Below are positions 1 to 64,000 of a DNA stretch of 64,000 nucleotides, one piece after another. Each line of letters begins with the position of its first letter. Positions within the stretch are counted from its first letter, which is position 1. Origin of the DNA: Dioscorea cayenensis subsp. rotundata (Eukaryota > Streptophyta > Magnoliopsida > Dioscoreales > Dioscoreaceae). The notes under the pieces were generated by a model. The model ran no database searches. It was not told the DNA's origin and saw nothing but the letters and a program-made list of their open reading frames with translations. The stretch lies in NCBI RefSeq assembly GCF_009730915.1, contig NC_052480.1, forward strand, positions 2,480,001 through 2,544,000, written 5' to 3'. The position numbers and the translations under genes were made by a program.

Positions 1-473
1 AAGTTAAATGAGCTCATAAGATAAACGAGCCTAGCTTGAACACCACCAAACTCGCCTCATTAAATCTTGTGAAGAACTCGTTTATTGTATAATTAAAAGC
101 TCGTTTATAGTATCATTTACAATTTTATTTGTAACAATCATTAATATAATCAAACTCAAATTGAGTTGAGTCACACTTGATAATGATTCATTAAATAAGT
201 TTACTAAATAAAAATAAAAATATAAAAAAATAGTCAAGCCTTAATCAGAGTTAGCTAGCTAAGTCTAAGCTCGAATTTTCTTAACAAGTTGAGCTCGAGC
301 ATGAAGCTCGAAGAAGCTCGATTAGAGCTCGAGCTCGGTTAAAATAAGTGAGCCAAGCTTGAACATAAAAAATGAAGCTCGAAAAGCTCGGCTCGATTTC
401 AAGCTCGATTAAATAGTAACGAGCCAAGCTTGAACAAGGCAAAGCTCTGCTCTGCTCGGCTCCTTTACAGCCT
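1..473. repeat. GCTCG-rich dispersed element, truncated by window edge
   Basis: The stretch is dense in GAGCTCG/GCTCGAGC and AAGCTCG words on both strands and ends with a CTCGGCTCCTTTACAGCC terminus. That terminus resembles the ends of the better preserved element at 27920-28322 (GGCTCATTTACACCCCT). The left end lies outside the window. No coding capacity is seen. It is probably a non-autonomous DNA element of the same family as the copies near 27.9 and 32.5 kb. Confidence 0.6.
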
Positions 474-1130
474 TAATCTTCGGTGACCATCTTTGGTGAG
501 ATGGTTGCGTGTGCCTTGGTAAGCGCATCTCTCGGGAGAGAGGACCTGCTGAAATGACATGAGGAAGGAAGCAGTTACAGACAGTGAGGCAGGAAGAGCT
601 CGGGTCGAGTCATCTGCTATGAGGCGGACTAAAGGAACCAGGAAGGTTAAAGGTCATAAATTCGGGTGCAACTGGCTAGAACTTAGTCATGTTCAATAAG
701 ATGGGCAATGTTGCAACTGGGTGTTGCAACATCTAACTTTGGAAGGTGTCCAAGTTAGGAAGCCGTGAAGAATTCTAAAAGATGAAGTTTATTTGGACGT
801 CGGTGCGTCTATATAAGATATCCTGTTTGAAGATTTAGGATGAGCCACAAGTGAGAGATCCTTTGGTGAGGGTTGAGGAGAGTGGGCATCGGACAATCTT
901 AAGAGGGTATTCTTTGTCTTGAGTGAGAAAGTGAGAGTTGTACTCTTTATTCTATCACCTCTTTTAGTGGATTGTTTCTCCGGGCTTGATCCCCAGATGT
1001 AGACAAGGTTGTGCTGAACTGGGTTACTAACTTGTATGTCTCCTTATTTTTGCTTTGTGTGTGTTTTTTATTCTAGTGAGTTTTTGAGTAACTCTCTTAA
1101 TTATACTATCCACTGGACCTATCAAAACAT
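474..1130 (+). mobile_element. LTR-like retrotransposon remnant (tentative)
   Basis: A moderately GC-rich block holds a TATA-like TCTATATAAGATAT near 807-820. It is followed by a segment (about 970-1110) whose wording, CCGGGCTTGATCCCCAGATGTAGA and then GAACTGGGTTACTAAC, resembles the 3' part of copia LTRs as I remember them. No ORF, primer site or target duplication was identified, so the assignment rests on pattern memory only. Confidence 0.3.
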
Positions 1131-2456
1131 ATAAACGTAAAAATAATATGATTAGTATATAATTATCGTGATATAAAACATCCTTGTGATGGAGCGGTGG
1201 GTATTTTATTTTTCTTTTTATTCAAAATTTAAGATGTGAAATTTACTTGTGGTTTATTCATAATTATAAAACATAATATTATATAAATTCAAATCAAATT
1301 AAAAAGATCATGATCAAGTTAAAAGGATCAAATCGATCTAGTTAACTAGTATTACATAAAAATCCTAATTATTTTTTTAATTTTTTATAAAATAAATAAA
1401 TCATAAATTAAAAAAAAACCAATACAATACAGAAGTACAAAAATACAAAAAATATAACACATAAGAATTACATATGAAAGGTTCACTGAAAGTGGAGCTA
1501 CAAGGAAACTTTTTTATTTTATTTTATCTCATAGAAATTTGGACTAATTATGTACATGTATATTATAAAAAAGCTGCCGCAACTAAAAAACATTGGTAGA
1601 TTTTTTATTTATAAATGTTTGTAAATCGTTGTCTATTTCAAATTCAATGCAATGCATTTGATTTTAAATGTACAATAACTCTTATAAAAAATAGAGCGAG
1701 ATAAACAATAATATTTATATAATATAAAACTGAGATGAACAGTAAACAGTAACAACATCGGATGAATTTGTGATTGTCAATTTATTGATCGCAATAGTAA
1801 ACAAATGATATTAGTTCTTCAACCTTATTTATACTCTCCCAAAAAAAAATCATCAACAATGTTGTATTTACTGTTTTGCATCTTATTTGATTCTCTTTCT
1901 CTCCTGTCTCCACCATTATTTTTTTTCCTCTATATTTTTTTTAATATGCATACATTATTTCTCTATTATAAATACATCTTTAATCCAGTGTATTCGATTT
2001 TATAATGTGATTTATTTTTAATAATAGAATTTTATTTATTTATTTATTATATAATAAAAAAATATATTAGTAATTATAGTAAAAAAATGTTACTTTAGAA
2101 GTCATTAAATTGAGCTAATTTAATCGGTAAAAATGTGTCATATTTCGATTCTACAGTAACCGCTACCGTGTCTGGGATCATTTCTCCTATAAATACCAGA
2201 TTATGTAGGGGTAAAAATGCTAATGACGGGTTGGTGAGCGAGAGTAGGTGGATTCACCGAACAAATGAAGGTTTCACTCAAATCCACCGTCACATAAAGC
2301 ATCAACGGTTGAGATAAGAGAACCACAGATAATTAAACTTCTCCGGCGGAACATTCTATGTGCGGGTATCCGAAACCGAGTGAGGTTTGAGCGTTGAGTC
2401 GTCCGCCTCCGTTCGAGAAGAAGTTCAAACCCTTGCGCTTTTTCTCTTCGATCTCT
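1131..2456. other. AT-rich intergenic DNA upstream of adenylate kinase
   Basis: Mostly A+T-rich sequence with homopolymer runs. Short ORFs at 1805-2005 and 2135-2317 have low-complexity or unrecognisable products and no coding signature. The last 250 bases are more balanced and presumably hold the proximal promoter of the adenylate kinase gene. Confidence 0.6.
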
Positions 2457-2460
2457 TCTC

Positions 2461-2470
2461 CTATAAAAGG
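2461..2470 (+). promoter_or_regulatory. TATA box of the adenylate kinase gene
   Basis: CTATAAAAGG lies about 45-50 bases upstream of the start codon at 2513. If this is the TATA box, transcription would start roughly 30 bases downstream and leave a 5' leader of only about 20 bases. It may therefore be fortuitous, or the real start may lie further upstream. Confidence 0.45.
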
Positions 2471-2512
2471 AATCAGTGATCTCTAGATCGAGGACCTCGG
2501 TGGTGGAGAGCG

Positions 2513-5488
2513 ATGGCGAGCGGTAGCGCTGTGGATTTGGAGGATGTTCCCTCAGTTGAGCTTATGACGGAGCTCCTTCGCCGCTTCAAGTGCTCCTCCA
2601 AGCCTGACAAGCGCCTTATCCTCATTGGTATCTTGATTCTCTCTCTTTGAATCTATTTTACGATCTGGTGTTTTTCTTCTTGTTTTCATTTTGATTTCTA
2701 TGGGTTTTAATCTTTGTTGAAATTAATTTTGTTTTTTTTGTTTTGGATTTTTGTTTATATTGATTGGATAAATGTTTGGACTTGTCATTGATTTCACTAT
2801 TTTTGTTAATGCTTAGATGGGATTTGGAAGTTTTGGCATTTTGTTAGGTTCTTTAAATGTAGGTTAGAGCAAAGGGATTTGTGTGGTTAGTTGATTGAGA
2901 ACAGTAGTTCAGTGATCTGCTTACCTAGAGGAACCTATTGGTAGAAAGGAAGCATGTAGACAAATCCATTGGAAAAGGTGAGGAAAAAAAATTAAAATTT
3001 TGGAATTTTGACTTGAGAAATAGAAATTGTAGCTAATGCAGACTAGAGACCAAGTTAGGTGTTTATTTCCTAGGTTTCTTACATGTCCTTAAGCTTTACT
3101 TCATGCTTGCATCTGGTGTTGATGTGTCCTTGAGATAGAGTTTGATGGTTACATACATTGATTGTAGGCCTAAAAGTTTCTTGTGGTGTTGATGTGTCCT
3201 TGAGATAGAGTTTGATGGTTACATTACTTACATCCATTGATTGTAGGCCTCAAATTTTCTTGAACTATTAAACGGTATATTATCTTCTACATTTGATGTC
3301 TTTGATAGTCTGTACAATATGCAAATTTGGTGGCATTAGGGCATAGTAAAAATGTAATTTTTTTACTTGCAGGTCCGCCAGGATCTGGGAAAGGCACCCA
3401 ATCACCAATTATAAAGGATGAATATTGCCTGTGTCACTTGGCGACTGGTGATATGTTGAGAGCTGCTGTAGCTGCTAAGACCCCACTTGGAATCAAAGCC
3501 AAAGAAGCCATGGACAAGGTTTTTTGCTTTATTTTGAACAGAGCATATAAAAGGAAAAAGCAATAAAAAAAAAGTAGATTTTCATATAGTTCAGTTTAGA
3601 ATCTGGTTGGATCATTGTTGATATTGTCGTCTTTTGCAGGGAGACCTTGTTTCTGATGATTTGGTTGTTGGAATAATTGATGAAGCCATAAAAAAACCAT
3701 CATGCCAGAAAGGTTTCATACTTGATGGATTTCCAAGGACTGTTGTGCAGGCAGAAAAGGTCATCTATGTTTATTTCTTTTATGTGCAATGGATGTTTCA
3801 TCTCTGCATTCTTTTGATAGATCTTCTGCCCCTTTTGGAGTTGTTTGTGCAAAGCTTTTCACTGATTTATTTTGTTGCATGGATGCAGCTTGATGAAATG
3901 CTAGCAAAGCAAGACACCAAAATTGACAAAGTGCTCAACTTTGCAATAGATGATGCTATACTAGAAGAAAGAATTACTGGCCGTTGGATCCATCAAGCAA
4001 GTGGGAGGACTTACCATACAAAATTTGCACCTCCAAAGGTTCCTGGCATTGATGATGTAAGAGAATTTTAAGTTGGTTTATTTGCCGATTCAGTTATCCC
4101 TAGCATTTAATATCTGATGCTCTGGTTATGGGCATTAATCAATGTCTGTATAAGGACAATTTGTTTGGTTTGGTCCTTTATGGAGCTGTAGAATTAGCTT
4201 CTTCATTGTAGTCCCATAACTTCATTAGGTGAGGAATTTTTAAGAGATATTATCTGAATTTGTTGATTAGGAGGTTTGAAATGTTGAAGTCCCCATTGCA
4301 TTTATCTTATTTACCATGCAGTGTCATGATGCATCTACCATGTGAATTGATCACAATATTGCACTACCCTGAAAGCAATTTGTTTATACTTGAATAATGT
4401 GCAATACCCTGAAAGCTTTTCAAAATGAATGCTTTTTCTTTTTTTATTTTATCCACTGGTACTTTTTGTTAAATGTCGAAAGACCAAATTTCTGTTCTTG
4501 TTTTAGCACAATATTGCAGCATTTTCTAGCTGACTCTTGCTTTATTTTATACTAAGGGATGAGAAGTTATTGTTATTACACTTTTAAACAATATTATAAC
4601 GTTTGACATCATCTTCAATAATTGTAATATATTTTCTCTCAAAGATATTACACCTCTTTATAAGCAGATGGCTTCTTAGCTCCTAGTGATTAAGATATGT
4701 TACCTATCATTTCTTATTTGTTCTCAAACTGATGTTTATGCTTCTTGCTGTCTCTTTTATTATAATAGGTCACAGGAGATCCCCTGATGCAAAGGAAAGA
4801 CGACACTGCAGAGGTCCTCAAGTCAAGACTTGAAGCTTTTCACAGACAAACTGAACCTGTATGTTGTGACTATTTTATACCCGTCTTGTTTCAATTGTTC
4901 TTTTAAATTTCCTATTGATTTGACTTGCTATTTAGATCCTCTTCTGCACCTTATTATTTTGTTTCTATCTTTTCTAAATTGTGTTGAATGTGTCAATTGT
5001 CAGATTGCGGTTAAGTTGTCTTGTCTTAGTCCTCTAATTGTCGTCAGCTTGTGAATCCTCGTCATCAACTATAGTTTTACCGTTCTACTTTCCATGCCCA
5101 TGAATAGAAGTAAACCATGCAATCATGCTTCCATGTGGATTAAATAATTGCGTCATTCTCATTCTAGTTTTGGCAAACCAAAATTTTTTCTATTCTTTGT
5201 GAGTTTGTGTTTAAATCCTCAACTTCAAACATTATGATCCAAATAATTCTAGAAACCAACCAATTGACTAGACATGCTATTGTTGATCGAACTGCAATAT
5301 CCATCTGATGTTCTCATCTTCTCTTTTAGTTTATTCGGTAATGCCAACAACTAAGGAAATAAACCGTAATACTGCAGAAACTATTGCAGGTTGTTGATTA
5401 TTATACCAAGAAGGGTGTTGTCGCAGAACTTCACGCCGAGAAACCACCAAAAGAAGTTACTGCAGAGGTTCAGAAAGCTCTTGCATGA
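2513..5488 (+). CDS. Adenylate kinase (plant AMK/ADK type), six exons
   Basis: It catalyses ATP + AMP to 2 ADP and balances adenylate pools. The closest remembered relatives are the plant adenylate kinase 3/4 group. Exons 2513-2627, 3373-3518, 3640-3759, 3889-4056, 4769-4858 and 5390-5488 join in frame to 245 aa, the usual plant length. The P-loop [10 protein letters not shown] spans exons 1-2. The AMP-binding TGDMLRAAV, the [12 protein letters not shown] segment and the lid start [17 protein letters not shown] are all present, followed by [12 protein letters not shown]. All introns are GT-AG. The start is the first ATG, giving the acidic N-terminus [12 protein letters not shown]; no clear targeting peptide is visible. 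The gene looks intact. Its 5' flank holds a TATA-like motif, and the next gene (RAD21-like) begins 1.1 kb downstream on the same strand. Confidence 0.95.
3115..3264 (+). repeat. About 70-bp tandem duplication in adenylate kinase intron 1
   Basis: Two copies of a unit containing GTGTTGATGTGTCCTTGAGA, then GAGTTTGATGGTTACAT and ATTGATTGTAGGCCT. They start near 3117 and near 3186, and the second carries a small internal insertion. Intronic, with no effect on the coding sequence. Confidence 0.85.
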
Positions 5489-6598
5489 ACTGATCCTCAA
5501 TTTGTAAAACAATCAATCAAACCAGTAGTTCATTTGACACAAGGTCCAGTTTTTATTTTCCCCAATATGTACACCTTAACCTATTATCATCATCATCCTC
5601 TCCGGCTAATCTCGCTCAACAGAACTTACTGAGTTTAGCTCAATAAATATTTCCTGCGGAATTTTGTTGTATCTGGGAGAATGTTATCAATCTACAACAT
5701 TTTTGTTCCTCATTTTTTTTTCTTCTTTGAATATTATGAATCTATGATTGTATTGTTATTCTTGTTTGTTTAATGGATGGTAACCCAACAACTAAAATTT
5801 ATTTAGGTTGGAGTTACTGCCGGACACGTGCGTGGCACGTGGCGCTCTCTAACTGTGGACGTCACTTGGAATTCAAAAATGACAAAGGGTTGTGGAGTCG
5901 CCTTGTCGGTCACTCTCACCCCTTCCCATTTATTTATTTATTTATTTACTATTATTATTATTATTGTTATTTATCTTTAAAAATTTAAATTAAAATTATA
6001 TCTTGTCGATTGACATAAATGTCCGTATCCTTTACACTTTACACCACTCAAATCTCGTTATCTTGTTTTCTTTCACTAATAAACCCTCAAAATAAATAAT
6101 AATAATAATAGTAATCTGTCTGTTTAGTTATTGGTAATATTATTTAATTGTTTTATGTCTCTTCACTGACAACAAAGATAGCCAATTCCGTTTTTATTCT
6201 CAATTTTGGAAATTTATTATTCTACAAAAACCCCCAGGGCTAAGAAACGCAATATTCTTCAATGGAATCTTGTTACCATCCTAATTTATTAATAAAATAA
6301 ATTAAAATTGTGACAAAAAATTCAACACAAAATTAACAGTGGTGGGAGTTTTAAGGCACAGTGAGAGGGTAATTTGGTAAAATTAATCAATGTATTTTTT
6401 TAATATTTTTTTAATTTTTAATTTTTAATTTTTAAATGACTCTCTGGGTTGGTTTCTCCTTCTCTTGGTCTTGGCTTCCTTCAGAAGAGAAGGAACAAAA
6501 AAAAAAAGAGAGTTTTAAATCCCACCATTGCTCTTCATTCTTGTTCTCATGTAGTAGTGAATCATGAAAGAGTGGAGATAGAGATATAGAGAGAAGCC
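5489..6598. other. Intergenic: adenylate kinase 3' region and RAD21-like promoter
   Basis: AT-rich DNA of 1.1 kb. A possible polyadenylation signal (CAATAAATA) lies near 5641-5649, about 155 bases past the stop. From about 6180 to 6598 the sequence is the presumptive promoter and 5' leader of the first RAD21-like copy. A similar leader precedes the third copy near 13,420-13,547, so the duplicated unit includes this promoter-proximal part. Confidence 0.6.
5825..5841. promoter_or_regulatory. Paired G-box motifs
   Basis: Two perfect CACGTG palindromes at 5825-5830 and 5836-5841, centred 11 bases apart (about one helical turn), in otherwise AT-rich intergenic DNA. CACGTG is the core bound by plant bZIP and bHLH factors. 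They lie about 340 bases after the adenylate kinase stop and 760 bases before the RAD21-like start; which gene they serve, if any, is unknown. Confidence 0.45.
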
Positions 6599-9500
6599 AT
6601 GTTCTACTCCAAGTCTATGCTTTCCAAGAAGGGCCCTCTGGGCAACATTTGGGTGGCTGCTTACTTTTTCAGGAAGCTTAAGAAGGAGCAGATTGCAAGC
6701 ACTGACATCTCCTCCTCCATTGGTAATCCCTTGCTCATTTAGATGCTCTACCTGTTGTTAGTTGTTGTTGTTGTTGTTGTTGTTGTTTTAGTTCAGTCTT
6801 TTGAGAAATTTTGTCTTGACATGTGAAATATTAAGTTTTCTTTGAGGTTTTAAGGAATATTGATTGCTTTCACAGAATTGACATGTGAAATATTAAGTTT
6901 TCTTTGAGGTTTTAAGGAATATTGATTGCTTTCACAGAATTGACATGTGAAATATTATGTTTTCTTTGAGGTTTTAAGGAATATTGATTGCTTTTCACAG
7001 AATCACAGTTGTACCGGTATATCTTCCTCCATAGTTGCTGTTTTTGTTGTTGTTTCTTATTGGTTTGTGTATCCCCTTTGTTTTGTTATGGAGGGTGTTG
7101 TGTTGTTGATGTTTGCATTGGGAGATGAGGATAGTTTGTTCTGCAATAGCCAATTTTTTCATTGTTTTGTTCTGTTGTGGAGAGTTTTGGTTGTATCCGA
7201 TGACTTCATTTTTTATGATGTTTAATTTTGTAGGTTTTTAGTTATTTGTGCCCTTGGATTTGAAGGATATGAATTTTGTTAGAGGTTTTGTAGTTGGTCT
7301 CCAATGAAGTAACTGGTATTATGATGCTTGAGGTTTGTTGTTATAACTAATTTCATAGGTTTTGGGGACTTACGTCCATGGCAACTGGAACAGTATATTT
7401 TGCTGGAGGCTCATCTTATCATGGCTGATTACTTTTCGACAATGAATTCTATGTTTATTACTGCTGTTGTTAATTGATAGGTTCTAGGAATCTACATCTT
7501 TTAAATTTGAATATATATATATATATATATTGTTTGAGGTTTTCAGTCTAGCAACCTGTATTGGTTCTATGTCATACCAATGTTGCCTTTTTAGCTTGTG
7601 GTCTGATTTTCTTTCCCCTGGTTAATGTTGTATTCTGCTTTTATGTTTGCTTAATGTTTCTTGCAGACAAAATGTTGCATGATGTTCAACTATCATATAG
7701 AACTTTGGCTCACCTGCTTTTGGGCATTGTAAAGATATTCTCAAAGAAAGTAGACTTTCTCTACCGTGATAGCAATGAGGCTTTGATGAAAATCTGTAAG
7801 TCTTCAATTGATAGCCAGTTAAATCTATCCAAAGAAGTTGCCAATACTACCCAACATAAGGTATCTAAGCAAGGCGTCCGTGCAATGAAACACAAGGCCG
7901 GTGGAACTTTAGACACTATTACACCATTGGCAGGAGTGATTGGCGGGCCATATCATGATACTTCTATCACTATTCCTCAGAGATTTGAACTTGATTCTTT
8001 TGACATCGGGATCCAGGAAGATAGGTAATTAGCTTCCCAAATTGCTTGCTGTTTGCGTGTCTCTGGGGATTCTATATTTGTTAATTTTATTGTATTTGCT
8101 CTCAGAGACAACTGTAACTTTCGTGAAGAGTGCAACATTGAAGGTATTGGCTATGTACTCGTCTTTATCAGTATATTTGCTGATCTATAAATAGTTTTTG
8201 TTAACTCAACTACATAAGCCACATGATCTCATACCTGCATTTTTTTTTCCATCACAGATGCATGGTCTGCAGATAGGAGTCCACGTACCTCTCTTGACAA
8301 GGTTTCCTGCTTCTCTATGATTGAAATTTCATGTCTCTATTCGGCAATTATTTAATACAATACGATATTAATTCATTTCATGCATTGATGCAGTGTTATC
8401 ACAGGGAGACTACTTCTAATGCTGAGTTCAGTTCTGCATGTTTTACTCCATTGGCTGAGTATGTTTTGTAAAGTCAGCTGTTCTTTGATTTTACTAAAAG
8501 CATATGCTATCCTTAACCTTGTAGATGATTTATGTCTACTTTTACAGTGTGCTTCCATCCTATATGATGGATATTGATGAAGAAATTAACAAAATTTACA
8601 AGTCAGATGGTGGAGAAGCAGTTGGGCAGGAATTCAGAGAAGATTCTGACCATATAGAATATTGCAATAACCTTGAAACTATGGTGGCCCGGAATATACT
8701 AGGCTCCACCTTCTTTGATATGGAGAATGGAAATCATGAACATTCAGAGAGCTTAGAAGAGATTGTCTCACAAACTATTCAGAAGAACTCACATGTTAAT
8801 CAACCAGAAATTCATGTGGAACTGGTAAACTTTGCCTGAAACTATAACATCAGAGTCTCACAAAGACATTGGCCTTGAAGGGCTAACAGAAGATAGAACT
8901 CCTACGAAAACCCCATGATAACATCATTTGTGATAAAGATCAAGGTTGGTGCTCTTAAAAGTTCATTTAAACTCATTTGATGATTTTTCATCACCTGGAG
9001 TTTGACACTTTTAATTTTGTGGATTCATAATTCAGGTCCAAAGCTTATGGTTACAACTCCTGCTCAAAGGGAAAGGTTTCAATTACTCAGGAAGAGGAAG
9101 TATTCCTTCGATGAGACCTCTGTGCTGACTAATAAGTAAGTGATGTTACTATTCCTGAGCATGTTTTGTTATTAATATATGTAAGTGAATTTTTTTTATT
9201 TATGCACCTTGTTATAGATGTCAATAGCAGTTTCATCTTGATTGACATTTGAAATCACAAGCCACAATTATTGGTAAAAATTGTTTCTCATGCACTTCAT
9301 AGGTCTTGTTATTCGTTTTTGGAAAGCTAGAGTCATTGTTATTTTGAAAGTCTAAAATAAAGGCTTTCTTGACATGGTCATCGGACCTATTTTTCGATTC
9401 ATATTGAAATGCTAAGTTTAGATTGCTCTGACATCAGTTTTATGATAAGTTGTACGAGGTGCTTCGTGTTAATTTTTTGGATGATAGGGGATTCATGGCC

Positions 9501-11448
9501 ATTTTATTTATGCGAATGATTTTGTTAAGAGTCAAAGAAAAGGCTTATGGGCAAAACTTGGGTGACAGTGAACAGGAAGTGAAGTACAACACTAAGTTTT
9601 TCTGACAGATTTTTTGCTTGACACTTATCACAGTTGATCTTTCGCTTTTTTGGTAGCAATATGGATACGACTATACTCTGAAAATGTAAGAATCACAGTC
9701 AAGATAGGAAGCCTCAGTTGTATTTTAAATTATAGGAATTAGAATTAATTTAGGTAACCATGAAAAATGGGCAAGATTGCATGCAAGGAAAGTCTTGCAA
9801 AATGTGGCATGCTATATGTTTTTAATTCAAGGCTTGATTTGGAATTCATTTTGGTCTTAATTGTAAATGTCTAGTTCTCTTAAGCGTGGAATAATGAATT
9901 CAAGCAATTTAGTATGCAAACGGAGAAAATTACCCATTACCTGTCTAGATATTTGGAAGGCATGCAGATTTGCTAATGTGCAGGAGGTTTTTATGGAACC
10001 ATTGATAACCTGTAAGTTCACATAGTTGGATTTTTATACTGTATATTAACATCTGTGTGTTCTCATTAGCCAATCTTCATATAGGCATGCCTTTGGAACT
10101 CAAAGCTCTTTACAAGGGTAAATTACCCAATGCATCTCCATTGAAGAAACTTTCAGAATTTCTGGTTGAACCCGTTGAACCACCCATTGAACCATTGGAA
10201 AATGCTGCTGAACCGATTGATTTACAAGATGTTACTGAGCCAATTGGTTTGCAAAGTAGCGTTGAACAGGTCGATCACCAATGTGTCATTGAGCATGTCA
10301 ATTTGCAAGAGGGAAGTTCTGATAATCCCTTGGAGAAAATTTCTATTCAGGAAAATAGTTATGTCCTAATTCCAGAAACTCCTGACACTCCGGCAGCTAT
10401 CAAATTACTTGAAATGAAAGCAAAATCTATGGAGTCATCATCTTCAGATTCTGTGTTGAATATGATGGATGGAGTAATTATCAGCTTATCTTTCTCTTAT
10501 CTCAAACATTTTATTTTACAAATTCTACTCTAGCAGTATCATTGAAACTTGTGGTTTGCTATCTGTCAACAGGATCTCGACTCTCGTGGAGGGTATAGCA
10601 ATGAACAAGGTGCTAAGTAAATAGTAAATAACAGGATACTATTTTGCTTCTAGTTTATTAAATACTAATGGGTTATCATTGAACACCAATATCTCAAATA
10701 GTCTTGTGTGTTTGCAGAGGATGATGGATGTTCGGAAACAACCAGGTGAGTTGGAACCACAAGGGTTGTTTGATCGGAGATAAATGGAGGAAAATTTTTA
10801 TTCGAGTTGATCAAACCTTGACTTAATTAGTAGTCATCAAAATTAAATATTTTAAAGTTGACATTCTAATTTGCTGAATAATCATATTTTTTTATAGTAA
10901 TATTTTCTTAAAAAATTAATTATTAAATATATTTATTTAAATAATTAAATTTCTTTTTTTAAAAAAGTAATAAGGTATTTGGTTGTGGAGGATTTGGCTT
11001 ATCCCCTACGACCCTAACCACACACATGCATAGGACTTACCAAGTATTTTGCAATGTTGTAAAACAATAAGTATCTTAACAATTGCCATGGTAAATGCCA
11101 CTAATAACTACCAATGTTTTCAGGGTAGTGGCAAGGTTTCTGCATCACAAATTCACAAGTCATAGAGAAGGAGAACAAAAGAAAACTCTCAATTTGTCAT
11201 CTTTCCTTCAAGGTAGCACTAGAACCAAGTCGGCCAAGGTTTTCTATGAAATTCTGGTATGTTCTATCAACCTCCAATTTTTTGCTTCTTGATTACTTAG
11301 TAATTAATAGTCTAGCAAAACTCCAATCTTTGTGCATCTGCAGGCATTGAGGAGCTTTGGATGTATTGATGTCACTCAAGACTCTCCGTATAGTGATATC
11401 ATTTTATCGGCAACTTCACAACTTGAAAATATACTTGAGAAACATTAG
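6599..11448 (+). pseudogene. RAD21/SYN4-like cohesin kleisin, copy A (frameshifted)
   Basis: Kleisin subunits close the SMC1-SMC3 cohesin ring and are cleaved by separase. The N-terminal domain is good: MFYSKSMLSKKGPLGNIWVAA in exon 1 (6599-6722), then HLLLGIVKIFSKKVDFLY and the SYN4-type GPYHDTSITIPQRFELDSF in exon 2 (7667-8024). Further exons are 8106-8143, 8258-8301, 8394-8458, 8548-8944 and 9036-9135. Later pieces lie at about 9917-10015, 10086-10473, 10574-10611, 10720-10746, 11123-11255 and 11344-11448. The last two encode the C-terminal winged-helix region. Exon 6 carries an extra T near 8833 relative to copies B and C, giving TGA at 8837-8839, and is out of step again near 8920. The donor after 10015 is also altered. 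It is probably a pseudogene, though alternative splicing or sequence errors are possible. Confidence 0.8.
6818..7004 (+). repeat. 62-bp unit repeated three times in copy A intron 1
   Basis: Units start at 6818, 6880 and 6942. The first two are identical; the third has one substitution and one inserted T. Each ends in a TTTCACAGAAT-like acceptor-like string, so the array presents several pseudo splice acceptors. The near identity implies recent slippage or unequal exchange. Confidence 0.95.
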
Positions 11449-11664
11449 CGTAGGAGTAGAAGATGTTTTGAATTTCAAAAAGTGTAGGAAACTAACAACT
11501 ATGTTATGATACATGTTCATTTATTTAATGTTTGCGCAGTTTGTATATATACCTTTTTTTGTGATCAACATTCTGTTAGTAAACAGTGAGCTTTAATTAT
11601 TAAATGCGGTTTCCCTCAAGTTGTAAATTATCTTCTTTACTGTTTTTCCTCCAAAGCATTATCT

Positions 11665-13055
11665 TCTGCTTTGTTAATGTTGCATATCTTTGCTTAATCA
11701 ATATTTGTTCGATATTTCTGGTTTTGCTCTCAGAGACACCTCTAAATCTCATGAAGAGCGCAATATCGAAGGTATCAGCTATACTCTTGTCTTTATCAGT
11801 GTGTATGCTTGTCTATACATGGGCCTTTGTTAACTTTACCATGTAAGCCATACGATTGCATACCCGGACTTTTTTATTTTATTTTGTTATTGTTGTTGTT
11901 GTTGTTGTGTGTGTGTGTGTGTGTGTGTGTGTGTCTCAGATGCATGGCCTGTTGATAGTTCCCGCGTTCCTCTCTTAACAAGTGCCCTGATTCTCTGTGA
12001 TTAACTGTTCTTGGATTATATGCAATTGCTCCCCTATGGAGGTGACAAACACTGAAAATTTCATGCCTTCTTTGTTTTAGTCTTTTAATCAGCAATTACT
12101 TAGTATGATACAGTAGTAATTCATTTCCTGCATTAATGCAGTGTTATCAGGGGGGACTGCTTCCAATTCTGAGTTCAGTTCTGCTTCTTTTACTCCATTG
12201 TCCAAGTTTGTTCTGAAAAGTTGGCAGTTCTTTGATTTTGTATTAAAACCATATGTGATCCTTTAACCTTTGAATATGATTCATGTCTATTTTTACAGTG
12301 TTCTTCCTTATGTGATGGCCATTGATGATATAATTTTAGCAAAATTAACAAGTCAAATGCTCAGAAGCAGTAAGGGGAGGAATTCAGTGGAGACTCTTGC
12401 CATACAGAAGAATGCAATAACCACTTTCTTTGGTATAGGGAGAGGAATCAAGAACATTCAGAGTGCTTAGAAGAGATTGTCTCACAAAGTTTTCAGAAGA
12501 ATTCACATGTTAACAAAATGGAAATTCATGTGGAGCCAGTAAACTTGCCCGAAACTATAACATCAAAGTCTCACGAATACATTGCTATATGTGATCCAGA
12601 TCCAGGTTTGTGCTCTTAAAAATCTAAACTCTTATGATGTTTTTATGTCACTAGTAGGGGTTTGACTCTTTTGACCATGTGACTTATAATTTAGGGTTTC
12701 TTCATCAAAGCTTATGCTTAGAACCCCTGCTAAAATTACTCAGAAAGAGAGTATTTCTTTGATGATACCTGTGTGTTGTAGCAATGATGCTATTCACAAG
12801 CATGTTGTCCTATTTATATACGCATGTGAATTTTTATATTGTGTTATATTTATTAGTAGCAGTTTGTTTTTTATTGATATTTGAAATTACAGACCACAAT
12901 TATTAGTCAAAATTATTTATTGTGCACTTCATAACTTAATAAGTTATTTTTTCGTTTTTGTTAACCTAGAGTCATTGTTAATTCTCATGCGCTTCGTAAG
13001 TCTTGTTTGAAGCACATAATTTGCTGCCTTCTATGTTATTAGTGAAAAGCATTTG
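11665..13055 (+). pseudogene. RAD21/SYN4-like fragment, copy B (middle exons only)
   Basis: Lying between the full-length copies, this stretch matches exons 3 to 7 and parts of introns 2 and 7. The exon 3-like piece is about 11,733-11,770 and the exon 4-like piece begins after an acceptor at 11,938. The exon 5-like piece starts at about 12,141, exon 6-like is about 12,299-12,605 and exon 7-like is about 12,695-12,770. The N-terminal kleisin exons 1-2 and everything after exon 7 are absent. The exon 6 counterpart has internal deletions that break the frame. At the site where copy A carries its extra T, this copy keeps the shorter form. It is a relic of an unequal crossover or of an older tandem copy. 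Confidence 0.85.
11889..11934. repeat. (TTG)n(TG)n compound microsatellite
   Basis: A short TTG run passes directly into about fourteen TG dinucleotides in the intron 3 relic of RAD21-like fragment B. It is likely polymorphic in length. Confidence 0.95.
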
Positions 13056-13547
13056 GGGAACCAACGTGAGAATTGAGGCTCATAAGGCGCTCATTGCACA
13101 TCACAGATGGCACTGACAGCGAAGAACCACTTTTGTCTGTATGCTCCATTTGGAAGGATGACAGCGGTATCTACTGCTGGTTTTTTGTTGACATAAATGC
13201 CCCTGGTTGAAAGCCCATTTTCTTACAAATCACCATTAATGTTATTTAAATCTTTCAGTCTTAGTTGAATTTCATTTCCATTCTTGTTTATTCACTGAAT
13301 TTGATTAAAAATGACCTTGAATCCAAATTTAAAACACAAGTAGGAGGATTTGAGGACCCATACAGAGGGTAAGTTTGTAAAATAATTAAATTTTTTTTAT
13401 TATTTCCATTTATATTAATTTTTAAATGACTCGCTTGTCTGGTTTCTCTTCCCTTGCCTTCCTTTAGAAGAAAAGGTGTGTTTATCCCACCATATCTCTT
13501 TACTTGTTTTTCGTGAAGCAGTGAAACAGTGGAGATAGGGAGCAGCC

Positions 13548-16500
13548 ATGTCTGAATCTAATGCTCTGTTTACCCGGAAGGGGCCTCTGGGCAACATTTG
13601 GATGGCTGCTTACTTTTTCAGGCAGCTTAAGAAGAAGCAGATTGCAAGCACTGATATCTCCTCATCAATTGGTACGTGTTTTCTCATGAGGATGCTCTAG
13701 ATGTTGTTGTTGTTGAGTGTGTAAACTTTAGTAATTTATGTATTCACATTTGAAAATTTGAATTTTGTTTGAGGTCTAAGGAGTTGATTGCTTGCACAGA
13801 TATATCTTCCTCTATTGTTGCTGTTGTGGAATTAGGAATTAAGTCCTTGACTTGCAAAATTGAATTTTATTTGGGGTTTTAGGACTATGTTATTTTCACT
13901 GATATATCTTCCTCTATTGGTACTTAGGTTCTCAGCTTTTGCTTGTTCATATGCTCTTTCTGCATTGTTCTTGTTGGATCTGTTTCCCCTTTCCTTTTTT
14001 GGGGAGGATGTAGGTCTGTTGTTGGTTGCCTTCATATATGAGAATTTATTTTGGAACGGCAATTTCTTTTACTGTTTCATTCCGTTGGGTGTCACTGTCA
14101 TAATTTGTTTTAGGTTTGATTTCATATATTTTAGTTATCTATGCCCTTTCACATCTGGAAGAAATGGGTTTTGTTTGAGTTTTACAGTAAGACTCCAGTT
14201 AAGTAGCTGATATTATGATGCTTGAGTTCTGTTGTTTTTGCTAATTTCATGGGTTTCAGGAACTTGTGCCTTTGGCATTTGGAGAAATAAACTTTGTTTG
14301 AGGTTTGTCAGAAGCTCATCTTATCTGATTACCTTTGATAATGACTTCTCTGTTTATTGTTCTTGCTAATTCATGGATTTTAGGAATCTATTTCTTCGAG
14401 ATTTGGAAAAAAAAAAAATATTTTGGCCAGGGTTTCCAGTGTAACAACCAGTATTGGTTCTATTTCCTGATTTTTTTCCTTTTTATAGTTAATGTTGTAT
14501 TCTGATTTGATTTCTGGTTAATGTTTCTTGCAGATAAAATTTTGCCTGATGCTGAAATTCCATATAGAATTTTGACTCTACTTCTTCTCGGAGCTGCAAA
14601 GATATATGCAAAGAAAGTAGAGCTTTTATATAAGGACTGCAATGAGGCCTTGACAAAAATCAATAAGGCTTCAATTAATGAACTGTTATTGTTGCCGGAT
14701 GAAGTGACTGGTACAAGCCAGCGTAAGGTATCTGAGAAAGGCAAGGCCAGTGTATCTTTAGAAACTACTCCACCATTGGCAGGAGCGATTTGCGAGCCAT
14801 ATCATGGTGCTTCTATTATAATTCCCGAAAGATTCGAACTTGATTCTTTTGACCTTGGGATCCCAGAAGATGGGTAATTAGATTCCATAATTGCTTGTCG
14901 TTTGCTTGTTTTTGTATATTCTATAGCAGTTAATTTTTTGAATTTTACGCTCAGGGACACATCTCATTCAGATTACAACATTGAAGGTATCGCTTGTCGT
15001 TATTCAGTATATCTGATTGTTTGTAAATAGCCTTTTGTCAACTTGACCACATAAGCCATATGATCGCATCTTTGGATTTTTTTTTTTTGTCGCAGATGCA
15101 TGGACTGCTGATAGGAGCCCATGTACCTCTCTTCATGAGGTGTCCCTGCTTTCTTGTGATTATTTGCTGGACTATATGCAATTGCTCAGTTGTCTAGTTG
15201 ATAAGCTCCCAAATTTCATTAAGTCTATTTTTTTAATCTTCTAAATTAGCAATTATTTAATGCGACACATGATATCAATTTGTTTTATGCATTAATGCAG
15301 TGCTATCACACTGAGGCTACTCATGCTGGGCTCATTTCTGGTTTAACTCTATCGGATGAGTATGTTTTGCGAAGTCGACATTTCTTTGATTATACTAAAA
15401 GCATATGCTATCCTTTAACCATGAAGATGATTTGTTTCTTGTGTACAGTGTTCTTCCGCCTTGTGTGATGGATATCAATGAAGAAATTAGCAAAATTTAT
15501 AAGCCAGATGACTCAGTTGCAGGAGGGGAGGAATTTGGAGGAGATTCTGACCATGCAGAAGATTGCAATGACCATGAAGATATGTTGGCTGGGGATATAT
15601 TAGACTCCTCCCTTTTTAATATGGAGACAGGAAATCAAGAACATTCAGACAACTTAGATGAGATTATTTCAAAAATTATTCAGAACAATTTACATGATGA
15701 TCAACCAGAAATTCATGGGAAGTCAGTGTGCTTGTTTGAAACCGAAACATCAGTATCTGAGAGAGACATTGCCCCTGAAGGACCAACAGAAGATACTCCG
15801 GTTGAAACTCAAGCTAATATCATACGTGGCAAAGATCCAGGTTGGTGATCTGAAAAGTCTAATTGAAATCTTGTGATGTTTTTACATCACTTGTAGGAGT
15901 TTGTCACTTTTGATTATTTGAATTAATAATTCAGGGTTCTTTTCATCAATGTTTACAGTTATTACTCTAGCCAATAAGGAGAGGTTTCAATTGCTTAGGA
16001 AGAAAAATTATTTCTTTGATAAGATCTCGGTGCTCTCTGACAAGTAAGTGATGATGCTATTCATGGGCATGTTTTGATATGTTTGTTGTTTATACATCGT
16101 GTTATACTTATTAATAAATAGGATTCTCTTCTTGATTGTAATTTGAAATTACAAACCATAATTATTAGTGAGAATTATTTCTGACATGGTAGAGTAACTA
16201 ATAGTCTCATGTTGGTTAACTTAGAAAATATGGATTTAATTATGTAAGTTTGGGTCTTTATACTATTAACTTAAGATTTTGTAGTATGGCATCAGAGCTT
16301 GTTCTGTTTGGCTTGTTTGTACCTAACATCACACAATTCAGAACTCTTTATATTTCATTTCTGAAAGTTTGAGTCATTGTTATTTCTCACCGCATTTCGT
16401 AAGTTGTTCAAAGAATATAATTTGGTAGATTCCTTAGTGAAAAATCCTTGTATAAAAAGACCAAAACAACAGCTCTCTTGACATACTCAATGTGCTAAGT

Positions 16501-18491
16501 TTAGATTGCTTTGGTATCAGTGCTATCATTAAGTTATATGAGGTGCTTTGTGTTTTGTTTTTGGATGATGAGGAGATACATGCCCGTTATATTCACATGA
16601 AATGATTTCATTAATGAGTCTAAGAAAGTTCTTGCATACAAACCTTCAGTGACAGTGAGCAGGAGATGAGATACTGCTACTTATTTTTGCAAAGATTCTT
16701 ACTTAATCACAACCTTCCATTGTGTTTTCTTGATAGCAATAGGAATCAGAGTTGATGTTGGTCTACATTTTTGTAAAGGAAATTGTGATTAAGTAAGAGA
16801 TTGCGTATTAGAGTAGGCCTACATTTTTGTGTTGTATTATGCATCTGTATACAAGGTTTGATTTGGAACTCATTTTGTTATTACTTGTACATGTCAAAGT
16901 TCTCAGTTTGGGATGAGCAATTTAAGACGCAATCGGAAAATAATATCTTATGCACGTCTAGATGTTTGGAAGGCATGCAGATCTGCTAATGTGAAGCAAG
17001 GTTTTCTGCAACCATTGTTAACTGGTAAGTTCAAAGGGTTGGGCTTTCATGCAGTATGTCCATATTTATGTTGCTCATTGGCCAATCTCCTTACAGGCAT
17101 GTCTCCAGAACTCAAAGCTCTTTATAAGGACAAATTAACCAATCCATTTTCATTGAAGAGATCTTCAGAATTTGTGAATGAACAAGCTAAACAATCGCAG
17201 CATGGCACTGAAACAATTGATTTACAAGATGTTGATGGATTGATTGATTTGAAAGATATTACTGAACCTGTTGATACGTTGAATCTTGCTGGACATGTTG
17301 ATCAGTTTAATGTTGCTGAACCTGTTGATACAATGAATCTTGCTGGACCTGTCGATGAGATTAATGTTGCTGAACCTGTTGATCTGCAAAATGTTTCTGA
17401 ACCTGTCAATCTGCAAAATGTTGTTGAACCTGTCAATATGCAAATCGACACCCATGATAATCCCTTGGAGAACATTCTGACCCAAGAACAAAGTCACATG
17501 GATATCCTGACGGCAGAAACTCCTTCCACTTCAACAGATATGGAATTATATGACATGGAAGCGACAAGCACTGAGTCATCATCTTCAGATTTTGAGCTGG
17601 ATGCAATGGATGGGGTAATTATGGGCTTATCTTTCTTTCATCTCGAACATCTTATTGTTCTTTATACTCTTAACAGTATCACTGTAACTCATGGTTTGCT
17701 ATTTGTGGACAGGATCAGGACTCTGATGGAGGGTATAGCAATCAACAAGAAGGTGCCATCTAAACAGTAGCTATAAACATACTACTTTGCTTCTAATTTA
17801 GTAAATATTAATTGATTAACTTTGAATGCCAATATCTCAAGTAGTCTTGTGTGTTTGCAGAGGATAATGATGATGGCTTGTCAGACAAAACAAAGTGAGT
17901 TAAAACTTACCAACTGTTCAATACAGTCTCTTTTATGCTCATATGTTCTAATTTTCCATTTGTTTAATTGTTGCATGATATACTTAACATCAACTCACTA
18001 TGGTATCGATACATATACAAAACTGTCATATTGAAAGCATGGGACTCACTGGACATCACATGACATTTTAAAACAAACTGTATCTTAGAATTCTCGCTCA
18101 CCAGCCACTTGACTGAAACTTCACTTTTAACTATCACTGTGTTTATTTTTTTTTAGAGAAGTGGCACATTTACTTCATAAAAAATTGGCAAGCAATGGAG
18201 AAGGGCAAGAGAAGAAAACTCTCAATTTGTCATCTGTTCTTCGAGATGGCACTAGAGCCATGTCTGCCAAGTTTTTCTATGAAACTCTAGTATGTTTTCT
18301 CAGCCACAAATTTTTCACTATCAGATTGTAATTACTAATTAATTAGTCAGTAATCTTTTGGAAATTCTATCTTTTTCAATTTACAGGCATTGAAGAGCTT
18401 GGGATGCATCGATACCACACAAGAGTCTCCTTACGGTGATATCGTTGTATCAGCAACTCCACAACTTGAAAAAATAATGGACAGATGTTAA
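13548..18491 (+). CDS. RAD21/SYN4-like cohesin kleisin subunit, copy C (intact)
   Basis: Thirteen exons join in frame to 678 aa: 13548-13671, 14534-14873, 14955-14986, 15096-15139, 15301-15359, 15449-15840, 15935-16043, 16918-17024, 17097-17614, 17713-17752, 17861-17894, 18157-18289 and 18387-18491. The predicted role is the alpha-kleisin of nuclear cohesin, bridging SMC3 (N-terminal domain) and SMC1 (C-terminal winged helix). N-terminal KGPLGNIWMAA, LLLLGAAKIYAKKVELLY and EPYHGASIIIPERFELDSF are typical of plant SYN4-type proteins. The C-terminal EVAHLLHKKL and FYETLALKSLGCIDTTQESP fit the Rad21/Rec8 domain. The middle is acidic and holds eight 9-residue repeats. Oddly the usual MFYS start is MSES, apparently from compensating indels. 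Separase sites cannot be assigned by eye. It converges with the aspartyl aminopeptidase gene. Confidence 0.88.
16185..16330 (+). mobile_element. Possible small retroelement relic in RAD21-like intron 7
   Basis: The stretch CTAATAGTCTCATGTTGGTTA ... GTATGGCATCAGAGCTTG in copy C resembles a phrase (a TAGTCTCACATCGGTT-like beginning and a GGTATCAGAGC-like end) that recurs in plant genomes next to LTR primer-binding sites. I did not find it at the matching place in copy A, consistent with insertion after the duplication. The assignment is tentative. Confidence 0.3.
17219..17434 (+). repeat. Coding minisatellite, eight 27-bp units
   Basis: Inside exon 9 of RAD21-like copy C. Eight in-frame units of nine codons have the consensus D-x-x-N-V-A-E-P-V; a ninth begins at 17435 (NMQ). 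Copy A has only about three recognisable units at the same place (DLQDVTEPI and its neighbours), so the array grew in copy C. The period of exactly nine codons keeps the frame open. Confidence 0.92.
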
Positions 18492-18923
18492 TGTAGGCGA
18501 AGATGTTTTGAATGCTAGGAATTTCAGTAGGAGATAAACAACATTGTTGCTAAAAGATGCTTACCTTGAAGTTAATGTTTGTCTAGTTTTTAGACTTTCA
18601 GTTGTAATCGACATTATGTCAATTAAACAGTGAACTTTAACCTTTTAATTCTCTTTCCTGTTTTTCCAAACCCTTTTTTTTTTTAATGTTGGTGGTGAAT
18701 CTTTGTGGGACATTTGTTAACTTTTTATTGATCAGTGAAAATATTATTTTCATTTTAATTTTTTTATGCATGTTACTAAATTTGTAAAAGATCAATAAAA
18801 TATATGTACTTTAAACACTACCATACACACAGTTTAAAAATTTTGGAAGAGATTGATTGTAAACATTACTCAATGTTCGGAAATGGTATATTTATGTGTT
18901 TTGGTATCGTTGAGTACTATAAA

Positions 18924-19031
18924 TTTTCGCATTAAGTTATGTGCATTCATCAAAATATCTTTAAATTCTGATAGGAATGCCTAATATCATCTACTTCACA
19001 CATTTCTCTTTCTATGCATCTATAATTCAGG
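18924..19031 (-). pseudogene. Copy of aspartyl aminopeptidase last-exon segment (unit 1)
   Basis: On the plus strand TTTTCGCATTAAGTTATGTG and GAATGCCTAATATCATCTAC match the coding exon at 20167-20275 with scattered substitutions. They cover the region that encodes about the LSMHSIREVCAVDDIRHSYEHFKAYFNEFTQLDA stretch in that gene, read on the minus strand. Frame and splice signals are not kept. Confidence 0.8.
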
Positions 19032-19436
19032 ATAAAGCATAATAATAGATGAAAATTTTAAATTAACATCTCATTTTGACCCAAATGAAATTAACTCAAA
19101 ATATTCCAGAGTTTTCTTTGCAATATGATAATCTTATAAATATGTAACTTTTATGAAAATATTTTCTTTTTATTAAAAATATGTTTTTAATAATTTAAAA
19201 ATATAAAAGCTTATGCTCATTTTTTTTACTAGTTGGTAAAAATATACATTTTATTTTGCTAATATTCTTATACCTAAGCTATTACATTTGTGGAAGATGA
19301 TCACAAACATTCATTTAAAACATTATTGGACACAAGTGTAAAAATCTAAAAAAAGATTATAACCAATTTTCAAATAAAAAGATTTAAATAACATTTAAAA
19401 ATTGTGTATGTGTTTATTATATTGTTGAATACTATA

Positions 19437-19515
19437 AATTTTTGCATCAAGTTATATAAATTTATTAAAATATCTATTGAAATGTTCATAATAATGCCTA
19501 TAATCATCTACCATC
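19437..19515 (-). pseudogene. Copy of aspartyl aminopeptidase last-exon segment (unit 2)
   Basis: TTTTTGCATCAAGTTATATA and AATGCCTATAATCATCTACC match the same exon segment (20167-20240 region), about 513 bases from the unit 1 copy. This copy is shorter and more eroded. Together with unit 1 it shows repeated tandem duplication of the gene's 3' end. Confidence 0.7.
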
Positions 19516-20093
19516 CAGGCTTGTCTTATAATATGCAAGATAAAATAAGGTTTTATGAATAATTTTTTAATGTGTTAATGAATTAACATCTCCATGAGAA
19601 TTTCCATTTTTACTATATATTCTTTCCTAAATATTTTTTTATAAAAAATTTATTTTTAAAAATTAAAAAAATATATATATAAAAACCTATTCTCATTGTT
19701 TTTATTTTTTTTACTTGTTGGGGAAAAATACATTTTTATTCTACTGATATTTGTAAAGTGTAAGCAACTAAATTTGTAAAATAAAATCAAATACATCCAC
19801 TTAAAACATTACAGACACAATGACTTTCAAAATCTAAAAAGCAAAAAAATATTATACAAAATATTTAATTAAAAATATGTAAATAATATTGAAAATTGTG
19901 AATTTGTGTTTCTTGTATAGTTGAATGATATAAATTTTTAAATGCAAAAGAAAGAAAGGCATAAATGATGCTTGCTTAGGATCATTTATCAAATAACACC
20001 CTCTAGAAATCATGTCAGATATTTCACCCAATCTTATTATAAATTTATAATATCTTGCTAAGTTACAAAAAGTCCCTTCAAATGATGAATTAT

Positions 20094-23000
20094 TTAAGAC
20101 AAAGACAAATCCATTCCAGTGATGTGATAAGCAAATTCAAAAGAACTTAATAATCTACGCTGATTTTTCGCATCAAGTTGTGTGAATTCATTGAAATACG
20201 CCTTAAAATGCTCGTATGAATGCCTAATATCATCTACTGCACACACTTCTCTTATGCTATGCATCGATAATTGCGGGGCGCCTACATCCACAGTCCTGAC
20301 ACCGACACCGCTCGCAAGTATAGGGCCAATAGTTGAGCCGCAAGCCATATCATTGCGGACAACAAAATCCTGCAAAAACAAAAACATTAACAGCCAGGGC
20401 ATTTAGTGCAATAAACAAAATTGATCGATCAGTTAGTTTATCAGAAACAATGTTGGATTAACAAGAAAATTGCATAAAAATTCAGCAGCAAACATCAGTA
20501 ATAGCTAATTCGAGCTGACCTGAATGGGTAAATTATGCTTGTCTGCAATCTCACGGAAAATAAATGAGGTTATAGCATTTGTGGCATAACGTTGATTGGC
20601 GTTGTGCTTAATAACAAGACCACCATGCATCTTAGGTTGGTGATTTTCCTCATGCTTGTCCTGGAAAGATATGCATGTTATATAATCAAAGATGCACTTG
20701 GTATTCAACTCGAATTAACAAATGAATGGCAAAACATCGGGTGGTGGAATATCAATCTGAGAATGAATTATTGGATTTTATGGCCAGCCAAATGCAATGC
20801 AAAGCAAGAATGTTGGTGGCACATAATACATATTGTCATTCAAATGATGAAAGAAGAAGATTTGAATGTACCATATAATTTGGATGCAAAGCATGTGCCA
20901 TGTCAGCAGATACGACGAAGCTCCTCTGTATTGCTTTGGCAAGTAACTGAAATATATGGATCAGCTGTGAGCAATTTACCAATAAAGCCGAACCAAATGT
21001 TAAGATAATCTTGAATATTATATTAATATAAAAGAAAATTAAATAACTAGAGTATCAAAAAAGTTATTATTACTACATTGCCTAAGGTTAAATAAGGAAC
21101 AGATGTATACCATTGAATCAGAACTGAAACACTGTGTGATTCTTGATAGAGCATCAAACATAGCAGGAGAAGCAGCGCCCTGAGCTGAATTAGATCCAAC
21201 CTCCTCGTGATCGAATAAAGCTACCATCCTCACACCAGATTCTTGATCAAGTGAACCATGAGCAGATGTTGCATCTATCAATGCCTGAAAATGAGTGAGA
21301 ATAATACAAAGGTTGTTCATTAGATGAAGTTTTGAAGCTTGCAGAAGTCTGAAAATAATAGATAAATTTAATGAAATTAAAACATTCCGATGGAGATGAG
21401 AAGGTTCAACAATCTTTAAATAGCAAAAGAATTCATACTGCAAGAAAATGATGACCTTTAGAGAGCAAAACGACATGCAAAGATTGTCAAGTCTGCCAGA
21501 GAAGATAAACTCCTTCAAAGCACCACCAATAATACTTGGCTGTGTGTCACATAGTTGCAGCTCAAAATCACATATTTCATCTGGTTCACACCCAGCCTGA
21601 TCGGCAATAAGCTATAACAAATTTTCACAGGAAACAGAACATGTTACAACATTCATAGGTTGTTGACAATTTGAAGTTAAAAATATAGTACTATTAGAAA
21701 AAAAAAAATTTAGGGTATTCCAAACAAAGCATACTCATCATGGAACTTCTATACCTTTAGCAAAAGAAGGTGATGCTTATTGCTGCTGAGATTTGTTTTC
21801 TCGGTAGAATCACTCTGGTCAACAATAATATTTTCTCCAACTAGTTTCTGAAGCTCATTCTGCAAACATGTTCACAGAAATAAATTAGGACTTAAACCTT
21901 TAGATGTGATGTTTGGCCACTAGCACCACATAGACAAATAATTATTACCAAAAAAATAAAAGTGACAAACATCTGCTTTAATTTTTTCATAATTAATTCA
22001 CTCTTATTTATGTCCCTCAAACATCCAATAGCAATCTCATATTTTAGAATCTTGAGAAATCAAAATTTTCCAAACTTCATTAAACTAATGCAGATAATTG
22101 AAAGTTTCAGCTTAGGAATCTGGTAGGACAGTACACATTAAGCAAATGCACTGCATCATAACATGCTGGGCAATCTCATTAAATACCTTCTCTTTAGTTT
22201 TACAGTACAGTTAACCACGTAAAATATAGCTTTATAATGATGAGTTGTTTGATATGGATTCAGTCGCTACCATTGGAAAATGGAAATGTTGCACTTGGTA
22301 AATTACATAAACTGAAACTAAAATCCCATATCTATAAATCGTATGTAACTTCGCATGGCCTACAAGAAAAATATTAGGTCCACATCACCTTGATTGAAGT
22401 TGCCAGCACAGGGACAAGATTACTCTGTGTATTAAACTTGAAGCCTTCCATAACACTCCTGCCAGCAAACAAAAAGGAAAAAAGATAGGTTACAGCGGTT
22501 ACAGCTATGTGAAATTTGAGAACTAATGACAAAACCAACACCCTACACAATGCATATCCTTTGATATGTAGAAAAACAGCGTCAAACTAAATATTATCAT
22601 GCACATACTACATTATTAATGGTCTGAAATAAACATGAAAGCCACCAAATCTCAACCTACATATTAGCAAGAATTAAAAACACCATAAGTCTGAAATGCA
22701 AGCATTTGCATTGCATACACTTCCAAAGCCACTAAATCAATCAGTAATTTTAATCAAATACTGCTAAGAAGGATAATTTCACTCATTCACAAAACCAAAA
22801 ACAACTATTATAAGTGTAAAATCAGGATTTTTACATACTAACAACTCAACCTACTGCACATGCCCTCTCATCCAACAAATAACAAACTAAAACTAAAGAG
22901 AAAGCAAAGCAAGGGGAAGCTGTCTAACCTATCCATGTGGATAGCCAAAGTAGGTATCCGCATAATGGGCTCTTGGATTCGAACAAGCTTGTGAGTATAC

Positions 23001-23665
23001 ACATCTGAGCCATCCTTCTTCAGCTTAATCAAAATCCTTCCAGCCACAGTCAAATCGCGATCAAACCAGGTGTGCCACAATCCACCACCATATGTCTGCA
23101 CGCCCACCTCCAGAAACTCCCCTTTCACCACCTGAGCATCACCACAGTCTCATCCCTATAAATCATCAAAGATTCAAACTTCACAATAACTTAAGCGCCA
23201 AATTAATCTATTTACCTTGGAGATAGGCTTGATCTTGAGGCAGGGGCTGTCAGTGTGTGCCCCGACGATGTGGAATCCATTCCCAGCAACAAATCTAAGC
23301 TCTCAACACTAAAAATGTCACTTTTCCCCAAAAAAAAAATTCTTATAAAAATGAAGAAAAACAAAACAAGGATCAACCTTTGACCAATGGCGAAGGCGAT
23401 GATAGTGGAATGATTGCGAGTGAAGAAGTACTTGCCGCCAGGCTTCAGAACCCAGTCTTCCCTCTCCGAGATGTGCTCGTACCCCGCTTCCTTGAGGCGT
23501 AGCTTCGCCTCCGCTGTGAGAAACGAAGATCAGCGAATAGGCAGAGGAAGAGCAAGGAGTGATGGATCGAAGGCAGGGATTACCAACTGCGTGGAAGGCA
23601 GTAGGGGAGGCGTTGAGGAAGTCAACGAAATCGCCGGCAATGGAGTCCACGCCCACCTTCGCCAT
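20094..23665 (-). CDS. DAP: Aspartyl aminopeptidase, M18 family, 11 exons
   Basis: It removes N-terminal Asp/Glu from peptides in the cytosol; the enzyme is a large homo-oligomeric di-zinc peptidase. Exons on the minus strand, 5' to 3', are 23584-23665, 23385-23513, 23216-23301, 22929-23131, 22389-22458, 21755-21859, 21456-21611, 21111-21284, 20872-20946, 20520-20660 and 20094-20369. They total 498 aa with phases that all agree. Family motifs are present: FLNASPTAFHAV at the N-terminus, GAHTDSP (zinc His and Asp), VGVQTYGGGLWHTWFDRDL, LFDHEEVGSNSAQG (catalytic Glu pair) and MHGGLVIKHNANQRY. SADMAHALHPN and GSTIGPILAS are also there. The C-terminus after the conserved LDAK is an unfamiliar 23-residue tail ending at a TAA at 20094-20096, longer than remembered homologues. 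Exon 3 needs the first of two adjacent AGs to keep frame. It looks functional. Confidence 0.93.
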
Positions 23666-23971
23666 TGCTGCCCGATTGGGAGTTCGATTGAGGATTATAT
23701 AATATATATATATATATATATTCAAATAAAGATTGAAAAGGTGGGATCTTATTATTAAGTTAATATTGAAAATTAAGATTGTGGGATGTTATATATATAT
23801 ATATTCTTGAATTTTTTTAAAAAAATTATTAAGTTAATATTTTTTTATTTATTATGTTTTTCATATATAAAGCTTATTTTTTCCCTTGTATATGGCGCCA
23901 AAATTTTGTGATGGTTATTAAATTAATATTTTTTATGTCGATTTTAAAAATTAAGATTGTTTTATTTATTA

Positions 23972-24252
23972 TTCTCTCCGTGCTTTTTTTATCTGTTCCA
24001 AATTCATGTTTTTTTTTATTTATCATTTTTTAATATCAAGAAATATTTATTATTTTTTTCTTAAAAATTACCCTTAACATTCTATTCAACTTTTTTTTAT
24101 TGAAATTAGTTATGAGAGAGAAATGTGAAGACATAAATTAGGGAGTAATTTTGAAAAGGTAACTAATTTTTGTATAAAATTTTGTGAAATAATTAAGTTT
24201 TTTTTGTACGTGAGATTCGGTTAATCACGACAGATAAAAAGGACGGAGGGAG
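23972..24252. mobile_element. Stowaway-type MITE (Tc1/mariner)
   Basis: The left end TTCTCTCCGTGCTTTTTTTA and the right end, reading on the other strand as CTCCCTCCGTCCTTTTTATC, form terminal inverted repeats of about 25 bases. They carry the CTCCCTCCGT signature of Stowaway elements. TA dinucleotides flank both ends (23970-23971 and 24253-24254), as expected for the TA target duplication. Length is about 281 bases, AT-rich, with no coding capacity. It sits about 300 bases upstream of the aminopeptidase start. Confidence 0.85.
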
Positions 24253-24666
24253 TAGCATTTAAATAAAGCTTAACGCTATTAAAAATAATTTAAAAATTAA
24301 ATATAATTATTTTCATTATTATAAAAACTAATCTCTCCATTTTCTATTCATCTTCATTTGGATTGAAGTGAAGAAAGTGAGATAGGTGATCTAACTTATG
24401 CCCACTTATGATGTTCATTTGTCCTAAAGTAGGAGAGATGACACTTCACCATTTTTGCTTAAAGTGGATTTTGAATTTCTTATCCACTTTAGAATTTTTT
24501 CTACTAAAATGGCAGCAGGTGAGCAAATTTATAAAGACTAAGTTTTTGATGCGGGCCGTATTGAGGAGATGGCATGCGCGTTCATGCGGAAGTGGGACTC
24601 AAAGTAATAAGGGTATTTTAGTAATTCGCAGGGCGGTGGAGTTTTTGGGTTTCTTGAGCCTAGTCT
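24253..24666. other. Intergenic, nothing recognised
   Basis: AT-rich at first, becoming more balanced after about 24,540. The ORF at 24408-24668 has no recognisable product and probably belongs to degenerate repeat DNA. Confidence 0.5.
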
Positions 24667-25142
24667 GATGGGAAACGGGCCCAGCGGACACAAATCACGA
24701 GTTTGTCGCATGAAACTCGTGTGTCATGCATGATTTCGGCCAAATTCCATCGTTTAGGCCCTCGAAAAACCCCGATTTTCTATTTTTTTAGTAATAATTG
24801 ATTTCGCTATTCCTTTGGCTAGAAATCTCTGATTTGTAAGCCGTTTATGGCGTTAGCATTTATTTTGTTAACTCTTTTATTTCTTGCCGGTATTTGAAAA
24901 TTTACCATTTTTGGTATATTTTCGAATTATCTCCGTTTTAGGATTATTTTCATATCTTTGATTTTTCCTATTTAATGTAAGCCTATGGGCGAGAGTAGGG
25001 GGAGTTTTGTAATAGTTATTCTCTTGAGTATTAAAATTTACTCTCTTTTCCCAATTCCTGGCTATCTTTGATCAACAGGTTTTGAAGACTTGTACTGGGT
25101 ATTCGTGAGCGAATCAACAGTTCGAGTATACCGCTGCATCAG
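24667..25142 (+). mobile_element. Possible solo LTR
   Basis: The block runs from TGATGGGAAACGGGC to CCGCTGCATCA, giving TG...CA ends. Its 3' third (AGTATTAAAATTTACTCTC, then ATCAACAGGTTTTGAAGACT and GGTATTCGTGAGCGAATCAA) reads like the R-U5 part of plant LTRs as I remember them. No target duplication was found, and boundaries are approximate. Confidence 0.35.
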
Positions 25143-25299
25143 TTTTCCTCACTTCCAAAATTATTTTTGAATTCATAAAACTCCACCCAACACCTTAATT
25201 TTCTAATTTTATTTTACTTTCTGACAAATAAATACCAGAAGCAGTGAAAATGATATCACTTCCCCACTTTGTCATAAGTGAACATGAACACATTGTGAT

Positions 25300-27879
25300 C
25301 ATATATATATATATATATATATTATAATTTAAGTAATGACTGATTTAACTTTGAACGCATTGTGGACCCCACTCCTTGATTAGACCCTAGCCACTAGATT
25401 TAAACTTAGACTTTTTATTTTATTTTATTATAACTTTTCAGTTACCTTTTATTCAAAACCCTACCCACGTCTTCTTCGACAACCCCACATTCTTCGCCTC
25501 CTCATGTTTTGGTAGTGTCGTTTAAGAAAAAGTGAGATCTAGCATCTCTCCTTGGTTCAACGTGATTCTTGCGACGAAGGCGAGGAACTCACCTCTATGG
25601 GTGCTTGATTGCGAGTGGTTGAAGTAAGGTTCTAATTTGTTCTTTTTTTTTTCCTTCTTATGCTAAGGATTGGATTTATTTAAGGATAAAATTAAGAAAT
25701 TCCTGTTTGCATAGCAGAAATCCCTCTTCGATTTTAGAGGTCTTAGGGAGCCAAATTTGAAGGATAGTAGAATAAGAAACTTGTAAAGATCAACGTTGGC
25801 TAATTACCTGCAAAATTTCAGAATTTTTTTGAGGAGTATCCTTTAAATAATAAATTTATTAGACGCAGTGATGCGGACAGGATTTCTGTGCAGCCCTTGA
25901 ACAGTTTTTGATTAATTTCATAATTGTAAGTTCTGATTTAGATTTAGATTTATATAAGAAAGTTACTAGAGGACGATTTTACATTTGACTCTGCAAAATT
26001 TAAGAATTGTTAGCCATGCAATTTGTGAGATATGATCAGATTTCTATAGGTGTACTCAGTAATATTTCTCAGAAAAATATAAAAGGTTGCTTGGCCAATT
26101 TGATGGTCTCGTAAATGGAATTTGGAGAATGAGTAATATAACAAAAGTTATAGAGTTGGATGTTTTGTAGATACCTATAAAAATTTAGATTCTTTGGATG
26201 AGTATTTTAAAAGTTATAGCATTATTAGTGTAGTTGTGCTCAATGATATTACTGTGCAAAATCTGAAGTTTGTTTGGTATTTCTCATGGTCTTAGATGTT
26301 TTATATGGTATAGCATAAAATAAGAAAGTGATGCATTACTGAGTAATCTGACTGCACATAAAATATTATTGCTTTTGAAATTTTATATTGAGAGATATTC
26401 ATATTTGAAAGAGATACGTCTGAATTATAAGCCTGCAGAAATAGTTGGACATTTAATTGAATGTTATAAATTGTGTAGTACTCTAAGTTGTGTGAATTTC
26501 GGATATGTCATAGTGTTAGGTGTCTATTTTTTCCAGAATTTTGAAATTTGTGATTTGGAAAAGTGTATGTGAAGTTATGAGGGTTTAAGTACTCATTGAT
26601 CATGTTGGGATTATTGATATGGCTTTTAGAGTGGGTAATTGCTATTGTACTCTCGCAATAATCAATATTTGGGAGTGTAGAATAATAGTTGAACTTTTTG
26701 CATTTGTACTCTTCTAAAAATCTTTTTGTTTAATACTATTGCTTGTTAGCCTCGATTTGTTATTTAAAAGCTAATAGGATCTCTTTCCCAAATATAGGAC
26801 ATGCCAAAGGTATAAGGTTTGAGAGTATTTTTGGGCGTTAATCAGGTAAGTATCGCATATATAAATCCTATTATATGTATATACTTGAAAATTCTAGTTT
26901 TGTGAACTTTTGAAATTCTCAAGAAAAATACTTATTATTTTGATTTATATTTTGAATTATTTATTTATTATTATTTTTTTGAATTACTTTAAATTATTTG
27001 AAATTTCGAGTTAGTGATATTTTATTTTGGATTAGAATTATTTGAAAGGTTTGAACATCTATTTAAATTCAGATTATTTAATTTCTAAAGTTTTAGACAG
27101 CTTATCTAAATATGTATTACTTTAATTGTGAATTTCAAATATCTTTTGGTTAATTTTTGATTAATTATTATTAATATTTTTTTAAAAATTATTTGTTCAT
27201 GGTTGGATTAAAATAATCTGGTTTATTTTGATAAGATAAAAATGGGATCATGCGAATGCAAATTACTTACATTTTGCCAATATGAATTTTGACAATTTAT
27301 TGTTTTGTGAACATGAACTATTTTGACACAGTACTCGTAGTTCCCAAACTAACTTTGCAATGACACTGTCACTGGGGGTTAAATACTGACCGTGTCGACA
27401 TGTACTCTGATATAGAAACTATAGTTTCCCACCGCTTTCCGTCGGTGAAGAATAACGGCCTTTGATAAATCTTGCTCGGGTCACTGAGGGTAAAAATATG
27501 AGTTCTGATAATTCAGAGTCGGGTCGCCGAGGGTAAATATATAAGTTATGTTATTTTGTTTTGGCAATAGTTGTTTGGGGGACTCATATGCTTGATTTTG
27601 AGTCTTTTGACATCTGTGTTTATTTGTAATAAATTTGATATCTGATTTTGATTTTGATAATTTATGATTTTTGTAAATGATCCCTATAATTTTTTTAGTG
27701 GTGCTTATTGGACTGTCAAGCTCATAATATGTTGTTTAATTTTTCAAATCATGAGCTTAATAGATCACCGCTTGAGAATCGGGTTTTGAGGCCTTGCACG
27801 CCTACTGGGTCTCGGTCTTGTAGGTGTGCGGTGGTTTGTCGGTGCACTGGGTCTAGCGAGCCGGGTTCGGGGCGTGACA
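25300..27879 (-). mobile_element. LTR-retrotransposon-derived block (tentative)
   Basis: On the minus strand the right end reads TGTCACGCCCCGAACCCGG, a start shared by many plant LTRs of the TGTCACGCCCC / TGTAACACCCC kind. The interior has no long ORF. Around 27,420-27,540 it carries two related GGTCRC(T/C)GAGGGTAAA phrases (near 27,480 and 27,523). The region from 25,440 to 25,640 looks like a transcribed leader ending in a donor-like GTAAGG. The far end of the element was not located, and it may be a very large LTR or a composite. Confidence 0.35.
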
Positions 27880-27909
27880 CGGATGATAAGTAATTTCAAT
27901 ATTTTCAGG

Positions 27910-27919
27910 AGTAACAAGT
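27910..27919. repeat. Left target-site duplication of the GCTCG element
   Basis: AGTAACAAGT here is repeated exactly at 28323-28332, immediately outside the other end of the element. Confidence 0.9.
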
Positions 27920-28322
27920 AGGGCCGTAAACAAGCCGAGCCGAGCCGAGTATCACCAGGCTCGAGCTCGTTCGAGCTATTTTTTTTGTGCTCGAGCTCGG
28001 CTCGCTGAAAAGCTTAAGTAGCTCGAGCTCGGCTCGTTTAAGCTCGATTACCTTGTATACATAAATATTTTTGTAATTTTATATAATTTATATAATTATG
28101 TATTTTTGTAATTTATATATAAATAATTTAATATTTTATATATAAAAGCTTGTTTAGGCTCGCAAGCCTCACGAGCTTGAGTGTTTTTGGGCTCGAGCTC
28201 GGCTCGTCAACATAAACGAGCAGCTCGAGCTTGGCTCGGCTCGTGAAAAATCGAATCGAATTCGAGCATTAACCGAGCCGATCTCGAGTAGCTCACGAGT
28301 AGCTTGGCTCATTTACACCCCT
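27920..28322. mobile_element. GCTCG-rich MITE-like element with 10-bp target duplication
   Basis: It starts AGGGCCGTAAACAAGCCGAG and ends, read on the other strand, AGGGGTGTAAATGAGCCAAG; these imperfect terminal inverted repeats extend inward through GAGCCGAGC-rich sequence. A perfect 10-bp direct repeat flanks it. The interior is a succession of CTCGAGCTCGGCTCG palindromic words around an AT-rich core near 28,050-28,145, so either strand can fold back on itself. No ORF. Target duplications of 9-11 bp are typical of Mutator-like elements, so a non-autonomous MULE is my best guess. Confidence 0.85.
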
Positions 28323-28332
28323 AGTAACAAGT
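28323..28332. repeat. Right target-site duplication of the GCTCG element
   Basis: Exact copy of the AGTAACAAGT at 27910-27919, as expected for a transposition-generated duplication. Confidence 0.9.
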
Positions 28333-29367
28333 AAAAACCATCTAAATATTTACAAGGGCCTCAGGAATCAGGGTCGGATGCTATGCAATGCGGATCCGGG
28401 TTCGGATTGCTGTGGCGAATCCGAATCCGGTATGCCACTTGGGCGGCAAAAAGAGCTAGATTAGACTTTAAACTCCTAGGTATAATTTTTATGTTTTAAA
28501 TTTAATTTTTTTTATATATATATATATATAATATTCGTTTGAATATGGAATGACCTTGAATTTAGCACACGTCTTTTAATTCTAACTCAAACGTGATCGA
28601 GTTCGGTTTGAATAGAAAACATTTAATTAAGACTCACAAGTTGGACTAGTCTTCATTATGTTTCCTAATGCCCACGTTTTCATTTTATATTTCTTTTAGT
28701 CTCTATTTTTTCCTGAATTATTCTATTTAATTAATGAGAATTTTTTGGTTTAATGAAATACATAAACCACAAATCACATGTAAAAAAAATGAATATTAAA
28801 TAAAAGAGCATCTACCCATAAAAGCTAGATGTGTTTCTCATGCTAACTTTGTATGAGTAAATATTGAAAGAAATAAATAAATAAATTACAACTTAATTGA
28901 AGAAGACAAAAGAATAAATAGACGAATATAAAATACAAAATAACAAGCATTATATAATTAATTTAATTGATACAAAATAACAACGGTGACATAATATTAC
29001 AGTAAAATTGATTTGAATGGATCAATTAATGGTGGGTATGAGCATTATAAAAATAAATAGACAATCGGATGAAAAAATAACACTAAAAAAATAATTACAA
29101 TAAACATCATCGCTCTAAAATGGCCTGTACGAGTCTAATTATATATTTCAAATTAAATAAAAAAAGTATATTTATTGATTTAGCACATTGCACCAAAATA
29201 TTTACACTTTTTTCACCATATATATATATATATATATATATATTAAATTTCACTAAATCATTAACAAATAAATCAAAGATCAACTAGTTTCATTCCTTTT
29301 GTTCATAGAACAAACTATTTATCTTCCCCTTTATCCTTCAATCTCAATAACAAAACAAAAAACTTCA
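28333..29367. other. AT-rich intergenic DNA
   Basis: Contains TA microsatellites (about 28,513-28,532 and 29,219-29,243) and no recognisable coding sequence. The last 100 bases are presumably the 3' untranslated region of the peptide gene on the minus strand. Confidence 0.6.
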
Positions 29368-29685
29368 CTAAGGCAAGGGAGGAGGAAAAACACTAGGGTG
29401 AAACCCTTCAAATGATCCTCTTCTAACCAAGTTAAGCTTCAAAGGGCACCTTTTATCTCCTCCATTGTAGCTATAGTGTGTGCAAGTAGACGGCCCCGAC
29501 GGCGTCGTGCTTCCCTTAGGCAACGCAGTTATCAACTCCAACACAACCGATAACCTCAAGCCGAAGCTACCTTTCTCGTCTCCGGCCATCTCCATGAACG
29601 CCGATGGCCTAGCTCCCATTGATAAAGACACCATCCAATACCCCATCACAACTAAAACTATCCACTTCTTCAAATCCATGGCCAT
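29368..29685 (-). CDS. Small secreted peptide precursor, IDA/PIP-like (105 aa)
   Basis: A single-exon ORF on the minus strand. Residues 1-25 form a signal peptide: basic MAMDLKKW, hydrophobic IVLVVMGYWMVSLSM, then GARPSA. A variable middle follows, and then a conserved-looking block at about residues 55-80, LPKGSTTPSGPSTCTHYSY and NGGDKRCPLK. The LPKG...PSGPS core recalls the mature motif of IDA/IDL and PIP peptides, which bind HAE/HSL2- or RLK7-type receptors outside the cell. Here it is followed by Cys-Thr-His and a second Cys, which those families lack, so a disulfide-closed variant is possible. A proline-rich tail ends the protein. A TATA-like sequence lies 50-65 bases upstream, supporting a real gene. 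The family assignment is inference; the secreted-peptide architecture is clear. Confidence 0.65.
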   Translation of the reverse strand: MAMDLKKWIVLVVMGYWMVSLSMGARPSAFMEMAGDEKGSFGLRLSVVLELITALPKGSTTPSGPSTCTHYSYNGGDKRCPLKLNLVRRGSFEGFHPSVFPPPLP

Positions 29686-29734
29686 GTAAATATGAACTTT
29701 GTGGAGAAGCTATAAATGAAGAAGAGGTTGAAGA

Positions 29735-29753
29735 TGTATAAATATATATAGAA
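29735..29753 (-). promoter_or_regulatory. TATA box of the peptide gene
   Basis: On the minus strand CTATATATATTTATAC lies about 50-65 bases upstream of the start codon at 29685. This suits a short leader for a compact single-exon gene. Confidence 0.5.
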
Positions 29754-29759
29754 AAGATA

Positions 29760-32532
29760 AGGGGGTTGATGTGGAATTCTATGTATGAAATGTGTCATTG
29801 TGTATGGTTGGTGATGCATGGTTTTGTTCTTTGAATGGACGTGGTCTAATTGTTTGAAGCTTGAAAAAGTTGGTGCCGTTTCATGAAAGGTGGCGCAGTG
29901 GACCGGTTGGGAGTTTAGACTAATTGATAACTATTTTTTAATACATGGTTTTTATATTTATAATACTTGTATTTTTGGAGTTTATATGAGCTTGATTTAT
30001 GTTAGGTGTATATAACATGAGAGAATGAGGGTTTTTTTTTCTTGAGAAAATAATGATGGTTCTCATGTTGTTATCTTGACTTTTTTTTTTTCGTTTTTTT
30101 ATTATTAATATTTATTTAATTGATTGAAATTTTGTTATATATATATATATATATATCAAATTAGAGGTTTGTTGTGAATTAAGTTTGAATAGAAGTTAAA
30201 GGTTTGTTTTAACGATTATAAAAGTATTTAAATAATTAAAAACTTAATGCATGACTCATGAGATTGAAAATAAATTAAATAATTGAAGTAATTCAGAAGC
30301 ATTAGAAAAGAATTGTGATGACATCACATTTGAATTCTTGGTTCAGTCTTTGTCTTTTAAAAAAATGAATAAATTAAAAAATTAGTTTAAAAATTACAAA
30401 AGAAAATAAAGAAAAAATGCCGAGGATATAACAAAGCCAAAAAAAAAAGTTAAATATAACTAGTAAAAATAAGATAGCCAATGTCTAAAGCGTGGACTTT
30501 TTTTATGTATTAATTAAATATCATGCATTTTTTTTCAATATGTATATTGACATATTGTTAAATTTCAATTGTTGTTTTGACCACCTGTTTGTCATTGCAC
30601 TAATTTATTTTTATTTGAATAAAAAGATTTATTTTTAAAAAGTTTACAATTAAAATGAAATTTAGTTGTACAATTAATCAAACTTATAAATAATGGAGTA
30701 GACTATGCCTTACTTTTATAACTGAGTGTAGACCGGCACCGGTTTATTTGACTAAAAATTTTCTTACTTACTTCATTGGCATGACCTTTGAATTACATTT
30801 TGTATTATTATTTATTATTGCTGTTAAATTAACTAATTATATTTATGTCAATTTCTTAATTTTTTTACAAATTTCAATAATTTGAATGTGTTAAACAAAT
30901 AAATAAAAGGAAACAGAATTATGTGACATGACCCCACTAAAATTATCCGTGTTTTTAGGCTGTTTTATTTCAAGAATATATATATATATATTAGATAATG
31001 AGATGGACGATGCCTAAATACAGTATACATAAACTACAAAATATGCGTTAATATAAAGATAAAACTTAGAATTTTTTATACAAAATTTTATTAGCTATAT
31101 TTCGCTCATATTATTATATCATTATTTTATTTTATTTTATTTTTTATTGACAAATTCAATAAACGATACAATAAATAATAAACAAATACGGAGATGTACC
31201 AGTTATGATGACTTGACTGACCTCCTGAGAATAAACTCATCCGTGAGAGATATTTCTCACATAAAACACTTACAAGGAAAAGTGAATTGTAATCTGAGAA
31301 GTCTGAATTCATGACCTCTTAATCACAACCATGGATAGTTACTAATAGGCTAACCACAGTTCTTTTATTCTATCATTATTATGTTTAGATCAATAGCAAC
31401 AGTTTTTAGGCTATTTATTTTGTGACCTTTTTTTATTTTTACAATGAAGTCCTCTAAAAATAATAATTATATAATAATATTATAAAATTCAATATATACC
31501 AAATTATATATTTATACATATATACACACACATATAATACCTCTCCTAAATTGTTATAATCTTAAATTATCATTTATCTCATTCTAACTTAGTTGTCTTA
31601 ATTAGAGGTATTCGTAATTTTTATCTCAGTTAACCCAAATGAAAGTCATCAAATTAAAAAAACCTAAAAATGTATAAAAAAACATAAAATTATGATACGA
31701 TAAAAAATTGGCCATATGTCAAGAAAAAAGCATATACATAAAAGATAACCGCAAGCTCAACAACGCATGTGTTTTTAACCCCCACACATAATCCCCACGC
31801 ATATTGAGGTTCAAACTTGTCTATTTAGTGAAACTTGACATAAAAAACTTGATACCAATCAAACCAAATAATTGTTAATAATTATTATTATTTTTCCAAG
31901 CACATTTTAAACCCATATCAGTATTATTATTATTATTTTTTTAATCTTATGCATATTTTGAAATAATTATTGTAACAACTCGATGATAATTTTTAATAAA
32001 AAAATAAATAATCTACATGCTTTGCACATTCACAATAATCTACATGCTTTACACATTCATAACAATAATAAAATGACTTCATACTTTTTCAATCAAAAAT
32101 CATATATTTATGCAATATGGTTTTATTATCATATTGGGAAGGGAAAATGGTTAACTAGCCACAATAAATTTTAAAAGAGTGTTTAAAGGGATTTGACTTT
32201 TTCAAAAGCTTTTATTGATAGCATGCAACATAACTTATGGGTACAGGTCGTGTATAGTTTCAAGGTGACTTAACATAACTTATATAGTTTCACATATAAC
32301 TAATAAGGCCATATTTTTTTTAATTGACCCTTTTATCCATCGTCAGGGTTTTGATCCACTTATGATGCAGCAATTTAAGCCATGCTCCTCTGCCAGCGGC
32401 GGATGATTCCAGCGAGCTTGATCCATTGGCTTCCGGCTTTCCACAATTTTTCTTCTTCTCTTTTTCCACAATTCCAATGGGCTTTTTTTCTTCCCTTCCT
32501 CCCCGCCATAGACATCATCAAAAACCTTGACT
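29760..32532. other. Long AT-rich intergenic region
   Basis: 2.8 kb, very AT-rich, with TA microsatellites (about 30,137-30,156 and 30,978-30,992) and a short duplicated phrase ATAATCTACATGCTTT at 32,007 and 32,035. The segment 31,140-31,360 is less AT-rich and contains TCTGAATTCATGACCTCTTA, a phrase type often found in plant repeats. I could not assign it to a family. No gene seen. Confidence 0.55.
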
Positions 32533-33040
32533 CTAATATTTAGGTTTGAAATTGACTCTGAGCCGAACTGATCTTTGTTATGTTCAAGCTTGGCTTATAC
32601 TATTTGAATTGAGCTCAAACTCGAACAAGTTTATTTTGAGCTTTTTTTGTTTATGTTTTGTTTTTTTTTCCTATCAAGCTCAAATTTGAAATCACTAAGA
32701 AAAATATCAAGCTCAAGATCACTCGATAGCTATAAATAATAGCTACACAATGAATTTAGGCACAATAATATAGTTACAATACATGTGTTGTAGTAATTTA
32801 ATCACTGTAACATAACCTACATTAATAATTTAAAAAAAATATTTAAATCTCCATGACATCATGTGTTATAGTATTGAGCATCTCATGAACCTAACGAGCT
32901 AAGCAATTTAAGGCTCTAGCTTGGCTTGATTATTTACTTGAGCATGATCTCAAGCTCAACTCGTTTTCTTAATAAATGAGTTTTTTTTTTTAACAGAGCT
33001 TTGAGCAGCTCAGAAGTGGTTTGTTTGCAGCCCTAATGCT
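32533..33040. repeat. Degenerate member of the GCTCG element family
   Basis: Repeated GAGCTCAAACTCGAACAAG / CAAGCTCAACTCG words occur on both strands. The right end, GCAGCTCAGAAGTGGTTTGTTTGCAGCCCTAAT, parallels the TTTACAGCC end of the element at the window start. More diverged than the copy at 27,920. The left end is unclear. Confidence 0.55.
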
Positions 33041-33424
33041 AAATGAATCTTGAGCTTCAGATGCTTAGCAGCGCTCTTTATCTTCAATTATTTTTTTAAA
33101 CTTCTCCAAAGAATATGTTTAAGTATCTTAACCTCTTTATTTTAAAAATAAAATCACGTGAAAATAAAGATTAAATGTACTACCAATTATTAAAGATGAG
33201 GAACATTTTCTTAAAATGAAAAAAAAAAGAAAAGAAAAGGATACCTTACTTAACCACACAACACGTCTTTGCCATTTTGGCGTTTCTCATCATTTCTCCG
33301 CAAACCAATGGCCTGAGAATCTCATTTTAAACAAGTGATATATGAACTAGAATATTGAGGCTGCATCATTGTTCTTATTTATGAATTACCTTTCAAAGTG
33401 AAGAGGATCAAACCCAACAGCTGA
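33041..33424. other. Urease 3' flank
   Basis: AT-rich DNA downstream of the urease stop codon on the minus strand, presumably including its 3' untranslated region. Nothing else recognised. Confidence 0.6.
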
Positions 33425-36400
33425 TCAAAAGAGGAAGTAGTTTCTGGACAAGGGGACCGATGAGGCTGGATCACATTTGAGAATCTCTCCATCGGCTGTC
33501 ACTATGTAGGATTCGGGGTCGACACTGATCTTTGGGAGAGCATCATTGAGCTTCATGTTTAGCTTTGTCAGCCCGCGAACATTACCGACAGCTTCCACCC
33601 GCTTTTTGAGACCATACTTGGTTCCTACATCGGCTTCTTTCGCAACCTGCATAAAAAAGGAATTTCAGCACATGGCAGATAAACTAGAGATCCTTTAGAG
33701 TGTGTTCATCACCTTCGAGCAAACTGTGATTATCATACTGTAAATTAATCACTTGACAGAATTCAACTGTAAATAAATGAACAAAACAAATGCTGATTTC
33801 ACTTGCCTTGCTCACAAAAGCAATAGAGTTAACGCTTGCAGCCTTTCCAAATGCACCAAACATCGGCCTCATCATTACCTGTGCCCAATAGGTCAAAATG
33901 TTCAAACATTAGGATCTATGCAAAAATCATGTGCAAGAATTGCTTTGATTGATAGTAGATCCACAAGGAATATGCATGAAAAAACATGTGAATGCAATTT
34001 AGTAGAGTCTTGGACAGTAGTTGAAGAATATGATACCGGTTCAGGTGTAGGAATACTAGCATTTGGATCACCCATGTTGGCCCATGCAATCACACCACCT
34101 TTGATCACCATTTCTGGTTTGACACCAAAGAAAGAAGGTTTCCACATGACAAGATCAGCAATTTTTCCAACCTGTTCCAATCAAAATTTATTAGATGCAA
34201 ACTCCACCTAGATTAAGACAGTAACACACATCAGCATGAAATATAGAAAAGAGATTTAGTTATATCTGGAGCTCACAATTAAGATGTAGAAACTTTGAAA
34301 GGTGTAAAAAAAAATGCATTGAATAAGAAGCATATAAGCTCCTAATTACATGGTCAGGGAAAAATATGATACCTCTATAGAACCGACATAATTAGAAAAT
34401 CCATTAGCTATGGCTGGATTTATGGTATATTTTGCTATATAGCGTTTGATTCGGAAGTTATCGTTTTCACACCCATTTGGTTCAATTAATCTTCTCTGCA
34501 CTTTCATCTTGTGAGCTGTTTGCCATGTTCGAGTAATTACCTGAGAAAATTAATATGCAATTAACCATAAAAGAACAGATGACATGAAAATCAGTCCTCA
34601 ATTCTTTAGCTCATAACATCAATTTGCTGATAGACCTAACACATAAAAATGCGATAACTATGATGATAAACAGGAAAACACAGAAAGATTTGTCAATGGA
34701 AAATAAGGTCTGTATTTTGTGAATATTCCTGTTTATAACAAGCAAAAATATGAATAAACTATGTTAGTAAGCAATAGTAAATTACTAACACCATTCTTAT
34801 GTGCTAAGGTGACAGTAAAATTATTTTTAAATACCTCTCCAACACGGCCCATAGCCTGTGAATCAGAAGCTATAATACTAATGGCACCCATATCATGCAA
34901 GATGTCTTCTGCAGCAATTGTCTCCGGACGTATACGAGACTCTGCAAAGGCCACATCTTCCTTGATGTTTTTACAGAGGTGATGGCATACCAACTGCACA
35001 AGTTAAACAGTATTTTAGAGAATAGAGAGTGAAAATCAATAGTTACACAATGTCTATTCTTTTAGTTTTACCAGCATGTCAAGGTGCTCATCTACAGTAT
35101 TTGAAGTAAAAGGTCGGGTTGGATTTGTTGATGAGGGCAAGACATTTTTCACACCACAAACTTTGATGATATCTGGAGCATGACCACCACCTGCACCTTC
35201 ACTGTTTGATGCCATTAAAAAGAAGATTTTGCTAACAGATAATTTTGTTGATGATAATCTTGTAAAAGAGAGATGCAAATTACTGGCAAAACATTTTATT
35301 CACAAGATAGAACAATAAGCATTAGCAAAAAATAAAAAATAAAAAATATTGAACCTCAGAAGAATGGAATTGTTGGAACAATAAGTACACAAAATTAAGT
35401 TCTACGAACCCAAGGAGAAATTAACTTCTTGTATTTACAAATCGCACTACCTGTGGTAAGTGTGGATTGTTCTATCCTTAAAGGCATCAATGGTGTGTTC
35501 CACACAGCCAGATTCATTCAAAGTGTCTGTATGGATGTTAACCTAACCAAATAATGGCACATGTAAGACACAATGTCCTTTTGAACTTTTCAACTACAGA
35601 AGTCAATAACTAAGTTACTTGGATGTCAAATATCTCAGCAACTGCCAAACAATTATTTATAGCAGCAGGAGTGCTTCCCCAGTCCTCATGAAGCTTTAAA
35701 CCCATAGCACCTGCCTCGACAATTTCCATTAATCCTTCTGGTTTAGCACTATTTCCCTGGTTAATACATCATAAAGATTGATTACTAAGGGAATGAAAAC
35801 AAACATTGCTTCAAACATGAAATTGTACTAAAGTTTGATGATAAAGTACCCAAACACTGAGGAATGTTTGCATGCATTGAGACAAAATTCAGTGATACAT
35901 AATTGAGCCAGCAAAAGACAATGCACCAGTTTTCTCCAAAATAGAAGGCCTAACAAACCAACCAGACAGACTAGTACGTAGTGGAAAGACAATGAAAGTT
36001 GCGCAATGAAAGACGACAATGTCCTGTGAACTCTTCTGAGGTGACATCTAGAAGTTTTTTCAGATACAGCAGGGGGTGCTCTACGTTTCAATAAACATAA
36101 ACGTTTATTCATTCTTGGAGAAACTTGACCTCCATTTATGAGACTGCATCTCACAACTTTATACAGTGAAAAGAATATATAACTATACCTTGCCAGTGAA
36201 TCCGATATTGATTGGCAGGTCATCAGTTGACTGCAGCATTAACTGCATATGACATGGGGCTGTTGTGCAAGTAGTGGCACGAGTTCCATCTGCAGGTCCT
36301 GTCCCACCTCCCACAAGTGTAGTGATACCTGATATCAGGGTTATTTGGCTCTTTAGAGACATAATGGTGCAAAGTAAAACATGGTGTTTCAGCAAATGGC

Positions 36401-39400
36401 TCAGACGTCCAATTAATTCATATGATTGTGAAGTTATGTTTTATAATCATCAAGCAAATTTTAGAATGAGACTTTACATGAAACAATATTTTAGGTTCTA
36501 ATAATCGTTATATCATACCAAGAAAGTAAAAGAAAAGACGATACCACTTGCTATAGCCTCTTGTGCCAACTGAGGACATATGAAGTGCACATGACAATCT
36601 ATGCCCCCAGCAGTTACAATCATGCCTTCTCCTGCGATAACTTCAGTGCTAACCTGCATTTAGATATTTAGTATCCCATAATTTTTGCACAAATTACCAT
36701 ATTCACCAAAATCTAGAGCTGATGCTGCATGTGTGGAAAAGTGATCACCCCAACAATCATATGTCTTAAAACACCATCCATGATATCAGGGTTCCCAGCC
36801 TTTCCAATAGCAATAATATTTCCTCCTTTGATCCCAATATCAGCCTTGTATATTCCTGTATAGTCAATAATTACAGCATTGGTGATAACAGTATCTATGC
36901 ATGCTGAGGTTGGACAGCCTGCTGCCTGTCCCATTCCATCACGCAAAACCTTTTCCACCTCGAGATACACATTCATCACCATAAACTGCAAAATCCCTTT
37001 CAATTTCTGCATATAATTCAGTGTCGCCAAGCTTTATCTTGTCCCCAGTAGTGGGCCCATACTTATTTGCATAGTCTTCACGTGAAACTTCTATAATTTC
37101 AAGAGGACAATGGCTGCCATCATGTCGATCGAATTCCCCAATAACACCTTCACTGCAGCAAAAATCAATTGAGTTTTATGAATAAAATCACCTAGCTCGC
37201 TATTGAAAAGCATTGGAACAATAAAACCATCCAACTAGCAGTTAAGTTCTGAGAAGCTTTCATAGGTCATAGCCATCAAACTGATCCTAAATAAGTTCAG
37301 AAAACATCTATTGAGACTAGAAAAGAACAATTGACTGTAGTAACTGAAAACTGAGTGTCTAGGCTATCTAAACCTTGCATCTGGTTCTTCTTCATTCCCA
37401 AACCCTTTAGCTTTCACATCGTCCATCACTTCATCAAGCTTGGAATAATCAACAGGGCCATCCACAATGCCATTTCCACCTCTAATAATTTTATCACCTC
37501 CAATGCTGACAAGGGTGACGTATTTGGTATCCCCTGGCTAAAAATTGGTACTTTAGTGACAGGCATTGTGCAACCGGATTCCAAATGGAAAAGTATTAGT
37601 GGCAGAGCATCCTGATAATAAAGAAGGCGTGCATGCTAATAATATGATGAAAATTATAACTAAGCAAAACATTTACAAAAACTGCTGTATGCAGAATAGA
37701 ATTTGTATTGGATAAAATCAGGAAAACAATTTACATAATATATAATATAGTGCACAATTTTATTAACCATAAAAGCAGCAAACAAAGGCTGGTTCTAAAA
37801 TGGAACTACTACCTACATTCTATCCCCTACGGCTAGAGTAAGTGGTGCTGGCCAATGAATTACCATGATATCAGCATTTTGGCTAGACATAGAAACCAAG
37901 ATATAATGTGATAATGTCATGCATAAAGCTGTTATAACAAAAACTTGATTCGTGAGGAACTACCGAGTCAAACACTTCAAATTTAATTGTGCGAAAACAT
38001 TATTTGAGATGTTATTCTAACAAAACTCAGAACTATACAGTTTTACATTTACTAACACTCAGATAGTGAGTTGAAGACCATCATAAAACTGCTCGCTAAC
38101 CATTGTAATGCATGCCCTTGCACCTGCCAACTTATTACAATAATAAAAAAATGCACAGGAATGAACGTGTAAATTTAAATAGTTCAATTGCTAAAATTTT
38201 ACATTGTTGTCATCACCGAGTGACATGTTATTGCATAAAGTTCAAGTAGACCACAGAACAAAGGCAAATATAATGCATGCCAGACAAAATACCAGTTAAT
38301 ATGAAATTAATACTATTGCACTCTGTAATAAGAGATAAATTAATTTATGAAGCAATTCAAAATGGCCATTACCTCAAATCGAGTAGCAGTCCCTGCACAT
38401 ATATTTAACCGCATACCATAAGCCTTTCTTCTATCAAAAACCAGGTAGGGGTTCACCTCAATGAAGTGATAATGGCTTCCTATCTGAAAGTTAAATTTGG
38501 TGTCAGAAACTAACCTCAATTGGAATTTGACAAATTTTAGTTGGAAAAATGCAAAGAAAACTATTTCAAACTCCAGGCCAAACCAGTCTGAGTATTCCAG
38601 ATAAAAACAGCCACACTTAAAATTTGGAAAAAGACTATGACCTCCAAGAAAATCAGAATAGTGTTTTATAAGGATCAAAATAACTCAGTATCAATAAACA
38701 TCTTTTGTGAATTACTAAGATTTAACAAGGACAAGTACAATAAGAATGATAAACAGACAGTTTGAATTGAGTCAATATGCCAATTCAGCATACAGTCTTG
38801 TTAGATGTGGAATAAAATAAAACAAATATACAATTTTCGCACTCATATGTTTCACTGAGTTTCTACTGATTATCTATGAAAGGAGATACAACAAGAAGAA
38901 TCACCTGAATAGGCCTGTCTGCCTTGTTTACAATTTTCAATCTAACAATCTTACGTCCAACATTTAGGATGATCTTCTCGTCACATCGACATATGAATTT
39001 ACCAGGAACACAATCAGCTACATCCACCACAAATTTATCAAGTGAAGGAACTGCAAAGGATTGATCAATTTCCACTTCAATATCATTCACAAAGAGATAC
39101 TCTCGTGCGCTACTTTCATAAGGTAAAGTTGATTTTAGTAACGAATGAATCAAGACATAAATTGCAGCTTCTTCCAGATTGCATCTAGTTCTACAGTGTG
39201 TCAGACATAAATTGGTAGTTTCCTTGTATGCAAACTCCAGTCAAGCATTTTATACGATATATGGCCATAATGTCTATTGTGCATAGAAAATTGTTTGACA
39301 AACAAGAAATTCACCAACTAAGTATATTGTGAATACAATGCTATTTGAAACTTGTAAAAGAAGATTAAAGAAACCCACAAAAACATATAAGATGTAGTTG

Positions 39401-40109
39401 AAAATCTACAGCATAGATATAACTAAGGGGAAAAATCATGATTATACCAAGTTATTTCAAGCAAATGACTAAATTCTAAGGTTGATTAAGTTATCTTCTT
39501 CACCGGGGAAAACTGAGCCATGTAATGCCAGCTCCAGATTGCCATTATCACATGCAATAGGATCATGTATGGTGATCAGCTTTGTTCCATCCATGAATGT
39601 ACCATTAACCTAATGCAAATGTAATGCGAGTTAGATAATATTTTTGTGAAGAAATTGAAATACTCATGCAGTAATATGAAAAATTATTTTGATCAAAACA
39701 AGAAGGAAAGATGAGACAAATGAGCCATTCTTCAAGTATGAAACTTAATTCCTCCTAAATGTGTCAATAAGACTACAAGCAAGTGTTGAATTTAGGGTGT
39801 TCAGAAGATAGTACCTGAACTCTATCTAGAAGATGTGGAACAGCTGGAAGAACTTGTCGCCTACAAAAAGTAATTAGAATGAGCTCCTGTTAACAAACTC
39901 TACACCAGTTTCTATAAGCAATAGGAAGCAAACAACGCAAGCATAAGAACAGTAATTAATAATTATAGACATATCTTAATTTGTCGGACCTTCATCAATA
40001 TAAGGTTTCACAAATGAGTCCACTGAGAACCCAAGGCACTTGACTTACCTTTTCTAACTAATCAGAAGAACCTAGAAACATTGAAGCTACAATAACCAAT
40101 AAGAGAAAA

Positions 40110-40155
<46 letters not shown>

Positions 40156-40891
40156 CAAACTAGTTTACATGACCACTGCATGAATCCAAGCAAACTTCAC
40201 AAGCTGTTAAGTCAGCCAAGAGAAGCATTGAGTAAGTTGTAGGCATGCAACACCTTAAAGAACCTAAACACATGATTGACATCCAAGATACCAACATACA
40301 AAATAAATACACCTCCCATCTAATTAATTCAGCTATTCTCTTTCCAAGTGTCTGCATTTTGTATCAATAAATGAGGGTTACATTCCAAATCAAAGTGATA
40401 TTAAGGATAACTCAATCAAAATAGCCCACCTCCCAAGAAGCTGTTTCCCAATGCACATTAACTCTGCAACAGTCTTGTCGCCATCACGAACAAACTCCAG
40501 AATCTACAAATCAATGGATGAGTAAAGGAACAACATTCTCCAAGTAAAACATTAAAGTGATCTCTCAAAATTGAACAACGTCATAGTCCAGCACACATTA
40601 AAAATATCAGTAAAAAAAAAGTTTCTGAACTCACATTGACCCACCATTATTACATTCTCAAATAACATCAAACTTAATTTCTCAAAAAATAAAAATAAAA
40701 ATAACAACAGAAATTAAAGGGCTAAAAGAACCTGAGATTACCTGAGTTGCTATAAGAGTGACAGCCTCAGTGTAATTGAGGCGTAGGCCACGAGCCAAGC
40801 GCTTCTGAGCAAGAAACCCAGCCTGGTGCAGTGCCAACTTCTCAACCTCTCTCGGGCCCAACTTCTCGACCTCTCTCGGTGTCAACCTCAT
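33425..40891 (-). CDS. Urease, 18 exons, with one apparent frameshift in exon 8
   Basis: A single-chain plant urease (urea to ammonia and carbamate; cytosolic, di-nickel, needs accessory proteins). Exons on the minus strand are 40742-40891, 40430-40503, 39815-39860, 39504-39609, 38905-39050, 38373-38483, 37374-37537, 36749-37152, 36545-36653, 36189-36328, 35619-35756, 35451-35542, 35072-35201, 34835-34993, 34373-34540, 34037-34171, 33807-33878 and 33425-33646. Phases agree throughout, and the product would be 854 aa but for one extra G at 36949-36950 after GGAAAAG. That base puts TGA in frame just before the conserved RDGMGQ. Active-site elements are present: [13 protein letters not shown], the lysine of [20 protein letters not shown] and HSEGAGGGH, with C-terminal [10 protein letters not shown]. 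The start [11 protein letters not shown] is typical, but REVEKLGP is duplicated. Intron 17 uses GC-AG. The shift may be a sequencing error; if real, the gene is dead. Confidence 0.92.
36949..36950 (-). other. Putative 1-base insertion breaking urease exon 8
   Basis: The minus strand reads GGTGGAAAAGGTTTTGCGTG here. The inverted copy at about 58,124 reads GCTGGAAAAGTTGTGCGTG, one G fewer, and stays in the urease frame ([10 protein letters not shown]). Both sides of this site are in the correct family frame, so the shift is confined to one base. Confidence 0.85.
40111..40154. repeat. (TAA)n microsatellite in urease intron 2
   Basis: About fourteen perfect AAT/TAA triplets between exons 2 and 3 of the urease gene. 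Confidence 0.97.
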
Positions 40892-40969
40892 GCTTCCAAC
40901 TTGCTCGTTGAAATGCCTGACTGGAATCAAACAATCAAGATCCAAAAAATAAGCATCCAAGAAGGAAAG

Positions 40970-41210
40970 AACAAGCAGTAGTTCTTGCTATGAAGCTAAT
41001 CATGCGAAAATTCTTGAATGAAAAAGAGGGTTTTCACTCAATGCAACCAAGATTCAAGAAAGAAAATATCCAACAAAAATGTGATTCTTGCTGTGAAGCA
41101 GATCACGCACTCAACTTGTTTGTAAAAATGCACGGATCAGAAGGGTTTCCACTCTATGTAACCAAAGTTTCAAAAAACAAGATATCCAATCAAGGAAAGA
41201 AGAACCAGTG
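40970..41210. repeat. Tandem repeats of about 110-120 bp in the urease 5' flank
   Basis: Two units start with TTCTTGCTATGAAGCTAATC (40,982) and TTCTTGCTGTGAAGCAGATC (41,085). Each continues with a GCGAAAATTCTTGAATGAA- or GTAAAAATGCACGGATCAG-like phrase, then CACTCAATGCAACCAAGATT / CACTCTATGTAACCAAAGTT. A third, partial unit, TTCTTGCTGTGAAGCTATGC, lies at 41,653. The same material is present, inverted, at 54,570-54,860 beside urease copy 2. Confidence 0.8.
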
Positions 41211-41721
41211 GTTCTTTGTAATGACTGTATCCTTCAGATCTGAATAAGAACTATGAAAAGCTAATTCAACAGAGAGTTGAACGCTCACTAGAGTCTAAAC
41301 TCCAGCCATCAACAACAACAACAACAACAACAACATAACAAATAACAAGCAAGAAAATTATAACCAGTCAACAAGCATCAAAGCACAAGAGTTCTTTCAT
41401 GAATACATGACTACAAGAGACTCCATGAACTAGTAATTGCCAAGATATAAAAGATACGAACTCTGAGGAGAACGCCAAGAAAACCCTAGACGTCCAGCTG
41501 AGCCTCCTCTGCTTCTCCCCAGAGAATCAGGGCATCTCTGCGTTCGTCTTCCATTTCCCCCCCTTGCTGTCCTCGCTTTTCCGTTTACAGCCCCCCACTG
41601 CCTCGGGATCAGTTGTCGTTGTGCAATACTAATCACGATGAGTAAATAACATTCTTGCTGTGAAGCTATGCACTCAAATATGTTTGCGAAAATGCGTGAA
41701 TGAAAAGAGGGATGGGAGGAG
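41211..41721 (-). promoter_or_regulatory. Probable urease promoter and 5' leader region
   Basis: 500 bases upstream of the urease coding start hold a GC-rich island at about 41,480-41,620, including CCCCCC runs. This is unusual in this AT-rich window and is a plausible transcription start region. A (CAA)n run lies at about 41,311-41,334. There is no decisive TATA box. The inverted urease copy lacks the counterpart of about 41,250-41,640. Confidence 0.35.
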
Positions 41722-41925
41722 CGATGAGGAAGTCATCCGCATTGGTTCTGGAACCACCAGAGAATATCATGGTTTTAACCTATCATATTTTGATACGTGT
41801 TTTATATGATATTAATTTTTTTTTCTATTGTGATTTGATTACATGTGTCAGATTTTAATAGGTTGAAACCAGGGAACATCCCTGGTTCCAGAATCAAGGG
41901 AGATGACTTCAGCGATGAGCTCACC
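41722..41925. mobile_element. Fold-back / MITE-like element with about 75-base inverted arms
   Basis: The left arm (GAAGTCATCCGCATTGGTTC, then TGGAACCA...GGTTTTAACCTATCATATTTTGATACGTG) pairs with the right arm CATGTGTCAGATTTTAATAGGTTGAAACCAGGGAACATCCCTGGTTCCAGAATC...GATGACTTC. The mismatches are scattered and the AT-rich loop is about 50 bases. A single-strand hairpin is predicted. No clean target duplication was found. A phrase similar to the outer arm (CTGAAACCAAGTGAGATGACTTCA) recurs at 48,335-48,358. Confidence 0.65.
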
Positions 41926-42599
41926 GCACCAGTAACCACTCGGGAAGCTCCGACTCGTGTCAAAGAAGAAGGCGGAGAACGGCGCAGAGGTCGGCAATTC
42001 TTTATGGAAGTCCAAGGTTGCTTGTTTATCTATTTGTTCATTCCTAATTTCCTAAATTATAATAAAAAATTTAAAATTATTTTTATACTAAAATTCAAAA
42101 AATTTAGAAATATTGCACTTATTTGTTGGGAAAAAAAGAAATGGTTAAATTGGGTTGTGTGTATATAAACAACTATATTAATTAACAACCTCTTGGTTGA
42201 TTGATAGTTGTATTTTGTGTAGGTTGTTCGAGTTCGAATTTCAGTTTATATAAAGTGATGACATAGATATGTTAAATTATTAACTCTACAAAATACACAT
42301 GTTTGTATAGACTTTGAATAAAAAAATCAATTAAAAAAAAGAAAAGAAAAAAAGAAGAATCAAACAAAAAGATATAGGAGGGCCAAAATGAAAAAATAAA
42401 AATTAAAAAATGTCATGCCACCAATTGTCACATAGGGAAACATCAAAAAGAATAATGTAGGATCCTTTTTATATAAATAAAAAATTTGAAATCCAAAATT
42501 CAAAAATTCAAAATAAAAAAGAAAAGGGTTAAAATTTTAAAAAAAATTTGAATTGAAAATTTGAAAACATAATCTCCCATCAGATGACGTGAAGTTGGC
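41926..42599. other. Intergenic, AT-rich
   Basis: Nothing coding is recognised. The start (41,926-42,020) is GC-richer, with CGACTCGTGTCAAAGAAGAA, and may be old promoter or repeat DNA. The rest is A-rich. Confidence 0.5.
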
Positions 42600-42930
42600 G
42601 ATATTGTAGAATAGAGAAAAAAAGATAGGAAAAAGAGAAGAAGAAAGAAGAAAAGAAAGAACATAGAGCTTTGGAAGAAAAAAGAAAGAAAAGAAGAAGA
42701 GGGTTCAGAGAGGTGCAAGAAAAAGTTAGGAACAAAAAAAGAGAGAGTTTTTGGGTGAAGAAAAAAAAGAAGGAAAGAGAACTAAGAAGGAGATTGAGGA
42801 AAAAAGAAAAGAGACCAGAGAGGGGAGGAGACGGCAAGAAAGGTAGAACAAGATCAAAAGAGAGAGAGGCAGTTGATAAAACACGGTGGAGGAGACGAGA
42901 AGCAGCTGATCAGTCTTGAAAAAAAAATTA
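42600..42930. repeat. Long polypurine tract
   Basis: The plus strand is almost entirely A and G for about 300 bases (GAAAAAGAGAAGAAGAAAGA-type sequence) with few pyrimidine interruptions. ORFs on either strand here give Lys/Arg/Glu- or Phe/Ser/Leu-rich low-complexity peptides and are not genes. Confidence 0.9.
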
Positions 42931-43869
42931 AGAAAGAGATACAATTTTCTCTATGCGATATAGCAAGATGTTGTTTATTGCATGGTTTTATAAAACATGA
43001 AGCATGTATGGATGATCATCATGGGTTATGAGTGCAACCTTGAGTGGGTCTAGTTCTTACATTTTTTTTTTATTGATCCATGCCATGTCATGCATTGGTT
43101 CATGAAACATTGTTAGCATGAATGCATGAAAAATCCTTACCCATGTCTCATATAGCCATCATCCGAATGTGAAATGAACCATGAATCTTGTGAGACCCGC
43201 TTCTTTCTTTTACATTCAATCAATGCCATTATTTGATCCCTCATTAGCATGCATACCATGCCACGTTTTGCTCTCTGATTCGTATGCAATACGATCTATT
43301 GTGCCTTGTACAGTGTTTGCACATTTTATTACTCTTTCCTATGTGCATACAAATGCCTTTATCCTTTCTCTCTTTGCTTGATTTGCATTCGCAAAACCTA
43401 AATCTAACTTTACACAACTCTTTCATGTATGGGAATTAAGAAAAAATGATAGGGTATAATGATAACAAAGTCTATTTTCTTTTCCCAATCAGTGGTCATT
43501 TACATAACCTATAGGTTTACCCTAAGATCTTCGAGCCTCATGTATGACAATCATAGATTTATTGGTAGAATATACGATTGAAAGTTAGAGAAAGAAGAAT
43601 ATATATATATATATATATATATAGTTCGAGGGCTGAAGTGACAAAAAAAAGGCGTAGGAAATCTGGGTTCATTTGCCAAAGTTATCAAAGATGGATTTGT
43701 TTGCAAAAAAAAAGAAAAAAAGGTGGAGAAATATGAAAAAAAAGTGAAGTTTGGAAGGATCTGAATAAATCTTGAACTTTCGTAAAAAAGAAAGGAAAAT
43801 ATAAGGGTTGATGTGAAAAAATGACATGGGATGCTATAATATGAAATCGGGAGAAAGTAATGACTTGAT

Positions 43870-44060
43870 GTGTGGGGGTATTTTTGTACTTTTCACAGGA
43901 TCCCTCTTGGAATTTTTAGTTTGAGAGGAAAAAATGAGTGATGAGTTTATTTGTGAGGGCATTTTTGTACTTTTCACATGACCTCTTCTTGGAATTTTTT
44001 TTTTAGTTTGAGAGTAAAAAAATGAGTGATGAGTTTATTTGTGAGGGGCATTTTTGGTAA
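43870..44060 (+). repeat. About 85-bp tandem repeat
   Basis: Units start at 43,870, 43,953 and 44,041 (partial) with GTG(T/A)GGGG(T/G)(C/T)ATTTTTG. The first two continue GTACTTTTCACA...CTCTTGGAATTTTTAGTTTGAGAG...AAAAATGAGTGATGAGTTTATTT. A related unit start recurs at 44,318. Confidence 0.85.
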
Positions 44061-44378
44061 AAAAAAAAATTGATAAAAAATGAAGAAAAAAAAGATAAAA
44101 AAATGAAGGGTGAGAGAGAGAAAAAAAAAGAAGAGGGGGAAAGGGGAAAAATAAAGGATGAGTAAAAAAAAGAAGAAGAAGAAAAAAAATGAAGGGTAAG
44201 TAAAAAGAGAAGAGAGGGAAAAAATGAAGGATGAAAAAAAAAGAAGAAAAATGAAGAAAGATGAAGGAAAAAAAATATATGGAGGATGGGTAAAAAAAAT
44301 GATGGATGAATTTATTAGTGTGGGGGTATTTTGGTAATTTTTTTGCAGGACCTCCTCTTGAAAGATCCTATGAGCATT

Positions 44379-44560
44379 TCTCTAACTCCATCTTGAGATC
44401 TTGACACTTTTCAGGTAAGGAGAAATTCTCATAAAATTTTTCTAACTCCACCTTGAGGTCTAGACACTCTTGGGGTAAGGAGAAATTCTCATAAAATTTC
44501 TCTAACTCCACCTTGAGATCGTTGAGGTCTTTTGACACTCACTGGGGTGAAGATTAAATT
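44379..44560 (+). repeat. 60-bp tandem repeat, about three units
   Basis: Units begin near 44,379, 44,439 and 44,499 with TTCTCTAACTCCA(T/C)CTTGAG. The first two end GGTAAGGAGAAATTCTCATAAAAT. Non-coding. Confidence 0.9.
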
Positions 44561-45420
44561 TTTTTTTTTTAAGAAAATCTCTCTTCAAACTCACTTTGAG
44601 GTCTTTTGACACTCATTGGAGTAAAAGAAATATGTGGAATGAAAAGAAGAGTAAATGAAAAAAAAAATCTTTTCTTGAAGTGAAAGAAGGGTAAAAAAAA
44701 TGAAAATTTCACAAAAAAAAAATCTCTCGTCAATACTCATTAAAAAAGTGTTTACAAAGATTTTCTTGAAGCCCATTGTGAGGTCTCTTTCGCAAAAATG
44801 AATCAGAGAACTCAATTGGTGACTTAACTAACGGAAATCAAGTTCATAATTACAGCTTGAGATCCATTTTTAAAGCAAGTCAAAATTGTCAAGTTAATAA
44901 CCAAATTATGTCGAAGGTCACGACTTAAAGATCTAATGATCAAGGCTCAGAAGCATTGAAGATTCAAGACCTAAATGTCTCATGTAAGTGACAAATACAA
45001 CTCTGAAGTTTTAAGGCACCAAAAAGTCATAGACTTAAGGAGTTTTACAAGTCAAAGATCTGAAGTTTTTTTTAAGTACAAAGAGCCAAAGTTTTCAGCG
45101 ATACAAGAAGCAAGAATGACCAAGCAGACAACTCACAAATGCAGAGTGCCTGCAGCTTGAGAGTCATGCAATGTGTCAAGATGCAATCACACATAAAAAA
45201 AATCGAAGATGAAACAGTAACTGAACTAAAGGGTTTTCCGACATGCTTTTAGCAAAAGAGTCAAGTGCGTCATCCAAGTCAAAAAAAAAAAGTTTGAAGA
45301 ACATGATAAAAAATAGCTCTCTTAATACTTTTGTATTCTCGCTCATTATCATATGTTCATATGTTCTTTGAAGTTAATAAAAAAATTAATTTTATGTTTG
45401 CTCAATCGTTTCTCATTCAT

Positions 45421-46512
45421 ACTTGTTTTCTTAATCGGAGGTTCATGTGACATTGTCTGGGGTAATTAATATTAGAGGCTTGCCCCTAATAGAAGTCATG
45501 AACCTGCAATCACCTAAAAATATGAAAATAATTAAAATTTGATTTGTGATCCATGCTTTTTTTAATCGGTCAACCCTAATTAAAGGTCGTGTGAAAAGGA
45601 AGGAGCCCACAACACATATTTGGTAGTTCCTTGTACATGTTTTGTAAAAAAAAATAATAATAAACAATTATATTATATATTTTTACATAAGTATTTTTTT
45701 TCTCAAAATTGATTTAAATTTTAATTAAATATTTTCTTCACTGAAGTACTCATAAGTCCTTGCTATGTTGAATGTGATCAATAAAAGCTTTGAAAAAATC
45801 AAAGCCTTTTTGACACCATTTCAAATTTTATTGTGACCATTTAGTCCCTGGAATTAATTATTTTTAATAAAATTACATTTTAACCCTTATCATTTTTTTC
45901 ATTTCATATTCTAGTCCTCATCACCTCTGTCACCACTTGCTATCAATCTCCTTCTCCAACGATCTTCCTGCCTCTCTCTTGAACTTGGCCAAGCTCAAGA
46001 AGAAGCTCAATCCTCACAACAATTCACTCTTTGGTAAGCTTCCTAAAAGTATTTGAATCATGGAAAAACTCAGTGAATTGAATCTTTGAGCTTGATGGAC
46101 TTCTGGTGATTCTCAAATAAAATCAAGGTTTCTCGTGATGCCCATGGCAGGGAGAAAGAAAAGGGAAGGATCACGTTTTCACTAGTTCTCACCATAGTTT
46201 TGAGAACTTTATACAACGATGAAGGACAGGACTGTAGGGAAAGATAAGAAAGGAAAATAGATGATGGAGGGTCAGAAGCTACTAGAATCATACACCACTA
46301 GGGAAGAAGAGCCGCTTAGGGGGTAAGTGATATCACTTCCTCCAAAATGAATGCCTTTGTCGCAACATTGTCTATTTGATTGAAACTCTAGAGAAGAGAA
46401 CCAAAGATGGTCAATGGATCGAAACCCAAAAAAAGAGAACCAAAGAAAAGTTGCATATATATATAGAGAAAGAGATGTTCACCTTGCCTAGTTCCAAAAG
46501 CAGGGTATTCTC
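45421..46512. other. Intergenic / LTR-like sequence
   Basis: A phrase of about 90 bases at 45,765-45,850 (GATCAATAAAAGCTTTGAAA, then AAATCAAAGCC) is repeated in diverged form at 48,607-48,700. 45,840-46,330 resembles plant LTR leader sequence (TTTAGTCCCTGGAATTAATT, TAACCCTTATCATTTTTTTC). No coding sequence is seen; ORFs at 45443-45667 and 46070-46291 are unrecognised. Confidence 0.4.
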
Positions 46513-48260
46513 TGATCTTCTCCTATCACATCCTAACTAATAGGGACGCAAGTGTACGTGTCGATCACGTAATAAAGTGTGCGTAAATGTAAAGTGTCGG
46601 TCCACAGTGAAGAAAATAAGTACTAGCAATAACTCTAAATCCAAAAAATAACCTAAATAGTGAAGTGCTTGTGTGTGAACAAGAGAAAGAAAAAACAAAG
46701 AAATACCAGAAATAGTAGGAGATAAATCAAGGAAGAAAGCGATGTCCGGGCATAGTATCCCTCTAGGGTTATTTAGTACATGACAATGATTGTCTAAGCA
46801 TGCAATCCTATTTGAACCGAGAGGTTTCCAAAATTATACTAAAGCCCAATTTCTCAGGTGAAGAGTAACTGAATAGGTGCAGAGCTGATACAAACATCCA
46901 CGCAATCGTATTAACACTCTATGAAACCTCACTGTAAGCTAAAAATAATCTCTTAAGTAGATAATCTTTCTCAAAGAAAAAGATTATTTCTAATCCGAAT
47001 ACAGAGTAGAAATGTGATTTCTCCTAAAATTCACTCCACATGATTGCAAAGAGCGCGGAGATTGCCAACAACTCGCTCAGGAGAATTAAGGAAAATGGAG
47101 TCTCCAAAGTACCATATATCCAGGCTTACTCACAATTCTCTCTAATCACGATATACCTATACTAGGTGGGTATTTTTACTGGTCACGTAGTACTTCAAAT
47201 ATGATAGCTAGGGCTTTCGCCTCATTAGCAACCAAGCATTTAAACATGTAGTTAGATTCAAATAGATATGATTGCAAATACGAAATCAATTAAAGCATCA
47301 AAGATCCAACAACCAAAGTCAAAGAAATAAACCCTAAAGTTCAACTATGCCTAAACATCTACAAATTAGCCATCCATTAATGGAGGGCAAGCATTCAAGA
47401 TACAAAGAGTAGAGGAAGACATGAGATCCATGAAAATCCCTTTTTCAATCCTTAGGATGAAGAGTCACCGAAGAAGCTTCCACACATGCCTTCAAGATGA
47501 GCTTGACGGCTACGATCTTCAATCCCCTTGAATGTAGGACCAAATCTCTCTCTAAATCCCCTTAGAGTGCTGGAGATTTGTCAGTTTTCTTCCTTAATCT
47601 CACCTTTAAGAGTGCCCCTAAAAGGATAAAAAAAATAGAATAGAGAATGTCCTATAAATCCTCATAACTTCTATTTATACCCGACCGTTAAGGGCTGCTT
47701 ACAGGCGTAAGGACTAGGCTGTAAGGGAGCTGCAAAAGATTACCGCGAGTCTTACGGGGATGCTTACAGTCGTAAGCCCCATCCGTAAGGTCTTCTAATA
47801 TTGGTACGGACTAGTTTACGACCGTAAGCTTCATTGTTCTACTTCTTACGAATGCCCTTACGAGCATCTACTATGGTCGTAAGCTCCTTTAGATGGTCCT
47901 TACGAGTGTAAGTCTTGCATGTAAGGTCCTCTAGATTAGCTCTGACTCCCTCTTACCAGCATAAACATGCCTGCAAGGTCTTCTGGAATAGACTTACGAC
48001 CGTAAGCTGCCTGCAATCCACCCAATTTGCCTTGTCCTTATTCTAATGATACCAAGAGAGCTCCAAACTCATTTTTTTTTGTCTTTAGAATGCTTCCTTT
48101 GACTATCCCTCGTCTTTAAGCAATACCATAAGCCTGTTAATACAAAACACACAATATTTAACATCGAATTCCATATTATGGTCCTAATACATTGCTCAAT
48201 TGAGTGTACAAATTGCTATGAAAATATATTAACAATGTACACTCATCACTGACACATATA
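46513..48260. mobile_element. LTR-element-like block with palindromic CTTACG...CGTAAG cluster
   Basis: It begins around CTAATAGGGACGCAAGTGTA, then CGTAATAAAGTGTGCG and TCGGTCCACAGTGAAGAA, a wording I associate with the ends of large non-autonomous plant LTR elements. It ends near TATTAACAATGTACACTCATCA. No protein domains; the interior looks like untranslated or decayed sequence. Boundaries are approximate and the classification is by memory of similar repeats. Confidence 0.4.
47698..48006. repeat. Cluster of 14-base imperfect palindromes
   Basis: CTTACAGGCGTAAG (47,698), CTTACAGTCGTAAG (47,763), TTTACGACCGTAAG (47,815), CTTACGAGTGTAAG (47,899) and CTTACGACCGTAAG (47,993), with partial copies in between. 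Spacing is irregular, 50-95 bases. Each can form a small hairpin or a symmetric protein-binding site. Confidence 0.9.
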
Positions 48261-49252
48261 TTGTTATTTTTTTATATTGTGGTTGAGGGACGCGTATCAA
48301 ACTGTGATAAGGAAGGACCAAAGAATAACCTAGTTCTGAAACCAAGTGAGATGACTTCAAGAGAGAAAGGGGGGAGGGAGTGTCGAAGAATGACAAAGTC
48401 TTATCAGAATTGGCATCAACGGTGCGAGACTACATGATGCCCAAAGACGATGGTAGAAATGAGAAAGTAAAGAGGGGAAAATGGAGGGGTGTAGATGGAT
48501 AAAATAGTCAATTAAAAAAAGTACGGCCTTATTAGTTATATTTGAAACCATAAGCCAAGTTAAGTGACTTTGAAACTATGTACGACATGTACCTTTAAGT
48601 CATTTAGCGTGTTGAATGATATCAATAAAAGCATTTGCAAAAGTCAAAGCCCTTTTAATACCCTTTCAAAATTTATTGCGAACATTGAGTCATTTTCTCT
48701 ATTTTATTTTGTTGTATAAGATATAAAAATATGTCCATTTTGATTTTTCATGATATATAAATTAAAGTAAAAAAATTAACATATTAAAAAAATGTATTTT
48801 TTAAATATAAAAAGTAATTCGAATAATATAGATCTTTGGATGGAGAATGTGAGAGAAATAAAATAATAAAGAAAATCTTCTCCTTGATGTTGTTCCCAAT
48901 ATGATAATATATATTCTTAATTTCTATGTTAGTGTAAACCTTAGCCCCAATACATTGTATGAACTCTTATTATTTGGATAATTATTATGAGGCATTGTTT
49001 TATCTATTATTATTTCTGTGCATAGTTAATAAGATAAAATATCCTTGAATATTGGTTCTGCTCAAGTTATCAAATGCGTGATTTGGATAGTAAAACCTTT
49101 GAAGCATAAACTAGAACAATATTCTAAATATCACTAGTCGATTATTTTCATGGGAATGAAAATAAATTAATACTAGTATGTCTTTAGTGAGATGGCCTTC
49201 TTTTACGTGTCATAGGATATGTGATATATATCAATTAAAGAATATAGATACA
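48261..49252. other. Intergenic, AT-rich
   Basis: Holds the second copy of the 45,765 phrase (48,607-48,700) and a G-rich stretch at 48,355-48,490 related in wording to 46,140-46,300. No gene recognised. Confidence 0.5.
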
Positions 49253-50596
49253 TGTTAGGGAATAGTGTACCTGGATCGATCCGCTCTTGAGAACACTACA
49301 TGGTTGTAAAGTCATAAGTGTTTTTCTCAAGCAATTCTTGTACTCGAATCCTTCGACCTAAAATCACTATGGATCTCGGATGAATCCTTACATGCTTTAA
49401 CTTACGCCTAACGTCATTCGTAACCGAGTGGCAAGTACGGGTATATTTGGGCATGTCGCGGTTCATGCTGAGACACATGAGTGAAGTGAAGGGATTGTCC
49501 CTCTTGGTAGAGAGAGTGAATATCACCGGCCACTTGATTAGTGAGACTGAGTAGTGCGTGATCACGCCCAAGGGAAATGATAAGAGTTATCATTTACTTG
49601 ACCTAGTCAGTTTACTAAGAGATCAAGAAATTAATTAGCATTAAAATAAGGGTGACTCACTCCATGCCTTATGCTAATTAAGATATTTAGTGGCAAAGGA
49701 TTGTATGAGGTTGCAATAGGTTCCGTTAATTCTCGAAATTGACCTTCATTTAATATTGGGTAATCGTATTATCTTGCTAGAGAATAATTATGATTTATGA
49801 GCGTTAAAATTGTTTAAGCTCATTGCCAATGTTAAATGGACCTACAGGATCATATACTAAGAATGTCGGAATCAAGGTTCAGTATTTGTTACTTATTGGA
49901 CCACCTATTTAGGGTTTTGGTGAAAAACCTAAATTAGGTTGAGCGAATAGCTTATTCGGGATGTGTCTTATTAAGTGTTAATCCAATCTAATCGATTTGG
50001 TTAATTAAAATGGTTTAATTAATCAAGTCAAGAAGAGATTCCTAATTTGATTATGAGTGAAGGGTTTTTTCATAAATTAGGGTTTTGAGTTTCCAATATA
50101 AATAGATGGTCTAACCCTAATATGAGAATGAAGGAAGAAGAGAGAAAAAAAAGATAGAGTGATTGAGAGATTGTCTCTTAAGAAACCCTAGCCGCCACCC
50201 ACTCTTTTTCCCTTGGCCGCCGCCATCAATTTCCGCCGCCGCCGTGCCTACAGCCCCTTTTCTCTTGAATCTCGGGTGCTTGCTGTTTGAACCAAGAAAC
50301 AAGTGTTGTTTCTTGAGATACTAGCATACCTGCTTGATTCTCAGGGGCGTTCGTGTGTACGTGATAGTAGAGGAGAGTCGCGATTCGCAGTCCTTTTCGA
50401 TTCAGGGGAAACAAGGGTGCATTCAGAATCGTCATCAAAAGAAAGGTATAACTTATAATTATCTAATTTAATCCTAGTTCTGGCATGCGTTAGGGTTTTA
50501 TCATGTTTACTTACCGTTAAAATTTTCTTATCTGCTGCGTTTTAGCATGTATTTTTTGCATTATAATTCCCTTATTAGAGTGATAAGATCCCAACA
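49253..50596 (+). mobile_element. Probable solo LTR (about 1.34 kb)
   Basis: It starts TGTTAGGGAATAGTG and ends GTGATAAGATCCCAACA; the ends are TG...CA with short imperfect inverted repeats (TGTTAGGGA / TGTTGGGAT). The interior has promoter-like and leader-like sequence, including a GC-rich CCGCCGCCGTG stretch at about 50,215-50,245, but no protein domains. No primer site follows 50,596 and no polypurine tract precedes 49,253, so it would be a solo LTR. A 5-bp target duplication was not seen. Confidence 0.55.
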
Positions 50597-51671
50597 TTCT
50601 ATCCCCTAAAAATTTTTTTTTCTGAACTCGCATGATAATTTCCTTGTAATAGATGAAATTTCTAATACTAATAACTAGAAAGACCAGCCATCAATTAATA
50701 GCACCCACCTAACCCATTGTTAGCTCTTTCAATCAATAAATTCCTAACACCCACCTAACCCCATCTGACCCATTGTTAGTTCTTTCAATCAATAGCACGT
50801 CAAGGCCTATGCCACCATCTCCCGTTCAACTCCAAAGACCACGAGATCTCCACCTCCCTTGGCAGCAAAGACAAGGGCATGAGCTTCGCTAGCATGCCAA
50901 AGCCTACGCCACCACCACCGCCCACTACGCCTCCAAAGATAACAAGATCTCTATGACGATTAAGAAGGGATCAAAGAAGGGTAAGGAAAGACTTTTGGGA
51001 TCAGATAAAACCGATTAGAAGTCCTCTCTAAATACACAGTCTTAGATGTTTGTGGATCTATGATTACTTGATTTCTACTCATGTTTCCTTTGTGATCTTC
51101 AATTTGTTTGATTTATGATGTTAGGATTTAATATCTCATTCTTTTTATAATGCATATATCTTAGGATTATTTCAATAGTTTTAAATTGATGCTTTTAGTT
51201 ATTATTTGTTGAAGATTGTGAATTGTTGTTCTTAATATGCTTTTTTTATGATTAAAGAAAATAAATGCAATTGTTTTCAAAGTTTTGCATGTTCATCTTT
51301 TTACATAAGGTTTCTTTCTTTGTTTGGTTGAATTTCACAATAGAATGATTAATGATTGATTTCATTATTTTAGTTTTTTTTGCAGAGAAAGGTAGAAGAG
51401 GTTTCATTTCATGGTGAAGCCCTTTGTTTAAGCATGAATTATTGATTGACACAACTTAATTCACAAAAGGGAGCACACCAATAGTACCAGATTTTGTGTC
51501 TCCTACCAAGGATAGACCAAGTCATATGTCTATGATTTCTACTAAAAACAATATTCCTTCCAAGCCTACTAATCCACCGACTGAGACCCCATTTGCAAAC
51601 AATAATAATGTTGTTGAGAGCACCAATATTGATGATAGTACATAAGTATCCAAATTTTGATTTTGGCACTC

Positions 51672-51711
<40 letters not shown>

Positions 51712-51989
51712 TTTTATTTTGTTTATCGCTTCCATGTTTTGACATCCAAACTTTTAGTGTATAGTGGAATCACATCCACCCCTTTGACCGAAGTGAATGT
51801 GGCACCTCATCAGTTAAAACTCCATTTTAACTACAACCAAACACCACTACAAAACAAAACCAAACTTACAGAATATGATTGACAACTTTTATACGAATTA
51901 CAAGTTCAAAAACATGCATACAAGAAACATAAATACCCAAATATGCTGGTATAGTAGCCACAAGACCACAACACAAACAAATCGAAAGG
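50597..51989. other. Intergenic, repeat-rich
   Basis: Contains a duplicated phrase (CACCCACCTAACCC...ATTGTTAG...CTTTCAATCAATA at 50,703-50,740 and 50,749-50,790), a C-rich stretch with GCCAAAGCCTACGCCACCACC near 50,910 and an (ATT)n microsatellite at 51,672-51,711. No convincing gene. Confidence 0.5.
51672..51711. repeat. (ATT)n microsatellite
   Basis: About thirteen perfect ATT triplets followed by a T-rich run. The minus-strand ORF with an Asn run here is an artefact of this repeat. Confidence 0.97.
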
Positions 51990-52772
51990 GAGGAGACCCA
52001 CTGCATCACTGATCTCCGCACTGCCCTCTACTCCTATTGAGCTGCATCAGCGACTCTCCTCTTCTGATGGTGAGCTTCTACCTAATCCTACTCACTATCG
52101 TGCACTTATTGGTGCTCTTGTCTATTTGACCAGTACTCGGCCTGATATTGCATATGTTGTTCGTGTTCTTAGTCAGTGTGTGAGTGCTCCTCGCTCTACT
52201 CATGACGCTGCCCTCTTACGAGTTCTTCGTTATCTTCGTGGCACTATATCTCACTCTTTACTTTTTTTCCTGCCACGCCTTCTCTTGAGTTGCACGCCTA
52301 TTGTGATGCTAATTGGGCAAGTGATGCCTCTGATCGACGTTCTACTATTGGTTTCTGCATTTTTCTTGGAGATTCCCTTATCTCTTGGAAAAGCAAGAAA
52401 CGATCTACTGTTGCTCTTTCTATTGTTGAGGTTGAGTATAGTGCTATGTTCACTACTGCTAAGGAGGTTCTTTGGTTGCGTCAGATTTTAATGGACTTTG
52501 GTGTCTCTATCTCTATCCCCACTCCTATATACTGTGATAACCAAAATGCCATTAAAATTGCTGCCAACCATGTATTTCATGAACGTACGAAGCATCTTGA
52601 GATCGCTCTTCACTTTGTTCGTCATCATTATCTTGCTGGCAGTATTTTTCTTCCTTATGTCGCCTCTACATAGCGGCTTGCTGATCTTTTCACTAAGGTA
52701 CATACTGTCTCTCAGTTTCAGTGTCTAGTTGACAAACTCTTGGTTTATGGCCCACCGTGAGTTTGAGGGGCG
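51990..52772 (+). pseudogene. Ty1/copia pol fragment (end of reverse transcriptase and RNase H)
   Basis: The translated pieces read HYRALIGALVYLTSTRPDIAY and then RSTHDAALLRVLRYLRGT, the link between copia reverse transcriptase and RNase H. They switch frame near 52,262-52,290 and continue as the RNase H domain: YCDANWASDASDRRSTIGF, FLGDSLISWKSKKRSTVALS and EVEYSA, then IYCDNQNAIKIAANHVFHER and HFVRHHYLAGSI. The domain has the expected Asp/Glu/Asp residues. A TAG interrupts just before RLADLFTK, the usual end of copia polyproteins. Only the 3' end of an element remains, with at least one frameshift and one stop. Confidence 0.92.
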
Positions 52773-52922
52773 TGCTAGAGTATATTCACTGTGTACATAT
52801 ACTGTGTACTTATACATATATACCCTTGACTATACATACTTATGTATACACCCTTCTTGTATATATATGGACTGCTTTACTCTAATGAACACACATTCTT
52901 TTCTCTCATAATTTATCTATCA
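52773..52922 (+). mobile_element. 3' LTR remnant of the copia fragment
   Basis: Directly after a purine-rich GAGTTTGAGGGG tract, the expected polypurine primer, the sequence TGCTAGAGTATATTCACTGT starts a block ending near ATTTATCTATCA. Position and TG start fit a short LTR. The end point is approximate. Confidence 0.6.
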
Positions 52923-54559
52923 CCACTAATTCATTAAAGAAGAGAACTTTCAAGTTATTTATTTGATATATTATGACACAATTAAAAATAATTTATAATT
53001 AAAAAAATAATATTTAAAAATATTTTTATTAACTCAATGTTGACCTAAATGATCCGACAGTTAAACCAATTGACCGAGACCCGAAACTTAGACCAGCTTA
53101 ATGCCCAAGCGGAGTCTGATAACTATGATTTCAACCCTTTAAAAGTAAAATATATTATATACATTTAATTATTTAATAATATAGGTTCAATTTAAAGTTT
53201 ATACATGAATAACTTTACAAATAACATAATATAAAATTTAAATCACGTTCAATATAATTTTGTTTTTGTTTTTTTCTTCAAAAAGTGGATAGATTGAAAT
53301 TAAAGATTGAGTATAAACTAGAGACAAGGGACCACAAGAGTCGAGAATTACAAGAGTTCTATGAGTAGAGGACAAAGAGAAATAAAAAATAGACAATACT
53401 GAGGAAATATACAAACACCCCTATGAAATACAAATGCATCCCAAATCTAAACCCGGTGAATATTATAAATGAAACATTATTCTTGTTTTATCATGTTTTA
53501 TTCTACAAAAATTAAACATAGACCATTTAGTAATTCTACTATATTTGTAGCATATCATAGCAAATGTCTATAGTTCATTTTTTTTCATATTTACGTTTTG
53601 ATATAATTACTCGATCATGTCCCATTCATCCCAAGTGAAGTTTTTTTTTTAATATACACAAATTAATACAACAAGAAAAGAGTTTATAACTCAACGGTAT
53701 TTATCATACTATAAAAGATATTTAGTGTGAAGGTTTTAAGAGCTTCGAGTTTAAATTTCATTGAATATAATAATGGTAATGGAACCCCTAATTGTGAGTG
53801 TGAGTTTGAAATCCAAATTTTATATAATCAGGTAAAGGCATAAAAACTGAAGGATTAATTCTTAATTCGTGTGCATGTTTTCAACTATATTGCCTTTATT
53901 GAGAAAAAAAAACCCTTGACTTCCATTTTTATTATAATATGTTTTTTTTATACAACTGCATTGGGTGTTATATTTATATATTTATTTATGTTGTAATTAC
54001 ACGTCCTTCTGTCAAAATTACTATTATCACATTTCCCGCTCCATATAGAAATAAGACAAGATTTTTACCCCAAAATGAAGATCTTGTCGTACATGATCTT
54101 TAGCAGCACAGGTAGCCTAGCAAAATATGGGTTTTTCTAGAGTTCAAGTTTGTAGTTAGAAAACTCTAGAATTGGGTGAAATACTTATACTATCGGTCAA
54201 ATCAAATAAATCTCACCCCAAAATATTTGGAGTTTTTCTAGATATTTTTTTAAAAGAGTACAAAGTCTACTAAAATACATAAAGAGGCTAAGGGCTATAA
54301 ATTGACTTAAAAGTGTCCTCATTTGAAAACCAACCAAGACTTGAATTCTTGAAGCAATAAAGCGTTCTTGTTTTCAAGTTCCTTTTTTATCTTTTCGTAA
54401 GTTTTCGTATTCTCAAGCTTTCAAGTTGAGTTTGTTGTCAAGCTTTGAGGGAAAACCGATTAAGTGCGTGACACTAGGACTCGCTGACCTCTGCGCAGTC
54501 ACCACCGGTGAGCTCATCACTCCTTACATTTCTCCGTTAATGGTGGAAGTCCTCGCTGT
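52923..54559. other. AT-rich intergenic DNA
   Basis: No gene or clear repeat recognised. The last 200 bases lead into the inverted urease copy. Confidence 0.5.
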
Positions 54560-55189
54560 TTGCATACTTTCTTTTCATTCACGCATTTTCACAAACACAT
54601 TTGAGTGAATGATCAGCTTCACATCAAGAACCATCGCTCCCTCTTTCCTTGTTGGATATCTTGTTTCTTGAAACTTTGGATGCATCGAGTGGAAACCCTT
54701 CACAGCAAGAACCACATTTTTGTTGGATATTATATTGCTTGGATTCATGCAGCAGTCATGTAAACCAGTTTGAGCCTTAGAGAAACTTGCAGTGTCATGA
54801 CCAAAAATTTTTTTGAGCACCATATTGCAATTTCTGATGCTGTCTTTTTGAAGGAACATGTTACTTGAAATTTAGTAGCGATTGATTATGTTATTATTTT
54901 TTTATTTTATTCTTTTCTGGTTTTGTCATAGAAATGACAGTGATATTGGTTATTGTAGCTTCAATGTTTCTGGTTTCTTCTGATTAGTTAGAAAAGGTAA
55001 GTCAAGTGCCTTGGGTTCTCAGTGGAAACATTTGTGAAACCTTATATTGATGGAGGTCCAACAAATTAAGATATGTTTACAATTATTAATTACTGTTCTT
55101 ATGGTTGCATTGTTTACTTTGCTTGCTAATGCTTATAGAAACTGGTGTAGAGTTTGTTAACAGGAGCTCATTCTAGTTACTTTTTGTAG
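54560..55189 (+). pseudogene. 5' flank and intron 2 relic of inverted urease copy
   Basis: Read on the plus strand, TTTTCATTCACGCATTTTCA and then CTTCACAGCAAGAACCACATTTTTGTTGG match the reverse complement of the first urease's 5' flank (41,000-41,240 and 41,640-41,707). From about 54,960, TTAGTTAGAAAAGGTAAGTC matches its intron 2 (around 40,060). The counterparts of exons 1 and 2 (40,430-40,891) and of the GC-rich promoter region are missing, so this copy has no start. Confidence 0.8.
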
Positions 55190-58100
55190 GCGACAAGTTC
55201 TTCCAGCTGTTCCACATCTTCTAGATTGCGTTCAGGTACTCATCTTCTGAACACCCTATATTCCACACTTGCTTGTAGTCTTATTGACACTTTTAGGAGG
55301 AATTAAGTTTGATACTTGAAGAATGATTCATGTGTCTCATCTTTCCTTCTTGTTTTGTTCAAAATAATTTTTCATATCACCGTGTAAGTTTTATAATTTC
55401 TTCACAAAATATTATCTAACTTACAATACATTTTGCATTAGGTTGAGGGCACGTTCTTGGATGGAACGAAGCTGATCACCATACCTGATCCTATTGCATG
55501 TGATAATGGCAATCTGGAGCTGGCATTACATGGCTCATTTTTTCCTGGTGCAGAAGATAACTTAATCAACCTTAGAATTTAGTCATTTGCTTGAAATATC
55601 TTCCTTGGTATAATCGTGAATTTTCCCCCTTAGCTTTATCTATGCCGTAGATTTTCAACTACATCTTATATGATTTTGTGGGTTTCTTTAATGTTCTTTT
55701 ACGAGTTTCAGATAGCATTATATTCACAATATACTAAGTTGGTGAATTTCCTGTTTGTCAAACAATTTTCTATGCCCAATAGACATTATGGCCATACATC
55801 GTATAAATTATAAAATGCTTGACTGGAGTTTGCATACAAGGAAACTGTCAATTTATGTTTGACATACTGTAGAACTAGTCACAATCTGGAAGAAGCTGCA
55901 ATTTATGTCTTGATTCATTTCATTGCTTACATCAACTTTACCTTGCTAAAGTAGTGCATGAGAGTATCTTTTTGTGAATGATATTGAGGTGGAAATTGAT
56001 CAATCCTTTGCAGTTCCTTCACTTGATAAATTTGTGGTGGATGGTGCTGATTGTGTTCCTGGTAAATTCATATGTTGATGTGATGAGAAGATCATCCTGA
56101 ATGTGGGACGTAAGATTGTTAGATTGAAAGTTGTAAACAAGGCAGACAGGCCTATTCAGGTGATTTTTTTTTTGTTTTATCTCCTTTCATAGATCATCAG
56201 TAGAAATTCAGTGAAACATATGAGTGCGAAAATCGCATATTTGTTTTATTTCAATCCACATCTAACAAGACCGTATGCTGAATTGGTATATTCACTCAAT
56301 TCAAACTTTGTCTGTTCATCATTCTCTTCATACTCATCCTTGTTGAGTCTTAGTAAGTGTCAAAAGATGTTTATTGATACTGAGTTATTTTGATCAGAAT
56401 AAAACACTATTCTGATTTTCTTGGAGGTCATAGTCTTTTTCCAAATTATAAGTGTTTGTTTTTATCTGGAATACTCAAGACTGGTTTGGCCTGGAGTTTG
56501 AAATAGTTTTCTTTGCATTTTTTCCAACTAAAATTTGAAAAATTCCAATTGAGGTTAGTTTCTAACACCAAATTTCACTTTCAGATAGGAAGCCATTATC
56601 ACTTTATTGAGGTGAACCCCTACCTGGTTTTTGATAGAAGAAAAGCTTATGGTATGTGGTTAAATATATGTGCAGGGACTACTACTTGTTTTGAGGTAAT
56701 GGGCATTTTGAATTGCTTCATAAATAAATTTATCTATTATAACAGAGTGTATTAATTGGTATTTTGTCTGGCATGCATTATATTTGCTTTTGTTCCATGG
56801 TCTACTTGCATTTTATGCAATAACATGCCTCTTGGTGATGACAACAATGTAAAATTTTAGCATTTGAACTATTTAAATTTACACATCCATATCCTGCGGT
56901 CCATATAGCTTTGTTCCTGTCCATTTTTTTGATTATTGTAATAAGTTGGCAGGTGTGAGAGAACATGTATTACAATGGTTAGCGAACCCTGAAACATGCA
57001 CAGCAGCTTTATGATGGTGATCAACTCACTATCTGAGTGTTGGTAAATGCAAAGCTGTATAATTCTGGTTTTTTTTTAAAATAGCATCTCAAATAATGCT
57101 TTTCACACAATTAAATTTGAAGTGTTTGACTCAATAGTTCCTCACAATTCAAGTTTCTGCTTTAACAGCTTTATATCTTGGTTTCTATGTATAGCCAAGA
57201 TGCTGATATCATGGTATTTCATTGGCCGGCACCACTTACCCTAGCCGTAGTGGCTAGAATGTAGGTGTATAGTTCCATTTTTGCACCAGGCTTTGTTTGC
57301 TGCTTTTATGTTTAATAAAATTGTGCACTATATTATATATTATGTAAATTGTTTTCTTAATTTAATCCAATCCAAATTCTGTTCTGCGTACAGCAGTTTT
57401 TGTAAAGGTTTTGTTCAGTTATAATTTTCATCATATTCTTAGCATGCATGCCTTCTTTATTATTAGGATGCTTTGCCACTAATACTTTTCTGTTTGGAAT
57501 CATGTTACACAATGCCTTTCACTAAAGTACCATTTTTTAGCCAGGGGATGCCAAATACGTGACCGTCGTCAGCATTGGAGGGGATAAAATTATTAGAGGT
57601 GGAAATGGTATTGTGGATGGCCCTGTTGATTATTCCAAGCTTGATGAAGTGATGGAACATGTCAAAGCTAAAGGGTTTGGGAATGAAGAAGAACCAGATG
57701 CAAGGTGTAGATACCCTAGACACTCAGTTTTCAGTTTCTTCAGTCAATTGTTCTTTTCTAGTCTCATTTATATATTTTCGGAACTTATTTAGGATCAGTT
57801 TGATGGCTATGACCTATCATACCTTCTCAGAAGTTAACTGCTAGTTGGATGGTTTTATTGTTCCAATGCTTTTTAATTGAGAGCTAGGTGATTTATTCAT
57901 AAAACTCAATTGATTTTTGCTGCAGTGAAGGTGTTATTGGGGAATTCATTCCACATGATGGCAGCCATTATCCTCTTGAAATTATAGAAGTTTCACACGA
58001 AGACTATGCAAATTAGTATGGGCCCACTAGTGGGGATAAGATAAAGCTTGGCGACACTGAATTATATGCAGAAATTGAAAGGGATTTTGCAGTGTATGGT

Positions 58101-61100
58101 GATGAATGTGTATTTGGAGCTGGAAAAGTTGTGCGTGATGGAATGGGACAGGCAGCAGGCTATCCAACCTCGGCATGCTTAGATACTGTTATCACCAATG
58201 CCGTAATTATTGACTATACAGGAATATACAAGGCTGATATTGGGATCAAAGACGGATATATTATTGCTATTGGAAAGGCTGGAAACCCTGATATCATGGA
58301 TGGCGTTTCAGGAGATATGATTGTTGGGATGACCACTTTTCCACATATGCAGCATTGGCTCTAGATTTTAGTGAATATGGTAATTTCTGCAAAAATTATG
58401 GGATACTAAATATCTAAATGCAGGTTAGCACTGAAGTTATTGCAGGGGAAGGCATGATTGTAACTGCTGGAGGCATAGATTGTCATGTGCACTTCATATG
58501 TCCTCAGTTGGCACAAGAGGCTATAGCAAGTGGTATGGTCTTTACTCTTACTTGCTTGGCATGATACAACGGTTACCAGCACCTAAAATATTGTTTCATG
58601 TAAAGTTCTCATTCTAATATTTGTTTGATGATTATAAAAATATAACTTCACAATCATATGAATTAATTGGACCTCTCAGCCATGTGCTGAAACTTCCTGT
58701 TTTATTTTGCAACATTATGTCTCTGAAGACCCAAATAACCCTGATTTCAGGTATCACTACACTTGTGGGAGGTGGGACAGGACCTGCGGATGGAACTCGT
58801 GCCACTACTTGCACAACATCCCCATGTCATATGCAGTTAATGCTGCAGTCAACTGATGACCTGCCAGTCAATATCGGATTCACTGGCAAGGTATAGTTAT
58901 ATATTCTTTTTTCTGTATAAAGTAGTGAGATGCAGTCTCATAAATGAAGGTCAAGTTTCTCTAAGAATGAAATAAACCTTTATGTTTATTGAAACGTAGA
59001 GCACCCCCTGCTGTATCTGAAAAACTTCTAGATGTCACCTCAGCAGAGTTCACAGGACATTGTCGTCTTTCATTGTGCAACTTTTCATTGTCTTTCCACT
59101 ACGTACTGCTCTGTTTGGTTGGTTAGTTAGGCCTTCTTTTTGGAGAAAACTGGTGCATTATCTTTTGCTGGCTCACTTATGTACACTGAATTTTGTCTCA
59201 ATGCATCCAAACCTTCCTCAGTGTTTGGGTGCTTTATCATCAAACTTTATTACAATTTTATGTTTGAAGCAATGTTTGTTTTCATTCCCTTAGTAACCAA
59301 TCTTTATGATGTATTAACCAGGGAAATAGTGCCAAACCAGAAGGATTAACTGAAATTGTCAAGGCAGGTGCTATGGGTTTAAAGCTTCAAGAGGACTGGG
59401 GAAGCACTCCTGCTGCTATAAATAATTGTTTGACAGTTGCTGAGATATTTGACATTCAAGTAAGCAAGTTATTTACGTCTGTAGTTGAAGAGTGCAATGG
59501 GATATTGTCTCTTACATGTTTCATTATTTTGGTTAGGTTAACATCCATACAGACACTTTGAATGAATCTGGCTGCGTGGAACACACCATTGATGCCTTTA
59601 AGGAAAGAACAATTCACACTTGTCACAGGTAGTGTGTTTTGTAAATTCAAGAACAATAAGATTCACACTTGCCATAGAACTTAATTTTGTATACTTATTG
59701 TTACAACAATTCCTTCTGAGGTTCAATTTTTTTTTTTTTTTTTTTTTTTTTGGTAATGCTTATTGTTCCTTTATCTTGTGAATAAAATGTCCTGCCAGTA
59801 ATTTGCATTTCTTTTTCAAGATTATCATCAACAAAATTATCTGTTTACAAAATCTTCTTTTTAATGGCGTCAAAACAGTGAAGGTGCTGGTGGTGGTCAT
59901 GCTCCGGATATTATCAAAGTTTGTGGTGTGAAAAATGCTTTGCCCTCATCAACAAATCCAACCCGACCTTTTACTTCAAATACTGTGGATGAGCACCTTG
60001 ACATGCTGGTAAAAGAATACACATATTTCATAACTATTGATTTTCACTCTATATTCTCTAAAATACTGTTTAACTTGTGCAGATGGTATCCCGCCACCTT
60101 GATAAAAACATCAAGGAAGATGTGGCCTTTGCAGAGTCTCATATACGCGCTGAAACAATTGCGGCAGAAGACATCTTGCATGATATGGGTGCCATTAGTA
60201 TTATAACTTCTGGTTCACAGGGTATGGGCCGTGTTGGAGAGGTATTTTAAAATAATTTTACTGTCACCTTAACACATAAGATTGGTGTTACTAATTTACT
60301 ATTGCTTACTAACATAGTTTATTCATATTTTTGCTTGTTGTAAACAGGATTTTTCACAAAATACGGACATTATTTTCCATTGACAAATTTTTTTGCATTT
60401 TCCTGTTTATCATCATAGTCATCACATTTTTATGTGTTAGGTCTATCAGCAAATTGATGTTATGAGCTAAAGAATTGAGAACTGATTTTCATGTCACCTG
60501 TTCTTTTATGGTTAATTGCATATTAATTATCTCAGGTAATCACTCGAACATGGCAAACAGCTGACAAGATGAAGGTGCAGAGAGGAAGATCAATTGAACC
60601 AAATAGGTGTGAAAACGACAACTTCCGAATCAAGCGCTATATAGCAAAATATACCATAAATCCAGCTATAGCTAATGGATTTTCTAATTATGTGGGTTCT
60701 GTTGAGGTATCATATTTTTCCCTGACCATGTAATTAGGAGCTTATATGCTTCCTATTCAATCAAATTTTTTTTTTTAACACCTTTCAAAGTTTCAACATC
60801 TTAATTGTGAGCTCCAGATAACTAAATCCCTTTTCTATATTTCATGCTGATGTGTGTTACTGTCTTAATCTAGGTGGAGTTTGGATCTAATAAGTTTTGA
60901 TTGGAACAGATTGGGAAAATTGCTGATCTTGTCATGTGGAAACCTTCTTTCTTTGGTGCCAAACCAGAAATGGTGATCAAAGGGGGTGTGATTGCATGGG
61001 CCAACATGGGTGATCCAAATGCTAGTATTCCTACACCTGAACCGGTATCATATTCTTCAACTACTATACAAGACTCTTCTAAATTGCATTCACATGTTTT

Positions 61101-61609
61101 TTTCTCACTAGCTGGCCATGCATTTTCCTTGTGGATCTACTATCAATCAAAGCAATTCTTGCACATGATTTTTTGCATAGATCCTCATTTTTGAACATTT
61201 TGACCTATTGAGCACAGGTAATGATGAGGCCGATGTTTGGTGCATTTGGAAAGGCTGCAAGTGTTAACTCTATTGCTTTTGTGAGCAAGGCAAGTGAAAT
61301 CAGCATTTGTTTTGTTCGTTTATTTACAGTTGAATTCTGTTAAGTGACTAATTTACGGTCTGATAATCAGTTTGCTCGAAGGCGATGAACACATTCGAAA
61401 GGATCTCTAGTTTATCTGCCATGTGCTGAAATTCCTTTTTTGTGCAGCTTGCGAAAGAAGCCGATGTAGGAACCAAGTATGGTCTCAAAAAGCGGGTGGA
61501 AGCTGTCGGTAATGTTCGCAGGCTTACAAAGCTCGACATGAAGCTCAATGACGCTCTCCCGAAGATCAGTGTCGATCCCGAATCCTACACGGTGACAACC
61601 GATGGAGAG
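55190..61609 (+). pseudogene. Second urease copy, truncated and inactivated
   Basis: Exon counterparts 3 to 18 of the first urease, in the same order: 55190-55235, 55442-55547, 56014-56159, 56585-56695, 57541-57704, 57926-58328, 58424-58532, 58751-58890, 59322-59459, 59537-59628, 59879-60008, 60083-60241, 60536-60706, 60910-61044, 61218-61289 and 61448-61609. Lesions: no exons 1-2; TGA at 56076-56078; TAG at 58014-58016 in the conserved YANKYGPT block; donor GT after 58328 changed to AT. KLHEDW has become KLQEDW, and VCHHL has become VSRHL. The last exon ends abruptly where an LTR begins. Exon sequence is otherwise well kept, and at the site of the first copy's extra base this copy has the normal frame. 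It cannot make a urease, though transcripts are possible. Confidence 0.93.
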
Positions 61610-62315
61610 TGTTGCAGGATATCTCAAATTGCTGCAACAATGAAAGAGTAAGAAGGGCTGAGATTGGGAAGCTAGAGTACTCGGAGAAATGTCATCGATA
61701 ACCCCGACGCTTAAGGTGGTTACTCGTGCAAGGAAGGGCATTTTGGTAAAAGCGAGGGATTCAAAAAGAGTGAAATTACATTAGTTACCCTCGCATCAGC
61801 TATCGTTGTTTGATTGAGGGGATAAGGGTTGTATTGTCTTTTTAGTTAATCTGAATGGAGGGAAAAACGGTGAGATGTGAATTTACATTAAGTGCCCTCT
61901 GACTGTTAAGTTGGGTACACTGGAGAGGTAAGGGTTCTTTCGTCATTCGGCTGCAGAAGAATTAATTCAAAAGCTCTCTCATCGTAGGGCGATGCCAGGT
62001 CCCTCTTCAATTAATTTCTAAACTTATACGACTCAACTGGGGAATGGAGGCAATTATTGAAACTCTTTGATTCCTTTTTCCCTGTTCATCTTCCTCCTTG
62101 TGTGAGTGAGGTGTTTTGGAGATCTCCGGCATCTAGCCTCCCGATCTCTCTTTATCTCGCTACTTTAAGCTTGAGTTCTTAATGTGGTGGTGTGAGTGTC
62201 TGTTGTAATTGAATCTTTGAGGTTCAGGTTGCTTTAATCAAGTCTAGTGCTGTACCTGTTTTTGTTTCTTGAGAATCTTTGCAGGTTGTGTTTGCAAGGG
62301 TGGGATCTGGCATCA
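61610..62315 (+). mobile_element. 5' LTR of a Ty3/gypsy retrotransposon inserted in urease copy 2
   Basis: Homology to urease exon 18 stops exactly after GATGGAGAG, and the next bases TGTTGCAGGATATC give a TG start. The block ends near GGATCTGGCATCA, just before a tRNA-Met-type primer site. Length is about 700 bases. The 3' edge could instead be slightly upstream. Leader-like sequence from 62,040 on (TTCCTTTTTCCCTGTTCATC) fits the R-U5 part. Confidence 0.75.
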
Positions 62316-62317
62316 AC

Positions 62318-62328
62318 TGGTATCAGAG
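62318..62328 (+). other. Primer-binding site, initiator tRNA-Met type
   Basis: TGGTATCAGAG is complementary to the 3' end of plant initiator tRNA-Met, the usual primer for Ty1/copia and Ty3/gypsy reverse transcription. It follows the presumed LTR end by about two bases. Confidence 0.85.
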
Positions 62329-62373
62329 AGGCAAGATCGCTGTACAAGGAGAAGGCTTTGTCCAGAAACCTTG

Positions 62374-64000
62374 ATGGAGACCAGAAATCAAGAGTTGAAG
62401 AAACTGGAAGAAAGTTTGAAGGGCCTAGTAAGGGAGACGGTAGAGAAGCAAGCAGAGAAACATGACAAGGATATGCAAGAAATGAGGGAGAAGCAAGACA
62501 GAGATATCAATGGGTTACAGACCCTATTACTGAACCTGCAACCTGGGGGGAGTGAACCTGTGTCCAGTGCTGTTGTAGGTCCTGTCAGGACTGAGAAAGA
62601 GCTGTCGTATCTCAAATCCATCAGGCCCAAGTTAACAAAGCTAGAATTTCCCAGATTCAATGGTGATCACATCTATGATTGGTTGTTCAAATGCAAGCAA
62701 TTCTTCGAGTTTGATGAAACTCCAGATGGCATCAAGGTTAAAATAGCTTCCTTACACTTGGAGGGAGCTGCACTGCAGTGGCATCAGGGTTACTTGAGGA
62801 GAAGAGGGGGAGAGAATCCTCCCAGTTGGGGAGATTATGTAACACAGCTAAATACAAGGTTTGGTAATGAGTTGCATTACGACCCTATGGAGGAATTGAA
62901 GGACCTGAGGCAAGTGGGGTCATCCACGACTACTTGATCAAGTTCAAGAACTTCTTAACGTAATTGAAATCTCTGGATGGCCACATCTTGAGCTTGTTCA
63001 TGGGTGGACTCAAGGGGAAATCAAAGACACTATCAAATTGCTCGGACCGCAAACCCTACAAGAAGCTATCAGTCCGCAAAGATACAAGAAGCGACTATAG
63101 AGAATGCTCGAGAAGAGGGAAGTCTGTGGCAAGAGTAGGAAATGTACCCTTGTTATCCAATTCCAAGAAGCCTATTGAGTCCACTTCAGTAGAAAATACT
63201 AACAGGAACTCCAAGAGCTCGGGATTCAGGCCATTCAAGAAGATGTCTAGTGGGGAACTAGAGGAGAAGAGGAGAAAGGGGTTGTGTTACTGGTGTGATG
63301 AGAAATACACTACAGGCCATACTTGTAAAATGAAGAAATTATACGACTTTTGAAGTAATAGGAGATGAGGAAGTTGAAGAGGATGAAGAAATGGAAATCA
63401 AGGAACCGTAAGGGATACTCGAATCCAAAGTGAAGAGACATCAGCTATCATTTCCATGAAGGCCTTATCGTGTATACAGACTCTAGCAGATTATAACACA
63501 ATGAGAGTCAGTGGATCAGTAAATGGGCAAAAGGTGCACATCTTAATTGATTCAGGGAGCACACACAACTTCATTGACCAGTTCACAGCTCAACAACTGG
63601 GATGTGAGATGACTGATCATTCTTCCATGACTGTGGTGGTGGCAAACGGGGAGAAGATTAAATGTGATCAAATATGTTCTGGACTGAGATGGAGAATGCA
63701 AGGGGTGGAGTTCACATCAGATTTCATGATACTACCACTGGAGGGTTGTCAGGTAGTGCTGGGAATTCAGTGGCTGATCTTATTAGGATCTATACTGTGG
63801 AATTTCAGTGAACTAAGGATGGAGTTCAAGGTGAACCATAAGAAGGTGGTCCTAAGAGGATCTCCTCAACCTCGGATGCAGATGATGCAATGCAAGTCAC
63901 TGGTAAAATCACTACGTCTTCCCTCTGAATTATGCCATGCAAAACGCGTGCTCCCTAGTCATGATTCGTGAAGATCGTGGTGAGAAGGAAGGGTCCAATC
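62374..64000 (+). pseudogene. Ty3/gypsy gag-protease region, damaged, continues past window
   Basis: From METRNQELKKLEES (62,374) a coiled-coil-like N-terminus with repeated K/E/D-rich heptads leads into the gag core: KLEFPRFNGDHIYDWLFKC, then LEGAALQWHQGYL and TRFGNELHYDP. The frame is lost near 62,915, and pieces (LSLFMGGLKG at about 62,990) continue in another frame with further small indels. A zinc knuckle CYWCDEKYTTGHTC follows at about 63,287-63,330. The retropepsin domain has DSGSTHNF at about 63,550 and VVLGIQWL at about 63,754. Its ORF stops at 63,969-63,971, where the intact family would continue into reverse transcriptase. At least three disruptions make this copy non-autonomous. 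Its integrase and 3' LTR would lie beyond the window. Confidence 0.88.

Follow-up and report, generated by a model that had tools for sequence, protein, structure and literature searches.

Urease genes and neighbouring features in the window

The window, a stretch of 64,000 nucleotides of Dioscorea cayenensis subsp. rotundata (34.4% G+C, zero N), carries two urease gene copies. Arm A lies on the minus strand and arm B on the plus strand, head to head and pointing away from each other.

33425–40891, minus: arm A, coding region of the urease gene, 18 exons
40891–40742, 40503–40430, 39860–39815, 39609–39504, 39050–38905, 38483–38373, minus: arm A, exons 1–6
37537–37374, 37152–36749, 36653–36545, 36328–36189, 35756–35619, 35542–35451, minus: arm A, exons 7–12
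35201–35072, 34993–34835, 34540–34373, 34171–34037, 33878–33807, 33646–33425, minus: arm A, exons 13–18
36940–36960, minus: arm A, exon 8, frame shifted by a single base when compared with arm B (arm alignment)
40834–40881, minus: arm A, exon 1, 24 bp duplicated in tandem and in frame (residues added compared with 3LA4)
41217–41651, minus: arm A, 5' flank, insertion of 435 bp with TG...CA ends and AAGAA on both sides; absent from arm B
41729–41910, minus: 182-bp MITE-like insertion in arm A, with 28-nt terminal inverted repeats; CTCATCGCT (9 bp) flanks both sides
41992–54486, no strand: spacer of about 12.5 kb, bounded on each side by the end of recognisable homology and made up in part of transposon remnants
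54486–61609, plus: arm B, truncated urease copy, exons 3–18 (from 55190); exons 1–2 absent
56076–56078, plus: nonsense TGA in exon 5 of arm B; CGA in arm A (arm codon comparison)
58014–58016, plus: nonsense TAG in exon 8 of arm B; AAG in arm A (arm comparison)
58329–58330, plus: exon 8 splice donor of arm B, AT; GT in arm A (splice-site comparison)
59322–59459, plus: arm B, exon 11, with an active-site residue replaced at position 492 (jack bean numbering)
60083–60241, plus: arm B, exon 14, with active-site residues replaced at positions 592, 593, 609, 633 and 636 (jack bean numbering)
61610–64000, plus: arm B, last exon interrupted by a probable LTR retrotransposon of Ty3/gypsy type (Pfam and sequence)

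We placed the exon boundaries manually at AG/GT signals and tested them in alignments with 3LA4 and 4G7E, which we take to be the ureases of jack bean and pigeon pea. The only AG/GC donor, after exon 17 (AG/GCAAGT), is common to both arms (33807, minus; 61289, plus). The arm A translation is a urease of 854 positions (1403 bits to 3LA4, 1399 to 4G7E) that aligns to 3LA4 over 10–854. NCBIfam places the gamma/beta model PRK13192 at 10–258 and the alpha model TIGR01792 at 288–854, the single gamma-beta-alpha chain of a plant urease; arm B lacks the part of this chain coded by exons 1–2. Identity to 3LA4 is nearly equal in the two arms (551 of 747 compared residues in A, 548 of 746 in B). Rfam RF02514 (5_ureB_sRNA) scores above its gathering score antisense to urease in both arms, at 58144–58516 (minus) and 36561–36933 (plus), and these matches probably arise because the model cross-matches the conserved coding sequence of ureB.

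Self-comparison of the window, as proposed in the first-pass annotation, yields one dominant inverted pair, 33485–40101 against 61609–54944 (6731 aligned columns, 90.8% identity, 8846 bits, E = 0); the second-best pair is a direct repeat of 848 columns. With gaps left out, the arms are 92.4% identical over 6559 compared sites, and their non-exon sites are 91.4% identical over 4278. Since the introns between exons 3 and 18 are common to both arms, a processed retrocopy is ruled out. Opposite orientation and common introns identify an inverted gene duplication at the genomic level, and the corresponding claim of the first-pass annotation, which hinged on intron homology between the arms, is borne out. 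Its claim of shared exons holds for exons 3–18 and fails for exons 1–2.

Homology continues weakly into the 5' flanks, in pieces at 41140–41216/54701–54626 (87.0% identity), 41652–41708/54630–54570 (86.9%), 41052–41098/54744–54698 (89.4%) and 40156–40193/54772–54735 (92.1%). Arm B at 54735–54744 joins points equal to about 41052 and 40193 of arm A, and 54773–54943 in B matches nothing in A, which has an (AAT)15 run at this place. Two identical short words were read by eye further out, GACCTCTGCGC at 41992/54486, which is also paired in the global alignment, and GGTGAGCTCATC at 41925/54508, which is unpaired there. These words suggest that detectable homology extends to about 41992/54486. Degenerate repeats around TTCACAGCAAGAA and TTGGATATCTTG occur in the 5' flanks of both arms (40937–41216, 41652–41708 and 54570–54744), as the first-pass annotation had noted for the flanks, and since both arms carry them they probably predate the duplication.

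A distance of 14.8 kb separates the strong arms, and one of about 12.5 kb the ends of weak homology, where about 13 kb had been estimated earlier; recognisable transposon, then thought to fill the spacer, makes up parts of it only. A probable Ty1/copia remnant was recognised by eye at 51958–52670 and is matchless in Pfam and PDB searches. A dispersed repeat stands at 48494–48678 and 45746–45846, with a further copy at 32152–32341, and A/G-rich simple repeats are also present. The sequences that follow inward from the 5' ends of the arms have only simple repeats in common. Among 13 distinct spacer stretches compared with Pfam, short and low-complexity stretches being left out, none reached the curated cut-off. 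No tRNA genes were found, and the spacer revealed neither the duplication breakpoints nor the mechanism.

Arm A has ordinary neighbours, adenylate kinase exons at 3309–4068 (plus) and M18 aminopeptidase exons at 20097–23149 (minus). Between 6500 and 18500, a Rad21/Rec8-like gene is directly duplicated in tandem, with copies about 7 kb apart and pieces 72–82% identical; each copy has one stretch that matches Pfam PF04825. Part of a third copy lies at about 11.7–13.0 kb, its pieces 73–85% identical to 8.1–9.3 kb, and the right copy contains a repeat-rich stretch at 17244–17444.

Lesions and divergence of the two arms

Both copies look broken, and neither arm is intact as assembled. Reading of arm A from the start codon ends after 336 residues at the exon 8 frameshift, which adjoins short homopolymers and, in this one assembly, could be either a true lesion or an error in the sequence. 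In arm B, the reading frame is held over exons 3–18 save for the two nonsense codons. The open reading frame of a plant urease is thus interrupted in each copy, and the intact arm assumed in the first-pass annotation is missing, unless the frameshift of A is a sequence error.

At the 3' side, 33425 is the final base of the arm A stop codon, and after 61609 arm B gives way to an inserted element. The position formerly taken as the end of the copy is therefore the point at which an LTR-type element interrupts the last exon of B. Its 5' LTR spans about 61610–62315 with a TG start and is followed at 62318 by TGGTATCAGAG, which we take to resemble a primer-binding site for initiator tRNA-Met. Pfam then detects Retrotrans_gag (7.6e-09) and RVP_2, an aspartic protease (1.4e-12); the class name Ty3/gypsy is our assumption. 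The element runs past the window edge (64000), with a single LTR inside the window, and its second LTR and the rest of the last exon of B would fall beyond. Comparison of the 3' flank of A (30000–33484) with the sequence to the right of 61609 gave a single 18-bp match (E = 0.026) and no other homology, as expected from the insertion of this element.

The two insertions in arm A lie in its 5' flank. The terminal inverted repeats of the 182-bp insertion are 86% complementary and, together with the 9-bp target duplication, are features that we attribute to the Mutator type, presumably the family of this MITE. The matching single site in B, CTCATCACT at 54513, was read by eye and is unpaired in the alignment, in which 247 of 328 aligned positions are identical. 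For the 435-bp insertion, the empty site in B is visible in the alignment, and the element could perhaps be a solo LTR.

Divergence between the arms is larger in introns (K = 0.092) than in exons (K = 0.058). Over 751 codons (756 minus three touching indels and two with stops), dS is 0.129, dN 0.037 and dN/dS 0.29, and two copies unconstrained since duplication would show dN/dS near 1. Exons hold only 2 of 41 indels against an exon share of 0.35 (2281/6559 sites; P = 6e-6). Since dN/dS is low and exon indels are few, each copy probably remained a coding gene over much of its history, and the arms seem to have been constrained for a good part of the time since duplication. At plant substitution rates between 6.5e-9 and 1.5e-8 per site per year, this dS would place the duplication roughly 4 to 10 million years ago. 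Identity in 300-column steps ranges from 0.86 to 0.97 and the longest exact run is 81 bp; recent conversion between the arms was rejected on these values.

Polarisation by two legume sequences only, 3LA4 and 4G7E, assigned 14 of 60 differing positions to the A lineage and 19 to the B lineage, one of them nonsense, and left 27 unpolarised. The counts for A and B do not differ (P = 0.49), and the protein rates of the arms on this comparison are similar, A being not clearly better conserved than B overall.

Active-site replacements in arm B

Arm B, the more decayed copy, is unusual in the number of catalytic residues that have changed, and this is the surprising part of the locus. For 14 active-site positions, numbered on the jack bean chain, the residues are kept at 14/14 in A and 8/14 in B. 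All six residues replaced in B are kept in 3LA4, 4G7E and the bacterial chains 8hc1_B and 6qsu_B. The B lineage shows replacements at 6 of the 14 active-site positions and at 12 of 611 other positions conserved in both outgroups (Fisher P = 6e-7), so that 6 of its 18 polarised replacements fall on active-site residues; the corresponding counts for A are 0/14 and 14/611. Ten of the 14 positions are named in passages of PMC10179503, and with the 17 pocket positions given there, 6/17 are replaced in B (P = 2.4e-6). Circular shifts of either site set never reached six (0/624 for each; maximum 3).

This bias is compatible with a stage at which B was catalytically dead but folded. One reading is accordingly that B was once such a urease with a non-ureolytic role and was broken later. 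The contrast with the untouched active site of A and the retained frame of B speak for it, as does the existence of urease roles independent of ureolysis, described in passages of PMC3332383. However, the test was conceived after the list of changes had been seen, and its unpolarised form is weaker (6/14 versus 52/733, P = 3e-4). The signal also depends on exon 14, where 5/6 active-site and 0/35 other positions are replaced (P = 8e-6); outside this exon, enrichment is absent (1/8 versus 12/576, P = 0.17). Nine of the 53 codons of exon 14 differ between the arms with a residue change and four without. Two neighbouring replaced sites may represent one multi-base event, and the changes in B are polarised by two legume sequences only. 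We regard this history as unlikely.

A more specific version holds that B was selected or tolerated as a folded, non-catalytic urease, its active site being dismantled one residue after another with the frame and the greater part of the chain kept, before nonsense mutations and transposons arrived. We give this version little credence; if it were true, plant urease would have had a real pseudoenzyme stage. No urease pseudoenzyme was recognised by title among the matches listed in a literature search. The bias in B provides a way to ask whether a plant urease can survive without being catalytic.

Origin of the pair, silencing and known systems

Starting from the demonstrated arms, common introns, lesions and arm-specific insertions, we infer an order of events and an age, and consider the following account probable. 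A urease gene with its 5' flank would have been duplicated by DNA-level copying into an inverted, head-to-head pair, an event that probably dates back a few million years, and the two copies would have been retained as coding genes for much of the time. Arm B would then have decayed through loss of exons 1–2, stop codons, splice-site loss and active-site replacements, and the LTR element would have cut its 3' end. Arm A keeps its active-site residues and has one frameshift as assembled. The presence of the 182-bp and 435-bp insertions in A only, and of the LTR-type element in B only, argues for this account, and the similar protein rates of A and B (14 versus 19 changes) count against it. The locus would make no working urease unless the frameshift in A is a sequence error, and no silencing function need be assumed.

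The pair might instead be an artefact, the assembly having linked two haplotypes, or homoeologous copies, in opposite orientation. A single assembly lies behind the locus, and arms that differ by 7.6% and by transposon insertions are what homoeologues might look like. Against this, the window is free of N, a dS of 0.129 is high for alleles, and inward of their 5' ends the arms border on sequences that share nothing but simple repeats. This comparison concerns the inner sides, the natural outer flank of B lying beyond the window. An artefact seems improbable to us, and if the assembly is correct, the locus is a real inverted duplication of a gene whose two copies are decaying.

The first-pass annotation also raised the possibility that transcription across the palindrome silences the intact arm. 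A transcript reading through arm, spacer and arm could fold back and, after Dicer-like cutting, supply siRNAs that silence urease genes here or elsewhere. The arms are long and similar and have 1519 aligned exact 21-mers in common, which fall in 103 runs of at least 21, the longest being 81 bp, and would be enough for siRNAs if a transcript crossed both arms; the maize locus Mu killer is likewise a partial inverted duplication (PMC3440606). On the other hand, the stem would be imperfect at 7.6% divergence, 12.5–14.8 kb separates the arms, and the window holds no intact target arm. Since the arms stand head to head, their own promoters, if any, drive outward, so that the convergent transcription envisaged earlier is not expected, and a hairpin would require read-through from the spacer or from the antisense side of one arm. 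The sequence data neither refute nor support silencing, which we think unlikely.

Inverted gene pairs are already known as a kind and are recognised raw material for siRNA loci and pseudogenes, and the present pair is old enough to show the separate decay of its two arms. Both arms at the yam locus are disrupted, unlike the jack bean urease 3LA4. Urease had been described as normally single-copy in plants, which is not general: soybean has three urease genes, Eu1, Eu4 and Eu5, according to passages of PMC5452136. Soybean is thus similar in having several urease genes in one plant, but these passages describe no inverted pair. Mu killer resembles the yam locus as a partial inverted duplication with a proposed read-through hairpin; it differs in that a transposase gene is involved, the hairpin is shorter (about 4 kb) and silencing was shown (PMC3440606). 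The soybean I locus, with its inverted repeats of chalcone synthase genes (passages of PMC3804491 and PMC6710647), similarly places inverted gene copies at one plant locus over tens of kb. There, the genes encode chalcone synthase, and siRNAs and their targets were shown, whereas the present pair encodes urease, is known from sequence and has no intact arm.
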